Positions 1-47,249 of a stretch of 47,249 bases of DNA are shown here, in pieces. The notes below the pieces were generated by a model. The model was given only the letters and a program-made list of their open reading frames with translations. It ran no database searches and was not told the origin of the DNA. The position numbers were made by a program, and so were the translations under genes. Numbering within the stretch: the first letter of the stretch is position 1; each line of letters starts with the position of its first letter. The stretch lies in the IMG/VR virus record IMGVR_UViG_3300048546_000558, positions 1 to 47,249 of that record. One strand, 5' to 3'. The DNA is from a virus.

Positions 1-44
1 CACTGTAAATGTACAACTAAACATACTACAACTGGAGGCGTAAC

Positions 45-1811
45 ATGGAGTTATTCCAAGTAACACTCAAACGTGGCGAAGACATCCAAGCGTTTTATGA
101 TGATATGGAAACACCAGGCGGTGCTATAACTATTCCAGATAGAAAAGTAGAGTGTGGAGAAAGACGACCAACTTCAAGAACCACAGGCTACATGCTGACC
201 TTGGAAGAAGCACAAGAAGTCAGTTATGACGACAGAGTAGAAGTTGTTGTTCCACAGAGTGTATTGGACAGACAGACCGTAGTTAACAATGCCACATACA
301 ACGGTAGATTTACCAAAAGCACAAGTCCAACTGGATCAACATTTACAAACGCCAATGGTGATACCAGAGTGACATACACCAATAATGATCACTTCAACTG
401 GGGAATACTGAGACACATTGAAAGCACCAACAGATCAGGTTGGGGCAACGATGCTGGAAGTTCGTCTGGCAGGCGTGTTGATGATACTGTGACATATACA
501 GCAAGTGGTAAGAATGTAGATATCATCATTGTAGAGAACTACACTTGTAGTGATCACGCAGAATATTCAAGCAGATTAGTAGATTATAATTGGGGACAAC
601 ACTACAACACAATCACAGGTGGCACAAACTACACCTACAGCAACGCAGATGCTCGTGACAACTTTAGTGCAGAAAATAACCATCCAACAGCAAGTGCCTC
701 CTATGCGGCAGGTGAAAGATTTGGACTTGCCAAAGACGCCAATGTATATATGTTTGATGCGACCTACGAGCAAAGCAAATCAGGTGGTGGTAGCACTAAC
801 AGAACCTTTGCCTACATTAGAGAATTTCACGCAAACAAATCAATCAACCCAGCAACAGGTAGAAAGAATCCTACCATTGTGAATGTGAGTTTGGGATCAA
901 TCAACGTCTATTCAGGTGCCAGTATAGCACACTTCCAAGGTGTGACATTAGACAAGGGCGACGGCAGTACATTCCTCAGTGATGCTGAACTGTTGGCTCG
1001 TGGGGTGTACAAGAATACTGGTAAATCGTGGACTAATTTTACCAGCAACACCAACTTCCAAGTGAACAGTTCTGCACCTAACAGTGATTTGGCAGATGCC
1101 ATAGCAGAAGGCATTATTGTGGTCACTGCGGCTGGCAACGATAACGCTTACACTGATGTGTCAGGTGGCGACAACTGGGACAACTACATGGTCGCTGGTA
1201 GCGCCTATGCTAACAAAGACTATCTCTTCAATGGCTACTATCCATTCAGAGATTATTATCATCGTGGCGACAACTACTCATTCAACGGAGCAATAAACGT
1301 AGGCGCTTTAAGCAATGACACAGATGAAGGTAAAGCAGACTTCAGCAACTGGGGTCCGGGCATAGATGTATATGCCGCTGGAGAGACTGTAATGGGTGCT
1401 ATGATGAAAGACGATATTACTTACGGAAATCCCTATTACGGACAGTTAAGCAACACACCGAAATGGGATACAATGGGTGTGCAAAACGGAACAAGTTACG
1501 CTTCACCTTTTATAGCAGGTATGTTGGCTTGTTTAGCAGAAGTATATCCCACACTCACACAAGCACAAGCAAGAGCATATTTACAAAACAATGCTGTCAC
1601 AGGATTGATGGCGGATACAGCAGACGCAATAGATGTAGATGTAAGTACAAGAGTAAGCACGGACGGTTCAAACATTGATAGAATAGCACTATGGAAGAAT
1701 CACAGACAAACATCAGGTAATATGGCGTTCAACACATATAACAAAGACGTAAATGATCGTCCTACAAGTGGATTGATGTATCCACGTACAAGAACACGCA
1801 GGCATGGGTAA
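45..1811 (+). CDS. Subtilisin-like (S8) serine peptidase with Asp-to-Glu change
   Basis: This 588-residue protein has the layout of a subtilase. Catalytic His213 lies in NHPTASASYAAG, the oxyanion Asn365 in AAGNDN, and nucleophile Ser484 in NGTSYASP. The usual acidic residue falls at Glu164 in VDIIIVENYT, where the second subtilase of this window has Asp in VDMICMDNGT, so the triad appears to be Glu/His/Ser. The first ~80 residues, ending in GYMLTLEEAQEV and a hydrophobic strand, resemble an I9-type inhibitory propeptide. No secretion signal is visible, so it is probably a virion-associated or assembly protease rather than a secreted one. The start is well set by GGAGG 5 to 9 bases upstream of the ATG. 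It lies just ahead of gp15 in a tail-gene setting. The family call is firm; activity and substrate are unknown. Confidence 0.85.
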   Translation: MELFQVTLKRGEDIQAFYDDMETPGGAITIPDRKVECGERRPTSRTTGYMLTLEEAQEVSYDDRVEVVVPQSVLDRQTVVNNATYNGRFTKSTSPTGSTFTNANGDTRVTYTNNDHFNWGILRHIESTNRSGWGNDAGSSSGRRVDDTVTYTASGKNVDIIIVENYTCSDHAEYSSRLVDYNWGQHYNTITGGTNYTYSNADARDNFSAENNHPTASASYAAGERFGLAKDANVYMFDATYEQSKSGGGSTNRTFAYIREFHANKSINPATGRKNPTIVNVSLGSINVYSGASIAHFQGVTLDKGDGSTFLSDAELLARGVYKNTGKSWTNFTSNTNFQVNSSAPNSDLADAIAEGIIVVTAAGNDNAYTDVSGGDNWDNYMVAGSAYANKDYLFNGYYPFRDYYHRGDNYSFNGAINVGALSNDTDEGKADFSNWGPGIDVYAAGETVMGAMMKDDITYGNPYYGQLSNTPKWDTMGVQNGTSYASPFIAGMLACLAEVYPTLTQAQARAYLQNNAVTGLMADTADAIDVDVSTRVSTDGSNIDRIALWKNHRQTSGNMAFNTYNKDVNDRPTSGLMYPRTRTRRHG

Positions 1812-1819
1812 ATACTAAT

Positions 1820-3223
1820 ATGGCATACGAAAATTCAAAACTAACAGCGGTACCTTATTTCTACGATAAACAACTTCGTAGATATATTCAGCAGTTCATA
1901 AGAATATTTGCTGGATTTCAAGTAGCTATGCATACAGATAGTGCTGGAAATGTTGTATATCAGACTGCACCTGTACGTTATGGTGATGTAAGTAGAATGG
2001 CGGCGCACATTGTAAGAGAAAATTCTGAAAACATGGTACAAACTACTCCATTTATTAGTTGTCATGTTACAGGATTGGAAACTGCGCCTGACAGAAGAAC
2101 ACTTGGTTCATATGAAGAAACTGTACCAGTTTATGAAAAGAAATATAATGAAGTAACTGGATCATACGAAGATGAACAAGGCAGAGCTTATAGTATAAAA
2201 AGATATCAACCTGTTCCTTATAATTTAACAATGCAGGTAGATGTTTGGACATCAAATACAGAACAAAAATTACAGCTATTAGAACAAATACTTGTATTAT
2301 TCAATCCTACATTAAACATACACACTAGTAATAATCCACTAGACTGGAGTACACTAAGCTATGTAGAACTAATTGCTAGCACTTGGAGTATGAGAGCAAT
2401 ACCCAGCGGGGTAGATGATATTATTGATATCAGTACAATGACATTTACAATGCCAGTATTAATTAATCCTCCTGCTAAAGTACAAAAACAAACTATTATA
2501 CACACTATCATTGATAACATAAATGACACTGACGAAGCAGGATTAGATGCAATTAGAGCTGGGCAAAGTTATTCTCCGTTGTTTACAAGTTATAAAGTAG
2601 TAACACTAGACAATTATAAAATGCGTTTTACAATGGACGCTAGCGGCGCAGGAACTGCACAACTATTAAGTCAAAGCGGAACTAACAGTGATGCAAATGG
2701 TATACTCAATTGGGCTACAGTTTTTAAACCTTTTGGCGTATTCAGAGATGATATAAGTCAACTAAGGTTAAAACAAACAGATGATCCCGGCGATACACAA
2801 GGTGATATAATTGGCAACATAAAAGTAAATCAAGGCAATCCTAATTTACTTGACATTACTATGGATACTAGTACATTTCCTGCTAACACACAACCAGCTG
2901 TTGATGCAGTAGTTAATCCGCAAGCCAACCAACCTGGAGATGGCACTATAACTGCCGCCGCAGACGGAGACAGATATTTACTTACAGAAGATGTCGCAGG
3001 CGGCACTGGATGGTTAGGCAGTAATGCTAAAAAGCATGATATTATACAGTACAGTCTGGGAACAAACCAATGGGATATTGTTTTTGATGCAAGTGTAAAT
3101 GGATCTACATTACAACATACAACAAATATAACTACTGCTGATAGACTAAAATATAATGGAACAGAATGGGTTAATGCATTTGAAGGCACTTATAACCCAG
3201 GATTTTGGCGAATATACCTATAA
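1820..3223 (+). CDS. 15: gp15-like tail sheath stabilizer and completion protein, C-terminally extended
   Basis: The first ~250 residues follow T4 gp15 closely in motif order. YFYDKQLRRY matches the T4 start YFYNSSFRRY. They are followed by PVRYGDVSRM, by TTPFISCHVTGLE, and by VDVWTSNTEQKLQLLEQIL ahead of FNPTLNI. In T4 this protein caps the tail above the sheath and joins it to the head. At 467 residues it is much longer than T4 gp15 (272). The extra C-terminus includes GDRYLLTEDVAGGTGW and ends in a fibre-like segment (RLKYNGTEWVNAFEG) similar to modules in the fibre genes of this window. It follows the protease by 8 bases and overlaps the next gene in a TAATG. The gp15 call is strong; the role of the extension is inferred only as extra surface or binding structure. 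Confidence 0.85.
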   Translation: MAYENSKLTAVPYFYDKQLRRYIQQFIRIFAGFQVAMHTDSAGNVVYQTAPVRYGDVSRMAAHIVRENSENMVQTTPFISCHVTGLETAPDRRTLGSYEETVPVYEKKYNEVTGSYEDEQGRAYSIKRYQPVPYNLTMQVDVWTSNTEQKLQLLEQILVLFNPTLNIHTSNNPLDWSTLSYVELIASTWSMRAIPSGVDDIIDISTMTFTMPVLINPPAKVQKQTIIHTIIDNINDTDEAGLDAIRAGQSYSPLFTSYKVVTLDNYKMRFTMDASGAGTAQLLSQSGTNSDANGILNWATVFKPFGVFRDDISQLRLKQTDDPGDTQGDIIGNIKVNQGNPNLLDITMDTSTFPANTQPAVDAVVNPQANQPGDGTITAAADGDRYLLTEDVAGGTGWLGSNAKKHDIIQYSLGTNQWDIVFDASVNGSTLQHTTNITTADRLKYNGTEWVNAFEGTYNPGFWRIYL

Positions 3224-3681
3224 TGATACAAGCAAGCGGTTGCTGTTTTCTAGCCCTTGACACGGGTAGAATCATGCTACAACAAAGAAGTAAACGAAGC
3301 AGTCACCCATTAACTTGGAGTTTTTGGGGAGGCAAAGCTGAGAAAAAAGAACGTCCTATTGAAACATTACTCAGAGAATGTAAAGAGGAAATGGGTCCAT
3401 TACCAGACATTGCTAAAGTGCATCCACTGCATATATTTTTAAGTGATGATAAAAAGTTTACTTACAATACATTTTGTGTAACAGTGTTCGAAGAGTTTAT
3501 TCCTAGTTGTAATTATGAGAGTAGTGGATATTCATGGGTAAGTATAGACTGCTGGCCCAAGCCATTACACAGAGGTGCTAGAGTTGTACTATCTAACAAA
3601 CAACTAGTAGACAAACTAGTAACTATATACGAACGTGAGAGAGATCAGACCGATTTACCTAACTGGTTGGATAGTTTCTGA
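3223..3681 (+). CDS. NUDIX hydrolase
   Basis: A 152-residue NUDIX protein. The Nudix box G-x5-E-x7-RE-x-x-EE-x-G is intact, running from the second Gly of WGGKAEKKE to RECKEEMGP at about residues 40-62, so the metal-binding glutamates are present. The family hydrolyses nucleoside diphosphates linked to another moiety; the substrate cannot be told from sequence. I chose the ATG at 3223, which overlaps the gp15 stop as TAATG and implies translational coupling, instead of a TTG at 3205 that would lie inside gp15. The 3-prime end overlaps the convergent SGNH hydrolase by 27 bases. It could clear nucleotide sugars or damaged nucleotides, but nothing here decides between these. Confidence 0.85.
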   Translation: MIQASGCCFLALDTGRIMLQQRSKRSSHPLTWSFWGGKAEKKERPIETLLRECKEEMGPLPDIAKVHPLHIFLSDDKKFTYNTFCVTVFEEFIPSCNYESSGYSWVSIDCWPKPLHRGARVVLSNKQLVDKLVTIYERERDQTDLPNWLDSF

Positions 3682-4344
3682 ATTTAAAAAATCAGTACTC
3701 AAATCAATCTTTTCGTTTTCTGTTAAGAACTTATAAACCTTATCAGCTAGTATAGTATGATTCTCTTTACTCATATGATTCATTCTTTTGTCAACGACTG
3801 GTTTATCCATCAGTTGTTCAAATTCTTGTTCATCGATATCCTTAAGAGCTAAACTACTATCTGTTGTATCGTGTATATCTGTAGTATCAAATCCAGGAAG
3901 TAAACAAAGTCGAACTTTACTACTTAATTTACTACGGCACCAGTGTAAGAACCATTCGTAATGTAGCACATTTAATAGTCCTTGTTGTTTATAGAATTCA
4001 CTGGCATAGGCTTCGATAATTTTAAATTGTTTTTCTCCAACAAATTCGCTTAGACCCCACATATATAAATTTGATAGAGACGGCTTTTCAAAAAACAACC
4101 AATTTCTATTAAGTTCTGTTGTTACGATAACTACAGTATCTCCGATCTCCATTTCATCATAAAAATTAATTATTTCATGTGATATCCACTGATTGCTTAT
4201 TCCTGGTTGTGCAATTATTCTTGTTTGTAAATTTAATTTAGTAGCGAGTTGTTTAGTCCAAGTCCAATCCGGGTGATAGTCTTCGTCGTAATTTGCATTC
4301 AACGGACTTACAAAACTATCTCCAAACATCCACATTCTATTCAT
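3655..4344 (-). CDS. SGNH/GDSL-like hydrolase or acyltransferase
   Basis: A 229-residue protein beginning MNRMWMFGDSF, where FGDSF is block I of the SGNH family with the nucleophilic Ser near residue 10. A block-II-like Gly occurs in QPGISNQW, and a C-terminal His near NHMSKENH could complete the site. Families of this kind hydrolyse or transfer acyl groups on glycans or lipids. It is the last gene of the five-gene operon headed by hldD and overlaps the cupin gene by 4 bases, so a role in acylating or deacylating the heptose-derived glycan is a reasonable inference. There is no signal peptide or membrane segment, so action in the host cytoplasm is likely. The family call is moderate and the substrate unknown. 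Confidence 0.7.
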   Translation of the reverse strand: MNRMWMFGDSFVSPLNANYDEDYHPDWTWTKQLATKLNLQTRIIAQPGISNQWISHEIINFYDEMEIGDTVVIVTTELNRNWLFFEKPSLSNLYMWGLSEFVGEKQFKIIEAYASEFYKQQGLLNVLHYEWFLHWCRSKLSSKVRLCLLPGFDTTDIHDTTDSSLALKDIDEQEFEQLMDKPVVDKRMNHMSKENHTILADKVYKFLTENEKIDLSTDFLNSETIQPVR

Positions 4345-4706
4345 TTTTGACTATCACCTTTTGCAATACGATAATTGTCCTCGACACTGTCTGGTGTACT
4401 AACTTCAATAATGACACAATTATCTTCCATAGCTACTAATTGATGAGGAAGCATAGGCTCGTTTCGCCAAGTATCTCCTTTAGTTAACACTTGCGTTTCT
4501 AATTCAGCATTGTCAGTATTCATAGTGTGTAGTGTAAAGCTACCCTTTAGTACATACCAACTTTCATCTTTTTCTTTGTGAAAGTGCATACTAAACTTAG
4601 CTCCTTTGCGATCAAAGTACATTATTTTTCCACAGTAAAGATCGTTGGTGGCAAAGATTAATTCTCGCCCCCAGCCTTTTTCTTGTGTGCCGTCGAGTTG
4701 TGTCAT
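4341..4706 (-). CDS. Cupin-fold protein, phosphomannose-isomerase-like
   Basis: A 121-residue single-domain cupin. The N-terminal KGWGRELIF and the metal-site region FSMHFHKEKDESWYVLKG (cupin motif 1, two His and a Glu) are followed by PHQLVAMED (motif 2). This pattern resembles the C-terminal cupin of type II mannose-6-phosphate isomerases and small sugar-binding cupins. It sits between the 2OG oxygenase and the SGNH hydrolase with 4-base overlaps on both sides, so it is translated with the heptose genes. It may isomerise, epimerise or bind a sugar phosphate or nucleotide sugar; the fold is secure and the reaction is not. Confidence 0.75.
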   Translation of the reverse strand: MTQLDGTQEKGWGRELIFATNDLYCGKIMYFDRKGAKFSMHFHKEKDESWYVLKGSFTLHTMNTDNAELETQVLTKGDTWRNEPMLPHQLVAMEDNCVIIEVSTPDSVEDNYRIAKGDSQK

Positions 4707-5311
4707 TTACAAGGTACTCCATCTTCATTATAAGGCATTTGCATATCTTTTTCCCAATCGTTTCTATAATCAATATCTTTTTGTGACATCAGCTGATGCC
4801 ATCTGGTATCATCTCTCCAAGGCATATAATTAAAATTAATTACTATACGTCTTTGTTGATCTGTACATCTAGTTCCACTATGTCTTAGATTAGAAGGAAA
4901 TATTACCAATCTATTTGCAACACTATCAATACTGTCGCCATCTTCAAATTTAGTAGATCCGTTGTTATCATTAACATAGTATATGGCAGTTAGTGAACCC
5001 GGAACAGCCATATCAGTATGCATTCCGTGTGTTTTTGTTGTTTCACCCCGAGTGGTTAAATTTGCTTTAATTCTTACTATTGCTTGTGGTGCTAATATCT
5101 CATTGAGAGGAAAGATGTATCTATAATTATTCGGAGATGTCATATGATATCCAGTATGTATTCCATGTACAAACTGATAATCTTGCTCATCTCCTCCTTG
5201 AACAATCCCCGGATTAAAAGACCATTCGAAATTCACACTCATCATGTGATTATATAACGACTCATATTCATTAGGTGCTAGTGCATTGTCGATTATTATT
5301 TTATTTTTCAT
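4703..5311 (-). CDS. 2-oxoglutarate/Fe(II)-dependent dioxygenase (prolyl-4-hydroxylase-like)
   Basis: A 202-residue protein with the Fe-binding H-x-D in GMHTDMAVPG, the distal His in NLRHSGTRCT and the 2OG-binding Arg in QQRRIVINFN, giving the full facial triad. FEDGDSIDSVANRLVIFPS between them is the usual core of this family. Such enzymes hydroxylate, desaturate or demethylate sugars, peptides, lipids or nucleobases and are common in marine T4-like phages. It overlaps hldE by 11 bases and the cupin by 4, so the most economical guess is tailoring of the heptose-containing glycan. Activity on protein or DNA cannot be excluded. Confidence 0.85.
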   Translation of the reverse strand: MKNKIIIDNALAPNEYESLYNHMMSVNFEWSFNPGIVQGGDEQDYQFVHGIHTGYHMTSPNNYRYIFPLNEILAPQAIVRIKANLTTRGETTKTHGMHTDMAVPGSLTAIYYVNDNNGSTKFEDGDSIDSVANRLVIFPSNLRHSGTRCTDQQRRIVINFNYMPWRDDTRWHQLMSQKDIDYRNDWEKDMQMPYNEDGVPCK

Positions 5312-6446
5312 TTATTGCCTCTATTGTTTTAGTTGTACTGTAATCATCTACAGTTGGCAGTATCACAACTTTTGCAAGTTGATTACCCACAACTGTGTCT
5401 ACTGTATAGTCGCCACCTTTTGTAATTATGTCTGGCTGTACACGTTTTATTAGTTCTATTGGTGTATCTTCATCAAACAGTATAACTTCATCAACAAAGT
5501 CTAAACTTTCCAGCATAACTTTCCTGTCACTTTCGTTGTTAACAGGTCTAGATTCTCCTTTTAATCGTTTAACACTTTGATCCGTGTTAACACCCACTAC
5601 TAGCCAATCTCCTAGTTGTTTACTAGCCTTGAGCATTTCAATATGTCCTCGATGCACAATATCAAAGCAACCATTAGTAAACACTTTGGTACGTTCTACA
5701 TCCTGTTTAGTTAAAACATATGTACCAGTGTGCTTAACACTTTCTGTGCTTGCACTAACTGCGATTTCTAAACATTTTATATGACTGTAACCTTTAGTAA
5801 GTGCATACACAAATGACGCTAAAAAACAATCACCAGCTCCGGTAACATCCGAGACTTCAACTTGTTCTACAGTAATAGTATAGTTAACATCGTCTATTAT
5901 AGCACTTACGCTGTGACCTGCATCTGTGGTGATAATATTACCCTGCCATTCGTCAAATTCAAACTTGGTATATTCGCTGTGGTTAGGCTTTACTAACCAT
6001 GCACCTTCGTAATCATGTGCATAACGTTTTGGATCAACAATAACTTTACATCCATAACTGTTTATGTGTGCAATAATTTGTTTTGCATTGTCCAGTACAC
6101 CTTTGTCGTAATCGCTTAGTACAACATAATCGTATTGTGAGAAGTCAGTTGAATTTACTAGTGTCAGAACTTCCATACTATTTGAATGTGCATCATCGTC
6201 AATGCGGGTAACGTAATGCCCATCACAAATTATTCTAGTTTTAACACTAACTTGTCCAGGTGTTTCAAACATATCAACATCAACATCTAAACTTTTTAAA
6301 TTTTCATATACAAGTCCTGCGCCACCCCTTGTTTCTTTTTCATCAAGGTAAGTTACTACAGGCACGGGTGCTTCGGGACTAATTCTTGTACTTGTTCCGT
6401 ATATGTATTTGTCGATAATTACATCTCCAATTACTAATACTTTCAT
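5301..6446 (-). CDS. hldE: HldE-like bifunctional heptose-7-phosphate kinase / heptose-1-phosphate adenylyltransferase, compact
   Basis: A two-domain protein of 381 residues. Residues ~1-250 form a PfkB/ribokinase-like kinase: ISPEAPVPVV, GGAGLVYENL, and VSDVTGAGDCF with catalytic base Asp206. Residues ~255-381 form the nucleotidyltransferase, with TNGCFDIVHRGH (H-x-G-H at 265-268). HldE phosphorylates D-glycero-D-manno-heptose 7-phosphate at C1 and later adenylylates heptose 1-phosphate to ADP-heptose. Cellular HldE is about 477 residues. Here the kinase lacks roughly 35 residues between the GGAG motif and the KTRII segment, where the lid and sugar-binding region lie, yet the catalytic residues remain. 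It overlaps hldD by 4 bases (ATGA). GmhA and GmhB are not in the window and would be supplied by the host or by genes outside. Confidence 0.85.
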   Translation of the reverse strand: MKVLVIGDVIIDKYIYGTSTRISPEAPVPVVTYLDEKETRGGAGLVYENLKSLDVDVDMFETPGQVSVKTRIICDGHYVTRIDDDAHSNSMEVLTLVNSTDFSQYDYVVLSDYDKGVLDNAKQIIAHINSYGCKVIVDPKRYAHDYEGAWLVKPNHSEYTKFEFDEWQGNIITTDAGHSVSAIIDDVNYTITVEQVEVSDVTGAGDCFLASFVYALTKGYSHIKCLEIAVSASTESVKHTGTYVLTKQDVERTKVFTNGCFDIVHRGHIEMLKASKQLGDWLVVGVNTDQSVKRLKGESRPVNNESDRKVMLESLDFVDEVILFDEDTPIELIKRVQPDIITKGGDYTVDTVVGNQLAKVVILPTVDDYSTTKTIEAINEK

Positions 6447-7315
6447 AAATTCGCCTCTACAAATTGTCTGGGTGTAATAAACTTATAATCGCCAATTCTA
6501 TCTAGCAAGTTGTTATTATCACTACAGGTATACATCTGATATATATTACGAAGTTCATCTGGCACTTCAATGTATTTGATCGATGCCTTGTACTTGTCTG
6601 CTATTAGCTCACCCCATTGTTGAAAGCTGTATGTACTACCTGTTCCTAAGTTACTTATAAAGCTAACATCTTGAGCATGTGTATCATACATAATTTTAAC
6701 CACATCGTCAACACAAATGAAATCTCTAAACACGTCTCGACTGTTATCAAACAACTCAATAAACCCATTAACTTTTGCTTGATGTTTAAAGTTTGTATAA
6801 GGACTAGCTTGTTGTGCTGAAATCTTATGTGATTCTCTATTACCGTATACATTAAAGAACCGCCAGCTTTGTATCTTAGACATCTCCATATAATTTATAA
6901 GCATGTTATCACATATCATTTTAGTTGCGGCATACATGTTTTTAGGTGCTTCATTTTTTGAAGATTCGCTGTTTTTAGAGCTATCACCGTATACACTAGC
7001 ACTACTGGCAAAAACTATATCATTACATTTTTCAGCTAATTCCCTTGTATATGCAACATTAGATTCATATATACTATCCCAGTCATTACTACTGGTTTTA
7101 CTGTTAGCGCCAAAGTGCCATAATGTACAATCTTTAAGATTCATATTTAACAGTTCGCCTGGACTGATAAAGTCCATAAACTCTAATCCTGATAAATTAA
7201 CAACCTTGTCACTGCTTAGTGTATCTACACAAACAATATCGCTAATTTTATTCTTATTTAAATGTGCTACCATATTGCTACCGATAAAACCGGCCGCACC
7301 TGTTACTATATGCAT
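6443..7315 (-). CDS. hldD: ADP-L-glycero-D-manno-heptose 6-epimerase (HldD-like)
   Basis: A 290-residue extended short-chain dehydrogenase/reductase. The N-terminal Rossmann motif is VTGAAGFIGSN; the catalytic set is SSASVYG (Ser near 105) and Tyr128/Lys132 in YAATK. RFFNVYGNRE and the downstream spacing match heptose and UDP-sugar epimerases. HldD converts ADP-D-glycero- to ADP-L-glycero-D-manno-heptose with bound NADP. The adjoining hldE makes this identity more likely than a generic UDP-sugar epimerase. It heads the operon: a TTGACA-N17-TATAAT promoter lies about 21 bases upstream of the ATG, and AGGAG serves as ribosome binding site. Confidence 0.85.
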   Translation of the reverse strand: MHIVTGAAGFIGSNMVAHLNKNKISDIVCVDTLSSDKVVNLSGLEFMDFISPGELLNMNLKDCTLWHFGANSKTSSNDWDSIYESNVAYTRELAEKCNDIVFASSASVYGDSSKNSESSKNEAPKNMYAATKMICDNMLINYMEMSKIQSWRFFNVYGNRESHKISAQQASPYTNFKHQAKVNGFIELFDNSRDVFRDFICVDDVVKIMYDTHAQDVSFISNLGTGSTYSFQQWGELIADKYKASIKYIEVPDELRNIYQMYTCSDNNNLLDRIGDYKFITPRQFVEANL

Positions 7316-7335
7316 GTAAGACTCCTATATACCTT

Positions 7336-7364
7336 ATTATATAACACTCAAAACATCTTGTCAA
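7336..7364 (-). promoter_or_regulatory. Consensus sigma70 promoter of the hldD operon
   Basis: On the minus strand TTGACA (7364-7359) is followed by exactly 17 bases and TATAAT (7341-7336), a perfect match to the host vegetative consensus, 21 bases from the hldD ATG. This suggests host-sigma-dependent, early expression of the five-gene sugar operon. Confidence 0.85.
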
Positions 7365-7372
7365 CAATTAAC

Positions 7373-7380
7373 TATAAATA
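7373..7380 (+). promoter_or_regulatory. T4-type late promoter for the ALAS/bilin reductase operon
   Basis: An exact TATAAATA on the plus strand, the T4 late promoter element recognised by gp55-type sigma factors. It is the only strong plus-strand promoter element before the ALAS gene. Transcription would begin near 7386, leaving a leader of about 135 bases before the ALAS ATG. Confidence 0.7.
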
Positions 7381-7385
7381 TAACT

Positions 7386-7571
7386 ATGCTAAAGTACATC
7401 AAAGAATGGATAGAAGACTACAATGCCGTTCAGCGTGAATTCAATGAAATGGGATACTTTACTATAAGTACATGGTCTGGTTCATGGACTCATATTGATA
7501 AAGAAATGTATAAAGAGTACAATGATAGACAAAAACAAATTTCAAAGTGTAATAGACAACTTAAAGAGTAG
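7386..7571 (+). CDS. Small hypothetical protein upstream of ALAS
   Basis: A 61-residue ORF starting MLKYIKEWIEDY, rich in charged and aromatic residues (three Trp, five Tyr) and with no family I recognise. Composition is protein-like, but its ATG sits 6 bases after the late promoter element, so from that promoter it would be leaderless. It overlaps the ALAS gene by 50 bases in another frame. It may be a real small phage protein read from upstream transcripts, or its translation may couple to or dampen ALAS expression. Confidence 0.45.
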   Translation: MLKYIKEWIEDYNAVQREFNEMGYFTISTWSGSWTHIDKEMYKEYNDRQKQISKCNRQLKE

Positions 7572-8706
7572 TGGTAATTATAGAGTATTTAACGACATAC
7601 TCAGAGAGCGTGGAGAATACCCGCAAGCAATCTACTACGGGCCTTACAATATTAAAAACATTGTAAACTGGTGTAGCAATGATTACTTGGGTATGGGTCA
7701 GCACAAAGTTGTACTAGATGCAATGCACACTGCATTAGATCAAACTGGAGCAGGTAGTGGAGGTACTAGAAACATAGGCGGTACTAGTCATTATCATGTT
7801 GCATTAGAATACGAACTGTCGAAATTACATAACAAGCCGTCGTCTTTGTTATATACAAGTGCTTATGTTGCTAACGAATGGACACTAATTGCACTTAGTA
7901 AAATAGTAAAAGACATTGAATTTGTAAGTGACAGTAAAAATCATGCTAGTCTTATACAGGGCATACGTCACAGTGGTGCACCAAAGCATGTGTTTGAACA
8001 CAACGATATGGATAGCTTAGAACAAGCACTAGCACAAGTTAAAGGTACAGCCTGTATTGTGTTTGAAAGTGTATACAGTATGGATGGATATACTAGCAAA
8101 CTATCGGAAATAGTTGCACTTGCCGAAGAATATAAAGCTATAACATATTGTGATGAGGTACATGCTGTTGGACTATACGGAGATACTGGTGCTGGATATT
8201 TGGAAAAACTTGGATTACAGGATCGTGTAGACTTTGTAAATGGAACACTGGGCAAAGCATTTGGTTGCCAAGGTGGATATATTACAGGTGACGATGTTGC
8301 TATAGATGCAATACGAAGTGTAGCAAGTGGATTTATTTTTACCACAAGTTTGAGTCCTGTTATATGTGCAGGTGCATTGAGTAGTATAAAATATTTGCGT
8401 AGTGAGCATGGAGTAGAGTTGCGTGAACAACATCAGAATCGTGCAACAAGACTAAAGAAAATACTTAGACACAAAGATATAAACATAATAGAAAATGATA
8501 CACATATCGTTCCTGTTGTAATAGGAGATCCTGTGCGTTGTAAACAAGCTAGTGACACATTACTAAATGATCACAACATCTATGTACAGCCAATTAACTA
8601 TCCAACAGTACCAGAAGGTACAGAACGGTTGAGATTTGCACCAACACCAATGCACAGTAACGCAATGATTAGTGATCTTGCGGAAAAATTAGAGGAAGTA
8701 TTATGA
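7522..8706 (+). CDS. hemA: 5-aminolevulinate synthase (ALAS, Shemin pathway)
   Basis: A 394-residue PLP-dependent alpha-oxoamine synthase. Signature segments of ALAS are present in order: WCSNDYLGMGQH, GSGGTRNIGGTSHYH, CDEVHAVGLYGDTGAG, and GTLGKAFGCQGGYITG, whose Lys245 would carry PLP. ALAS condenses glycine with succinyl-CoA to 5-aminolevulinate, the first committed step of tetrapyrrole synthesis in alphaproteobacteria and mitochondria. WCSNDYLGMGQH and the GTRNI segment favour ALAS over KBL or BioF relatives. I take the ATG at 7522, preceded by AAAGAG, over a TTG at 7495. The stop overlaps the ATG of the bilin reductase (ATGA), so the two are coupled. Cyanobacteria and most gammaproteobacteria make ALA from glutamyl-tRNA, so this gene points to an alphaproteobacterial host. 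Phage-borne ALAS has been reported in aquatic metagenomes. Confidence 0.92.
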   Translation: MIDKNKFQSVIDNLKSSGNYRVFNDILRERGEYPQAIYYGPYNIKNIVNWCSNDYLGMGQHKVVLDAMHTALDQTGAGSGGTRNIGGTSHYHVALEYELSKLHNKPSSLLYTSAYVANEWTLIALSKIVKDIEFVSDSKNHASLIQGIRHSGAPKHVFEHNDMDSLEQALAQVKGTACIVFESVYSMDGYTSKLSEIVALAEEYKAITYCDEVHAVGLYGDTGAGYLEKLGLQDRVDFVNGTLGKAFGCQGGYITGDDVAIDAIRSVASGFIFTTSLSPVICAGALSSIKYLRSEHGVELREQHQNRATRLKKILRHKDINIIENDTHIVPVVIGDPVRCKQASDTLLNDHNIYVQPINYPTVPEGTERLRFAPTPMHSNAMISDLAEKLEEVL

Positions 8707-9377
8707 GCGAAATATGGGATAAACTTATCGATTGCGAACAAAAGATTATTGCGAAATGTGCTAGTTTAGGCAAAGAAAATTTTGACGATCCAGAGTTCGA
8801 TTGGCTTAATAAAGTATACCAAGGTGAACATTTTAGACGAGCACATATAGATAGTGTAGATGCTAGAGACTCAAAAGGTTTGTATATGACTCATATATGT
8901 GTGTTTCCAAACTTTGATAACGATGCTCCTATATACGGATTTGACATTATTGCAGGTAAAAATAAAGTTACTGGTGCATTCCATGACTATTCGCCTACAA
9001 TAGATTGGCATCATCCTATGTGTAACTTGTTTAGAGATTGTGTAGAAGACTTAGAATGGAAAAAACAACGTGAACTTCCTCCGTGGGCACAAGCAATATT
9101 CAGCAAACATATGGTAGCCGCAAGTAATGTAAAAGCAGATGAAATGGATCAAGTTGTTACTATGGCATTAGACAACTTAGACATGTACTTTGAAGAGTTA
9201 CCTAAATATACAAATGCTCGCTTTAATCAAAGTGTAATACGGGATCAACAAAACAGATACTGCCATTATCAAAAACAAAACCCACATACACCCAAAGCTA
9301 TGGAAGCACTCGGACTTGATCCGGATGACATACGACACTTTATCCAGGATTGTTTATTTCCAGAAGTTAGTTCTTAA
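8703..9377 (+). CDS. pcyX: Ferredoxin-dependent bilin reductase, PcyX/PcyA-like
   Basis: A 224-residue FDBR-family protein. Conserved segments include HIDSVDARDSKGL, MTHICVFP, PIYGFDIIAGKNKVTGAFHD and YCHYQKQNPHTPKAM. Asp81 in GFDI fits the central catalytic Asp of the family (Asp105 in PcyA and PebS). His64 lies 17 residues before it, the spacing of PcyA His88 to Asp105, and Asp181 is a candidate second catalytic Asp. FDBRs reduce biliverdin IX-alpha with ferredoxin electrons. PcyX enzymes from marine phages of presumed alphaproteobacterial hosts yield phycoerythrobilin, and that is the best guess here. It overlaps ALAS by 4 bases, and its 3-prime end runs 11 bases into the convergent carbamoyltransferase. 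PcyX rather than PcyA or PebS is inferred from context and residues, not from a tree. Confidence 0.88.
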   Translation: MSEIWDKLIDCEQKIIAKCASLGKENFDDPEFDWLNKVYQGEHFRRAHIDSVDARDSKGLYMTHICVFPNFDNDAPIYGFDIIAGKNKVTGAFHDYSPTIDWHHPMCNLFRDCVEDLEWKKQRELPPWAQAIFSKHMVAASNVKADEMDQVVTMALDNLDMYFEELPKYTNARFNQSVIRDQQNRYCHYQKQNPHTPKAMEALGLDPDDIRHFIQDCLFPEVSS

Positions 9378-11175
9378 TAGTAATTAACTTACCATATTCA
9401 GGAAGATACATATATTCAATCATACTAGTAGCTAATGTATTAAATGCATGATCTAATGTTTCTACTAAAGGATCACCACCTAAGTTAAAACTGGTATTGA
9501 ATATGATAGGAACACCTGTACGTTCTTTCCATGCTTTAATTAAGTTATAGTAATTAGGATTTTCATCCTGATTAACTGTTTGAATTCTACAAGTATCGTC
9601 TACATGTATAATTGCTGGGATCTTTTCTTTAACTCCGGGTTGACAATTTACCGCATACATCATATGTGGACTAGACTTCATACCTCTCAAGTCAAACCAT
9701 TCATGTACATCTTCTTCAAGTATTGTTCCAGCAAATGGACGGAAATATTCTCTATTTTTTACACTGTTAACAAAATCCTTACCATCTGGGTCAGTTGGAT
9801 CATAAAGTATACTACGGTTACCTAATGCTCTTGGACCATTTTCACAACGTCCTTGAAATATTGTTACAATATTTCTTTTCTCTAAGAGATCAATAACATC
9901 TTCTTGAGAAGTCTCTTTTACGGTAGCATTATGCTTACTAGCTAGTTTATCTAAATCATCGTCTGTATAATTATACTTTGGGCCAAGATACAAACTAGGT
10001 GATAATCTCATACTAGACTCGGTTATATGATGATACCACAATGTTGCGGCACCAACTGCTGTGCCTGCATCATTACTAACTGGTTCAACATAAATGTTAA
10101 TACCTTCATCTTTAAGTGCTTCTAAGTAATGATAGTTTGCAACACAATTTAATCCATATCCTCCACTTATAACCACATTTTTCTTACCACTCATTTCAAC
10201 TGATTTGCGAATCAGTTTAACCATTTCTTCTTGTGTTTGTGTTTGTAGTGCATATGCTAGATCTCGTCTATTACTATTTCTAGTCATATCTGCATTTTTT
10301 AGACTAGCTGTTTCTGGATACAGCATAGCATTGAAAACTGCACCGTTTGGATAAGTGGGTATAGTAGCATTTCTGCAAGCTAAAGAATGTTCACCATATG
10401 TATGAAATAGTTGTGGAATATTTTCATTAGGTTTACCATACGGAAATAATCCCATAGTTTTACCTGCCTCAATATTGTTAAATCCACAATAAGCTGTTAC
10501 AGCTTCGTATACTTTTACAATGCCTGCTCGGTCAGTAATCATTGTCTGTACATTCTCCATCCCAGCAAGAGGGTCTCGAAACTCTATTTCTGTGTATCCA
10601 AATTGAGGAGTGTTGCGTGTTCCTAAGTGTTTGTATAAAGTAGGAAATTTACTAGGATAATCACAATCAATAATAGATTCTACTTCCCAAGCAGTTTCTT
10701 GTTGACCATCTATACCAATATCAAAAAATGTTCCTGCTCCATCTACAATTAGTGCAACCGCACTATCAAACCCGCTTCTATAAAATGCACAAGCGGCATG
10801 TAACTTATGATGTATCGACGATAAATCAATTACTTGACTATGATGATCTTCATGTTTTCGTAAAGGTATTGCAACTTGATCAATTAATCCTAGTTTTCTA
10901 GCTAGTGCAGTATAAATCTCATCTCCTGTAAAATCACATCTATTAGGTGTATCTAAAGTTGATTGTGTATGAGCAATAATAAGTGCATCAATTTTATCAG
11001 TATAATCTAAAGTCTTTACTATTGATGCAAGCGGACCTCCATCATATTTTTTTCGACTCAGTCTTTCTTCTTCGATAGCAAAAACAATTTCTCCGTCTTT
11101 TAATAGACAAGAACCCGCATTATGTCCTCTTGCTATCGCCAGAATATATCCAGTTTTTACTTTGCTTTCTGTCAT
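9367..11175 (-). CDS. NodU/TobZ-family carbamoyltransferase
   Basis: A 602-residue protein with both domains of the family. The N-terminal Kae1-like domain (to ~residue 360) has ILAIARGHNAGSCLLKDG, IEEERLSRKK and the metal-binding HHKLHAACAFY. The C-terminal YrdC-like domain has CENGPRALGNRSIL, REYFRPFAGTIL and FNTSFNLGGDPLV. These enzymes use carbamoyl phosphate and ATP to O-carbamoylate a sugar hydroxyl, as in Nod factor or tobramycin synthesis. Length agrees with cellular members. It follows the GT9-type gene by 12 bases, so carbamoylation of the transferred heptose or of an envelope glycan is likely. GGA upstream of the ATG serves as a weak ribosome binding site. Confidence 0.92.
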   Translation of the reverse strand: MTESKVKTGYILAIARGHNAGSCLLKDGEIVFAIEEERLSRKKYDGGPLASIVKTLDYTDKIDALIIAHTQSTLDTPNRCDFTGDEIYTALARKLGLIDQVAIPLRKHEDHHSQVIDLSSIHHKLHAACAFYRSGFDSAVALIVDGAGTFFDIGIDGQQETAWEVESIIDCDYPSKFPTLYKHLGTRNTPQFGYTEIEFRDPLAGMENVQTMITDRAGIVKVYEAVTAYCGFNNIEAGKTMGLFPYGKPNENIPQLFHTYGEHSLACRNATIPTYPNGAVFNAMLYPETASLKNADMTRNSNRRDLAYALQTQTQEEMVKLIRKSVEMSGKKNVVISGGYGLNCVANYHYLEALKDEGINIYVEPVSNDAGTAVGAATLWYHHITESSMRLSPSLYLGPKYNYTDDDLDKLASKHNATVKETSQEDVIDLLEKRNIVTIFQGRCENGPRALGNRSILYDPTDPDGKDFVNSVKNREYFRPFAGTILEEDVHEWFDLRGMKSSPHMMYAVNCQPGVKEKIPAIIHVDDTCRIQTVNQDENPNYYNLIKAWKERTGVPIIFNTSFNLGGDPLVETLDHAFNTLATSMIEYMYLPEYGKLITIKN

Positions 11176-11187
11176 TCATTTATATCC

Positions 11188-12219
11188 TTATTTTTGTTGA
11201 TTTAGAACTGCGAACGGAACATCACTTTTTTTATCTTTTTTACTGATGTTAGTTACTGCTTTCTGTATCATCGGAACAGGTTCTTTTTCTTGTTTAGTTA
11301 GTCCTAGTTTATTAGTAACTGACTTAATAATATCGTTAACTCTTTTATCTGATAGAATCATCATATCTTCATTAGTACGGTTGACATCCCAATCTTGCGT
11401 TATTCTAAAAGGATTGTAACGTCTGTCCAAATCAGCCCCGTTATCAATAATTGTAAACTGTTTATTATCCGGATATGTAATATTTTGTGGCCATGTACTA
11501 CCAATTACTACAGTAGCTGGTTTTCCTAATGCATTTGCATAATGTTGACCCATGCTATCACATCCTAGGAAATAATCACATGCATTAACAATACCCATCC
11601 ACTGTAACATGTTTGCTTGTGGTATTGCCGCACCCATTGGTTGCTGTACAGGAATGTCTATATTTGTCATCAAAATAACTGCATAGTGTTTGGACAACTC
11701 TGTCACAATCTTAATAATATCCTTAACTTCAAAACTACGTCCACTGTCATCAATTAAAAAATCACCATTCATTTTTGCTCCACTGCCCAGTGGTTGAAAT
11801 ATTACTGATTTTTTCTTGTTCTGACTAGCTTTAATTTGTCTAACAGTATTATGTCCAAATGCTTGATCATCTCGACTAATAGTTAGTTCAAATGGTTTAG
11901 ATTCGGGAATCTCTTCAGTATTTTCATTAATAAGCATGTCAAAGGCTTGAATCAAATTACATTGTTGATTAAAATATGCGTTTAGCCGATATGGCTCAGG
12001 ACTTATAATTTCTGTGTTTTTAAGTTTATCTTGGAATAAACCTTTATGATGCATTGGATAAACATTATATCTAAGTGTTGCACTAGTTAGAAATAGTTCA
12101 TGCCAACTTTCAGCAATAACGACTACATCAGGGTCGACGTGTTTTTTATAATGCTCAAGAGCAGGTATTGCACACAGTACTCGACCTGCGCCGCCATTAA
12201 TAAAGAATGATTTTTTCAA
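11188..12219 (-). CDS. GT9-like (heptosyltransferase family) glycosyltransferase
   Basis: A 343-residue GT-B-fold protein resembling ADP-heptose:LPS heptosyltransferases. The N-terminal sugar-acceptor side begins FFINGGAGRVLCAIPALEHY. The C-terminal nucleotide-sugar side contains ACDYFLGCDSMGQHYANALG followed by GKPATVVIGSTWPQNITYP, the equivalent of the D-s-G-x-x-H-x-A motif of GT9. With hldD and hldE in the same phage, ADP-heptose is the natural donor candidate. A lysine-rich tail of about 45 residues, ending in QQK, is not part of the usual fold. It precedes the carbamoyltransferase and lies behind an unusual palindrome-bearing promoter. Family moderately sure; acceptor unknown (host LPS, another glycan, or a virion protein). 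Confidence 0.75.
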   Translation of the reverse strand: MKKSFFINGGAGRVLCAIPALEHYKKHVDPDVVVIAESWHELFLTSATLRYNVYPMHHKGLFQDKLKNTEIISPEPYRLNAYFNQQCNLIQAFDMLINENTEEIPESKPFELTISRDDQAFGHNTVRQIKASQNKKKSVIFQPLGSGAKMNGDFLIDDSGRSFEVKDIIKIVTELSKHYAVILMTNIDIPVQQPMGAAIPQANMLQWMGIVNACDYFLGCDSMGQHYANALGKPATVVIGSTWPQNITYPDNKQFTIIDNGADLDRRYNPFRITQDWDVNRTNEDMMILSDKRVNDIIKSVTNKLGLTKQEKEPVPMIQKAVTNISKKDKKSDVPFAVLNQQK

Positions 12220-12247
12220 AAGAAACTCCGTATTTGTTCAATACAAT

Positions 12248-12255
12248 AATTTATA
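12248..12255 (-). promoter_or_regulatory. Late-type promoter element upstream of the GT9 gene
   Basis: Minus-strand TATAAATT, seven of eight bases of the T4 late element, 28 bases before the ATG and directly abutting the 10-bp palindrome. It could give late expression in addition to the sigma70-like promoter just upstream. Confidence 0.5.
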
Positions 12256-12284
12256 CTACCGTTAGTATATAGCACTAACGGTAG
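12256..12284. promoter_or_regulatory. Perfect 10-bp inverted repeat spanning a -10 element (operator or terminator)
   Basis: CTACCGTTAG and CTAACGGTAG are perfect complements separated by nine bases that contain TATATA. As RNA this is a stable hairpin beyond the end of the 12307-13053 gene and may end that transcript. As DNA it surrounds the -10 box of a promoter reading toward the GT9 gene, as a repressor operator would. No T-run follows the stem on the minus strand, which weakens the simple terminator reading. Confidence 0.6.
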
Positions 12285-12293
12285 ATTTGTCAA
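12266..12293 (-). promoter_or_regulatory. Sigma70-like promoter of the GT9/carbamoyltransferase genes
   Basis: TTGACA at 12293-12288, a 16-base spacer, then TATATA at 12271-12266 preceded by TGC (an extended -10). The first twelve bases, TTGACAAATCTA, are identical to those of the heme oxygenase promoter. Confidence 0.65.
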
Positions 12294-12306
12294 CGATTAA
12301 TTTAGA

Positions 12307-13053
12307 TTATTCAATAGGTGTTGCGTTAGGATCAGTACCTAGCATAGCATCTAATCCAGCCTCTTTAATAGCATTATGTCTAGTAACTAAATCCATTGGA
12401 ATCTTTGGAGCTTCTAAATCAAATGGATTTTGATTTGGATATTTCCAAGGTGTTGCTACTTTACTTCTATATGCATTCACCGCGGTTTTGTAGTTTGCTA
12501 ATAGTGTCGCTTCAGAATCAGCTAAATCAAACATGTCAAGTATTTCGATAAACATATCAGCTTTAGCAATGTAAGTTCTCATTTTTGGACTCAGTGCGTC
12601 TTTTTCTATTAACTCTAATATTGGATTACCGTCACTATCTAGATTCCATTTTTTAAATGTACCGTCAGCTTTTAGTTCAGCTCTTGGTTTCCAATAAACA
12701 TCATGAATAGTAAAGTTATTGTGTTCTTGATATACTGTACCATCATCTAATGTTTTTTCAGTAAACGTTGCTTCCAAACCATATTCACGACCATACAGCA
12801 AATCCGCAATAGGAAATAGTTTTGCGTTTGCCGCATCTGTTAAATCAATATCAATAGTTGTTTCTCCGTCATAAACTGGACCATCTAACTTTTGTGTGTA
12901 AGCCGATGAAGTTCCGTTTTGATCATCAGGTAATGTAACTTTTAATACATCTGGACCTTTGTAAGTAAAGGTATGCGTTTTGCCTCCGGAAAAGTCATTA
13001 ACAAACATTTCGTCCGGAATTGCAAATGTGTAATCTTGTTCAATGTCAGCCAT
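12307..13053 (-). CDS. Putative virion protein of unknown function
   Basis: A 248-residue acidic protein, MADIEQDYTFAIPDEMF at its start, with no family I recognise. The first ~130 residues look like beta-structure (THTFTYKGPDVLKVTLP, TTIDIDLTDAANAKLF). The rest is helical and ends in a short PWKYPNQNPFDLEAPKIP linker and a final helix. It is the last gene of the long fibre cluster; start MAD and small spacer match its fibre neighbours. Placement suggests a fibre attachment, chaperone or virion component. A CATAAATA late-type element lies upstream. Confidence 0.6.
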   Translation of the reverse strand: MADIEQDYTFAIPDEMFVNDFSGGKTHTFTYKGPDVLKVTLPDDQNGTSSAYTQKLDGPVYDGETTIDIDLTDAANAKLFPIADLLYGREYGLEATFTEKTLDDGTVYQEHNNFTIHDVYWKPRAELKADGTFKKWNLDSDGNPILELIEKDALSPKMRTYIAKADMFIEILDMFDLADSEATLLANYKTAVNAYRSKVATPWKYPNQNPFDLEAPKIPMDLVTRHNAIKEAGLDAMLGTDPNATPIE

Positions 13054-13101
13054 TTTATTTCTTTCCTTTTACAATAATTTTAATATTGTTTGTTCTACTT
13101 G

Positions 13102-13109
13102 TATTTATG
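13102..13109 (-). promoter_or_regulatory. Late-type promoter element (CATAAATA)
   Basis: Seven of eight bases of TATAAATA on the minus strand, about 50 bases before the ATG of the 248-residue protein and overlapping the stop codon of the preceding gene. Confidence 0.5.
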
Positions 13110-14511
13110 TCCATGATATCTGTACCATTCCAGCTCTACCAGTATCACCTTTGTGATTGTTGTTTCCACCCATGACGTGCGTATAAGAGCCGCCATGTCC
13201 TGGATGCCAATTCCAACTACTACCATTACAGCCACCGCAACAACAGTTACTTGAAAAACCTACATAGTAACAACCTACGCTACATGGAAATTCAGCACCT
13301 GTATCTGCATCAATAATTGGTGGTCTAGTTTGATAACCATAATTGTTGCTGTCTAAACAGCCGCCGCCTGTGAGGCTTCTGTGGGTTAATTCAGGTCCAT
13401 CAGCAACTTTACAAGCTGTGGTTGCACAACTACATCCGCATGTTTGACAACAATCAGGGACTGTTGGGACTTTTCCGCATGTTCCACAGCTACTAGCAAA
13501 ACAATAATATCCATAACTACACCAACATGGTCCTGAATCATTACACCATAGTTGTTGAAATCTTCTACAGTTTCCGCCATTTCCAACTGTTTGTCTAGCT
13601 GAGTTCAATGCCGCACAAGGTGCATCACCTGAGTAGGCTCCATCTGCTTTAAAACAGCAAATTCCATTACCAGTTACACCACTCATACATCCATATCCTG
13701 GATCTTGACCGGAACAACACCACATTTGACAACTACAACCAGCACATACTGAGTATGTATCACCTGCTGTAACTTTAATTTCTATTTCTGAATATGCACC
13801 AGTAGGTGCAAATGGATGTCCACCACAGCAACAGCCTGGATTACTTCCTTTACCTGCACCCCATGCTTGGAATTTTGCCACTGTGGCACCAGCTGGCACT
13901 GTCCATGTACAAGTTGCTCCAACTCCACATTTCCATGTTGAGCCGCTACCACAAACTTTAACATAGTTTGTTTCACTTAATCTTTTACCTTGCGATCCGC
14001 CGCCTGAACTAACGCCATACCAATTTTCAAGGATAGTAGTAGCTCCAGCGGCAGTAAAATCAGCTTGTAAACCCAAGTATGCATAATACCAATCATCGTC
14101 AAAAACTGAATTATCTAATATATATGCTCTATTAATTAATTCATCTTGAGCAATTATATTTTGTCTATGACTGGTTTTAGTTACAGTTGTTCCGCCACCT
14201 GATGCTAATATACTACCATCAGTCCATACATTATTACTGCCCCAGTTACATGTACAACTTGTTCCACTACCTGCATAAGCACATTCACAATCTGATATTT
14301 TATTAGGATCTGACAAATCACATAAGCTACCGCCACCGCCGCCGCCACCGCCGGAGTAAAATTCACCACCATTTGGATTAGCTTCTATATGTGCTTTCAG
14401 ATATGCTTTAATTGAAGTTCCTAAGATCTTATTCCAAGGCGTTTTAGTAGACGAAGCTACTATCTGTTCAGCAAATTTTTCTGATGCGTTTTGTACTAGT
14501 AAGTCTGCCAT
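13105..14511 (-). CDS. Cysteine-rich putative tail-fibre/adhesin protein (paralogue A)
   Basis: A 468-residue protein with about 40 cysteines (near 8.5%), many in clusters such as GCCCGG, MWCC, GICC and NCCCGGC. A Gly-rich spacer at ~residues 53-62 is followed by LCDLSDPNKISDCECAY. From ~residue 195, CTWTVPAGATVAKFQAWGAG opens a beta-rich domain whose layout matches glycine-rich fibre domains such as the 465-residue protein nearby, but with Gly loops replaced by Cys clusters. It ends HVMGGNNNHKGDTGRAGMVQISW. It is a clear paralogue of the next gene. Role as a virion adhesin is inferred from location; the cysteines may form disulfides after release or bind metal. No homologue with known function comes to mind. 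Confidence 0.7.
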   Translation of the reverse strand: MADLLVQNASEKFAEQIVASSTKTPWNKILGTSIKAYLKAHIEANPNGGEFYSGGGGGGGGSLCDLSDPNKISDCECAYAGSGTSCTCNWGSNNVWTDGSILASGGGTTVTKTSHRQNIIAQDELINRAYILDNSVFDDDWYYAYLGLQADFTAAGATTILENWYGVSSGGGSQGKRLSETNYVKVCGSGSTWKCGVGATCTWTVPAGATVAKFQAWGAGKGSNPGCCCGGHPFAPTGAYSEIEIKVTAGDTYSVCAGCSCQMWCCSGQDPGYGCMSGVTGNGICCFKADGAYSGDAPCAALNSARQTVGNGGNCRRFQQLWCNDSGPCWCSYGYYCFASSCGTCGKVPTVPDCCQTCGCSCATTACKVADGPELTHRSLTGGGCLDSNNYGYQTRPPIIDADTGAEFPCSVGCYYVGFSSNCCCGGCNGSSWNWHPGHGGSYTHVMGGNNNHKGDTGRAGMVQISWT

Positions 14512-14541
14512 TTTATTTCAATCCCATTCCTTTATTTTTTA

Positions 14542-15987
14542 TCATGTCGATACCCATGAAATTTGTACCATGCCTGCTCGTCCAGTATCTCCAAAGTGGT
14601 TTGTGTTGCCACCCATAACATGTGTGGGTGCTCCGCCATGTCCTGGATGTGTAGCCCAATCTCTGCCTAGACAACCTCCACAGCACGATCCACTAGTAAA
14701 TGTTTGACAGTTACAACCACATGACTGGCTCCAAGGAGCACCTGTATCTGAATCAATAATTGGAGGTCTTGTGTGAAAGCCATAATTGTTTGTATCTACA
14801 CATGTGCCGCCGTGTATTCCAAAGTGTCCACGAGTTGGACCATCTTTACCAGTAACTTTACATGAATCATTTATACAACTACAATATTGAGTATAACAGC
14901 AACCTGGGTATACAGGAACAACACCACATGTTGCACAACTGTTATCAAAACAATATTCACTATAGTTACACCAGCATGGTCCTGATTGTGTACAATAAGG
15001 GTTCATATTTTTATGACAAGCGCCACCTGCAAATCCACTTACTTGTGATCTCATATGGTTCATTTCAACACAGTTACCATTGTAACAATGACCACCATCT
15101 GCTTTTAAACAGCAAATTCCATTACCAGTTACACCACTCATACAGCCTTCACCTGGAAGATTGTTTGAACAACAATATCTTTGACAACTACAACCAGCAC
15201 ATACTGTATAACTATCACCAGGAGTAACTTTCATCACCGCTTCACTATATGCACCATTACTGCCCCATGGATTACCACCACAACAACAAGCACCGTTGGT
15301 ACCATAACCTGCTCCCCAAATTTGGAATTTTGCACAAGTTGCACCAGCTGGTACAACCCATGTACATGTAGCAGGTCCTTCTCCATACTTCCAGCCAGAG
15401 TCACATATTTTTACATAATCTGTATCGCTTAATCTTTTACCTTGTTGTTCAGCACTAGATCCGCCGCTTTGGGCTACGTTATACCAATTTTGAAGAATTG
15501 TTGCTTCGCTAGCCGCTGTATAATCATGGAATAATCCTAAATATTCAGCATATATTGCTTGTTCAACTATCGTTGTGTTTACAGCATATATTTTTGTTAA
15601 TGTACCAATAGTGTCAAAAGTCGTTGTAAAAAGAACTCGAATTTCACCTCTAGTTTTTTCTGCTATAGCAGACCCTGCCAATACACTTCCATCATTCCAT
15701 GGATTACTTGTATTACAAGTAGCAGTGTTAGATGTTCCAACTCCTGAATAGTTACATGCACACATTGATATTTTACAAGTATTTGACAAATCACATAAGC
15801 TACCGCCGCCGCTACCTCCACCGCCGGGAGTGTATGGTCCTCCGGAAACATTTCCATCAATCATTGCTTTAATGTATGCTTTCAGTGTTGTCCCGCCCAA
15901 AGCGGAGGTATAATCAATAGCTAACGAAGCTTGTTTTGTTGCATCAGCTTGATCTATTAATGTGTTGTGTAATAATACGTCTGCCAT
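14542..15987 (-). CDS. Cysteine-rich putative tail-fibre/adhesin protein (paralogue B)
   Basis: A 481-residue paralogue of the downstream gene with the same architecture: a short N-terminal helical part, Gly-rich hinge (TPGGGGSGGGSLCDLS), a middle region with RLSDTDYVKICDSGWKYG, then CTWVVPAGATCAKFQIWGAG and a long Cys-rich C-terminal half (GACCCGG, RYCC, GICC, GSCCGGC). I count about 40 cysteines. The two proteins agree best around VTGNGICC, RPPIID(A/S)DTGA and the terminal HVMGG to GRAGMVQISW, and differ in the loops between. Such a pair looks like tandem duplication with loop divergence, as seen in host-range adhesins. Function beyond virion/adhesin is not known. Confidence 0.7.
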   Translation of the reverse strand: MADVLLHNTLIDQADATKQASLAIDYTSALGGTTLKAYIKAMIDGNVSGGPYTPGGGGSGGGSLCDLSNTCKISMCACNYSGVGTSNTATCNTSNPWNDGSVLAGSAIAEKTRGEIRVLFTTTFDTIGTLTKIYAVNTTIVEQAIYAEYLGLFHDYTAASEATILQNWYNVAQSGGSSAEQQGKRLSDTDYVKICDSGWKYGEGPATCTWVVPAGATCAKFQIWGAGYGTNGACCCGGNPWGSNGAYSEAVMKVTPGDSYTVCAGCSCQRYCCSNNLPGEGCMSGVTGNGICCLKADGGHCYNGNCVEMNHMRSQVSGFAGGACHKNMNPYCTQSGPCWCNYSEYCFDNSCATCGVVPVYPGCCYTQYCSCINDSCKVTGKDGPTRGHFGIHGGTCVDTNNYGFHTRPPIIDSDTGAPWSQSCGCNCQTFTSGSCCGGCLGRDWATHPGHGGAPTHVMGGNTNHFGDTGRAGMVQISWVST

Positions 15988-16010
15988 TTATTTGCTCTTC
16001 CTGTTCATTA

Positions 16011-16018
16011 TATTTATT
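16011..16018 (-). promoter_or_regulatory. Late-type promoter element (AATAAATA)
   Basis: Seven of eight bases of TATAAATA, about 25 bases before the ATG of Cys-rich paralogue B. Confidence 0.45.
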
Positions 16019-19000
16019 ACGATCCTGCGACCGTTACAACTGTTGCAATTTTCCCGTCTGTTGAATAAGTTACAGTAACATCTTTAATTGTACCGTTTGC
16101 AGATGTTTCTCTATAACCTGTTATATTCTCTCCAGTGTACACAACATTACTATATGTTACACTTTCATGCGTTACACCTGTAATCTCGCCACTTGCATTT
16201 CTGTTGAGATTTCCTATATCAAATGCTTTTGTAAGTACTGCATTATTTGCCGCGCCAATTGCGATAGTTGTTTTGTTATCAACATATGTTTTAACAGCTT
16301 GCTCTGTTGGAACCGCTGTATTACTATTACCAGTTAATGCACCATCAGCACTAAATTCGTTAATGCTTTCACCTAACTGAGCACCAATACTACCAAGTCT
16401 CAAACTTGTAAGACCTGCTAGGTCAAATGCACTAGCATCCAATGTAGCTCTACCAGTTGATTGGTCAACTCTAAAGTAATTACCTACTCTAAAGTTACCG
16501 TCTTGGTCTGTACTTACAAAGTAAACACGACCTGGATATAGCTCTGTAACTTCTTGTCCTTGTGCCGCAGGAGTTGTTGGCTCTCCAGGGTAATTAGTTG
16601 AAGCTCTTCCGCCTGTACCAATACTCAAAAAGTCGTGTCCTGTTAAGCGTGTTTGACTATACTTGTATCTAATATTAAATCGTTGTCCATAGTATGTGCC
16701 GCTAGTGTTTGGCTTTTCTGTAGCAATAGTAACCACACATGAACCTAATATCCAAGGATCATTGCTTGGGGCATATCCTGATACGCCAGTAACAATATAA
16801 CTTACTCCATCTGCACCAGTGTTTAGTACATTAGCTCTGTCAACATTATCTGTAGGATTATATACTGGACCTGTTATAAATTCAATACTCGAGCCTGGTC
16901 TTGGTTCTTCACTAAGTCCAGCTAGTACAAGACTAAATCCATGTTGTCCCATATTTGCATCTATCGAAGCAGTTGTTGCAAACTGTCCGTCTTGTGCAGT
17001 AATTGTTGCACCATTGGCAATTGTCGATGTTGTATAGTAAGGTCCACTAAATCGTTCCCAATATGTGTCAGCTGTACTATGTTGTGTAGTTGTATTGTAC
17101 ACAATAGTTGGTTTACTACTTGCTGAAGTATTAATACTGTTAGCTACTGCACTAACGAATGTGTGTACATATTGATTTGCTAGGGGTGAAGCACCAACAT
17201 TTACTGTAATTGTAGTTGATGATACTGCAATAATTTTTACAAATACCTTTGTGAGAGCAGGGTCAGTTGATCTTGGGTATGTATGATTTGTTGCATTTGA
17301 ATCTGAATCACAAGTCATTGTAATACTATCTTGTGCAATTTCTACATTGTGTCCTACTGCTAACGGATGAGTACCGATAGTTAGAACACAAACACCATTT
17401 GCTGGATCGTATGTTGCATCTGTAGCTGTATAACCAGTGCCGCCGCCCATTCCTGGATGAACTTTACATACTGAATAAAGTTTTCCGGATGAAGGAACTG
17501 CTCCTATAACTCTAACCTCTCTGGCTGTAGCCGTCGCAAAACCTGTTTCATAAGCATTTAAGCCACTTTGTAAAACACCATCTAACCAATACTCTACACA
17601 TTGACCGGTAAGTCCTGTTGCCGCATCTTTAGTTCCGTTAAATTCTACGCCGCCGTTGTGTACGCCGTCTTGTGTTTCACTAAAATAAAGCGGATGTCCT
17701 ATATTAGTAGCATCGTTTTGTTCAAATGTATACATTCTATGTTTTGTATCCATTTGAAAACTTCCAAGCTCTTGTCCATCAAATACATATCGATTTCCTT
17801 CGCCGTAGTTTGCAACACTTACTTTGATAGTACGTCCTACATAACCTTTTCTAGTTTTATTAATAACTAGTCTATGATTTGTTGCTGGTTGAATATTTGT
17901 TTGGATATTAGCAATTTCAGCTTTTGTTTCTTTAAAGTGTATAAAATTAGCTCCAGTTAATGCAGTACCTGTTAATACTCTTTCAGCAGTACCGCCACTT
18001 GAATAAGCACTATATCCAGTACCGTCAACACTAGTTGTAAGTCCAGCATCACTGTATAGTTCTACTGTGTTTGCTGTTACATTATTTGCATAATAATCGT
18101 TGCCGTTAAGTTGTGTCATACCAACTACGCCTGTTACTGCTTGAACCACCTGTCCGTTTGAATATCCATGTCCAGTCATTGTTATAACTACAGGATTAGC
18201 ACGAGTAGCATCAGTGATTGTTTCAGTAACAATACCCCAACCATTAATTGATCTACTATCTACATAGTTTGTCATGTCTGGATTTGAACATACTCTAAAA
18301 GTTGTTGTGTCAACTACATCTGCATACCAAGGTCTGTTGTACATGCTTGCTGTACCATGACTGCCCAGTGTTTGTTGCCATGCATTAGGGGTAACATCTT
18401 TAAATGCAATTTCGTCACCTTCAGTTAGTCCATGCGGGCCGCCTAGTGTAGCTGTACCATCACTAGTATATGCAGTAAATGCAGAAGTGTCATCAATACT
18501 GAATGAATCAGCATCTATAACTGTAATTGTATAACTATTTCCGTTTACTTCTGTCATACCAACTACACCTGCAAAACTAATTGATTGGTTTGTTGAAAAT
18601 CCATGAGCTGTAGCTGTAACAACACCCGGATTAGCCGCTGTTATACCTGTAACAGTTGCGTCTTTTTGTGTTGTAAGTGTCATTTGTTGTGTATTTGATA
18701 GTGAAGTAATTACTCCGCTTGTAGTTGTTGTTCCACCAAATGTAAGTGTATCTCCAACTGTAAATCCATCTGTGGTGTTGAGTGTAGTGGCATCATATGT
18801 TATTGTATCTCCGTAGAAAAAACCATCTACTGGTTTTTCATTTGCATCATATCCAGCACTAATAGAACCGTATCTACCATAACTGTTGTTTCCGTTCAAT
18901 GCACGAATCTTACCGCCGCCTGTTGTGGCATATCCATAATCATTATAGTAAGTAAAGCAAGAAACAATTTCACTCAATCCATTGTCTTTTACCCAAAATC

Positions 19001-20765
19001 CTATGCCGCCATCGTGTACTTGTGTAAATGTGTGAAACACCATACTGCCCGCTGTGCCTGTGGCAACAACTGATCCATCAACAACAGCACCAACACCTCC
19101 TGTTGAGAAAGCACTTGATTCTTTGATGTAAGGTGATTTAAGTATTGTAGAACCTGGTTCTAGTCTAAAGTAAACACCTTTAATTGTTGCGGCTGTTACA
19201 TCGCCTGGAGTATTAATAGCAAAGCCTGTTAATCCTTTAAGGTTCAAACCCTCAATCATTGTACCAGTGTTCACATAGAACATTGTTTCTTCTTCGTTAG
19301 GTACACCGTTGTCTCCATTACCAGCCGCTGGTTGAATAATACAGTTACGCTGTCCGTCACCAACAATACTTGTATTTGGTGGAATATGAATTGGAAGAAC
19401 TTCGCTGTAAGTTCCGTCTTTGATAAAAATCGTAGCTGGTGTTCTGTTTACTACGTCTGCATTAATATAATCACATGCATATCTAACACTAGCAAATGCA
19501 TAGTCAATAGCCGCACCGTGATTTACATCATCAGCACTACTAGTTGAGTCTTCACTAACATAATAAATTTTGTCATTTTCACCACTAAACTGCCAACTGT
19601 ATGTAGCACCATCTGGTGTTTGTAGATACTTACCTGCATTACCTGCTGTATTTGGAAGCACATAACTAGCACCTGCAACAAATTCACTCCAGTAATTGTT
19701 TGTGTTCAAGTCTATAAAGAAGTCTGCGCCGGCTGTGTGATCTATTAAACAAATATATGTACTAACACTACTCTTTACAATATCATCTTTAACATAGGCT
19801 GTACCTGTAGTCCAGTTACCCATATAGCGTATACCACTATTAAATTTTTGCCATTTGCCTGCGCCTAAATCAGTTGCAAAAGTTCCTGATGTATGTCCAA
19901 TAAGAACAATATATGAATTACCACCATAGGATACAACATCATTGATAGCATAATCAACGGCTGTTGCCCAAGCACCTCTACTGTTTACACCAGTTGAAAA
20001 TTCATCCCAATCACTTGGATTTAGATCTGGCTGTCTATTACTATTATCTTGTTTTGCCGCATATACATTACCGCCGTATCTAACTGTTTCTCCAATTAAG
20101 TACGGTGTTGTACTATCCCATACGCCTCTAAATTTGTTTCCTGTACTAAACAAATCCCAAAAATTTCCATCTGTTGGAAGATTGCCTGTACTGTTAGCTA
20201 AACAACGATAAATGTTTGCACCGTATGCAACTAAGTCGCCGGGTGTATATGCAACTGCCGCATTGTATACACCTTCTGCACTAATACCTTCAACAAATTT
20301 ATCCCAATATATACTTTGAGTAGGTAAATTTCCTGTTGTATCTTGTTTAGCAATATAGACTTGCGATCCATATTTTACAAGGTCATTTTTTTGATAGGCA
20401 AGAGCAATATCAAAATTACCTTCCCATTGCAAACCATCAGCAAATTGGCTCCAGTATGTTGCGTTGGGAGGTGTATTTCCTTGTGTATCTAATACACAAA
20501 TATATACTTTACCGCCATGTGTTATACCATCACCAACACGATACTGTGTTGCGTTGTCATATACATCTCTAAACTTAAAGCCTTCTATCATTAAGGTCCA
20601 GTATGCAGTAGTAGTCGGTATATTACCTGTTGTTTTAACTACGTTAGCATATACATAAACGTTACCACCGTATTTCACAACGTCATTAAGTTCATATTCG
20701 GTTGTGGCGTCATACTCGCCTGCGAAATGAAATCTAAGTTTTCCAAGGTCTAAAATTGTAGCCAT
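16017..20765 (-). CDS. Large tail fibre/virion protein with seven N-terminal repeats and a cupredoxin-like domain
   Basis: The largest protein here (1582 residues). Residues ~9-365 are seven ~50-residue repeats of the form Y-x-x-x-D-x-V-x-Y-G-x-x-x-Y, then G-N-x-P and a Trp before an aromatic end, reminiscent of small carbohydrate-binding (CBM5/12-like) modules. Residues ~410-560 look like a right-handed beta-helix start (YAFASVRYACDYINADVV, then TIFIKDGTYSEVLP). A cupredoxin-like segment follows at ~1000-1110: His1024 in GHPLYF and Cys1100, His1103, Met1106 in CKVHPGM. The C-terminus (DGNFRVGNYFRVDQSTGRA) resembles conserved ends of marine myovirus fibre proteins. It is the likely long receptor-binding structure; receptor unknown. 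Confidence 0.75.
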   Translation of the reverse strand: MATILDLGKLRFHFAGEYDATTEYELNDVVKYGGNVYVYANVVKTTGNIPTTTAYWTLMIEGFKFRDVYDNATQYRVGDGITHGGKVYICVLDTQGNTPPNATYWSQFADGLQWEGNFDIALAYQKNDLVKYGSQVYIAKQDTTGNLPTQSIYWDKFVEGISAEGVYNAAVAYTPGDLVAYGANIYRCLANSTGNLPTDGNFWDLFSTGNKFRGVWDSTTPYLIGETVRYGGNVYAAKQDNSNRQPDLNPSDWDEFSTGVNSRGAWATAVDYAINDVVSYGGNSYIVLIGHTSGTFATDLGAGKWQKFNSGIRYMGNWTTGTAYVKDDIVKSSVSTYICLIDHTAGADFFIDLNTNNYWSEFVAGASYVLPNTAGNAGKYLQTPDGATYSWQFSGENDKIYYVSEDSTSSADDVNHGAAIDYAFASVRYACDYINADVVNRTPATIFIKDGTYSEVLPIHIPPNTSIVGDGQRNCIIQPAAGNGDNGVPNEEETMFYVNTGTMIEGLNLKGLTGFAINTPGDVTAATIKGVYFRLEPGSTILKSPYIKESSAFSTGGVGAVVDGSVVATGTAGSMVFHTFTQVHDGGIGFWVKDNGLSEIVSCFTYYNDYGYATTGGGKIRALNGNNSYGRYGSISAGYDANEKPVDGFFYGDTITYDATTLNTTDGFTVGDTLTFGGTTTTSGVITSLSNTQQMTLTTQKDATVTGITAANPGVVTATAHGFSTNQSISFAGVVGMTEVNGNSYTITVIDADSFSIDDTSAFTAYTSDGTATLGGPHGLTEGDEIAFKDVTPNAWQQTLGSHGTASMYNRPWYADVVDTTTFRVCSNPDMTNYVDSRSINGWGIVTETITDATRANPVVITMTGHGYSNGQVVQAVTGVVGMTQLNGNDYYANNVTANTVELYSDAGLTTSVDGTGYSAYSSGGTAERVLTGTALTGANFIHFKETKAEIANIQTNIQPATNHRLVINKTRKGYVGRTIKVSVANYGEGNRYVFDGQELGSFQMDTKHRMYTFEQNDATNIGHPLYFSETQDGVHNGGVEFNGTKDAATGLTGQCVEYWLDGVLQSGLNAYETGFATATAREVRVIGAVPSSGKLYSVCKVHPGMGGGTGYTATDATYDPANGVCVLTIGTHPLAVGHNVEIAQDSITMTCDSDSNATNHTYPRSTDPALTKVFVKIIAVSSTTITVNVGASPLANQYVHTFVSAVANSINTSASSKPTIVYNTTTQHSTADTYWERFSGPYYTTSTIANGATITAQDGQFATTASIDANMGQHGFSLVLAGLSEEPRPGSSIEFITGPVYNPTDNVDRANVLNTGADGVSYIVTGVSGYAPSNDPWILGSCVVTIATEKPNTSGTYYGQRFNIRYKYSQTRLTGHDFLSIGTGGRASTNYPGEPTTPAAQGQEVTELYPGRVYFVSTDQDGNFRVGNYFRVDQSTGRATLDASAFDLAGLTSLRLGSIGAQLGESINEFSADGALTGNSNTAVPTEQAVKTYVDNKTTIAIGAANNAVLTKAFDIGNLNRNASGEITGVTHESVTYSNVVYTGENITGYRETSANGTIKDVTVTYSTDGKIATVVTVAGS
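19674..20741 (-). repeat. Seven tandem ~50-residue protein repeats (fibre N-terminus)
   Basis: Within the 1582-residue protein, seven consecutive units share Y-x3-(D/G)-x-(V/I)-x-(Y/H)-(G/S)-x3-Y near the middle and W-x-x-(F/M) at the end. Units begin near FHFAGEYD, FRDVYD, WEGNFD, AEGVYN, FRGVWD, SRGAWA and YMGNWT. Units 5 to 7 are more divergent. Confidence 0.8.
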
Positions 20766-20797
20766 TTATTGCGTCCTGTCTCTGAATTTATTAATTA

Positions 20798-20805
20798 TAT
20801 TTATG
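20798..20805 (-). promoter_or_regulatory. Late-type promoter element (CATAAATA)
   Basis: Seven of eight bases of the T4 late element, 33 bases before the ATG of the 1582-residue fibre gene. The same variant precedes the gene at 12307-13053. Confidence 0.5.
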
Positions 20806-20812
20806 CCAGTGT

Positions 20813-21088
20813 TCATGATAAAAACTTCATCCTTAAATGACCTTTATTATCAATATCAAATTCAATAGCATCAATACTCCAGAAGTGTTGTTTGTAAGCA
20901 TTAGGGTCGGTTATTGGGTAAATGTTGTCTGGTAATGCGATAGGAGTATCGTCATTAGCATCAATAACTTCCACTGTCAAATCTCCTGTTAGATTGTCTA
21001 ATTTAAATCCATAAAATGTTTTATCACCGTACTGTGTTCCTTCGTATATTCCACCCGTACTATCTGTTCTTGAATCGTTAATGCTCAT
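20813..21088 (-). CDS. Small putative virion protein
   Basis: A 91-residue protein with no family I recognise: MSINDSRTDSTGG at the start, a beta-rich middle (LTGDLTVEVIDANDD) and an end IEFDIDNKGHLRMKFLS. It is separated by one base from the upstream 108-residue gene and is co-transcribed with it. Its size and position between fibre genes suggest a minor fibre subunit, collar or chaperone. Confidence 0.55.
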   Translation of the reverse strand: MSINDSRTDSTGGIYEGTQYGDKTFYGFKLDNLTGDLTVEVIDANDDTPIALPDNIYPITDPNAYKQHFWSIDAIEFDIDNKGHLRMKFLS

Positions 21089-21089
21089 A

Positions 21090-21416
21090 TTATATTGCCT
21101 GGTCTAATAAACTCACTGTCACAGTGAAAGCACTAGCTCTGTCTGCTTTAACCTTTAAAGCATCTCCATTTAGTAAGTATATTTTATTTTGAGATACTAA
21201 ATCCACTGTTTCATTTGGAAAAATTTTACGTTTGTGAGCTACATGAGTCACAGTTGTATCAGCATGTACTATTTCTAATGTAATAGGCATTGCACTGCCT
21301 TCAATATTTGTAATATATGCACTATGCAAAAAATGTTGTCCTGCACCACAAGTTACAAGAGTTGTGCCTGTAGTGGTATTGATAGTGTCTGTTTTATATG
21401 TAGTAAATGAAGCCAT
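21090..21416 (-). CDS. Small putative virion protein, beta-rich
   Basis: A 108-residue protein predicted to be nearly all beta: TDTINTTTGTTLVTCGAGQH, then ITNIEGSAMPITLEIVHAD and a KVKADRASAFTVTVSLL end. The pattern resembles small phage proteins of immunoglobulin-like or decoration type, but I cannot name a family. It is coupled to the 91-residue gene (one base apart) and preceded by an AATAAATA element. Confidence 0.55.
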   Translation of the reverse strand: MASFTTYKTDTINTTTGTTLVTCGAGQHFLHSAYITNIEGSAMPITLEIVHADTTVTHVAHKRKIFPNETVDLVSQNKIYLLNGDALKVKADRASAFTVTVSLLDQAI

Positions 21417-21437
21417 GTTCTTCCTTGTCTATATACT

Positions 21438-21445
21438 TATTTATT
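21438..21445 (-). promoter_or_regulatory. Late-type promoter element (AATAAATA)
   Basis: Seven of eight bases of TATAAATA about 22 bases upstream of the 108-residue gene, overlapping the stop codon of the preceding gene. Confidence 0.45.
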
Positions 21446-22139
21446 AAAAATCCAACAAGGCAAACAACCCACTTCCACCGCCACCACCACCTCCGCTTGG
21501 AGTGCCTGGTTCAAATCTACTATTTGCTAAACTATATACTAAAACTTGTCCGTCTGCAACTCCAGTAGTATCAACATCATTGAGATCTCCTACATTTTTT
21601 GCCGCAAATGATGTATCAAATTCTGCTTGACTAAAGCTATCTCCGGGTACAAATTTAGCGCCGTCCCACACAATAGTTTGTCCATTTGTAGGAGCATTTG
21701 TAGTTGTATCAACATCTGTCAGATCATCTATGCTCATACCTACGATAGTAGCTCTTAACGGTTTGTTCATCTGCCATTCGTCATTGGCACTATCATATGT
21801 GAATGTTGCTACACCGTCGGTGCCTAAGTCTGCTGTTAGCCCAGCCCCATCTGCCGCCGCGGCATTTGTAGCTCCTTTAGCTACAGTAATATTAAGATCA
21901 TCAACATCTAATGTTGTGCTATTGATAGTAGTTGTTATACCGTCTACTTGCAAGTTACCTTTAACTTGTAATAGACCTGTGTTATCACCTATGCCAGCTG
22001 GATCGATAATGAATGTACTCGGACCTCTGAGTTCACCTGTTAGTGTAATATTGTTTGAAATTTCTGTATCACCATTGGCAGGATTATGGTCTACATTATT
22101 TGCAAAACTACCTAATTCAAAATTCTTACTTGTCGCCAT
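21444..22139 (-). CDS. Tail-fibre-type structural protein (short mosaic member)
   Basis: A 231-residue fibre protein that is essentially a shortened paralogue of the middle of the 507-residue protein at 28739-30262. Shared segments are LQVDGITTTINSTTLDVDDL, NITVAKGATNAAAADGAG and a DVDTTG(V/I)ADGQ-type repeat with F(E/D)PG ends. It ends in a short Gly-rich segment (PSGGGGGGGSG) before FALLDF. Beta-rich repeats with interspersed Gly fit a trimeric fibre. Function inferred from shared modules and location. Confidence 0.65.
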   Translation of the reverse strand: MATSKNFELGSFANNVDHNPANGDTEISNNITLTGELRGPSTFIIDPAGIGDNTGLLQVKGNLQVDGITTTINSTTLDVDDLNITVAKGATNAAAADGAGLTADLGTDGVATFTYDSANDEWQMNKPLRATIVGMSIDDLTDVDTTTNAPTNGQTIVWDGAKFVPGDSFSQAEFDTSFAAKNVGDLNDVDTTGVADGQVLVYSLANSRFEPGTPSGGGGGGGSGLFALLDF

Positions 22140-22164
22140 ACATATACCCTATTCTGGTTACATA

Positions 22165-22172
22165 TATTTATT
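22165..22172 (-). promoter_or_regulatory. Late-type promoter element (AATAAATA)
   Basis: Seven of eight bases of TATAAATA about 26 bases before the ATG of the 231-residue fibre gene. Confidence 0.45.
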
Positions 22173-22176
22173 GTCT

Positions 22177-24198
22177 TTATGTCCAGAATTTTCCGATTGC
22201 ATAGAAGATGTAATCTCCGCTAGCCAGAGATGAAGTCGTAGAAAATCCGTTTGTCAGAGGATCAATTAGGTTTGAGTTTGTCTGTGAGGCATTTGATTGC
22301 ATCTCCAAATACGGTTCGGTGCCTGAGCCTAGACCTCTTTCAGTATCCCAAAAATACCAGCCGCCACTACTTGATGCTCTTTTAATTAAAATAAATGCAC
22401 CTTCCGTGGTATCAAAACCACAATCAACAGTTCTAGCTGATGAGTATTGTGTAAACGAACCTATTTTGGATACTCCTGGACAGCTAGCAAATAGATAACC
22501 AACATAATTAACTGTATTATTTGTGGTGTTATCTGCTAGGTTTATACTAGTAGATGTAAGATTAGTAAAGTTTGTAGCATTACTGGAGCCTGACGTTTCT
22601 AAATTAAAACGCTTTGATGGATAATCTTTATGATAAACTACCCAACCATTGTCACCTGTATTCTCACGAGCTTTTATCCAAATCATGTCTGGTGCAACAC
22701 CAAGATTATGATTTAATACCCTGTTACCAACACCCGTTCCTTTATAAGTCACAACATCAAAGAAGCCAGGAGCACGTTTCCACATCCAAGCAAAATCATT
22801 ACTATTATTTCCTGGACTACCGTGCCAGTCTTTTTGATTATCCCAAACAAAATCACTGTCAGCATAGTATGGGTCTGTGCTATCAGTTCTACCTCTTGTT
22901 GCGCCGGTAAGCCTTGACCCAATATGAGGATCACTTGTATTATCAGACTCGCGAGTAATTGCCATATCCACAGGTCCTACCAAACTTCGAAATCTAAACC
23001 CACTAGCGTAACTACTAGAGGCGGTTACTCTAAACACGTCTGGAGTGAAGGTCGTAAAAGTCATTGGGCTACGTCTGATCGCCATGTAGATTATATCACC
23101 AGTGCTTGCAATATTATTTCCATAAACTATGAAGCCTGTAGGTGTAAGATCAACACCAAAAGTATTGACATTCTCTGCACCATCGGTATTAGGAAATAGT
23201 GCGGCATCTCCATCTCCACTCAAACCGCCTGTTACAATTCCACGCATACAATCAAAAATGTACCAATTATTACTTTGGTTTACTGCTTTAAGTAATATCC
23301 ATTGAGGTTCAAAACCTAAGTTAACTTCTGCGCCAGAATAGTTGTGGGTATAACTCCCACACTTGATAATATCAGCATCACCACTAGGGCCGAACCCACC
23401 GTCGCCGTCGTTGTGAGCAAATATGTAAGCTACATACTCCCATGTATTTAGATTAGCTTCATAACCTACAGTAATATTAGTACTTGAAGTTCCTTGTACA
23501 TAACTGCCTTGTGTATAAGCACCATTGGTACTACCCCAATCAAATGCTGATCCTGTATAGGTAGTTCCGGTATCTCTTGTTCCGCTATTCGCATCTAAAG
23601 CCATTTGTTTACCAGAAGATGAAGTATTTGCTCCAAAGCTTCTGTGCCATGTCCACCAACTAGTACCGGCAGTATTAGTTGATTTTATAATAACCATTCC
23701 TGGATCACAATCCAAGTTATGAGATAAAACCTGTTGTGAATTTGAATCTCCAGTATATTTCACAATATCAAAGAATTTTGGCGACTTTCTAAATGCCCAA
23801 GAGATGTAGGTACTTGACCAAGTTGGTCCGGCATTTACTGCACCATTACTACCGATGGTAAATCCATTATTGTTGAAAGAAGTTAGAGCATTCACTTCAT
23901 TGCTAGATGGATCAGTGGTATTTGTTTTTAATCTCGTAGACGTAGTACCGTTTATATTAGCAGTTTCAGTGTCAAAAAGGTAATGATCGGAACTTGTGTC
24001 TCTTCTTTTTATCCACAACAAGCCACCTTCACCATCGAAGTCAACGCCGTTTGTAATCGTTCGAGTGTAGCCCCAGCCATGATACAAATGTGATGAAAAA
24101 AGACTTTCAGCAGATTCGCCAGGGCCACCACCGGTGAGCTTACTGATTCCGCCAAATCCTCTTACACTACCTGCTCCGAATGTGCTTAATAATGGCAT
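22177..24198 (-). CDS. Phage tail/adhesin protein with five internal repeats (DUF7483-like)
   Basis: A 673-residue protein with five copies of a segment in which a beta-strand pair leads into (I/L)-K and then an aromatic (W/Y)-x-(W/F/V)-(W/F/Y)-(D/H). The copies are GGLLWIKRRD, PGMVIIKSTN, PQWILLKAVN, PDMIWIKARE and GAFILIKRAS. Between them run WAFRKSPKFFDIVKYTG and WMWKRAPGFFDVVTYKG, each followed by HNL. The layout is common in marine phage tail proteins and recalls the uncharacterised domain DUF7483, though I cannot search for it. The first residues, MPLLSTFGAGSVRGFGG, resemble the start of the 465-residue glycine-rich protein and may be an attachment peptide. Probably a receptor-binding or decorating protein. 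Confidence 0.65.
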   Translation of the reverse strand: MPLLSTFGAGSVRGFGGISKLTGGGPGESAESLFSSHLYHGWGYTRTITNGVDFDGEGGLLWIKRRDTSSDHYLFDTETANINGTTSTRLKTNTTDPSSNEVNALTSFNNNGFTIGSNGAVNAGPTWSSTYISWAFRKSPKFFDIVKYTGDSNSQQVLSHNLDCDPGMVIIKSTNTAGTSWWTWHRSFGANTSSSGKQMALDANSGTRDTGTTYTGSAFDWGSTNGAYTQGSYVQGTSSTNITVGYEANLNTWEYVAYIFAHNDGDGGFGPSGDADIIKCGSYTHNYSGAEVNLGFEPQWILLKAVNQSNNWYIFDCMRGIVTGGLSGDGDAALFPNTDGAENVNTFGVDLTPTGFIVYGNNIASTGDIIYMAIRRSPMTFTTFTPDVFRVTASSSYASGFRFRSLVGPVDMAITRESDNTSDPHIGSRLTGATRGRTDSTDPYYADSDFVWDNQKDWHGSPGNNSNDFAWMWKRAPGFFDVVTYKGTGVGNRVLNHNLGVAPDMIWIKARENTGDNGWVVYHKDYPSKRFNLETSGSSNATNFTNLTSTSINLADNTTNNTVNYVGYLFASCPGVSKIGSFTQYSSARTVDCGFDTTEGAFILIKRASSSGGWYFWDTERGLGSGTEPYLEMQSNASQTNSNLIDPLTNGFSTTSSLASGDYIFYAIGKFWT

Positions 24199-24208
24199 TT
24201 TTTATTCC

Positions 24209-25462
24209 TTATGCATACTGTGCCATACTGGCTAAAACTGTAAATGTTGAAGTAGGTGTTTTAATAATTGTAAAGGTATATACATCGATCCCACTAGCAT
24301 TACCTGCTGTAGGTGCTGTTCCGCTAATCCATTTGGGTGTTACTGCAGAACCGTCAATTTGATAGGTGTCGAGATAGTAAGGTGTAGCACCTTGTGGCAT
24401 TAAAATAGTGCAAGTTACACTTTCGTTTATAGATAACATGCTAGCTAAAGTTGTTGACCCGTTACCGACAAAATTAATTGTCCTATTGGCTGTTTGGTTC
24501 TGCAAGAAGTTAATAATCGCTTGATCTAAAAAATAAAAATCTATAGTTCCACTAGTAGAATTACTAGGTTCTGCTTTCTCAATAACTTCATTTATTTTTA
24601 GTGTACCATCAACAGTAACACCGTCTGTTACGGCTGTACCAGTTACGTCTACGCCAGTTGAGGTTGTAACAAACACTTGATTGTTATTATAATATAGTGT
24701 TTGCCCTGCACCAGCATTAGTTTGTATACTTGTTTTAGTACCTGCGGCATTTTGAATATATGTTGTACCTGAACGAATAAAAATACTACCTGTGCCAGCA
24801 TCGTCTATATAACTGTCAGTACCGTTATGGTAAATTTCTAAATCGCCGTCATCACCAAATTTAGCTTTTCCGTCGTCGGCTAATGCTATATGGTCTGTTA
24901 CACTAATACCATCATATGTAACTCTAAAACGTTCTGCTAAAGTTGTATTATCATATGTTTCAAATATAAGTTGATTTGTATTGCCATTAGTACCGTCAAA
25001 TTTAATATTTGCACCTTCTACACCTGCTTGACCTAACCATTTAATAGTAGGTACGTTTGCGTTATTAAGTCTTTTAAATTGTAAAGTAGGTTCTATTGTT
25101 TCTAGTTCTATGTTTGTACCATGAAAGTGCCCATTAATGTCAATGTTACCATTACCTACAATATTTTTAGCGAGAAGGTCTAAATCACCTCCTAGTTGTG
25201 GACTAGTATCCTCAACTATATTTGCTAGTCCTCCGCTACCAGTTTGATCAGCAACCCATGCATAATCACTTCCATTCCAACTTAGTACTTGGTTAGCGGT
25301 TGCAGTACCGGTGTTTAAGTGCGTATCTACATCGCTGTCTGCATAACTGCCACCGCCACCACCAGGTTGCCATTGACTGTTAGTACTTGACCATACTAAC
25401 GATTGACCATCTGTAGCACCAGCTTGGTTAATTGTGATTGTTTTTATTTTGTTTATAGGCAT
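24209..25462 (-). CDS. Mosaic tail-fibre protein sharing a C-terminal domain with the 613-residue fibre
   Basis: A 417-residue protein. An N-terminal segment INQAGATDGQSLVWSSTNSQ is followed by the DTSPQLGGDLDLL module, a middle with KFGDDGDLEIYHNGTDSY (common in phage fibres), and a ~105-residue C-terminal domain ending in VTPKWISGTAPTAGNASG and FTIIKTPTSTFTVLASMAQYA. That last domain is homologous to the end of the 613-residue fibre (VTPQWSGGSAPSAGNANS, then FGTFTQFA). No catalytic residues seen. A shared tip suggests two fibres that fold or attach alike. Confidence 0.65.
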   Translation of the reverse strand: MPINKIKTITINQAGATDGQSLVWSSTNSQWQPGGGGGSYADSDVDTHLNTGTATANQVLSWNGSDYAWVADQTGSGGLANIVEDTSPQLGGDLDLLAKNIVGNGNIDINGHFHGTNIELETIEPTLQFKRLNNANVPTIKWLGQAGVEGANIKFDGTNGNTNQLIFETYDNTTLAERFRVTYDGISVTDHIALADDGKAKFGDDGDLEIYHNGTDSYIDDAGTGSIFIRSGTTYIQNAAGTKTSIQTNAGAGQTLYYNNNQVFVTTSTGVDVTGTAVTDGVTVDGTLKINEVIEKAEPSNSTSGTIDFYFLDQAIINFLQNQTANRTINFVGNGSTTLASMLSINESVTCTILMPQGATPYYLDTYQIDGSAVTPKWISGTAPTAGNASGIDVYTFTIIKTPTSTFTVLASMAQYA

Positions 25463-25485
25463 TTAACGTGTCCATCTGCTATACA

Positions 25486-25493
25486 TATTTAGT
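25486..25493 (-). promoter_or_regulatory. Weak late-type element (ACTAAATA)
   Basis: Six of eight bases of TATAAATA about 24 bases before the 417-residue fibre gene. The same octamer occurs before the 897-residue fibre gene, which raises the chance that it is used. Confidence 0.35.
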
Positions 25494-25496
25494 GTG

Positions 25497-26894
25497 TTAT
25501 CCTACTACATCGAACTGGTAGAAATATTGACTACTACTTAAACCTTGTGCATCAACATCAAAGAACCAACTCTTATAATTATTATTTCCAAGATATCCAA
25601 CTTGAGAAGATACACCACCCGAAATAGTAAATGTTTTATCAGGATTATATGATGTTACTTTAATAGTATCTCCTGCTGATAAGCCATCTAATGCATTCCT
25701 AAGACCGATTGCTGTTGCGGATTGAGATTGACCTCCACCTGCAATTTGTTGTCTAATCCATATCTGTGTATTATTTGTTGTACTGTCGTTTGATGTTCTC
25801 CACTGACTGTGTGTTACAGCTGATGCGGATACATATTCGCCTCCAGTCCAAGTTTGTGTTGAAGGTGTTCCAGGATAAGAGAATCTTATTGCTCCTTGTA
25901 TTCCGTCCGTTCCTGCTTTACCTAAAAACCAACGATATGTAAATGACCCACCGCCGGTTACGATGTTTTGGTTTCTAATTTGTCCGCCAGCACCGCCGCC
26001 TCCGCCTCCGCCATATGCAGATCCTGTTCCAGTGCCTCCCGGGTAACCGTCACCAGCTACAGTATAGTTGTAAGGACTTGTGGTGCCCATTGCTGGTGCG
26101 TTTGTTCCGTTGCCACCTGAATTTGTTCCGCCTAATAAACGCATGCCGCCGCCATCGCCGCCAGTTGCGGCTTTGTGATAGTTAAATCCTCCACTGCTTC
26201 GATGAAATGATCCTATACCATAACCGCCATATCCTCCATACGCACATCCACCTCCACCGCCTGCTTGTATAAGACCAGATCCTTGTGCAGATCGTGCATT
26301 GTAACCAGTTAAAACTGTTACAGTACTATTTTGGTTCACCCAATTAACATATGAAGTGCCACCGCCGATACCTCCGTTGTTAGATGCACCAGGATTTTTT
26401 CCGCCAAAGGCTGATAATATATAACTTGTAGGACTACTATAGTTAGGATCACCTGTATAACTTAGGCGTGTGTCTCCACCATCAGTTCCATTAACTTGAT
26501 TAGTAGGATATATTTGGCTTGCTCCGTTTACAGTTTCAAAAGGAGAGTTTGTATTTTGATAGCCACCTGTTCCTGCTTTACCTATTATGAAATAAAATGT
26601 TTCTCCAGCAGTCACAGACAAGCCTGTTACACGGACGTATCCACCACCTCCGCCTCCGCCTCCGGATCCAGATGAGTAAAGTCCTTGTGCGCCTCCGCCT
26701 CCGGCACCAATCATGGATATATCTACACTAGTTACACCCGACGGCACTGTCCATGATTGATGAGAGTTGATATTAGTTGTTTCTGTCAGGAACTCTGCGG
26801 CACCTTCAGCGGCTGCACCGCCACCTGCACTAGCTCCAAGTCCGCCGTATGCTTTAGTTGTTGCTGTACCTGTTGAACTTATAATTGGCATCAA
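25497..26894 (-). CDS. Glycine-rich tail fibre/adhesin
   Basis: A 465-residue protein with many Gly runs (IGAGGGGAQG, SGSGGGGGGGGY, AYGGGGGGGAGG). The entry strand HQSWTVPSGVTSVDISMIGAG opens the same type of domain that the Cys-rich proteins carry (VPAGAT to WGAG). Polyglycine loops of this kind form the host-range tip in T4-group adhesins. A ~95-residue C-terminal domain, starting near WRTSNDSTTNNTQIWIRQQ, is distinct and non-Gly-rich. The first ~20 residues resemble the start of the 673-residue protein. Receptor unknown. Confidence 0.7.
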   Translation of the reverse strand: MMPIISSTGTATTKAYGGLGASAGGGAAAEGAAEFLTETTNINSHQSWTVPSGVTSVDISMIGAGGGGAQGLYSSGSGGGGGGGGYVRVTGLSVTAGETFYFIIGKAGTGGYQNTNSPFETVNGASQIYPTNQVNGTDGGDTRLSYTGDPNYSSPTSYILSAFGGKNPGASNNGGIGGGTSYVNWVNQNSTVTVLTGYNARSAQGSGLIQAGGGGGCAYGGYGGYGIGSFHRSSGGFNYHKAATGGDGGGMRLLGGTNSGGNGTNAPAMGTTSPYNYTVAGDGYPGGTGTGSAYGGGGGGGAGGQIRNQNIVTGGGSFTYRWFLGKAGTDGIQGAIRFSYPGTPSTQTWTGGEYVSASAVTHSQWRTSNDSTTNNTQIWIRQQIAGGGQSQSATAIGLRNALDGLSAGDTIKVTSYNPDKTFTISGGVSSQVGYLGNNNYKSWFFDVDAQGLSSSQYFYQFDVVG

Positions 26895-26900
26895 ATATCC

Positions 26901-28742
26901 TTACGCAAATTGTGTAAATGTTCCAAAAACTTCAAATGCCGCTGACCCTGTTTTTATTATGCTAAAAGTGTACCAATCTGTACTATTAGCATTACCAGCA
27001 CTTGGTGCAGAGCCGCCGGACCACTGTGGTGTAACTGTGGTACCGTCAATTTGTACAAGGTTTATATAATAAGGTGTAGATCCATTTTGAAATGATACTG
27101 CTACTGTTTTAGCTTGACCAGTGGAGAGGCTATTGTTCAATGTAGTGCTACTATCGCCACCTATAAACAGTGTTCTATTATTCAGTTGATCTACATTCAA
27201 TCTTAAAATTTGATAATTGTTAGCATAAAAAGTAATGGTACCAGAATTGGTATTTGTTGTGTCTGTCTCTTCTATTACCGATCCTACAAATTGACTAGAT
27301 GTTCCTGCGCCTGCTCCACCTGCTGTAAATAAAGATACCCAAGAACCATTTTCAGCAACAAACGCTTTGTTTAAATCACTATCGTATACTAAATCGCCGT
27401 CTGCCATTGTAATGGCATTTCTATTTGTTGTTGATACGTTGTACAATCTTAATGGACTTTGACTAACATGTACTCTGCTACTAGTTGCGGCTTCTAATGT
27501 AATACTACTAGCACTTGTTAACACAGGCGCACCTGCTTGGCTACTAGTAATTGAACCAGTAATCGAAATATTACCTGTACCTGAAATATCATTACTGTTT
27601 AGATCTAAGTCGCCGCCTAGTTGCGGTGTAGTATCATCTACTACGTTGCCGCCAGATCCAATTTCATTATATGTAGTTCCGTCGTTTGTAAATTCCCATT
27701 TATCACTAGCTTCATTCCATCTGATATCAACGTTTGAACTAGTTCCACGTTCTATTTCTAAGCCTGCATTTTGATTTGGAGTTCCAGTTACATCATTGTT
27801 AAGCACTACAATGTTATCACTTATATTGAGTGTTGCTGTGTTTATTGTTGTTGTCGTACCATTTACTGTTAAATTTCCTGTCAATGTTAAGTTATCATTT
27901 ATTACAACACTTGCTCCACTACTACTGATTATACTTCCACTAAAAGATATATCGCCTGTTGCGGCATTACCAATGATTTTAATAATACCTTTCATACTAC
28001 TGTGTGCATTACAATAGTAGTATAATTCATCTGGTGCATCCATTGTTGGCGTAAAAGTTACTGTACCTGTTCCATTGTTGTTTGTAACACCGGTATTGTA
28101 TAATGTACCGCCTGCACTGTTTACACTTTGTATTCTAAAAGGGTGACTAACAGCAATATTTGCAAAATTATACTGTGTACCTCTTGTCAAATATAATGTT
28201 GGATTACTTGTGGTGCTATTAAAGAAATTAGATCCAGAATCACTGAATCTATAATTAGGAGATGAACTTCCGGTTAAACTAAAAGTATAAGCAACACTGT
28301 TTCCATTAACATCTAAATCGCCGCCTAGTTGTGGACTAGCATCATCAATAAGATCGTTCATGCTTCCACCACCGCCACTGCTGATAGTAATTGTTTTAGT
28401 TGCTCCTGTACCGCTAGCTGTAACACCTGTGCCAACAAAGTTAAGTGTGGTTGCATCAGTTGTAAGCGTCGAACCTTCATCTTGAATTGTTAATGTGCTT
28501 CCTGCAGAACTTGTTACCCACTTAAAACTTGTTGTAGCATGGTCATATGCCAATACTCTTCCATCATCACTTGCTGTTACAGCATTAACATCTTGTATGT
28601 CTTGTAAATGTACATCTGTAATAGTACCACTTGCTGTCAAATCAGTAGTCTGAATCATATTTGCTACATACTTGACTCCACCGCTGTGTGAATAGTCTTC
28701 TCCTGCAAATTGAAAATCTGCTTTATCTCTTACTCTACTCAT
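26901..28742 (-). CDS. Mosaic tail-fibre protein with a cupredoxin-like domain
   Basis: A 613-residue fibre protein. Residues ~78-125 are the LTIQDEGSTLTTDATTLNFVG module. Residues ~150-258 form a cupredoxin-like domain with His200 (SHPFRI) and Cys244/His247/Met250 (YYYCNAHSSMKG), all four type-1 copper ligands. Later come two copies of (D/S)PQLGGDLD and an SSQAGAPVLTSASS segment shared with the 275-residue fibre. The end is homologous to that of the 417-residue fibre. It overlaps the 507-residue gene upstream by 4 bases. Structural role inferred; copper binding is a prediction from ligand pattern. Confidence 0.7.
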   Translation of the reverse strand: MSRVRDKADFQFAGEDYSHSGGVKYVANMIQTTDLTASGTITDVHLQDIQDVNAVTASDDGRVLAYDHATTSFKWVTSSAGSTLTIQDEGSTLTTDATTLNFVGTGVTASGTGATKTITISSGGGGSMNDLIDDASPQLGGDLDVNGNSVAYTFSLTGSSSPNYRFSDSGSNFFNSTTSNPTLYLTRGTQYNFANIAVSHPFRIQSVNSAGGTLYNTGVTNNNGTGTVTFTPTMDAPDELYYYCNAHSSMKGIIKIIGNAATGDISFSGSIISSSGASVVINDNLTLTGNLTVNGTTTTINTATLNISDNIVVLNNDVTGTPNQNAGLEIERGTSSNVDIRWNEASDKWEFTNDGTTYNEIGSGGNVVDDTTPQLGGDLDLNSNDISGTGNISITGSITSSQAGAPVLTSASSITLEAATSSRVHVSQSPLRLYNVSTTNRNAITMADGDLVYDSDLNKAFVAENGSWVSLFTAGGAGAGTSSQFVGSVIEETDTTNTNSGTITFYANNYQILRLNVDQLNNRTLFIGGDSSTTLNNSLSTGQAKTVAVSFQNGSTPYYINLVQIDGTTVTPQWSGGSAPSAGNANSTDWYTFSIIKTGSAAFEVFGTFTQFA

Positions 28743-30262
28743 ACTGGCATATACCTTATATCTATTTGTTGTCCGTTAAGTGGAGCACTACCAAATGTTA
28801 GTGTTGTTCCACTTACACTGTAGTCTGTTGGTGGCAGAATTAATCCGTCTAATATTATTAGTAAACTATCAACACTGTGATCTACTGGAATTGTATATGT
28901 AGTTAGACTGCCATTTCCTGTATATTGATCACTAGTATATGTTAAATCTAGTTTTGAATTTGTAACTGTACCATCGCTAGGTGCACCAATATTGTTTAGT
29001 ACTCCATAAGATCTAGCTTCGACTATTTGTCCGTTGCTAGGCACACCTCCAAGTGTTATACTGTTTCCGTTTAGTGTAATATTACTATTAAGCTGTACAA
29101 CTCCATCTACAAAAACTATTAAATTTGCTTTTGTTCCTGGAGGCGAGCTAAGATTAAATGTAGCTGTACTTCCGTTTGATGTAAATTCATCTACAAAACT
29201 ATTTGTTGTATTCAAGTTAGCCGCTGTAATTAACCCAGGTTCATAGCGTCCAGCACTTAGATTATAAATTAAAACTCTGCCATCGGCTAAGTTGTTATTG
29301 ACAACGTCATTTAACTCATGTATGTTTTTTACACCAAAATCAGTATTAAAACTTGCAGTAGTATACGGAGTAGCTGTAATAAACTTTGAATTAGCATTGT
29401 CCCATGTTAGAATATTACCATCAGCAATGCCTGTTGTATCTACATTAGATAAACTACCTATAGTCGCATTGCCAAAATCAGTAGTAAAATTAGTACTACT
29501 ATATGGCACAGCTGGACGAAAATGAGTAACGTCCCATACTAACATATCTCCTTGATTCGGAGCATTAACACTATAGTCTACATCTAAAAGTGAATCAGTA
29601 GTGTGATTACTTAAATCGCTTACTTGTCCTGTAACATTACCTAAGACATTGCCTGTTAAATTACCATGTACTCTAGCAACATTAAGTTCTTTATTCAAAT
29701 TCCATCTATCATCTGAACTTGTATATGTTAAAGTAGCATTTGCTCCATCAACCGTGATACCTGCACCGTTAGCCGCGCCAGCAGAACCTGCACCACTAGC
29801 TATAGTGATATTAAGGTCATTTACAGCGAGTTGGGTACTAGTTATAGTGGTCTGTGTACCGTTAACGGTAAGATTACCATCTATAACTGCATCACCTTGC
29901 ATGTGCAAGTCTTTCCATTTTAGCGTTGTGCTACCTATGTCTCTAACATTGTTTACATCAGGTAAAAGATCATTAGCAAAAGATGATCCAACAGTTGCGT
30001 TAATTGTAAATGCATCATTAGCATCATCATAGTTAACTGTTATGTTGTTGCCTGCTTGTATTAATCCAGCAACTCTGTCATCTATGTTTTCATTATTTAA
30101 ATATTTGTTAGTTGTACCTTCAGTAATATCATCACTGTCGAATGCAGTATTAACACGAATTAGTGCTTCCCAACTGCCAGATGTTGAGTTGTACTGCCAG
30201 CCTCTGCCTAGTGCTAAGAATGTTTGTCCGTTAACTGGATTTGTAGGGAAGTTTATTGCCAT
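28739..30262 (-). CDS. Mosaic tail-fibre protein with repeated DVDTTG and VDGV modules
   Basis: A 507-residue fibre protein. The start (AINFPTNPVNGQTFLALGRGW) is typical of marine myovirus fibre proteins. The middle holds VNDLNITIASGAGSAGAANG and several repeats such as IGSLSNVDTTGIADGNIL. The end has two ~60-residue beta units (NLIVFVDGVVQLN and LLIILDGLILPPTDY) that also occur once in the 897-residue fibre (MVFLNGVLMQDTNDYTETGG). It lies 9 bases downstream of the 897-residue gene and overlaps the 613-residue gene by 4, so all three are made together. Confidence 0.68.
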   Translation of the reverse strand: MAINFPTNPVNGQTFLALGRGWQYNSTSGSWEALIRVNTAFDSDDITEGTTNKYLNNENIDDRVAGLIQAGNNITVNYDDANDAFTINATVGSSFANDLLPDVNNVRDIGSTTLKWKDLHMQGDAVIDGNLTVNGTQTTITSTQLAVNDLNITIASGAGSAGAANGAGITVDGANATLTYTSSDDRWNLNKELNVARVHGNLTGNVLGNVTGQVSDLSNHTTDSLLDVDYSVNAPNQGDMLVWDVTHFRPAVPYSSTNFTTDFGNATIGSLSNVDTTGIADGNILTWDNANSKFITATPYTTASFNTDFGVKNIHELNDVVNNNLADGRVLIYNLSAGRYEPGLITAANLNTTNSFVDEFTSNGSTATFNLSSPPGTKANLIVFVDGVVQLNSNITLNGNSITLGGVPSNGQIVEARSYGVLNNIGAPSDGTVTNSKLDLTYTSDQYTGNGSLTTYTIPVDHSVDSLLIILDGLILPPTDYSVSGTTLTFGSAPLNGQQIDIRYMPV

Positions 30263-30271
30263 GTTATTACA

Positions 30272-32965
30272 TTATGCTCCTGTGCCACTGTTTAGTGCTT
30301 TTACTAGTGTTGCTAATCTGTCAACTGCTTCTTCAATAGTTGTTGGTGCAGTACCGTTCCAGTTGCTAGCTGGGTTTGGTGTATAACTAATAGTTGGAGC
30401 AACTGTACTTACTGCCGTAACATGACCTTCTGCATCAATAGTAACTACTGGTATAAGTGTAGATGATCCGTAAGCACCGGCAGTTACTCCGCTATTACCT
30501 TTGTGTACATTAGCACTGTTTATTTGTGTTGCACCTGTTGTATAATCTATTGTAAATTTGTTTAATCCTGCGCCAAATGCAAAATTACCATTTGAACCAA
30601 TTTGCATACGCTGTGTTCCAGCTGTATAAAAATCTATTTCATCTTCGTCAGAACCAGAACTAGATTCAAATACAATTTTAGTATCACCGTCACTGTCTTG
30701 TGGAATTTCTCCTGCTAAACTATCCCATATGGATCCGTTATAAACTTCTGCTTTAGTTGTGCTACTGTTAAAACGCAACATACCTGTTGAAGGTGTTGGT
30801 CTTTGTGCAGTTGTTCCGTTTGGTAACTGTATTGATCCTGTTGTGCCTATGTTAAGTGTAGTTCCATCAAATGTAAAGTTTGCATCATCTTCAATTACTC
30901 CACTAGCACCAGCAATAAGCACTCTGTTGTTTGTTAAATTATTTCCTTGTAAACTAGTAGCTTGTAAATTGCCTGATCCGTCGATACTAATTAATGTATG
31001 ATTTGTTAAACCTAATACAGGCAACGTGATAGCATTTATTTCGCCAGTTACAATAATGTCAATCTGAGAGCCGTTATTGGGTGTTCCTACAAATGTTACT
31101 ACACCGCCTGTTTCAGTATAGTCATTTGTATCCTGCATTAATACACCGTTTAAAAATACCATACTAACAGTACCATCACCTACATTTGCATCAAATGCTT
31201 GTGTGGATCCATTTGCAGTAAAGTTTACTGGGATAAAGCCTGTGTCAGCACCACTAACAACAGATACCCATTCACCGCCTGTGTATACATAAAGTTCAGC
31301 AGTAGTACCAGTGTCAAACCAAAGGTCGCCTGCGTTAATACCTATTGTTGGTGCATTGGTTTGATAGTATGCTGTTCCGCTACCACTAGCAATAGTTTGA
31401 AATGTTACATTACCAAATGCATCTGTTACTGGTACTTGTCCGTCTGTACCTCTAGTAGATGGTAATTTATAAAATGTATTTGTACTAACATCACCAATAA
31501 TAAACTTCCCGTCAACATCTATTCTTGCACGTTCTGTTCCAGCTGTGGTAAAGCGTATTTTATCTTCATCTGCAATAGCTTCTACTTTTATATGTGTGTC
31601 AGCATCTGCGTCTACAATAGCATCTGTATCTGATCCAACTATTGTAATTGTTTTTACTGCACCTGTGCCACTAGCTGTAACTCCATCACCAACAAAATTA
31701 AGTGTTGTAGCGGCTGTGGATAAGGCGCCGCCTTCTTCTTGTATAAAAATTTGACCACCAACTGTTGACCACTGATAATCTGTGCCATCATATATTAGTG
31801 CTTGTCCTGCACTTGCTGTGGATACTCTTATATGAGTATCAACATCTGCATCAGTATATCCGGCATTGCTTACCCAGTCATAATCTGTTCCGTCCCAACT
31901 AAGTACTTCTCCAACTGCGGCTGTTGCAACATTTAAATGTGTATCAACTGCGGCATCATCATAACCGCTTACACTTACATCAAATCTTACTAAATCATTG
32001 TTAGGATCTGTAGTAATTGTAATACCATTACCAGCTTGAAATGTTAATGTATCTGCTACATTATCTGCAATAATATTATTTTGTCCGCTTACTGCAATTT
32101 TATCAAATAAGTTTTGTGCAGATCCACCACCGCCACCTACTGTTGAAATTGTAATTTCGTCTGATGTAGCGTTTGTAGCAATACTAATTCCTGTACCGGC
32201 TACAAGTGTAAGTTCATCACTATCACTATCAGCTACTACATCTGCTGAACCGTTTACTTTAATAGTACTAAATGTATTTGGTGTTGCGCCTACTAATACC
32301 CAAGAATTGCCATCATATACTTCTGCTTTACTGCTAGTTGTACTAAAACGTAGCATACCAGTTTGAGCAGGATCATTGCCTTGTACAGTACCTGGTCTTT
32401 GTGCATCTGTACCTTGAGGAAGAATAAATGCTTCTGTACTAGAACCAGCGTCTAGCGTACCTCCCATAAAAATGTTTTTCCATTTTTTAGTAGCACTACC
32501 TAAATTGTATGTGATATCTAAATTAGGAAGTAAACTGTTATTAAAATCGCTGTTGATATTAATGCCGTCTGTGTCTGCATCACCTATAGTGATATCACCA
32601 CCTATACTAACATTACCTTTTAGTACTGTGTCACCTTCGACTGTAAACTTACCAGTGTTATCAATACTAACACGTTCTGTTCCGCCTGTAAAAAACTTTA
32701 TGGTATCATTATCTAGCGGATTATCAACTTCAATATATGTATCTTGGTCAGCATCAATAACACCGCCAAGTTGTGTCCAACTATTTCCGTTGTATCCTTC
32801 GAATCTGTTTAATTGTGTGTTAAATCTAATTTGCCCAGTAGCAGATGCTCCGGGTCGTTGAGCAGTATTACCAACGGGAATTCTAATACTTCCGTTAGTA
32901 TTAATATTAAGTGTACCACTATTGGTGGTAATTCTATCTTTCTGATGATCTAAATTTAGTGCCAT
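30272..32965 (-). CDS. Large mosaic tail-fibre protein
   Basis: An 897-residue fibre protein. Three copies of a short unit A-Q-R-P-x(6-12)-G-(Q/M)-(I/L)-R-F-x(6)-(F/A)-E-(G/V)-Y-(N/D)-G are present: QIRFNTQLNRFEGYNG, MLRFSTTSSKAEVYDG and MLRFNSSTTKAEVYNG. Several DADTHI(K/R)V repeats and the IFIQEEGGALSTAATTLNFVG module follow in the middle. The C-terminus is VDRLATLVKALNSGTGA, a likely coiled coil. An ACTAAATA element lies upstream. Function as long or proximal fibre is inferred from composition and place. Confidence 0.68.
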   Translation of the reverse strand: MALNLDHQKDRITTNSGTLNINTNGSIRIPVGNTAQRPGASATGQIRFNTQLNRFEGYNGNSWTQLGGVIDADQDTYIEVDNPLDNDTIKFFTGGTERVSIDNTGKFTVEGDTVLKGNVSIGGDITIGDADTDGININSDFNNSLLPNLDITYNLGSATKKWKNIFMGGTLDAGSSTEAFILPQGTDAQRPGTVQGNDPAQTGMLRFSTTSSKAEVYDGNSWVLVGATPNTFSTIKVNGSADVVADSDSDELTLVAGTGISIATNATSDEITISTVGGGGGSAQNLFDKIAVSGQNNIIADNVADTLTFQAGNGITITTDPNNDLVRFDVSVSGYDDAAVDTHLNVATAAVGEVLSWDGTDYDWVSNAGYTDADVDTHIRVSTASAGQALIYDGTDYQWSTVGGQIFIQEEGGALSTAATTLNFVGDGVTASGTGAVKTITIVGSDTDAIVDADADTHIKVEAIADEDKIRFTTAGTERARIDVDGKFIIGDVSTNTFYKLPSTRGTDGQVPVTDAFGNVTFQTIASGSGTAYYQTNAPTIGINAGDLWFDTGTTAELYVYTGGEWVSVVSGADTGFIPVNFTANGSTQAFDANVGDGTVSMVFLNGVLMQDTNDYTETGGVVTFVGTPNNGSQIDIIVTGEINAITLPVLGLTNHTLISIDGSGNLQATSLQGNNLTNNRVLIAGASGVIEDDANFTFDGTTLNIGTTGSIQLPNGTTAQRPTPSTGMLRFNSSTTKAEVYNGSIWDSLAGEIPQDSDGDTKIVFESSSGSDEDEIDFYTAGTQRMQIGSNGNFAFGAGLNKFTIDYTTGATQINSANVHKGNSGVTAGAYGSSTLIPVVTIDAEGHVTAVSTVAPTISYTPNPASNWNGTAPTTIEEAVDRLATLVKALNSGTGA

Positions 32966-32990
32966 TCATGTCTCTCACAACTGTTTTATA

Positions 32991-32998
32991 TATTTAGT
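32991..32998 (-). promoter_or_regulatory. Weak late-type element (ACTAAATA)
   Basis: Six of eight bases of TATAAATA about 26 bases before the 897-residue fibre gene, overlapping the heme oxygenase stop codon. Confidence 0.35.
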
Positions 32999-33527
32999 TG
33001 TTTGAGACCGACATTTGTTGGAAAAGCTCAGTAGCAAAGTCAAAGCAAATTTTAGCTTCATCTGCCATACTGTCATCTAATTTTGTACGAATTCTATCTT
33101 TGAGTACACTGACTTCTTCGTCAAACTGATACATAGTTCCTTTGCCGGGTGTGCGTTTAGCAATCATTTGTCCGCCACTTAGATCTCCCATATGTCGCAC
33201 ATATATGTGTGCCATAAGTTTATCAGGATCTTCTTTGATAGTTAATAAGTGAGCCAAGTATTTTTCGACAACAGGATACATTGTAGGTGTATAGTCTGTT
33301 AATTTAGTTTCTAATTCTAATATATCAACATGTATTTTTGGAGCAATAATTACATCAGTTAGTTTATGTAGTCTTGCAAAATTTTCTAATACATTATATT
33401 GCGGATGTTGATTGTGTAAGAAGTCGCAGTAACGCTCAATACTAATTCCGCCCATTAGTTCTTTCACAAAATCTTGCCGTTCAGCATTTTTGTGATGTTC
33501 CCAAGTTAGTTCTTTAAGATTACTCAT
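32994..33527 (-). CDS. ho1: Heme oxygenase, compact
   Basis: A 177-residue HO-1-family protein. His12 in EHHKNAE is the proximal heme ligand by alignment to the H-x-x-A-E pattern, and residues 114-120 read GDLSGGQ, the distal helix signature, within AHIYVRHMGDLSGG. HO uses O2 and seven electrons to open heme to biliverdin IX-alpha, Fe(II) and CO; ferredoxin is the usual donor in bacteria. Cyanobacterial and many phage HOs are about 230-240 residues, so this is a short form lacking C-terminal sequence, yet the catalytic core is complete. With the PcyX-like reductase and ALAS on the other strand it completes a heme-to-bilin route. It has its own sigma70-like promoter and stands between a radical SAM gene and the fibre genes. 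Confidence 0.9.
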   Translation of the reverse strand: MSNLKELTWEHHKNAERQDFVKELMGGISIERYCDFLHNQHPQYNVLENFARLHKLTDVIIAPKIHVDILELETKLTDYTPTMYPVVEKYLAHLLTIKEDPDKLMAHIYVRHMGDLSGGQMIAKRTPGKGTMYQFDEEVSVLKDRIRTKLDDSMADEAKICFDFATELFQQMSVSNN

Positions 33528-33532
33528 ACTTT

Positions 33533-33560
33533 AATGTAGCACACTTCTTAGATTTGTCAA
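33533..33560 (-). promoter_or_regulatory. Sigma70-like promoter of the heme oxygenase gene
   Basis: TTGACA at 33560-33555, 16 bases, then TACATT at 33538-33533, preceded by TGC. The first twelve bases are identical to the GT9-gene promoter. The predicted start lies within a few bases of the ATG, so the mRNA may be nearly leaderless. Confidence 0.6.
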
Positions 33561-33575
33561 TAGATCTTTCCATTT

Positions 33576-34715
33576 TTAGTTGTTTAAACTGTGATAGATC
33601 ATTTGGATCTTTTCCATTTCTAGCCACCATGGTTCAAACTCTGGTCTTATGTCTAATATGTTTTGCTTTCTAATTTTATCTAAATTAGTTGTAAACCTAT
33701 AAAACAGTTCTTGTTCCTTTGGATCTTTTTTGCCTGCTAAAAATTGACTAGGCAAAACTGTTCTTGGATCTAGGTGTAGAGGTTTTGAAACATAACTCCA
33801 AGTATATTGAATATTGCGTTTAGGTTTATGTTGTTCATTTACTTTTTCTATAAACTTCAGACCAAGAGGATGTTGATTGTAATTTGCAGGATGTAATGTG
33901 TCTGTTACATCAACACGACCACATGCTTGCCCTAATTTAATAATATTTTCTTTAATCTGAGGCAACTCATATACTCCGCCTCTAACATATTTGTAGCAAT
34001 CATTTTCCCATGCATCTACACTACACAGTACTTTAAGGCGTGTAAATCTTTTTAGCATTGCTAAAATTTTATCATCAACAAGCGTAGTGTTTGTAATGAT
34101 ACGCATTTGCATATCAGGAACTTCTATAGATAGGAATTCAAGAAACTCTAAAGCATCTTCTTGGTACAAAGGTTCACCACCTGATATTTCAACTGCACCT
34201 AAATTTTTAAACCATTCAATTGGTATTTGTTTAAACCAGTCTGATCCTAATGTTTCGTGAGGGGCAATTTTAACATCTAAACGAGTGTCGCCTTGTAATG
34301 CCTTATTCATTTTTTGTTCATCTTTAATCCAACCAGTAGACCTTCTACTTGAACACATTGTACATTTTAAATTACATTTATTGCTAAAGTCAATTTTTAG
34401 AAAGAATTTATTGCCATGGTCAGTTAATCTATTAAGTTTATCTCTTTGACTGCCTGAATGCCTTTCACCTAATCTCTCTTGCATTTTTTCTTCGTCGATA
34501 CAAATACGACATAGCCCATTAGGCAATGGACCTGTTTCTAATTGACTGAACCTGTCGGGCCATTCTTTAGAAAGCACTTCAAATAAATGTTTAGGATTTT
34601 CTATTTGTAATCTATGCTCAGATGGATCACCGGATACACTACAACACACCTGTATTGCCCAGTCTTGTCTAATCCAAACGTGATTCTTACCTGCTTGACA
34701 CCAACGGCGTTCCAT
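33576..34715 (-). CDS. Radical SAM protein, phage type
   Basis: A 379-residue radical SAM enzyme. Cys114, Cys118 and Cys121 form C-x3-C-x2-C in SNKCNLKCTMC for the [4Fe-4S] cluster; ISGGEPLYQ is the SAM-binding GGE motif. The N-terminal 75 residues carry more cysteines (Cys6, Cys24-25, and CRIC at 69-72), which could hold an auxiliary cluster placed before, not after, the core. Related proteins of T4-like marine phages are called twitch-type radical SAM proteins and have no assigned reaction. Neighbours are heme oxygenase (downstream) and a subtilase 7 bases upstream. It is not HemN-like. Peptide or protein modification is possible but only a guess. Confidence 0.85.
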   Translation of the reverse strand: MERRWCQAGKNHVWIRQDWAIQVCCSVSGDPSEHRLQIENPKHLFEVLSKEWPDRFSQLETGPLPNGLCRICIDEEKMQERLGERHSGSQRDKLNRLTDHGNKFFLKIDFSNKCNLKCTMCSSRRSTGWIKDEQKMNKALQGDTRLDVKIAPHETLGSDWFKQIPIEWFKNLGAVEISGGEPLYQEDALEFLEFLSIEVPDMQMRIITNTTLVDDKILAMLKRFTRLKVLCSVDAWENDCYKYVRGGVYELPQIKENIIKLGQACGRVDVTDTLHPANYNQHPLGLKFIEKVNEQHKPKRNIQYTWSYVSKPLHLDPRTVLPSQFLAGKKDPKEQELFYRFTTNLDKIRKQNILDIRPEFEPWWLEMEKIQMIYHSLNN

Positions 34716-34722
34716 TTAGTTG

Positions 34723-37131
34723 TTAATCTCTTTGAATATCAAAACTACCACTAATACCAATACCATTACCTAAGGTAACATCTTTTGCAGTTATTGGTTT
34801 TGTAGTATGACTGTATGTTCCACCTTGATATATAATTCTTGCAGTTGCACCTTGTAATTTATTATAATCAGCATGACCAGTACTTGTTGCAGTAGTATCT
34901 TCTGCACCATCATAAAAATCATTTGTAGTATCTTGGATGTTCAATGTGCTTAACCAAGTTTTAATATCATTTACAGACCAGTTTCTATTAAACTCTATTA
35001 TAGTTCCAATAAGACCTGCCGCAATAGGACATGCCGCACTAGTTCCACTAAATCTTACATCTCTACTGGTACTAGGTGATCCTGATTGTCCATCACTCCA
35101 ACTTGTATTACCAGCTTTACTTACATATGTATTATCAAATCTAGGAATATCAGTACCATATGTTCCCACAGTTGCGGCTAAACTTCCGTCGCCTGGTGAA
35201 AACAAGTCTATATTGTTTCCCATATCACTATAGTTAACTTTTCTTTCTTTTGTACTACTAGCATACTGATCATCTAAACAGCCTACATTAATTACTGGAC
35301 TTGTTCTATTCCCTGACTGTACATTAATTGTACCTTGCATTGCACCGTGGTATTCGCAATTATAATAAAACTGTTCACCTCCTGTGCTTGATGCTGTACG
35401 CTGACTAGGTGTCCAACTTACTGTACCATTTTGTGCTCCTTGTCCTGATGCTTGAGGATATAAAACATAGTTGTTTGTTCCAGTTCCAGCTACACGATTG
35501 ATATAAAAAGGATGTCCGCTAGCATTTACACTAAAGTTTACAGTATCTCCTCTATGAATAGTAATAGTAGGATTGCTTCCACTTACTACTCCGTTTCTAT
35601 CTGTTCCTGTCATAGTATAAGCGCCAGATCCTGAATTACCTACACTAATATTCCATGTTTTAGAATCTCCCCAAGTTGATCCTGCATGTTGTGGGAAGCC
35701 TGCTCTGTTTGTAGTTGGCATAACTTGATATCCAAACTGTGTAATATTAACACCATCGCCAAAATGTCCTGAACTACTAGTATGCCAATAGTTGTCATAG
35801 TCTGGATGATCCCACTTTGTTTGTTTTTGATTACTATTGCCTGACGCAACAACTGTAATAACACCAGCATCCACCATTTCTTTAGCACTTGTAACTATAC
35901 TGTTATCTAAGAATTCACTTTTCATTCTTCCACTATCACCAGTGTCACCTACATAACGCATGAACTGTGGTTTATTACTATCACTGGTATAATAAATGCC
36001 TGCACTAGTTCTATGAAATCCATAACCAACTGAGCCAGGTGTTGCTCTATATCCCCAACTATTTGAACTTATTGTTGGATCTTGTGTTCCGTATTTTGCA
36101 TTAATAGGCTTTGCTTGATGAAATATTTTTTGAACGTCCCATACTCTAGTAAGTCCTAATCCAGTAGTACTATATCCATCAATTACCCATTTGTTAGCAT
36201 TATAAGCCCAACCATGTGTTCTGCCATATATTTGACTAGCACATTGCGTACCATGTGTGGCACTATATGGATTACTATTAAAGTCACCGTGGGCATTATT
36301 CCTAGTATAGTTATTGGGTATTGCTACTGTTCCATAGCTGTTAAATGCGGCACTTCTATTACTTGAATTGCCCCACCAATCTTTAGCCGCAGTTTCCGTT
36401 GGTACTGTAGTTCCATCCCATCGAGTTGTTAATCTACTACCAGGGGAAGCATCAAACCAACTTGGGTCAATATAGTATGGACCGTCAAAAACTACATCTA
36501 AGCAATCACAAATTCCATCTCCAGGTAATACATTACCGCCAATATAATCTGTCGGTGACTCGCCAGCTGGTCTATTATTAATAAACTCTATATGTCCTAT
36601 CCAAGTACCGTTATCCATACATATCATATCAACATCTTGTCCTGTACCATATTTTTTAATATTGGCGTTTACTGTAAGTGCATCACTTGACCAAATGTCT
36701 CTTTTTGCTTTTGGACCATTTTCTCTTGTTGTTCTCAGTAACTGATATCCACATCTTCGCAGATCAGTTGCATCTGGTGTTGAAGGGAAGTCAGCAGTTG
36801 TTGCATATTGATTTCTGTGTTTAACTGGTTCATTGTATCTATATGTTTCTTCTATTGCACAATGCAATTCATCTTCTGGAGGCTGAGGAAACTCGTCTGG
36901 GTAGTCATCTGGATTTTTGTGAATAAAAGCAACTTGTGGATCTTGTTCTAAATCTGCCGCTTCTTCTTCACTTAACCAAAACACGCCTCTAGTAGGACTG
37001 TGTAGTATGTCATCAGTTTGTTCTACTTCTCTTGCTACATAAGTTGGATCATCTGCATCACGCAAACTAGCATCTAATGCATCATATTGTTCTTTAGTAT
37101 GTGTACCTAAATGATAATGAAATTCTGCCAT
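34723..37131 (-). CDS. Subtilisin-like (S8) serine peptidase with an inserted cupredoxin-like domain
   Basis: An 802-residue subtilase. The full catalytic set is visible: Asp173 (CMDNGTW), His293 (THGTQCAS), Asn432 (ASGNSN) and Ser698 (SGTSAACP). The first ~105 residues, with LSEEEAADLEQDP before the first strand, resemble an I9-type propeptide. Between Asn432 and Ser698 a ~105-residue insert (about 500-605) looks like a cupredoxin: TITIHRGDTVNFSVN, His540 in HPFYI and Cys592/His595/Met598 in CEYHGAM, the spacing of amicyanin. It is related to the subtilase at 45-1811 but keeps the Asp. Likely a virion protein. Upstream lies the 275-residue fibre gene, 9 bases away. Confidence 0.85.
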   Translation of the reverse strand: MAEFHYHLGTHTKEQYDALDASLRDADDPTYVAREVEQTDDILHSPTRGVFWLSEEEAADLEQDPQVAFIHKNPDDYPDEFPQPPEDELHCAIEETYRYNEPVKHRNQYATTADFPSTPDATDLRRCGYQLLRTTRENGPKAKRDIWSSDALTVNANIKKYGTGQDVDMICMDNGTWIGHIEFINNRPAGESPTDYIGGNVLPGDGICDCLDVVFDGPYYIDPSWFDASPGSRLTTRWDGTTVPTETAAKDWWGNSSNRSAAFNSYGTVAIPNNYTRNNAHGDFNSNPYSATHGTQCASQIYGRTHGWAYNANKWVIDGYSTTGLGLTRVWDVQKIFHQAKPINAKYGTQDPTISSNSWGYRATPGSVGYGFHRTSAGIYYTSDSNKPQFMRYVGDTGDSGRMKSEFLDNSIVTSAKEMVDAGVITVVASGNSNQKQTKWDHPDYDNYWHTSSSGHFGDGVNITQFGYQVMPTTNRAGFPQHAGSTWGDSKTWNISVGNSGSGAYTMTGTDRNGVVSGSNPTITIHRGDTVNFSVNASGHPFYINRVAGTGTNNYVLYPQASGQGAQNGTVSWTPSQRTASSTGGEQFYYNCEYHGAMQGTINVQSGNRTSPVINVGCLDDQYASSTKERKVNYSDMGNNIDLFSPGDGSLAATVGTYGTDIPRFDNTYVSKAGNTSWSDGQSGSPSTSRDVRFSGTSAACPIAAGLIGTIIEFNRNWSVNDIKTWLSTLNIQDTTNDFYDGAEDTTATSTGHADYNKLQGATARIIYQGGTYSHTTKPITAKDVTLGNGIGISGSFDIQRD

Positions 37132-37140
37132 CTTCTATCC

Positions 37141-37968
37141 TTAATGTAAATCTACCCAAGTACCGTTTGCAAAGCCTTGGAATTTGTTTGTTGTACTATT
37201 GTATATCATATCTCCATCTGCCGCAGTTAATCCATTTCTTGCTGTGGTTGTAAAACTAGCTAATTTGATAGGAGTATTTGCAATAGTTGTTCTTGTAGTT
37301 GCTTGCAATGTAAGCGTACTAGCACTAGTTAATATCGGAGCGCCTGCTTGACTACTAGTCAGTGTGCCAGTTATTGTAACATTATCATCTAGTGTAATTG
37401 TTGTTCCACTACTGCTAATTGTGCTTGCACTAAAACTGATATCACCAGTACTTCCACCTCCGCCGCCTGATGGTGCCGACCATTCAAGTTCAATTGGATT
37501 TGCACCAGCTGTTAGTACATCACCTGTATTAGGTGATGCTTTTGGAAATGCATACATATCATACATTCTAACACTGTGATCATCTGCTATTCCTAAACCT
37601 AAATGTAAAAAACCTCCAGCTGGTGGATTTATTGCTACATTTAAACTTGCGGCTGTGATAGTTTTGCCGTTTACATCTAAGTCGCCACCTAGTTGTGGAG
37701 TTGTATCACTTACAACATCGCCACCGCCACCACCACCGCCGCCTGCGATTGTAATAGTTTTAGTTGCTCCTGTACCGCTAGCTGTAACACCTGCTCCAAC
37801 AAAATTTAATGTTGTAGCCGCTGTAGCTAATGCACTTCCTTCGTCTTGTACCGACAAAGAACTTCCTCCTCCGCCGCTGACTCCAGTTAATGCACTACCA
37901 TCTCCACTAAAAGAGGTTGCAGTAACCACGCCTGTAATATCTAAGTTTTGTGAGAACTTCGTTGCCAT
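37141..37968 (-). CDS. Mosaic tail-fibre protein (short)
   Basis: A 275-residue fibre protein assembled from modules found in the larger fibres. LSVQDEGSALATAATTLNFV is close to segments of the 613- and 897-residue proteins; SDTTPQLGGDLDVNG and SSQAGAPILTSASTLTLQAT match the 613-residue protein; the end NGLTAADGDMIYNSTTNKFQ matches the ADGDLVYDSDLNKAF unit there. Two Gly-rich hinges lie between. It is the first gene after gp23, behind a strong terminator and with its own AATAAATA late-type element. Confidence 0.68.
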   Translation of the reverse strand: MATKFSQNLDITGVVTATSFSGDGSALTGVSGGGGSSLSVQDEGSALATAATTLNFVGAGVTASGTGATKTITIAGGGGGGGGDVVSDTTPQLGGDLDVNGKTITAASLNVAINPPAGGFLHLGLGIADDHSVRMYDMYAFPKASPNTGDVLTAGANPIELEWSAPSGGGGGSTGDISFSASTISSSGTTITLDDNVTITGTLTSSQAGAPILTSASTLTLQATTRTTIANTPIKLASFTTTARNGLTAADGDMIYNSTTNKFQGFANGTWVDLH

Positions 37969-37989
37969 TTTATTTTCTCCTGCTAAACA

Positions 37990-37997
37990 TATTTATT
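37990..37997 (-). promoter_or_regulatory. Late-type promoter element (AATAAATA)
   Basis: Seven of eight bases of TATAAATA about 21 bases upstream of the 275-residue fibre gene, directly after the gp23 terminator. Confidence 0.5.
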
Positions 37998-38013
37998 AGA
38001 AAACTACAAACAA

Positions 38014-38037
38014 AGACAGGGCCCGTAGGCCCTGTCT
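38014..38037 (-). terminator. Strong terminator after gp23
   Basis: AGACAGGGCC and GGCCCTGTCT form a perfect 10-bp GC-rich stem. On the minus strand the loop is TACG closed by C-G, i.e. a cUACGg tetraloop of the very stable UNCG class. A T-rich tract (TTGTTTG, then TTTT) follows. It lies 21 bases past the gp23 stop and would insulate capsid from fibre transcription or protect the 3-prime end of the gp23 mRNA. Confidence 0.9.
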
Positions 38038-38057
38038 CGTTAGTTTTAGTATACCTA

Positions 38058-39218
38058 TTAGGTAAACTGAAGCTGATTTGTTGTAACAGCGATTTTGCTG
38101 AGGTAATCAGCCGCGTTACCAAGTGAGCTAGCTTGGTTAGAAAGTTCTACATAACCATAACGTGTCATGAAGCTTACTACTGGCTCAAATGTTTGTGGGT
38201 CAAGTACTGTTCCACTTGACATCAACGGAATGTATGGGCAATAGAACGCCGCGGCGTCTGTTTCTGTTGCACCTTTGTAACCAACAAGTACGTCATCGTT
38301 AGCCGCATACTGGTTTACATAAATTCTCATTGTGCCGTTCAAAGTACCTACAAATTTAGTATTTGTTGGTGCTTCAAAAGCGCCTTCAGTTGATCTTGCG
38401 AACGCTGAAGTTGTAGCACTTTGTAGTACTGTTAGTACTGTTGGGCTTACAACTGCCCAGTTACCTGCGCCACGTCTTGTTCTTGCGGCGATGGTGTTTG
38501 CATTCTTGTTGATAAGAACTGCAAGAGCGGCATGCTCGTCACCTACGAATGTAGCTGTACCTGATACTGCACCTTGTGCATATGTATCAGCGGCTGCACC
38601 GGCAAGTGAATTCAAGCTAGCAATGATTTCTTGGTCGATTTCAGCAGTAATCTCTTGTGCAAGTGCTTGCATGATTTCTGCTTCAACGTCCAAGCCATGC
38701 ATTGATTGTGCGTCTTGAGCCGCTTCAAAAGTCCAGCGAGCTGATAGCTTTCTGGTTTTTGCTTCGACTGTCTGCTTCAATACTTGAATTGACATTTTCT
38801 TACCACCAGTACCTTCTAGTACTGAAGTTGCGTCACCTCTGTTTGTTGTTGCATTACCTGAGTATCCAGTTGCGATTTGGAATGGGCTTAGTGCCTCATC
38901 ACCAGCTACAGCTGAGTCAAAAGTTTCTGCATAACGTACTCTCAGAGTATGAATTTGTCCAACAGGGCCTGTCATAGGCTGAACTCCAACGATTTCGTTG
39001 GCGATCACTGTTGGCATAACACGTCTGATCACTGGAAGAATAACCTTGTTAAGGGTTGCAATGTTTCCTGCGCCTGTTGCTCCACCAGATGCGGCCTCTG
39101 CGAGGTACGCTTTGGTGTTTTCAAGAACTGATTCCATTACTTGTTTTTTCGTTCCAGTAAGACCGTCAGTAAGAGCGGTTTTTGTTTCGCTCCAATTTTC
39201 CATTAAATTGTCTGCCAT
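38058..39218 (-). CDS. 23: Major capsid protein gp23
   Basis: A 386-residue T4-type major capsid protein: ATLNKVILPVIRRVMPTVIA, then EIVGVQPMTGPVGQIHTLRV are hallmark gp23 segments, and RYGYVELSNQASSLGNAADY closes the fold. T4 gp23 has 521 residues, so this is a compact form that probably lacks the insertion domain. A likely gp21 cleavage site (L/I-x-E) is L39-A-E41 before AASGG, which would leave a mature protein of about 345 residues. It follows gp22 by 11 bases and ends at the strong terminator. Identity is firm. Confidence 0.97.
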   Translation of the reverse strand: MADNLMENWSETKTALTDGLTGTKKQVMESVLENTKAYLAEAASGGATGAGNIATLNKVILPVIRRVMPTVIANEIVGVQPMTGPVGQIHTLRVRYAETFDSAVAGDEALSPFQIATGYSGNATTNRGDATSVLEGTGGKKMSIQVLKQTVEAKTRKLSARWTFEAAQDAQSMHGLDVEAEIMQALAQEITAEIDQEIIASLNSLAGAAADTYAQGAVSGTATFVGDEHAALAVLINKNANTIAARTRRGAGNWAVVSPTVLTVLQSATTSAFARSTEGAFEAPTNTKFVGTLNGTMRIYVNQYAANDDVLVGYKGATETDAAAFYCPYIPLMSSGTVLDPQTFEPVVSFMTRYGYVELSNQASSLGNAADYLSKIAVTTNQLQFT

Positions 39219-39229
39219 TTTAGGTCTCC

Positions 39230-40327
39230 TTAACTTATACCGGCTAATTTTCGAAGGTAAACAATATCTGCACCACCTTCAGCTGATGCTGAGGCTTCTG
39301 CTTTGTTTCCAGTGACTTCTGTGTTAGATTCACTTAGTACCTTCTTATTGGTCTTGGGTTTAGCATCTTCCTTAATTACGGAAGGTAGATACTTGTTGAA
39401 TGCATTTTGTAACTTGTCTGTTTTAACACTTTCAAGTAACGCACCCATTATTTCTTTGTGATCTTTGCTTAAAGGTTGCATCATTTCTTGCATAATTTGC
39501 TTTCTTTCTGCTGTGTCTTTAGCAATCTGTGCAGTTTTTGCACTTTCTGCTATCATCACTTCCTTGTCAGCAATGGCTTTGTCTTTGTTTTCAATCTCAC
39601 CTTGTAGACCTTCAACTACCTTGTTCAACTTAGCAACTTCAGTTCCTTCGTTGAGGTAGCTTGACATAAATTCAGCCGCATATGTTTCAAATATCTTACG
39701 TCCAAAGTTATTTTCTTTAGCTGTTTTGATATCTTCACGCAAAGTATGTAGTTCTGACTTAATAGTATTTTCCATTATGCCTTCAACTTTGCTTGCCGCT
39801 GACTTAATAAAGTCTGCTTTAGTTTGATTAATAACCTCTTTGCCTTCTTTGATCATTTTGACTTTTGCTTCGACTAGCGAGCGTTTGTCTTCATGAAACT
39901 CGTTGAGCTCTTTTGTAAGTTGCCCCATCACAAAACCTTCCAATTTGGACATGTTTTCGTCTTGGGCATTACGGTCATTGCGAAGTTCACTAATTTCCTT
40001 CGCAAGTGTTTCCATCACAAACTTATCAAGAACAACTGCATGTTCCTTCATATGCTTGCGATAAGCAACACGGTCTTCTGCAACCTGTGCTTTATCTTCC
40101 TTGAACTCTTCGAGTTCCTTTCCAATAACATCACCGATCATTTTATCCATAGCTTCGACCATTTGTTCTTTGTCATTTTCATAACGTTGAGCAAATTCTT
40201 CTCTAAGTTCAGCTGTGATATTCTCACGAGCTTCTGTTAGTTGGGTCTCCCAAGCTTCAGATAATGAAGATCTAACCTCTTCGGAGAGCGTATTTGAGTT
40301 TAATAGTTCATCCATTGCATGAGCCAT
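39230..40327 (-). CDS. 22: Prohead scaffold/core protein gp22
   Basis: A 365-residue, highly charged, almost wholly helical protein with long predicted coiled coils (EELEEFKEDKAQVAEDRVAY and repeated K/E-rich stretches). It lies between gp21 and gp23, the place of T4 gp22, the main scaffold that shapes the prohead and is cut to peptides by gp21. T4 gp22 has 269 residues. Several L/I-x-E sites suit gp21. The C-terminus, ADIVYLRKLAGIS, may dock to the capsid shell. Assignment rests on composition and position more than on sequence motifs. Confidence 0.88.
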   Translation of the reverse strand: MAHAMDELLNSNTLSEEVRSSLSEAWETQLTEARENITAELREEFAQRYENDKEQMVEAMDKMIGDVIGKELEEFKEDKAQVAEDRVAYRKHMKEHAVVLDKFVMETLAKEISELRNDRNAQDENMSKLEGFVMGQLTKELNEFHEDKRSLVEAKVKMIKEGKEVINQTKADFIKSAASKVEGIMENTIKSELHTLREDIKTAKENNFGRKIFETYAAEFMSSYLNEGTEVAKLNKVVEGLQGEIENKDKAIADKEVMIAESAKTAQIAKDTAERKQIMQEMMQPLSKDHKEIMGALLESVKTDKLQNAFNKYLPSVIKEDAKPKTNKKVLSESNTEVTGNKAEASASAEGGADIVYLRKLAGIS

Positions 40328-40328
40328 A

Positions 40329-40970
40329 TTAATCTCTCCTATATCTCAGGTTTTTAATAAAATTTGTCACCTCTTCCTGGAGATAACGTTGTGCACCTTT
40401 GTCGTGTCTAGTTGCTTCAGCGACATCCATCAATACATTGCCCCGTCTATGATTCATAATTCTTTCATAGATTGGATCGGGATAAGCACTAGGAGCACTT
40501 GGATTTGCAACAATATCGACTGTAATGATTTCAAAATCATTAACTATGCCTTTATCGTTAACATTGCCACTGCCTCGGCTTGACACGCCTAAATGACACC
40601 CACTCTCAATAAGGGTTTTACAAATGTTTCCCATTGGAGTAGGCAATAGTTTTAGCTTACCGATACCGTTCGCACCATCAGTATCCATTTCAGTGATCAT
40701 GTGTGATACACGATCTAAATTGATATTGAGGTCATCCGGGTGATCAGCTTCGCCTAATACACTGTATCCACTTTTGATTTTTTCATTGATGCTTTTAACG
40801 GCACTATGAATTTCTGCTTTAGTGTAGATACGGTTGTTCTGGTTTCTGACATCGCCTTCGATAAAGATACCTTTCATATATAGACTTTTGCCACCATTTG
40901 CTTCTTCTATGCTCTCGGTGACAATATTTGCTTGACTAAATGAAAGATGCTCTTTTAGCGAGGTCATCAT
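40329..40970 (-). CDS. 21: Prohead core protease gp21
   Basis: A 213-residue protease, equal in size to T4 gp21 (212). His77 lies in VLGEADHPDDLN and the nucleophile Ser130 in G-x-S-x-R-G (GVSSRGSG), the signature of herpes/T4-type prohead proteases. VDIVANPSAPSA near residue 165 is also conserved. It degrades the scaffold and trims gp23 and gp20-associated proteins during maturation. One base separates it from gp22, and its start is next to the stop of the acidic protein upstream. Identity is firm. Confidence 0.95.
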   Translation of the reverse strand: MMTSLKEHLSFSQANIVTESIEEANGGKSLYMKGIFIEGDVRNQNNRIYTKAEIHSAVKSINEKIKSGYSVLGEADHPDDLNINLDRVSHMITEMDTDGANGIGKLKLLPTPMGNICKTLIESGCHLGVSSRGSGNVNDKGIVNDFEIITVDIVANPSAPSAYPDPIYERIMNHRRGNVLMDVAEATRHDKGAQRYLQEEVTNFIKNLRYRRD

Positions 40971-40971
40971 A

Positions 40972-41775
40972 TTACACGCCTTTCATCGGTGATTCGGACT
41001 TAGTGTCTTCACGCTTTGGCGCCGGTGCGGCACTAGGTGAACCAGCTTCTTGTGGTCCATCTACACCCATATCCTTAGCGGCTGGAGCAGGTCTACCCTT
41101 TTCATCGCCACCTGGTGCTGAGTGTGCTTTTGCATCGTTTGGTGCTTTTGCGTTAGAAGCTACTGGAGATGCTTTATCACTGCCATCACTATGTGATACA
41201 CTGACTGCACTCATTGTTGCGCCTTCTTCCATAGCTTCAACAGATTCCATTTCGTCTTCTGCATCGTCCATGTCGTCGCCTTCGTCGCCTTCGTCGCCTT
41301 GCATTTCTGCAAATGCGGCTCTAAGCTCAGCAATAGCGTCTTCTACGTTGTCCATAGCTTCTTCTGCATCAGCGGCTTCGCCTTCTGCATCATCTGCTTC
41401 TGGTTCCATGTCCATAGCTAATTCTGTTTCAGCTTCTGGATCATCCATGTCCTCATCGTCCATGATTTCTTCTTGGTCAATCTCATCTTCAGCTGTTTCA
41501 ATGTCGTCTAAGAAATTTTCTTCAGCGTCTGAAGCGTCAATCGCTTCTTCTACTTCTTCCTCAGAATCGTCATCAGCTTCGTCAAGATCGATAGTTTCGT
41601 CTAGGTCTTCATCAGCAATCTCGTCTTCTACAATTTCATCATTCTCTTGTAGTGATGCCCAGTGATTTTTAGCTTTTTCTACAAACACGTTGTGAAGTAG
41701 ATCAGCCGCTTTATCTTGCTCATCATTAACGATATACTCGAGGACCTTTACTAAAGATTCCTTATGTTCGCTCAT
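40972..41775 (-). CDS. Highly acidic prohead core-type protein
   Basis: A 267-residue protein whose middle (about residues 45-165) is mainly Asp and Glu with Ala and Met (for example EEVEEAIDASDAEENFLDDI). The start (SEHKESLVKVLEYIVNDEQD) is a helix typical of head-core proteins and the end is Pro/Ala/Lys-rich (KREDTKSESPMKGV). It sits where T4 has gp67 and gp68, between gp20 and gp21. The extreme charge recalls internal or scaffold proteins that are cut and expelled during maturation. A TGTAAATA element lies ~50 bases upstream. I do not see clear homology to gp67 or gp68. Confidence 0.75.
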   Translation of the reverse strand: MSEHKESLVKVLEYIVNDEQDKAADLLHNVFVEKAKNHWASLQENDEIVEDEIADEDLDETIDLDEADDDSEEEVEEAIDASDAEENFLDDIETAEDEIDQEEIMDDEDMDDPEAETELAMDMEPEADDAEGEAADAEEAMDNVEDAIAELRAAFAEMQGDEGDEGDDMDDAEDEMESVEAMEEGATMSAVSVSHSDGSDKASPVASNAKAPNDAKAHSAPGGDEKGRPAPAAKDMGVDGPQEAGSPSAAPAPKREDTKSESPMKGV

Positions 41776-41824
41776 ATCATTCTCCTTAAAAAATTTACAG
41801 GCTTACCAAGATGGTTTACATCTA

Positions 41825-41832
41825 TATTTACA
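41825..41832 (-). promoter_or_regulatory. Late-type promoter element (TGTAAATA)
   Basis: Seven of eight bases of TATAAATA, 50 bases before the ATG of the acidic core protein. Confidence 0.45.
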
Positions 41833-41853
41833 CAACCAAGACGTTTCACTTGG

Positions 41854-41879
41854 AAAATACCCTAAAAAATGGGTATTTT
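41854..41879. terminator. Hairpin between the two small core genes (possible terminator)
   Basis: AAAATACCC and GGGTATTTT form a perfect 9-bp stem around an 8-base AT loop. It lies 41 bases past the stop of the 67-residue gene. A second, smaller stem (TATCTC/GAGATA, 41885-41899) lies next to it. No clean T-run follows on the minus strand, so partial termination or RNA processing is also possible. Confidence 0.45.
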
Positions 41880-41920
41880 ATGAATATCTCTCTGAGATAA
41901 GTAAATTTTGCCTGAAAAAA

Positions 41921-42124
41921 TTAGCTTTGTGCTGGTCTTGCGTAGATTTTTTTAACTTTTTCTACACGAGTAGCATGTTCAATATTATGCACTTCTCTTT
42001 GCTTTCTAAGACGATTTATATGCTTTAAAGTTAGGCGTTGCTTGCGGACATCGTCTATCTTTCTGTTGTTATAATCGTCATTTTCAGCGTCATAATATTC
42101 GTTTAAAATGTCTACACTACGCAT
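41921..42124 (-). CDS. Small basic protein downstream of gp20 (gp67-position)
   Basis: A 67-residue, strongly basic helical protein (RSVDILNEYYDAENDD, then many Lys/Arg, ending KIYARPAQS). I choose the ATG at 42124: GGGAG lies 7 bases upstream, while the longer frame runs inside gp20. The start overlaps the end of gp20, so the two are coupled. Location matches T4 gp67, a small core protein, but gp67 is acidic and I see no homology. Its opposite charge to the next gene product suggests that the two could bind one another in the core. Confidence 0.65.
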   Translation of the reverse strand: MRSVDILNEYYDAENDDYNNRKIDDVRKQRLTLKHINRLRKQREVHNIEHATRVEKVKKIYARPAQS

Positions 42125-43796
42125 TTTCATCTCCCGTAGGTGCCGCTTCTGCGCCGCTAATTGGGCTAGCACCTTCCTCTGTTCCTTCACTACCATCGGT
42201 ATCAGGTATATCCATATCTGCACCACCGTCAGGAACATCAAATCCTCTTACACCAATATTACCTAGTCCAGGCATTGCATCTGCTTCTGGTTCTATACCG
42301 CTGGAATTTTCTTCTTGCCACATACGTTCATTTTTAAGAATCTCTTCTTCATTAAGTCCTAGATATTTCTCCATTAAGAAACGTCTACTCATATAAGGAA
42401 CAGCTTCTAGTCCGCTAAACACATTTGCTCTAGCGGCATGCACTTCAATTTCTTTATACTGACTAAAGCTCTGTGGCTCTACAAATTTAAGATCAAACAA
42501 ACTAGCATCAATATTAATGCCTTTGTTTTTCATAAACAATTTAAACTCTTTATCTATTGTAGGAGCAATACACGCTTGTAGTCTCATACAATATTGATTG
42601 AATCTGTATTCTTGTATAAATGCTGTACCTACTCTGCCATCTACATAGCTAGCTGTTCCATCATCAGGACCAGTTGGCAAGTAACTGCTAGGTACACGCA
42701 ATGCTCTTAGCATTTTGTTTGTAAAATAACGTAGGTCGTCAATTTGACCTAAGTTTTCTCCACCTGGAAGAACTTCAACTTTACTACCTCTGCCTTCAGC
42801 AGTTTGTGCAAAGAAGTAGTCTTCCATAATGCTTAGTGGATTATAAGCCGCATCCATAATGGTTGTACCACCGCCTGTTTTGTTAGGAATGCGTTTCTGA
42901 TGAATTTCGTTTTTAACACGCTCTACAAAACCCATAGCTTTGTTGGGAGGCATATTGCCTACATCAACATAAAACACTCTGCGTTCTGGAGCACGTTGTA
43001 CTCTATATATAATAATTGAATCTTCAAGCAATTCTTTTTGCTTGTATGTTTTAAAGATAGGATCAAGTATACTACTACCAAAAGGCCAATTACCGTCCAT
43101 GCCTTCTGTCATACCCATATGTACAATGTGACTAGCATCTACTGTGTACTCTTGTATATTACCTAAGCTACCACCATACTCGCCTGCATTTGCTCCATAT
43201 GCGCCTCTATCCATTGTTTGACCACGCATCATACTGTTAACTGTACCGTATGTTTGTGCATGTTGTACAGGCTTACTAACAGTTTTTTCCTGCATGTTTA
43301 GATCAATGTTTTTAATAATATACTGTTCAGGCTTTTTGCCTTTAGCTTCGTTTACTACCGCTTTGGTTACATCAACAGGGTTTACATAATACAATTCCCA
43401 TGTTTCCGGATCTCTGATAAAAAATTGATCTCCGTACTTGATTGTATTTCTAAACATGCGAAAGATTCGCTGATCCCAGTCTTGCAAATTACACCACTGT
43501 TGTAGTGTAGTCTCTAAGATTTTTGTTTCACTTTCTGTTGATTGTTCTTTGAATTCAATTTTAAACGGAACGCCACTGGTCTCATCAACTTGTGTACTAA
43601 ATTCACTAATAATATCAATAGCGGCATTAATTTCACTATCCATATCCATTTGATCATATTGTGCATAACGTTCAACACGATTAGGTTGACCACTGTATAC
43701 TTCAGGTAACCAGCTTTGAAAACGGCTAGCACTACTAGGTTTCATGCTGTCAGAGCCTTGTGCTCCGTATGCTGTAAAGTGTTTTTTCCAACTCAT
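42117..43796 (-). CDS. 20: Portal protein gp20
   Basis: A 559-residue T4-type portal (T4 gp20 has 524). Hallmark segments are SWLPEVYSGQPNRVERYAQY and DQMDMDSEINAAIDIISEF at the start, then YRVQRAPERRVFYVDVGNMP, NEIHQKRIPNKTGGG, and GRGSKVEVLPGGENLGQIDD. The dodecamer forms the DNA channel, starts prohead assembly and docks terminase and neck. The C-terminal ~60 residues are acidic and low in complexity. Its leader holds both a sigma70-like promoter and an exact late promoter. Identity is firm. Confidence 0.97.
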   Translation of the reverse strand: MSWKKHFTAYGAQGSDSMKPSSASRFQSWLPEVYSGQPNRVERYAQYDQMDMDSEINAAIDIISEFSTQVDETSGVPFKIEFKEQSTESETKILETTLQQWCNLQDWDQRIFRMFRNTIKYGDQFFIRDPETWELYYVNPVDVTKAVVNEAKGKKPEQYIIKNIDLNMQEKTVSKPVQHAQTYGTVNSMMRGQTMDRGAYGANAGEYGGSLGNIQEYTVDASHIVHMGMTEGMDGNWPFGSSILDPIFKTYKQKELLEDSIIIYRVQRAPERRVFYVDVGNMPPNKAMGFVERVKNEIHQKRIPNKTGGGTTIMDAAYNPLSIMEDYFFAQTAEGRGSKVEVLPGGENLGQIDDLRYFTNKMLRALRVPSSYLPTGPDDGTASYVDGRVGTAFIQEYRFNQYCMRLQACIAPTIDKEFKLFMKNKGINIDASLFDLKFVEPQSFSQYKEIEVHAARANVFSGLEAVPYMSRRFLMEKYLGLNEEEILKNERMWQEENSSGIEPEADAMPGLGNIGVRGFDVPDGGADMDIPDTDGSEGTEEGASPISGAEAAPTGDENA

Positions 43797-43823
43797 TGAG
43801 TTCTCGATTCCTGTTTAAGTTCT

Positions 43824-43851
43824 ATTATACTATATTTATAAGTTTTGTCAA
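43824..43851 (-). promoter_or_regulatory. Sigma70-like promoter of gp20
   Basis: TTGACA (43851-43846), 16 bases, TATAAT (43829-43824): both hexamers perfect, 27 bases from the gp20 ATG. The TATAAATA late element lies within its spacer. Confidence 0.7.
43833..43840 (-). promoter_or_regulatory. T4-type late promoter of gp20
   Basis: Exact TATAAATA on the minus strand, 36 bases before the gp20 ATG, as expected for a late head gene. Confidence 0.85.
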
Positions 43852-45677
43852 CCATTGTTAATAAGCCAGTTTTGAAGTTGATCGATTGCTTGGGTCAGCT
43901 TCTCCAGTAATGCATTGTTACCACCTAGCGCCGCTAGCTTTTCAAAATCAACAACAGACGTTGTTTCACCAGTATTTTCATTTGTAACCTGTTTAGTATA
44001 AGTTCCAGCACCGTAAGCATCATCTAATCCAGCGGCTAATCCTGTCATACCAGCTCTGCCTCTTCCTAATGCTGTTAATGCCGTTGTTATTCCGTCTGGT
44101 AATCCTGCGGCTCGTCCTAATTCTCCCATTACAAGAGCAAGGTCTATTTCATCATTAGTGCCTAATGCAGTTCTAAGAAATGGCTGTAACATTGATTCAC
44201 CTAATGCTGTAGAAAATCCTGTTACTAATCCCTCTGTAATGTTACTGGTCATCACATCTGTTAGCTTTTTATTAATACCTCTAATATTATCAACTATATC
44301 AGTCTCACTGCCGCCACCTAGTGCTAGTACAGCTTTTAGTACCAAATTTGCTTGTGTTGCATCTTTGACACTGATATCATTTGTTAAGCCTCTTATTTTA
44401 TTAATGTATTCTTGTTTTGCTTTTATTTCATCTGTTTCTAAATCATTAAATGCATCTACTGTTTTTTTAGCAGTGTCATTTACTGATACAGCTAGTTGAG
44501 CAATTTGTGCGGCAAATTCGTTTCCTGCTTGTATTTGTACTTGTAAGAAACCAGTATCCATATTAGACCTGAGGTCTTGGAATAGTTGTTCAATAGCAAG
44601 GCTTGCTTGTTGAGGATCCGCACCCGATCTGATTGCCGCTAGACTCTGTTCAATAATTGCTCTAATTTCAGGATTCATCATTGCCATTTGACCGCCTCTG
44701 CCTGCAAATTCTTGTCCAGGCACTGCTAATCCAGCAATTACTGCATTTCTAATATCTTCTCCAGCTTTTCCATATTTTTCAACAAAGTTACCCATTACAG
44801 CATCAGTAGCTTTTCGTTGTTCATTTGTCATACTCATTTGGGCTAACTGCATTCTAATATCTTCTTTAGCCGCCATTTGAGCTCTAATACGTTCTCTTAC
44901 GTTCTGACCGGTAACGTATGCCATTTTTTCTTGTAGTTTAAAATTCTCAGTCATTGCAGAATTTAGATTGTTTTGGGTGTACAGTCTAAATTCTTCAGCA
45001 GTCATACTTTTTCTACGAAGTTCCATTTCGTCACCTAGTAGTTCTGCCATTTCCGAAGCGCCTAATCCAAAGTAACCAAATTCCTCGGTCATGTCTCTAA
45101 AGCCTTTGACAATCCCAATAAAACTTTGACTGCCTTCGTCGACACTATCACCTAAAGTTCTCATCACACCTAAGTTTTCAGCTACAGCATTACCGAAGTC
45201 ATCTAATCCTAAACCAATTTCAGCTAATCTTTTTTGTGTTTGTTCAACATCTTGTCCATAACTTAATCCAACTGATCCAGCAAACTGAAAACTTGTAGCA
45301 AGCATTTTAGAGGCGCCTTCTACCAGTCCAAATTGAGTTGCTAACGCTCCCATGCCCATACTACGCATAAAGCCTTCAATAGCACTATCACTTTTTAAGT
45401 TATCCATCATTACTTTAGGAGCAGATGAAACTGCATCAGCAATGCGTCTGTAGCCAGATTTACTTTCGTCTTTTTCTTGTTGTGCTAATCTATCGACAGC
45501 TTGAGCTATTCTTTGATCACCTAAGGTGACATCGTCTTGCCCTCCGATCAAAGCTCCGATAGAAGCATTCATTTTGTCCATTGTTTGAACAACTTGCTCT
45601 ACTGTAGAATCCATTGCAAAATCAGGAAGATTAACTTGTATACTTTGATTTCCTAATTGTCCGGTGATTACTGCCAT
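43848..45677 (-). CDS. Large helical putative virion protein upstream of gp20
   Basis: A 609-residue, mostly helical protein (VVQTMDKMNASIGALIGGQD, then long Ala/Met/Gln/Glu-rich helices) with a Gly/Ala-rich mid-section (AGRGGQMAMMNPEIRAIIEQ) and an amphipathic C-terminal helix. Repeated methionines and size give it the look of a tape-measure or internal head protein, but T4 encodes its tape measure (gp29) elsewhere and no transmembrane stretch is clear. In T4 the gene before gp20 is gp19, the tail tube; this is not gp19. An exact late promoter lies 46 bases upstream. Function unknown; virion association inferred from the neighbourhood. Confidence 0.65.
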   Translation of the reverse strand: MAVITGQLGNQSIQVNLPDFAMDSTVEQVVQTMDKMNASIGALIGGQDDVTLGDQRIAQAVDRLAQQEKDESKSGYRRIADAVSSAPKVMMDNLKSDSAIEGFMRSMGMGALATQFGLVEGASKMLATSFQFAGSVGLSYGQDVEQTQKRLAEIGLGLDDFGNAVAENLGVMRTLGDSVDEGSQSFIGIVKGFRDMTEEFGYFGLGASEMAELLGDEMELRRKSMTAEEFRLYTQNNLNSAMTENFKLQEKMAYVTGQNVRERIRAQMAAKEDIRMQLAQMSMTNEQRKATDAVMGNFVEKYGKAGEDIRNAVIAGLAVPGQEFAGRGGQMAMMNPEIRAIIEQSLAAIRSGADPQQASLAIEQLFQDLRSNMDTGFLQVQIQAGNEFAAQIAQLAVSVNDTAKKTVDAFNDLETDEIKAKQEYINKIRGLTNDISVKDATQANLVLKAVLALGGGSETDIVDNIRGINKKLTDVMTSNITEGLVTGFSTALGESMLQPFLRTALGTNDEIDLALVMGELGRAAGLPDGITTALTALGRGRAGMTGLAAGLDDAYGAGTYTKQVTNENTGETTSVVDFEKLAALGGNNALLEKLTQAIDQLQNWLINNG

Positions 45678-45696
45678 TAACTACTCACTTAACTAT

Positions 45697-45704
45697 GATA
45701 AATA
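45697..45704 (+). promoter_or_regulatory. Late-type promoter element (GATAAATA) for the gp26-type gene
   Basis: Seven of eight bases of TATAAATA on the plus strand, 37 bases before the ATG. It forms a divergent pair with the minus-strand late promoter at 45723-45730. Confidence 0.55.
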
Positions 45705-45722
45705 ACTTTAACATATATAATG

Positions 45723-45730
45723 TATTTATA
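45723..45730 (-). promoter_or_regulatory. T4-type late promoter of the 609-residue gene
   Basis: Exact TATAAATA on the minus strand, 46 bases before the ATG at 45677. Confidence 0.75.
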
Positions 45731-45740
45731 GGACAAATTT

Positions 45741-46619
45741 ATGGAAAATCCACTTCAGAGTCATTACAGAAACAAAGACATCTATATTAAACTACCTACA
45801 GGCGGAAAGTTTATGAAAAATCCCCCTGAGTTGACAGTAGACGGAGAAATAGGTGTAAGACCAATGACAATGAAAGATGAAATATTGATGTCAATACCGG
45901 ATAGTTTATATAATGGTCAATCGTTATTTGAACTGATACAAAGCATATGTCCTGATATAAAAGATCCTTACGAAATTTCTCTACCCGATGTTGATGTTAT
46001 ACTATTAGCCAGTAGAGCAACTAGCTATCAAAAGAAAATGCCAGTTGAACTAAAATGTCCAAAATGTGATGAACTGTCAATGTATGATGTTAATTTACAA
46101 ATGGTACTAGGTCACATAAAACCTATAAGCGATCAAACTGAAATTGAAGTAGACGGTCTTGTTGTAGAAATGAAGCCTAACACACTAGCGGCTGTTAATC
46201 AAAATTCTATTAAAACAAGCGAAACTGCTAGACTGTTGAAAGGCATATACAATACCCCAGCAGATGAACAGACACAACAAATAAAAGACGAATACAGTGA
46301 CGCTATACAAAGTATTGCTCAAGCTAACTTGCTGTTAGTTGTAGATTGCATACAAAAAGTAAACATGCCAGACGGGCAAGTAGTTGAAAATCCGCAACAT
46401 ATATTAGACTGGTTAGCTAACAGCAATAGAAAAACATTAGATGTACTACAAAAACATCAAATAAAAATGAACTTCAATGGTATTCCAGATGATTATGATT
46501 TTACTTGTCCTGGCGAAACATGCGGGCATAATTTCAAAAGTGGAGTACAATTCAATCCAAGTTTTTTTTTCACCAGAGAATCCGCCAAACAACTAAACCA
46601 GAAGACGTCAACGAACTAG
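45741..46619 (+). CDS. 26: gp26-type baseplate hub/tail-assembly protein
   Basis: A 292-residue protein of the T4 baseplate gp26 family (Pfam T4_baseplate type). Hallmarks are IYIKLPTGGKF near the start, IGVRPMTMKDEILMSIPDSL, and LPDVDVILLASRATSY. Cys106/Cys109 (KCPKCDE) and Cys256/Cys261 (TCPGETCGH) make a probable zinc-binding site. T4 gp26 acts in central baseplate hub assembly and has 208 residues. Near the 3-prime end the codons AGT TTT TTT TTC form a nine-T run, after which this frame adds only about 15 residues while the -1 frame is open for 84 more. The zero-frame stop is at 46617-46619. Identity good; the frameshift is a prediction. Confidence 0.85.
   Translation: MENPLQSHYRNKDIYIKLPTGGKFMKNPPELTVDGEIGVRPMTMKDEILMSIPDSLYNGQSLFELIQSICPDIKDPYEISLPDVDVILLASRATSYQKKMPVELKCPKCDELSMYDVNLQMVLGHIKPISDQTEIEVDGLVVEMKPNTLAAVNQNSIKTSETARLLKGIYNTPADEQTQQIKDEYSDAIQSIAQANLLLVVDCIQKVNMPDGQVVENPQHILDWLANSNRKTLDVLQKHQIKMNFNGIPDDYDFTCPGETCGHNFKSGVQFNPSFFFTRESAKQLNQKTSTN
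46562..46570 (+). promoter_or_regulatory. Nine-T slippery site for -1 frameshifting in the gp26-type gene
   Basis: The heptamer T TTT TTT (46562-46568) lies in register with the zero frame (X-XXY-YYZ). A slip after Phe276 re-reads T at 46568 and enters an open -1 frame. A homopolymer sequencing error of one base would give a single fused gene instead; both readings join the same two coding parts. Confidence 0.6.
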
Positions 46620-46825
46620 TTGAAGAATACGATAAGCGAAGAGAAGAGTTTAATCGTAATGCTATGCATCTAGTAATGGCTTCAGAAGGTCAATTTACTA
46701 TTGATCAAATCTTAAATTTTCCAATGCCAATGATACAAACACTTAATGTTGTTCTTAAAGAAAAGTTCGAAGCACAAAAGCAAGCAATGGAACAAGCTCA
46801 AGGTACTACTCGTAGAACATTTTAA
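46568..46825 (+). CDS. -1 frame extension of the gp26-type gene (gp51-like position)
   Basis: After the slip the frame reads 84 residues (HQRIRQTTKPEDVNELVEEY at the start, a middle with MASEGQFTIDQILNFPMPMI, and QAQGTTRRTF at the end), giving a product of about 361 residues. The sequence looks coding: helical, charged, with normal codon use. The -1 frame has a stop at 46529-46531 and no ATG before 46664, so an independent gene would lose its first 30 residues. In T4 the gene after 26 is 51, which also acts in hub assembly; phage tail-assembly chaperones often pair a short and a -1 extended form in this position. Link to gp51 is by place only. Confidence 0.6.
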   Translation, partial: FHQRIRQTTKPEDVNELVEEYDKRREEFNRNAMHLVMASEGQFTIDQILNFPMPMIQTLNVVLKEKFEAQKQAMEQAQGTTRRTF

Positions 46826-47249
46826 ACATTCTTTCGAAGAGCTAAAGCTCATCGTCATACTCATTTCATTTCGTATGATATTTCTTATTAGATATAATTT
46901 TTATTATGATTAGTTATTACCCTGTTTTCAGTCGCACTTAGCTTGTTACAGCCAAGTGCAAAAAAAAAGCTAAAGGTCATTACCCCGCCTACAATCGCTC
47001 CGTTATAGTGAAACCTAGTAACTAGGCAGAGGCGGTCTTGCTATACCCCTTTATACACTGCTTAAGACGCAGAAACTCCAGATGCTATAACGTCAACATT
47101 ACTGGATATCCGTGGGTTACAATGGCACAGTAGAGCCCACTCTTTTGGTTCGTTTCCCTCAGGCAAGTTCCGACGGCCCGCATTACTGCGAACAATCTCA
47201 ATGCTTTTAACAAAGAGGGTATGTTACGACTGGTGTCTGTTTAGTGATT
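46826..47249. other. GC-richer stretch without a convincing gene; possible structured RNA
   Basis: I see no credible ORF in the last 424 bases. The first ~150 are AT-rich with hairpins (GAGC/GCTC near 46839; TCATAC/GTATGA at 46855-46878; GCACTT/AAGTGC around 46934-46959, followed by nine A). From about 46980 the composition becomes clearly more GC-rich. Perfect complements there include CGTTATAG at 47001-47008 with CTATAACG at 47085-47092, CCGCCT at 46985-46990 with AGGCGG at 47030-47035, GTGGG at 47112-47116 with CCCAC at 47136-47140, and GTTCG at 47148-47152 with CGAAC at 47189-47193. It may be an intergenic regulatory region, a structured RNA, or part of an intron; I cannot decide. Confidence 0.4.

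Follow-up and report, generated by a model that had tools for sequence, protein, structure and literature searches.

A probably composite gene set for ALAS, heme oxygenase and a PcyX-like bilin reductase on a fragment of a putative marine jumbo myophage

Phage alaS genes accompanied by hemO and pcyA/X, arranged as intact or broken cassettes, were described by Wegner et al. 2024 (PMC11480375), so that the gene set, the vAlaS activity and the broken cassettes are already published; a preliminary description of the present DNA had correctly stated that phage ALAS and PcyX were on record from aquatic metagenomes. In that study, 5-aminolevulinate synthase (ALAS) activity was demonstrated for the homologue of the CB_2 phage, a related freshwater phage ferredoxin-dependent bilin reductase (FDBR) was shown to be PcyA, and the reason for bilin production by phages whose hosts are not cyanobacteria was left as an open question. 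Pelagibacter phage Mosig EXVC030M (MT647606), a 141 kb pelagimyophage, has adjacent heme oxygenase (HO) and FDBR genes, whose products are 43% and 45% homologues of those analyzed here, no ALAS match, and a capsid protein with only 37% identity. A putative ferrochelatase of Mosig encoded near this pair (L002:4354-5124) gave no match to the Pfam ferrochelatase model. The closest solved FDBR is PcyX_EBK42635 (PDB 5owg), which has an Asp at the position of PcyA Glu76, as does the FDBR of the present locus.

The stretch analyzed here (47,249 nt; hereafter the window) is a 47-kb fragment, putatively of a marine T4-like jumbo myophage, with a nearest long relative of 198 kb; as it is a fragment, genes missing from it are uninformative. 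Its major capsid protein showed 60-80% identity to 82 records (about 70% for the best among the matches listed). The matches listed within this 60-80% group were all jumbo phages of 284-470 kb, and the remaining matches shown, Mosig included, did not exceed about 37%. The portal protein was 47-55% identical to those of jumbo T4-like phages (PA5oct/GAP32/Atu_ph07 group), in agreement with the capsid (up to about 70%), and the same capsid type was found on related contigs of 198, 322, 335 and 364 kb. By capsid and portal, the window groups with jumbo phages rather than with pelagimyophages. A pelagimyophage origin was unsupported, given a capsid identity of 37% to Mosig versus about 70% to jumbo phages; the contigs of Wegner et al. 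were assigned to pelagimyophages via gp13 (PMC11480375), and the window was compared by capsid and portal instead. Searches of the window for Rfam families and tRNAs returned no match.

Table 1. Features of the window, with positions counted from its first nucleotide.
Feature	Position	Strand	Supporting observations
Consensus sigma-70-type promoter of the heptose/LPS operon, TTGACA-17-TATAAT	7336..7364	-	12/12 matches; adjacent to the ALAS late motif and pointing away from it
Motif TATAAATA upstream of the ALAS operon, resembling a T4-type late promoter	7373..7380	+	Conserved, positioned
61-aa ORF that leads the ALAS transcript and runs into the start of ALAS	7386..7571	+	Conserved in 12 relatives
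5-aminolevulinate synthase (ALAS), 394 aa, PLP lysine K245	7522..8706	+	TIGR01821, PDB matches, active-site columns, tree; intact ORF (ATG at 7522, stop 8704-8706)
Ferredoxin-dependent bilin reductase, PcyX-like, 224 aa; D50, H64, D81	8703..9377	+	PF05996, PDB 5owg, fold, own clade; intact ORF (ATG at 8703, stop ending at 9377)
Short-form heme oxygenase of 177 aa with H12 as proximal His and GDLSGGQ	32994..33527	-	PF01126, PDB HO matches, AlphaFold; intact ORF
HO sigma-70-type promoter: TTGACA, 16-nt spacer ending TGC, TACATT	33533..33560	-	10/12 matches, TG before the -10
Major capsid protein	38058..39218	-	Affinity with the jumbo T4-like group

The first enzyme scored 546.3 bits against the curated NCBIfam ALAS model (TIGR01821; cut-off 338.6), whereas it stayed below the cut-offs of the bioF (311 vs 426 bits) and kbl models (TIGR01822; 235 vs 493 bits), and its top PDB matches were bacterial and human ALAS. 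Full-length matches in 58 comparison genomes, all belonging to the class of a Rickettsiales-labelled MAG (presumably Alphaproteobacteria), formed two sets, ALAS at 45-56% identity and other alpha-oxoamine synthases at about 25-36%. The residues known in R. capsulatus ALAS as K248, H142, D214, H217, R21, N54, T83, T365 and R374 were all identical in the window protein, and the catalytic columns were invariant or nearly so across 109 phage and 30 bacterial sequences. Identification as BioF, Kbl or serine palmitoyltransferase was therefore rejected on curated cut-offs, PDB matches, identity sets and phylogeny. The ALAS assignment of the preliminary description thus stands, and the phylogeny it had proposed as a check grouped the protein as ALAS and not with BioF or Kbl, a single branch dividing phage from bacterial ALAS (SH-aLRT 99). 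The position of the heme-feedback residue His342 is an Arg in the window enzyme. As this His is rare in bacterial ALAS too (at most 2 of the 30 sampled sequences), its absence is no sign of deregulation in the phage and was rejected as a phage adaptation; being common in cellular ALAS, its loss is weak evidence for phage deregulation. A raised ALA flux is plausible.

The FDBR matched Pfam PF05996 with 71 bits (cut-off 31), its best PDB match being PcyX 5owg (E=4.6e-60) followed by PcyA (2.9e-15), and its AlphaFold model (pLDDT 91) has a fold matching both PcyA and PcyX. A PcyA identity was not supported, as the curated PcyA model gave 93.9 bits, under its cut-off of 206, and Asp (D50) replaces the PcyA Glu76; the equivalents of His88 and Asp105 are retained. 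PcyX is likewise without Glu76 (PMC10151467), and the D50 site would correspond to Asp55 of PMC11480375. Within the alignment, this position is Asp in the Mosig-side sequences and Glu in the freshwater phage FDBR group, the latter agreeing with the PcyA activity reported for freshwater phage CB_2 (PMC11480375). In the FDBR tree, where deep branches among phage sequences were poorly resolved, the window clade was separate (13 rows, support 92/92), and Mosig and the characterized PcyX, PcyX_EBK42635, fell in another clade, to which the window FDBR is about 50% identical. The reductase had been called PcyX-like, which holds as a statement of similarity, PcyX 5owg being nearest and Asp occupying the Glu76 position; as a placement it is less secure, the protein lying outside the characterized-PcyX clade in this tree with its poorly resolved deep branches. 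Because of this separation, phycoerythrobilin is a predicted product of the window FDBR, though a likely one.

The heme oxygenase matched Pfam PF01126 with 67.4 bits (cut-off 23), its residues H12, G114, D115, G118 and G119 were invariant in the alignment, and its AlphaFold model (pLDDT 93) showed the HmuO fold (TMq about 0.8). Domain, residues, fold and position, 23.6 kb away on the opposite strand, bear out the HO reported in the preliminary description, as do the expected residues found in ALAS, FDBR and HO its statement that all three enzymes keep their active-site motifs.

The ALAS and FDBR genes share the four nucleotides ATGA. ALAS directly overlapping FDBR was found in 28 other IMG/VR contigs, with FDBRs 74-95% identical to that of the window, and 17 of the 20 contigs read at the junction share the ATGA, an 8-nt overlap taking its place in the L028 group; the overlap reported earlier is thus kept among relatives, and the translational coupling it suggests is supported. 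Pairwise dN/dS values of 0.05-0.18 for ALAS, FDBR and HO indicate purifying selection. A 61-aa ORF between the late motif and ALAS, overlooked in the first reading, has homologues of 61-66 aa in 12 relatives, in which the protein pattern is maintained, and gave no Pfam or NCBIfam match. The operon adjoins a heptose (HldD/HldE-like) island, accompanied in many relatives by a carbamoyltransferase. The HO gene is syntenic in relatives, lying between a subtilase and a tail fibre gene downstream of the capsid. In the window, a Twitch-domain-like radical SAM gene (33576-34715, minus strand) stands between subtilase and HO; it is not found at that place in relatives. Both loci occur on one contig in G002, G016 and G029, with 20-39 kb between them and orientations that either agree or differ, so that all three genes are together on one contig in the window and these three assemblies (the G002 ALAS being cut by the contig end). 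The recurrence of the split in three other assemblies led us to reject a chimeric contig or assembly accident, and agrees with the earlier view that the enzymes belong to one virus.

In one subclade, a gene for a DUF454 (YbaN-like) membrane protein overlaps the ALAS start (L025:8407-8823), giving the order DUF454-ALAS-FDBR, and the upstream sequences of L020, L023 and L026 are similar to this region. Iron limitation raises DUF454 (PMC7970244), and DUF454 and heme oxygenase are among the co-occurring neighbours listed in PMC12282271.

Upstream of the ALAS operon, the late-promoter motif previously pointed out is kept as CTATAAATATAA(C/T)TATG in the 12 relatives having the 61-aa ORF. Bare counts of TATAAATA or TTGACA in the window showed no enrichment relative to shuffles, position and conservation alone being informative. 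The degenerate form WATAAATA occurs at seven sites in the window, fewer than in shuffles; all seven are found no more than 120 nt 5' of a same-strand gene, where 4.5% would be expected by position, and the genes behind them are the portal, further structural genes and the ALAS operon. Such a placement also applies to 5 of the 10 TATAAATA sites of the 198-kb relative. The portal, like the heptose/LPS operon, has a perfect consensus sigma-70 site. The TTGACA promoter proposed for HO was also recovered (-35 at 33560-33555, minus strand), and its -35, spacing and -10-like box are kept in 10 relatives despite the -10 variants TATAGT and TAAAAT. With about 5 nt separating the -10 from the ATG, transcription is predicted to start at or near the start codon, yielding a near-leaderless mRNA. 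Expression of HO from a host-type promoter and of ALAS-FDBR from a late promoter is thus a supported prediction, and expression of HO before ALAS and the PcyX-like reductase would fit the promoter types. A strictly early timing of HO may nevertheless be wrong, since the gene is co-directional with, and downstream of, late-motif genes on the same strand and may also be transcribed late.

Most other phage FDBR genes directly follow HO, sometimes with one gene between them. The window HO was 63-71% identical to the HOs of L162-L170, but for the FDBRs beside those HOs, identity to that of the window was no more than 46-50%. Conversely, the nearest HO-adjacent FDBRs, those of L027 (77%) and L034 (68%), are paired with HOs only 44% identical to that of the window. 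Accordingly, in trees of 31 matched phages the window clade joined the L248/L162-type sequences for HO (support 99/96) and L027/L034 for FDBR (100/99). Forcing the FDBR onto the HO grouping was rejected (delta lnL 271, AU p 2.6e-107), as was forcing the HO onto the FDBR grouping (delta lnL 57, AU p 1e-3); the groups were picked after viewing the first tree, so that these p-values are indicative, and the likelihood differences are large. This conflict between the two trees argues that the FDBR changed partners. The heme-to-bilin pathway had previously been termed split, which fits the distance between HO and the ALAS-FDBR pair; as an account of one broken cassette it is disfavoured by the AU tests, and a partner swap or replacement is the better description.

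The presumed ancestor would have carried an HO-FDBR pair and a separate ALAS, as in PBPT01000016.1 (L248; 335,231 bp), a contig from a Neomarinimicrobiota MAG that is most probably a phage sequence placed in a bacterial bin. This contig holds a capsid, ALAS and HO 78%, 68% and 67% identical to those of the window, with the order HO, nitrilase-like gene, FDBR (48%) and with ALAS elsewhere, near the presumed ancestral layout. On the simplest reading, the old FDBR would have been lost from such a state and another would have settled behind ALAS. The module would then be composite, with an ALAS and an HO that descend from the alaS and hemO common among phages and an FDBR of another lineage in place of the HO-adjacent one. 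L021 and L022 have an ALAS 93% identical to that of the window and an FDBR only 78% identical; the FDBR of L021 clusters with the HO-paired FDBRs of L027 and L034, a further sign of FDBR exchange behind ALAS. A cellular origin of the FDBR was rejected, the six matches in the genome collection all being HO-FDBR pairs, one on a jumbo-capsid contig and one a truncated pair in Shewanella. The latter (Shewanella surugensis NZ_JAKIKS010000069.1, recorded strain DSM 17177; L251:4453-5225) has an FDBR truncated to 74 aa; about 570 nt downstream, the other strand carries a fragment of an IS66 transposase.

Other phage HO-FDBR loci showed recurrent additional genes. In 17 phage loci (L184-L187, L189, L191, L193-L197, L203-L205, L208, L209 and L211), HO and FDBR are separated by a Trp-halogenase family gene (PF04820, 3e-93 in L184), so that a halogenated bilin or substrate is conceivable there, and a carbon-nitrogen hydrolase (nitrilase-like) gene separates them in eight (L165-L167, L172, L173, L176, L248 and L250). 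Hsp20 and ClpS genes were found just upstream of HO in 93 of the 136 HO loci (e.g. L192:9125-9983); a search for them in the window and its 198-kb clade mate gave no match.

The reading that we consider quite probable is that a marine T4-like jumbo myophage carries a composite three-enzyme tetrapyrrole module with the predicted activities, which would make a bilin with the heme supply sustained. ALAS and FDBR would be translationally coupled behind a T4-type late promoter, and HO would be expressed separately from its own sigma-70-type promoter within the head/tail region. The most likely use would be to keep up the heme supply while producing a bilin with effects on or inside the host. The preliminary description had noted no evident bilin-binding phage protein; in agreement, no phycobiliprotein or phytochrome domain exceeded its cut-off in the related contigs searched, including the 198-kb clade mate. 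Three weak phycobilisome matches fell short of the cut-off; they lie in open frames that are 756, 756 and 2199 codons long and were taken for chance. The search for ferredoxin and bilin-binding domains suggested earlier, run on relatives, was thus positive for one ferredoxin (Fer2, only in Mosig) and negative for a bilin acceptor; among the related contigs searched, only G067 had a Pfam ferrochelatase. Two tandem paralogues of the window (13105-14511 and 14542-15987, minus strand; 468 and 481 aa, 53% identical) contain 40 Cys each, against 0.8% Cys in other window proteins, and had no Pfam match. It would be a long shot that the locus runs two programmes, with HO made on a near-leaderless mRNA from a host-sigma promoter and ALAS-FDBR made late, and that the late bilin of the third-lineage FDBR is attached to a phage protein such as these two.

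Among the competing explanations, an ordinary vAlaS/HemO/PcyX gene set, in which gene order drifts and the ALAS-FDBR pairing has no functional meaning, retains an appreciable minority chance. The kind is already published (PMC11480375), and relatives differ in where, and on which strand, each of the three genes lies. However, the pairing and its overlap persist in 28 contigs (in the 8-nt form in the L028 group) whose proteins have diverged by about 25%, and the synteny and promoter of HO are kept; the layout is maintained, which does not imply a new function. It is rather unlikely that the genes serve iron and heme turnover, with HO freeing iron, FDBR clearing inhibitory biliverdin and ALAS replenishing heme. 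Such a role would suit the lack of a bilin acceptor in the related contigs searched, the occurrence of ALAS without HO or FDBR nearby, and the DUF454 gene overlapping ALAS in one subclade, DUF454 being tied to iron limitation (PMC7970244) and an HO neighbour (PMC12282271). Iron recovery would have no need for an FDBR, however, and the active-site residues of the FDBR are retained. Moreover, heme that is made and then cleaved yields no net iron, so that the ALAS-FDBR coupling agrees better with forming a product or replacing heme.

An ALAS-like protein that is in fact BioF or Kbl, or a chimeric contig, has a negligible probability: these enzymes share a common fold and the bioF and kbl models also match, but the curated cut-off is passed for ALAS alone, and both the phylogeny and the presence of the same split in three other assemblies stand against it.

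Compared with known systems, the module of the putative jumbo myophage shares the three functions with the hemO-pcyA-alaS island of Bradyrhizobium ORS278 (PMC11480375), likened here by description only, which is cellular, of PcyA type, and has a phytochrome gene. It is closest to the cassettes of Wegner et al. (PMC11480375), found in marine and freshwater phages, with which it has in common the same three enzyme families, the retained ALAS catalytic residues and, as in their marine phages, a PcyX-type FDBR. In the published broken cassette, hemO and pcyA/X are together with valaS nearby, whereas in the window ALAS and FDBR are coupled and HO lies far off on the other strand; the layout thus matches neither the contiguous cassette nor the one with hemO beside pcyA/X. 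Relative to those phages, of pelagimyophage affinity, the window also has a jumbo-type capsid and an FDBR of a separate lineage. In the papers searched, the main text of PMC11480375 among them, the ALAS-FDBR pairing, the lineage swap and the jumbo-phage placement were not described. The present locus brings the gene set into jumbo phages, contributes another FDBR lineage and offers promoter predictions. That the reductase is joined here to ALAS instead of to HO, and is kept so with purifying selection acting on the genes, suggests a joint importance of ALA supply and bilin reduction, and heme breakdown solely for iron accounts for this pairing less easily.

Follow-up and report, generated by a model that had tools for sequence, protein, structure and literature searches.

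Three virion-type proteins encoded in a marine phage DNA of 47,249 nucleotides (the whole stretch analysed, hereafter the window) carry genuine cupredoxin domains, each with a complete His, Cys, His, Met ligand set, and as far as their sequences indicate these domains are very probably functional sites of the type-1 copper type within a mobile virion module. Domain 1 is carried by an 802-aa subtilase (Peptidase_S8; 34723..37131, minus strand; Pfam PF00082, E 1.7e-12), domain 2 by a 613-aa tail protein (26901..28742, minus strand; phrog_677 and phrog_5906) and domain 3 by a 1582-aa tail fibre (16017..20765, minus strand; phrog_9851 tail fiber, E 2.5e-215, and Pfam), in which Pfam also finds CBM_5_12 and E1_FCCH-like repeats.

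Domain 1 comprises residues 495-607 of the subtilase (35311..35649, minus strand), as delimited by an AlphaFold2 model and matches to PDB cupredoxins; its first ligand, His540 (35512..35514, minus strand), is one that intact relatives retain along with the loop ligands, and the loop Cys592-x2-His595-x2-Met598 is read from the sequence at 35338..35358 on the minus strand. Domain 2 (27966..28286, minus strand), which was placed by phmmer to domain 1 and by phrog_677, has His200 (28143..28145, minus strand) and the loop Cys244-x2-His247-x2-Met250 (27993..28013, minus strand), where Cys244 is the only cysteine over the full length of the protein. Domain 3 (17412..17828, minus strand) was assigned from its model and by hhalign to the family of domains 1 and 2; its His1024 (17694..17696, minus strand) is invariant in the 13-sequence alignment A3, and its loop, Cys1100-x2-His1103-x2-Met1106, lies at 17448..17468 on the minus strand. 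All twelve ligands are at the residues given in the earlier note, which had claimed a full type-1 set of one His plus Cys-x2-His-x2-Met for each domain, and in all three the first His is on a mid-sequence strand while the Cys-xn-His-xn-Met series is in a C-terminal loop, as the type-1 arrangement demands. The 33 window ORFs examined contain three C-x2-H-x2-M loops and no others, each preceded by an H-P-F/L, and family profiles run against the window recovered exactly the three domains. When each window protein was shuffled, the mean number of proteins with a C..H..M loop was 0.1 per shuffle, at least three such proteins were seen in 0 of 2000 trials, and at least one loop accompanied by HP[FL] 35-80 residues upstream was seen in 0.05% of trials.

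The earlier note had proposed that predicted structures be compared with those of copper proteins, and for domain 1 the AlphaFold2 model (pLDDT 90.5) is a cupredoxin, for which Foldseek returned rusticyanin first (E 8.8e-5), followed by nitrite reductase, plastocyanin and amicyanin, and VIA reached a Z of 10.5 with the cupredoxin domain of HdNiR (1.8 Å over 88 residues). The strand positions of the ligands in this model fit the type-1 arrangement. Domains 1 and 2 match each other in phmmer at about 1e-6, and domain 2 resembles the C-terminal domain of phrog_677, annotated as a "baseplate wedge tail fiber protein connector"; residues 45-257 of the 613-aa protein match positions 180-409 of the 412 in this profile (E 6.3e-33), with the rest of the longer protein outside the match. 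Domain 3 represents a more diverged branch, in which a segment containing a helix has been inserted; when profiles are compared with each other (hhalign 99.3%, E 1.6e-20), this branch is clearly homologous to the family of domains 1 and 2. For the domain 3 model (pLDDT 81), VIA ranks cupredoxins first at modest Z, and Foldseek ranks Ig folds first with weak matches only; an Ig-like identity was rejected as noise on a moderate model because VIA favours cupredoxins and the profile homology is strong. A cupredoxin fold is supported for domain 1 by its predicted structure, and for domains 2 and 3 by their homology to domain 1. PDB sequence searches with the single proteins gave nothing significant; the best PDB matches of a family profile were a nitrite reductase whose CxxHxxM spacing is identical, plastocyanin and rusticyanin, with Cys aligned on Cys and weak E-values.

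In the alignment with insert-free subtilases, domain 1 interrupts the S8 catalytic domain between the regions of the oxyanion Asn432 and the catalytic Ser698. A 588-aa subtilase paralogue (45..1811, plus strand), identified by alignment, is without the cupredoxin insert and serves as an internal control, so the module is optional. Elsewhere, one query alone yielded 340 phage records with relatives, many of which are annotated as baseplate or tail. By annotation, the domain is found in virion proteins, and the main carriers among phages are the gp9-like "baseplate wedge tail fiber connector" proteins of marine T4-like cyanophages; the earlier description of the domain as one of virion-type proteins such as tail fibres holds for fibres, but the domain is not confined to them. 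It is also carried by OM43 phages and SAR11 phages, and all 16 isolates searched, which were chosen because they carry the domain, contain between one and four copies. No domain was seen in the baseplate region of S-CREM2, for which a virion proteome has been published. A search for related loci with domain 3 alone gave no relative, and relatives were gathered from phage records and with other queries; the alignment A1, a broad one, proved too diverse for use as a search profile. The closest cellular relatives found, which are 40-63% identical, are exported lipoproteins or proteins with signal peptides, some of which consist of the domain alone.

Free loss of Cys or His among homologues would speak against a metal site, as the earlier note had pointed out, and retention was therefore followed with profiles in which the ligand columns were masked. 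In the first branch, represented by 76 clusters under 80% identity, the His/Cys/His triad is intact in 71 clusters and entirely lost in five, with partial loss in none. In the other branch Cys is absent from 23 of 93 clusters, and no cluster that keeps the Cys is without a His, save for one alignment shift. Apparent losses of the first His (SCHM, TCHM, FCHM) were likewise alignment shifts, the His being found nearby. Relatives retain or lose the ligands together rather than singly, and this all-or-none pattern supports the proposal that selection acts on metal binding and not merely on a beta-sandwich. On the best tree of the 76 first-branch domains there are four site changes; since descent of all five degenerate copies from one origin is not rejected (p-AU 0.325), independent losses are counted cautiously. 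Among gp9-like proteins the sole cysteine is the ligand Cys in eight of eight, and therefore no intrachain disulfide is formed.

These same data bear on the explanation that the beta-sandwich is a structural or adhesive module without metal, whose ligands persist by descent or packing. Degenerate copies retain the fold residues, and copies without ligands are maintained, among them L054, L060, L063 and L064 and, separately from the first-branch degenerate copies, a whole ligand-free lineage in the T4-GC 399 protein of the second branch; the Met, kept in four of the five degenerate first-branch copies, may be partly structural. As far as can be read from these alignments, some conserved copies can dispense with the site and keep the fold, so the fold can also serve by itself and would be useful without metal. 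Neutral persistence, however, predicts partial losses, which are absent from the first branch, and the His/Cys/His columns match the best structural columns in conservation but disappear together, while retention of a lone Cys in proteins otherwise free of cysteine is unlikely without a function. A metal-free module is for these reasons an improbable explanation.

The preferred account, that of a mobile cupredoxin module loaded with copper after lysis and acting in stability or adsorption, is judged probable as a whole. In this account, the domains would derive from, or share an ancestor with, the exported bacterial cupredoxin family, and the module would travel among the virion proteins of marine phages, namely gp9-like connectors, the T4-GC 399 protein, tail fibres and virion-type subtilases. 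Each intact copy would most likely bind one copper ion. Because the cytosol in which phages assemble has almost no free copper, the site would probably be empty at first or hold another ion, with copper taken up outside the cell after lysis. By locking the beta-sandwich, the bound ion would then provide baseplate and fibres with a rigid, exposed accessory domain that may serve adsorption or particle stability. The identity of the metal, the time of loading and the role in stability or adsorption are inferred.

It is alternatively conceivable, if rather unlikely, that another ion, such as Zn(II) or Cu(I), is acquired from the host cytosol during assembly and acts purely as a structural lock. 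Phage proteins fold in a cytosol poor in available copper, and cupredoxin sites take Zn(II) and other ions in vitro; against this, His/Cys/His/Met is the classical copper set, and the exported bacterial relatives would encounter copper. Redox use, in which a copper centre at the particle surface would relay or quench electrons as protection from photo-oxidation or as a redox trigger at the host surface, would suit the electron-transfer role of type-1 sites in known proteins and the sunlit surface water that many of these phages inhabit, but it is highly unlikely, as no redox partner was recognised beside the domain, the copies are embedded in large structural proteins, and the OM43 and SAR11 hosts of domain-bearing phages are not oxygenic phototrophs. 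The presence of the domain in OM43 and SAR11 phages led to the rejection of a link to photosynthesis. There is a very slim chance that tail copper is a bait for a metal-uptake receptor of the host, along the lines of the "Trojan/Ferrojan horse" hypothesis on iron in phage tail fibres. Iron ions are held by HxH motifs at the tip of the T4 fibre, such motifs have also been described in marine phages (PMC11705849), and copies of the domain occur in tail fibres and not in baseplate proteins alone; against this, cupredoxin copper is buried and hard to hand over, and the gp9-like location is the baseplate and not the fibre tip.

If the sites of the preferred copper account do hold copper, a classical copper centre would be present in the host-contacting machinery of some of the sea's most abundant phages, and the single cysteine per gp9-like protein would provide a directly testable handle on how the baseplate works. 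Marine virions would gain a metal chemistry so far undescribed, and there would be an added pool of phage-borne bound copper; no published description of a copper-type domain in phage tails was found. More tentatively, and with some doubt, many marine T4-like cyanophages and some SAR11 and OM43 phages may be copper-protein virions, with several centres per particle in baseplate and fibres that are needed for stability or infection and whose numbers would matter for copper ligands in the sea. If gp9 is present as 18 copies arranged in trimers, as in T4, it would be expected to contribute some 18 or more copper atoms to each particle. A widespread domain hitherto annotated by position alone now has a fold name.

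Among known copper proteins, domain 1 has its best structural matches in rusticyanin from Acidithiobacillus (PDB 1a8z among others) and in the cupredoxin domain at the N-terminus of the nitrite reductase from Hyphomicrobium (2dv6). Both share with the phage domain a first His in a G-H-x-F context and a Cys that ends the same strand and is followed by His and Met. Rusticyanin differs in its longer Cys-His-Met loop, its N-terminal extension and its function as a soluble electron carrier, whereas the phage domain is built into virion proteins, and its first His is directly followed by Pro. In amicyanin, plastocyanin and azurin (PF00127, TIGR02656, TIGR02657), which have the same four ligands, this residue is Asn, which helps tune the copper site, and the phage domain differs further in scoring below the curated cut-offs and in not being a free-standing electron carrier. 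The comparison with amicyanin drawn in the earlier note stands for the length of the C-x2-H-x2-M loop and not for identity as an amicyanin, as TIGR02657 matches 7 of 32 relatives weakly (best E 0.00032), below its curated cut-off. With the NCBIfam copper models, domain 1 has a plastocyanin match only (14.8 bits against a cut-off of 87.85); PF00127 gives no match to domain 1 and, below its gathering score, weak matches in 5 of 32 relatives (best E 0.002). The commonest weak match, PF25489 (At5g54830-like; 18 of 32 relatives), was set aside as uninformative and is below cut-off for the window domain.

The phrog_677 family, which is the gp9 connector of cyanophages (T4-GC 398), and the neighbouring T4-GC 399 have the same cupredoxin with all ligands, but are annotated only as parts of a T4-like baseplate, and no mention of their copper-type site was found in the records or literature searched. 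The closest cellular relatives, which are exported cupredoxin-like proteins of Flavobacteria, Bdellovibrionales and Rhodanobacteraceae (L325-L368) and for which no characterisation was found in the literature, have the HPF...YYNCxxHxxM signature of the phage family, and some are fused to CHRD domains; these are cell-envelope proteins and not virion parts. The HxH iron sites of T4 gp37 and marine fibres are likewise metal sites in phage tail fibres, but there an octahedral iron is held between fibre strands, whereas the phage domain has a putative mononuclear site of the type-1 copper type within a globular domain.

Cupredoxin-like domains with copper loops had been proposed in three proteins of the window: an 802-residue subtilase (domain 1), a 613-residue tail protein (domain 2) and a 1582-residue tail fibre (domain 3). 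On re-check of the sequence, the proteins, residue numbers and ligand spacing given in the earlier note were all exact. Examination of 33 ORFs in the window gave no further C-x2-H-x2-M motif; upon shuffling, the mean number of proteins with the motif was 0.1, three together were seen in 0 of 2000 trials, and the motif with HP[FL] upstream at the right distance was found in 0.05% of trials. Profiles made from relatives and run on the window recovered exactly these three domains.

Domain 1 (residues 495-607) is predicted to adopt the cupredoxin fold, where the model, derived from an alignment (A1) of this domain with 31 relatives, including domain 2, was confident (pLDDT 90.5, pTM 0.84). Among solved structures, those that Foldseek placed nearest are copper proteins, with rusticyanin first (E 8.8e-5), followed by nitrite reductase, plastocyanin, amicyanin and pseudoazurin. 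In Hyphomicrobium nitrite reductase, it is the cupredoxin domain that VIA-align matched to the model (Z 10.5, 1.8 Å, 88 residues). As in cupredoxins, the predicted ligands have the His immediately ahead of a strand, the Cys ending the penultimate strand and the Met immediately ahead of the last. Domain 2 matches domain 1 in sequence at about 1e-6. Domain 3 belongs to a diverged second branch (alignments A3 and A5) with a middle longer than that of the first; its model is of moderate quality (pLDDT 81), Foldseek by itself is uninformative, and its top structural matches are cupredoxins (Z 6.0 and below). Profile-profile comparison joins both branches (99.3%, E 1.6e-20), and by these sequence comparisons domains 2 and 3 are homologous to domain 1.

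The four ligand columns were masked before the search models were built, so that matches are independent of the ligand residues themselves. In the first branch, 71 of 76 domains at <80% identity have H, C, H and M (two counted via an alignment shift, with the His slightly further along), and five lack H, C and H altogether; none has a partial site. These five mostly retain the structural Tyr, Gly, Phe and Pro columns, and one (L054) is 67% identical to an intact copy. The best first-branch tree has four site changes; a single origin is not rejected. The 93 second-branch clusters comprise 68 with HCHM, one with HCHQ (an axial Gln, as in stellacyanin), one alignment shift and 23 without Cys. The latter again include L054, three others keep a His by position with the site otherwise lost, and the majority are a single lineage within the T4-GC 399 protein; there, a cupredoxin lacking the site stands in tandem with intact ones. 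At L185:4661-5053 (+) and similar loci, proteins of the T4-GC 399 type have one cupredoxin copy whose axial Met is replaced by Gln (HCHQ, as in stellacyanin) and another without any ligand. The ligand sets, complete in all three window domains, are retained or lost jointly among relatives, which is the behaviour expected of a metal site, as packing residues would go singly. The ligand Cys is also the sole Cys in 8 of 8 gp9-like proteins of isolates and in the 613-residue protein, which excludes an intrachain disulfide in those proteins.

A single query matched 340 phage records. Almost all are of cyanophages, be they Synechococcus, Prochlorococcus or others, and the carriers are mostly annotated as gp9 "baseplate wedge tail fiber connector"; the second-branch domain is carried by T4-GC 399, whose gene adjoins the gp9-like gene. 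The first-branch profile finds one to four copies per isolate in 16 isolates, picked because they match. The domain is also present in tail fibres of OM43 phage Melnitz and SAR11 phages Mosig and Baldr. Cellular relatives (40-63% identity) come from Flavobacteria, Bdellovibrionales, Rhodanobacteraceae and others. They are exported, either as lipoproteins or with a signal peptide; several have no other domain and others are CHRD fusions, and export is the usual setting of cupredoxins. Among the Flavobacteria, uncharacterised lipoproteins at several loci, L325 and L332 included, have CHRD domains followed by a C-terminal phage-type cupredoxin. Domain arrangement marks the cupredoxin as a module: it interrupts the S8 catalytic domain of the 802-residue subtilase, as it does in L001, L002 and L004, is C-terminal in the S-CAM4 and S-H9-1 subtilases, and is absent from a second window subtilase (45-1811) and P-SSM2 PSSM2_297.

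Five CBM_5_12 carbohydrate-binding matches lie toward the N-terminal side of the 1582-residue fibre (16017-20765, -), which also has two E1_FCCH-like matches. Beside the fibre genes are a carbamoyltransferase, a sugar epimerase, a PfkB kinase/cytidylyltransferase fusion and an aminotransferase (9367-11175, -; 5301-7315, -; 7495-8706, +), possibly a sugar-modification cluster. Two adjacent proteins of phrog_35878, a family of unknown function (13105-14511 and 14542-15987, -), have 40 cysteines each. A heme oxygenase gene (32994-33527, -; PF01126, E 2e-18) lies among tail genes and adjoins a radical SAM gene (33576-34715). The T4-type portal protein (42117-43796, -) has its closest matches (55%) in jumbo phages that infect Pseudomonas (PA5oct-like) and Sinorhizobium rather than in cyanophages, yet several window tail genes are cyanophage-like.

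The phage cupredoxin is real and well supported, a known kind of domain in a new and apparently unreported setting. No description of cupredoxin, plastocyanin-like or blue copper domains in phage tails or virions was found in the open-licence literature, and broader matches on cupredoxin or blue copper with phage concern other subjects by their titles and abstracts. For the S-SM1 virion, Sullivan and co-workers report 41 proteins (PMC3037559).

The metal at the site would be copper, perhaps loaded after lysis, giving a metal-locked accessory domain that may serve particle stability or adsorption. A redox role of the predicted copper centre is possible, but no partner gene was recognised, and a link to photosynthesis is lacking because the OM43 and SAR11 phages also have the domain. 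In plastocyanin, azurin and amicyanin, Asn follows the first His, whereas the phage domain has Pro, so that its electronic properties may differ from theirs. The nearest published idea is that of iron in phage fibres via HxH motifs (PMC11705849), a different kind of site from that of the phage cupredoxin.
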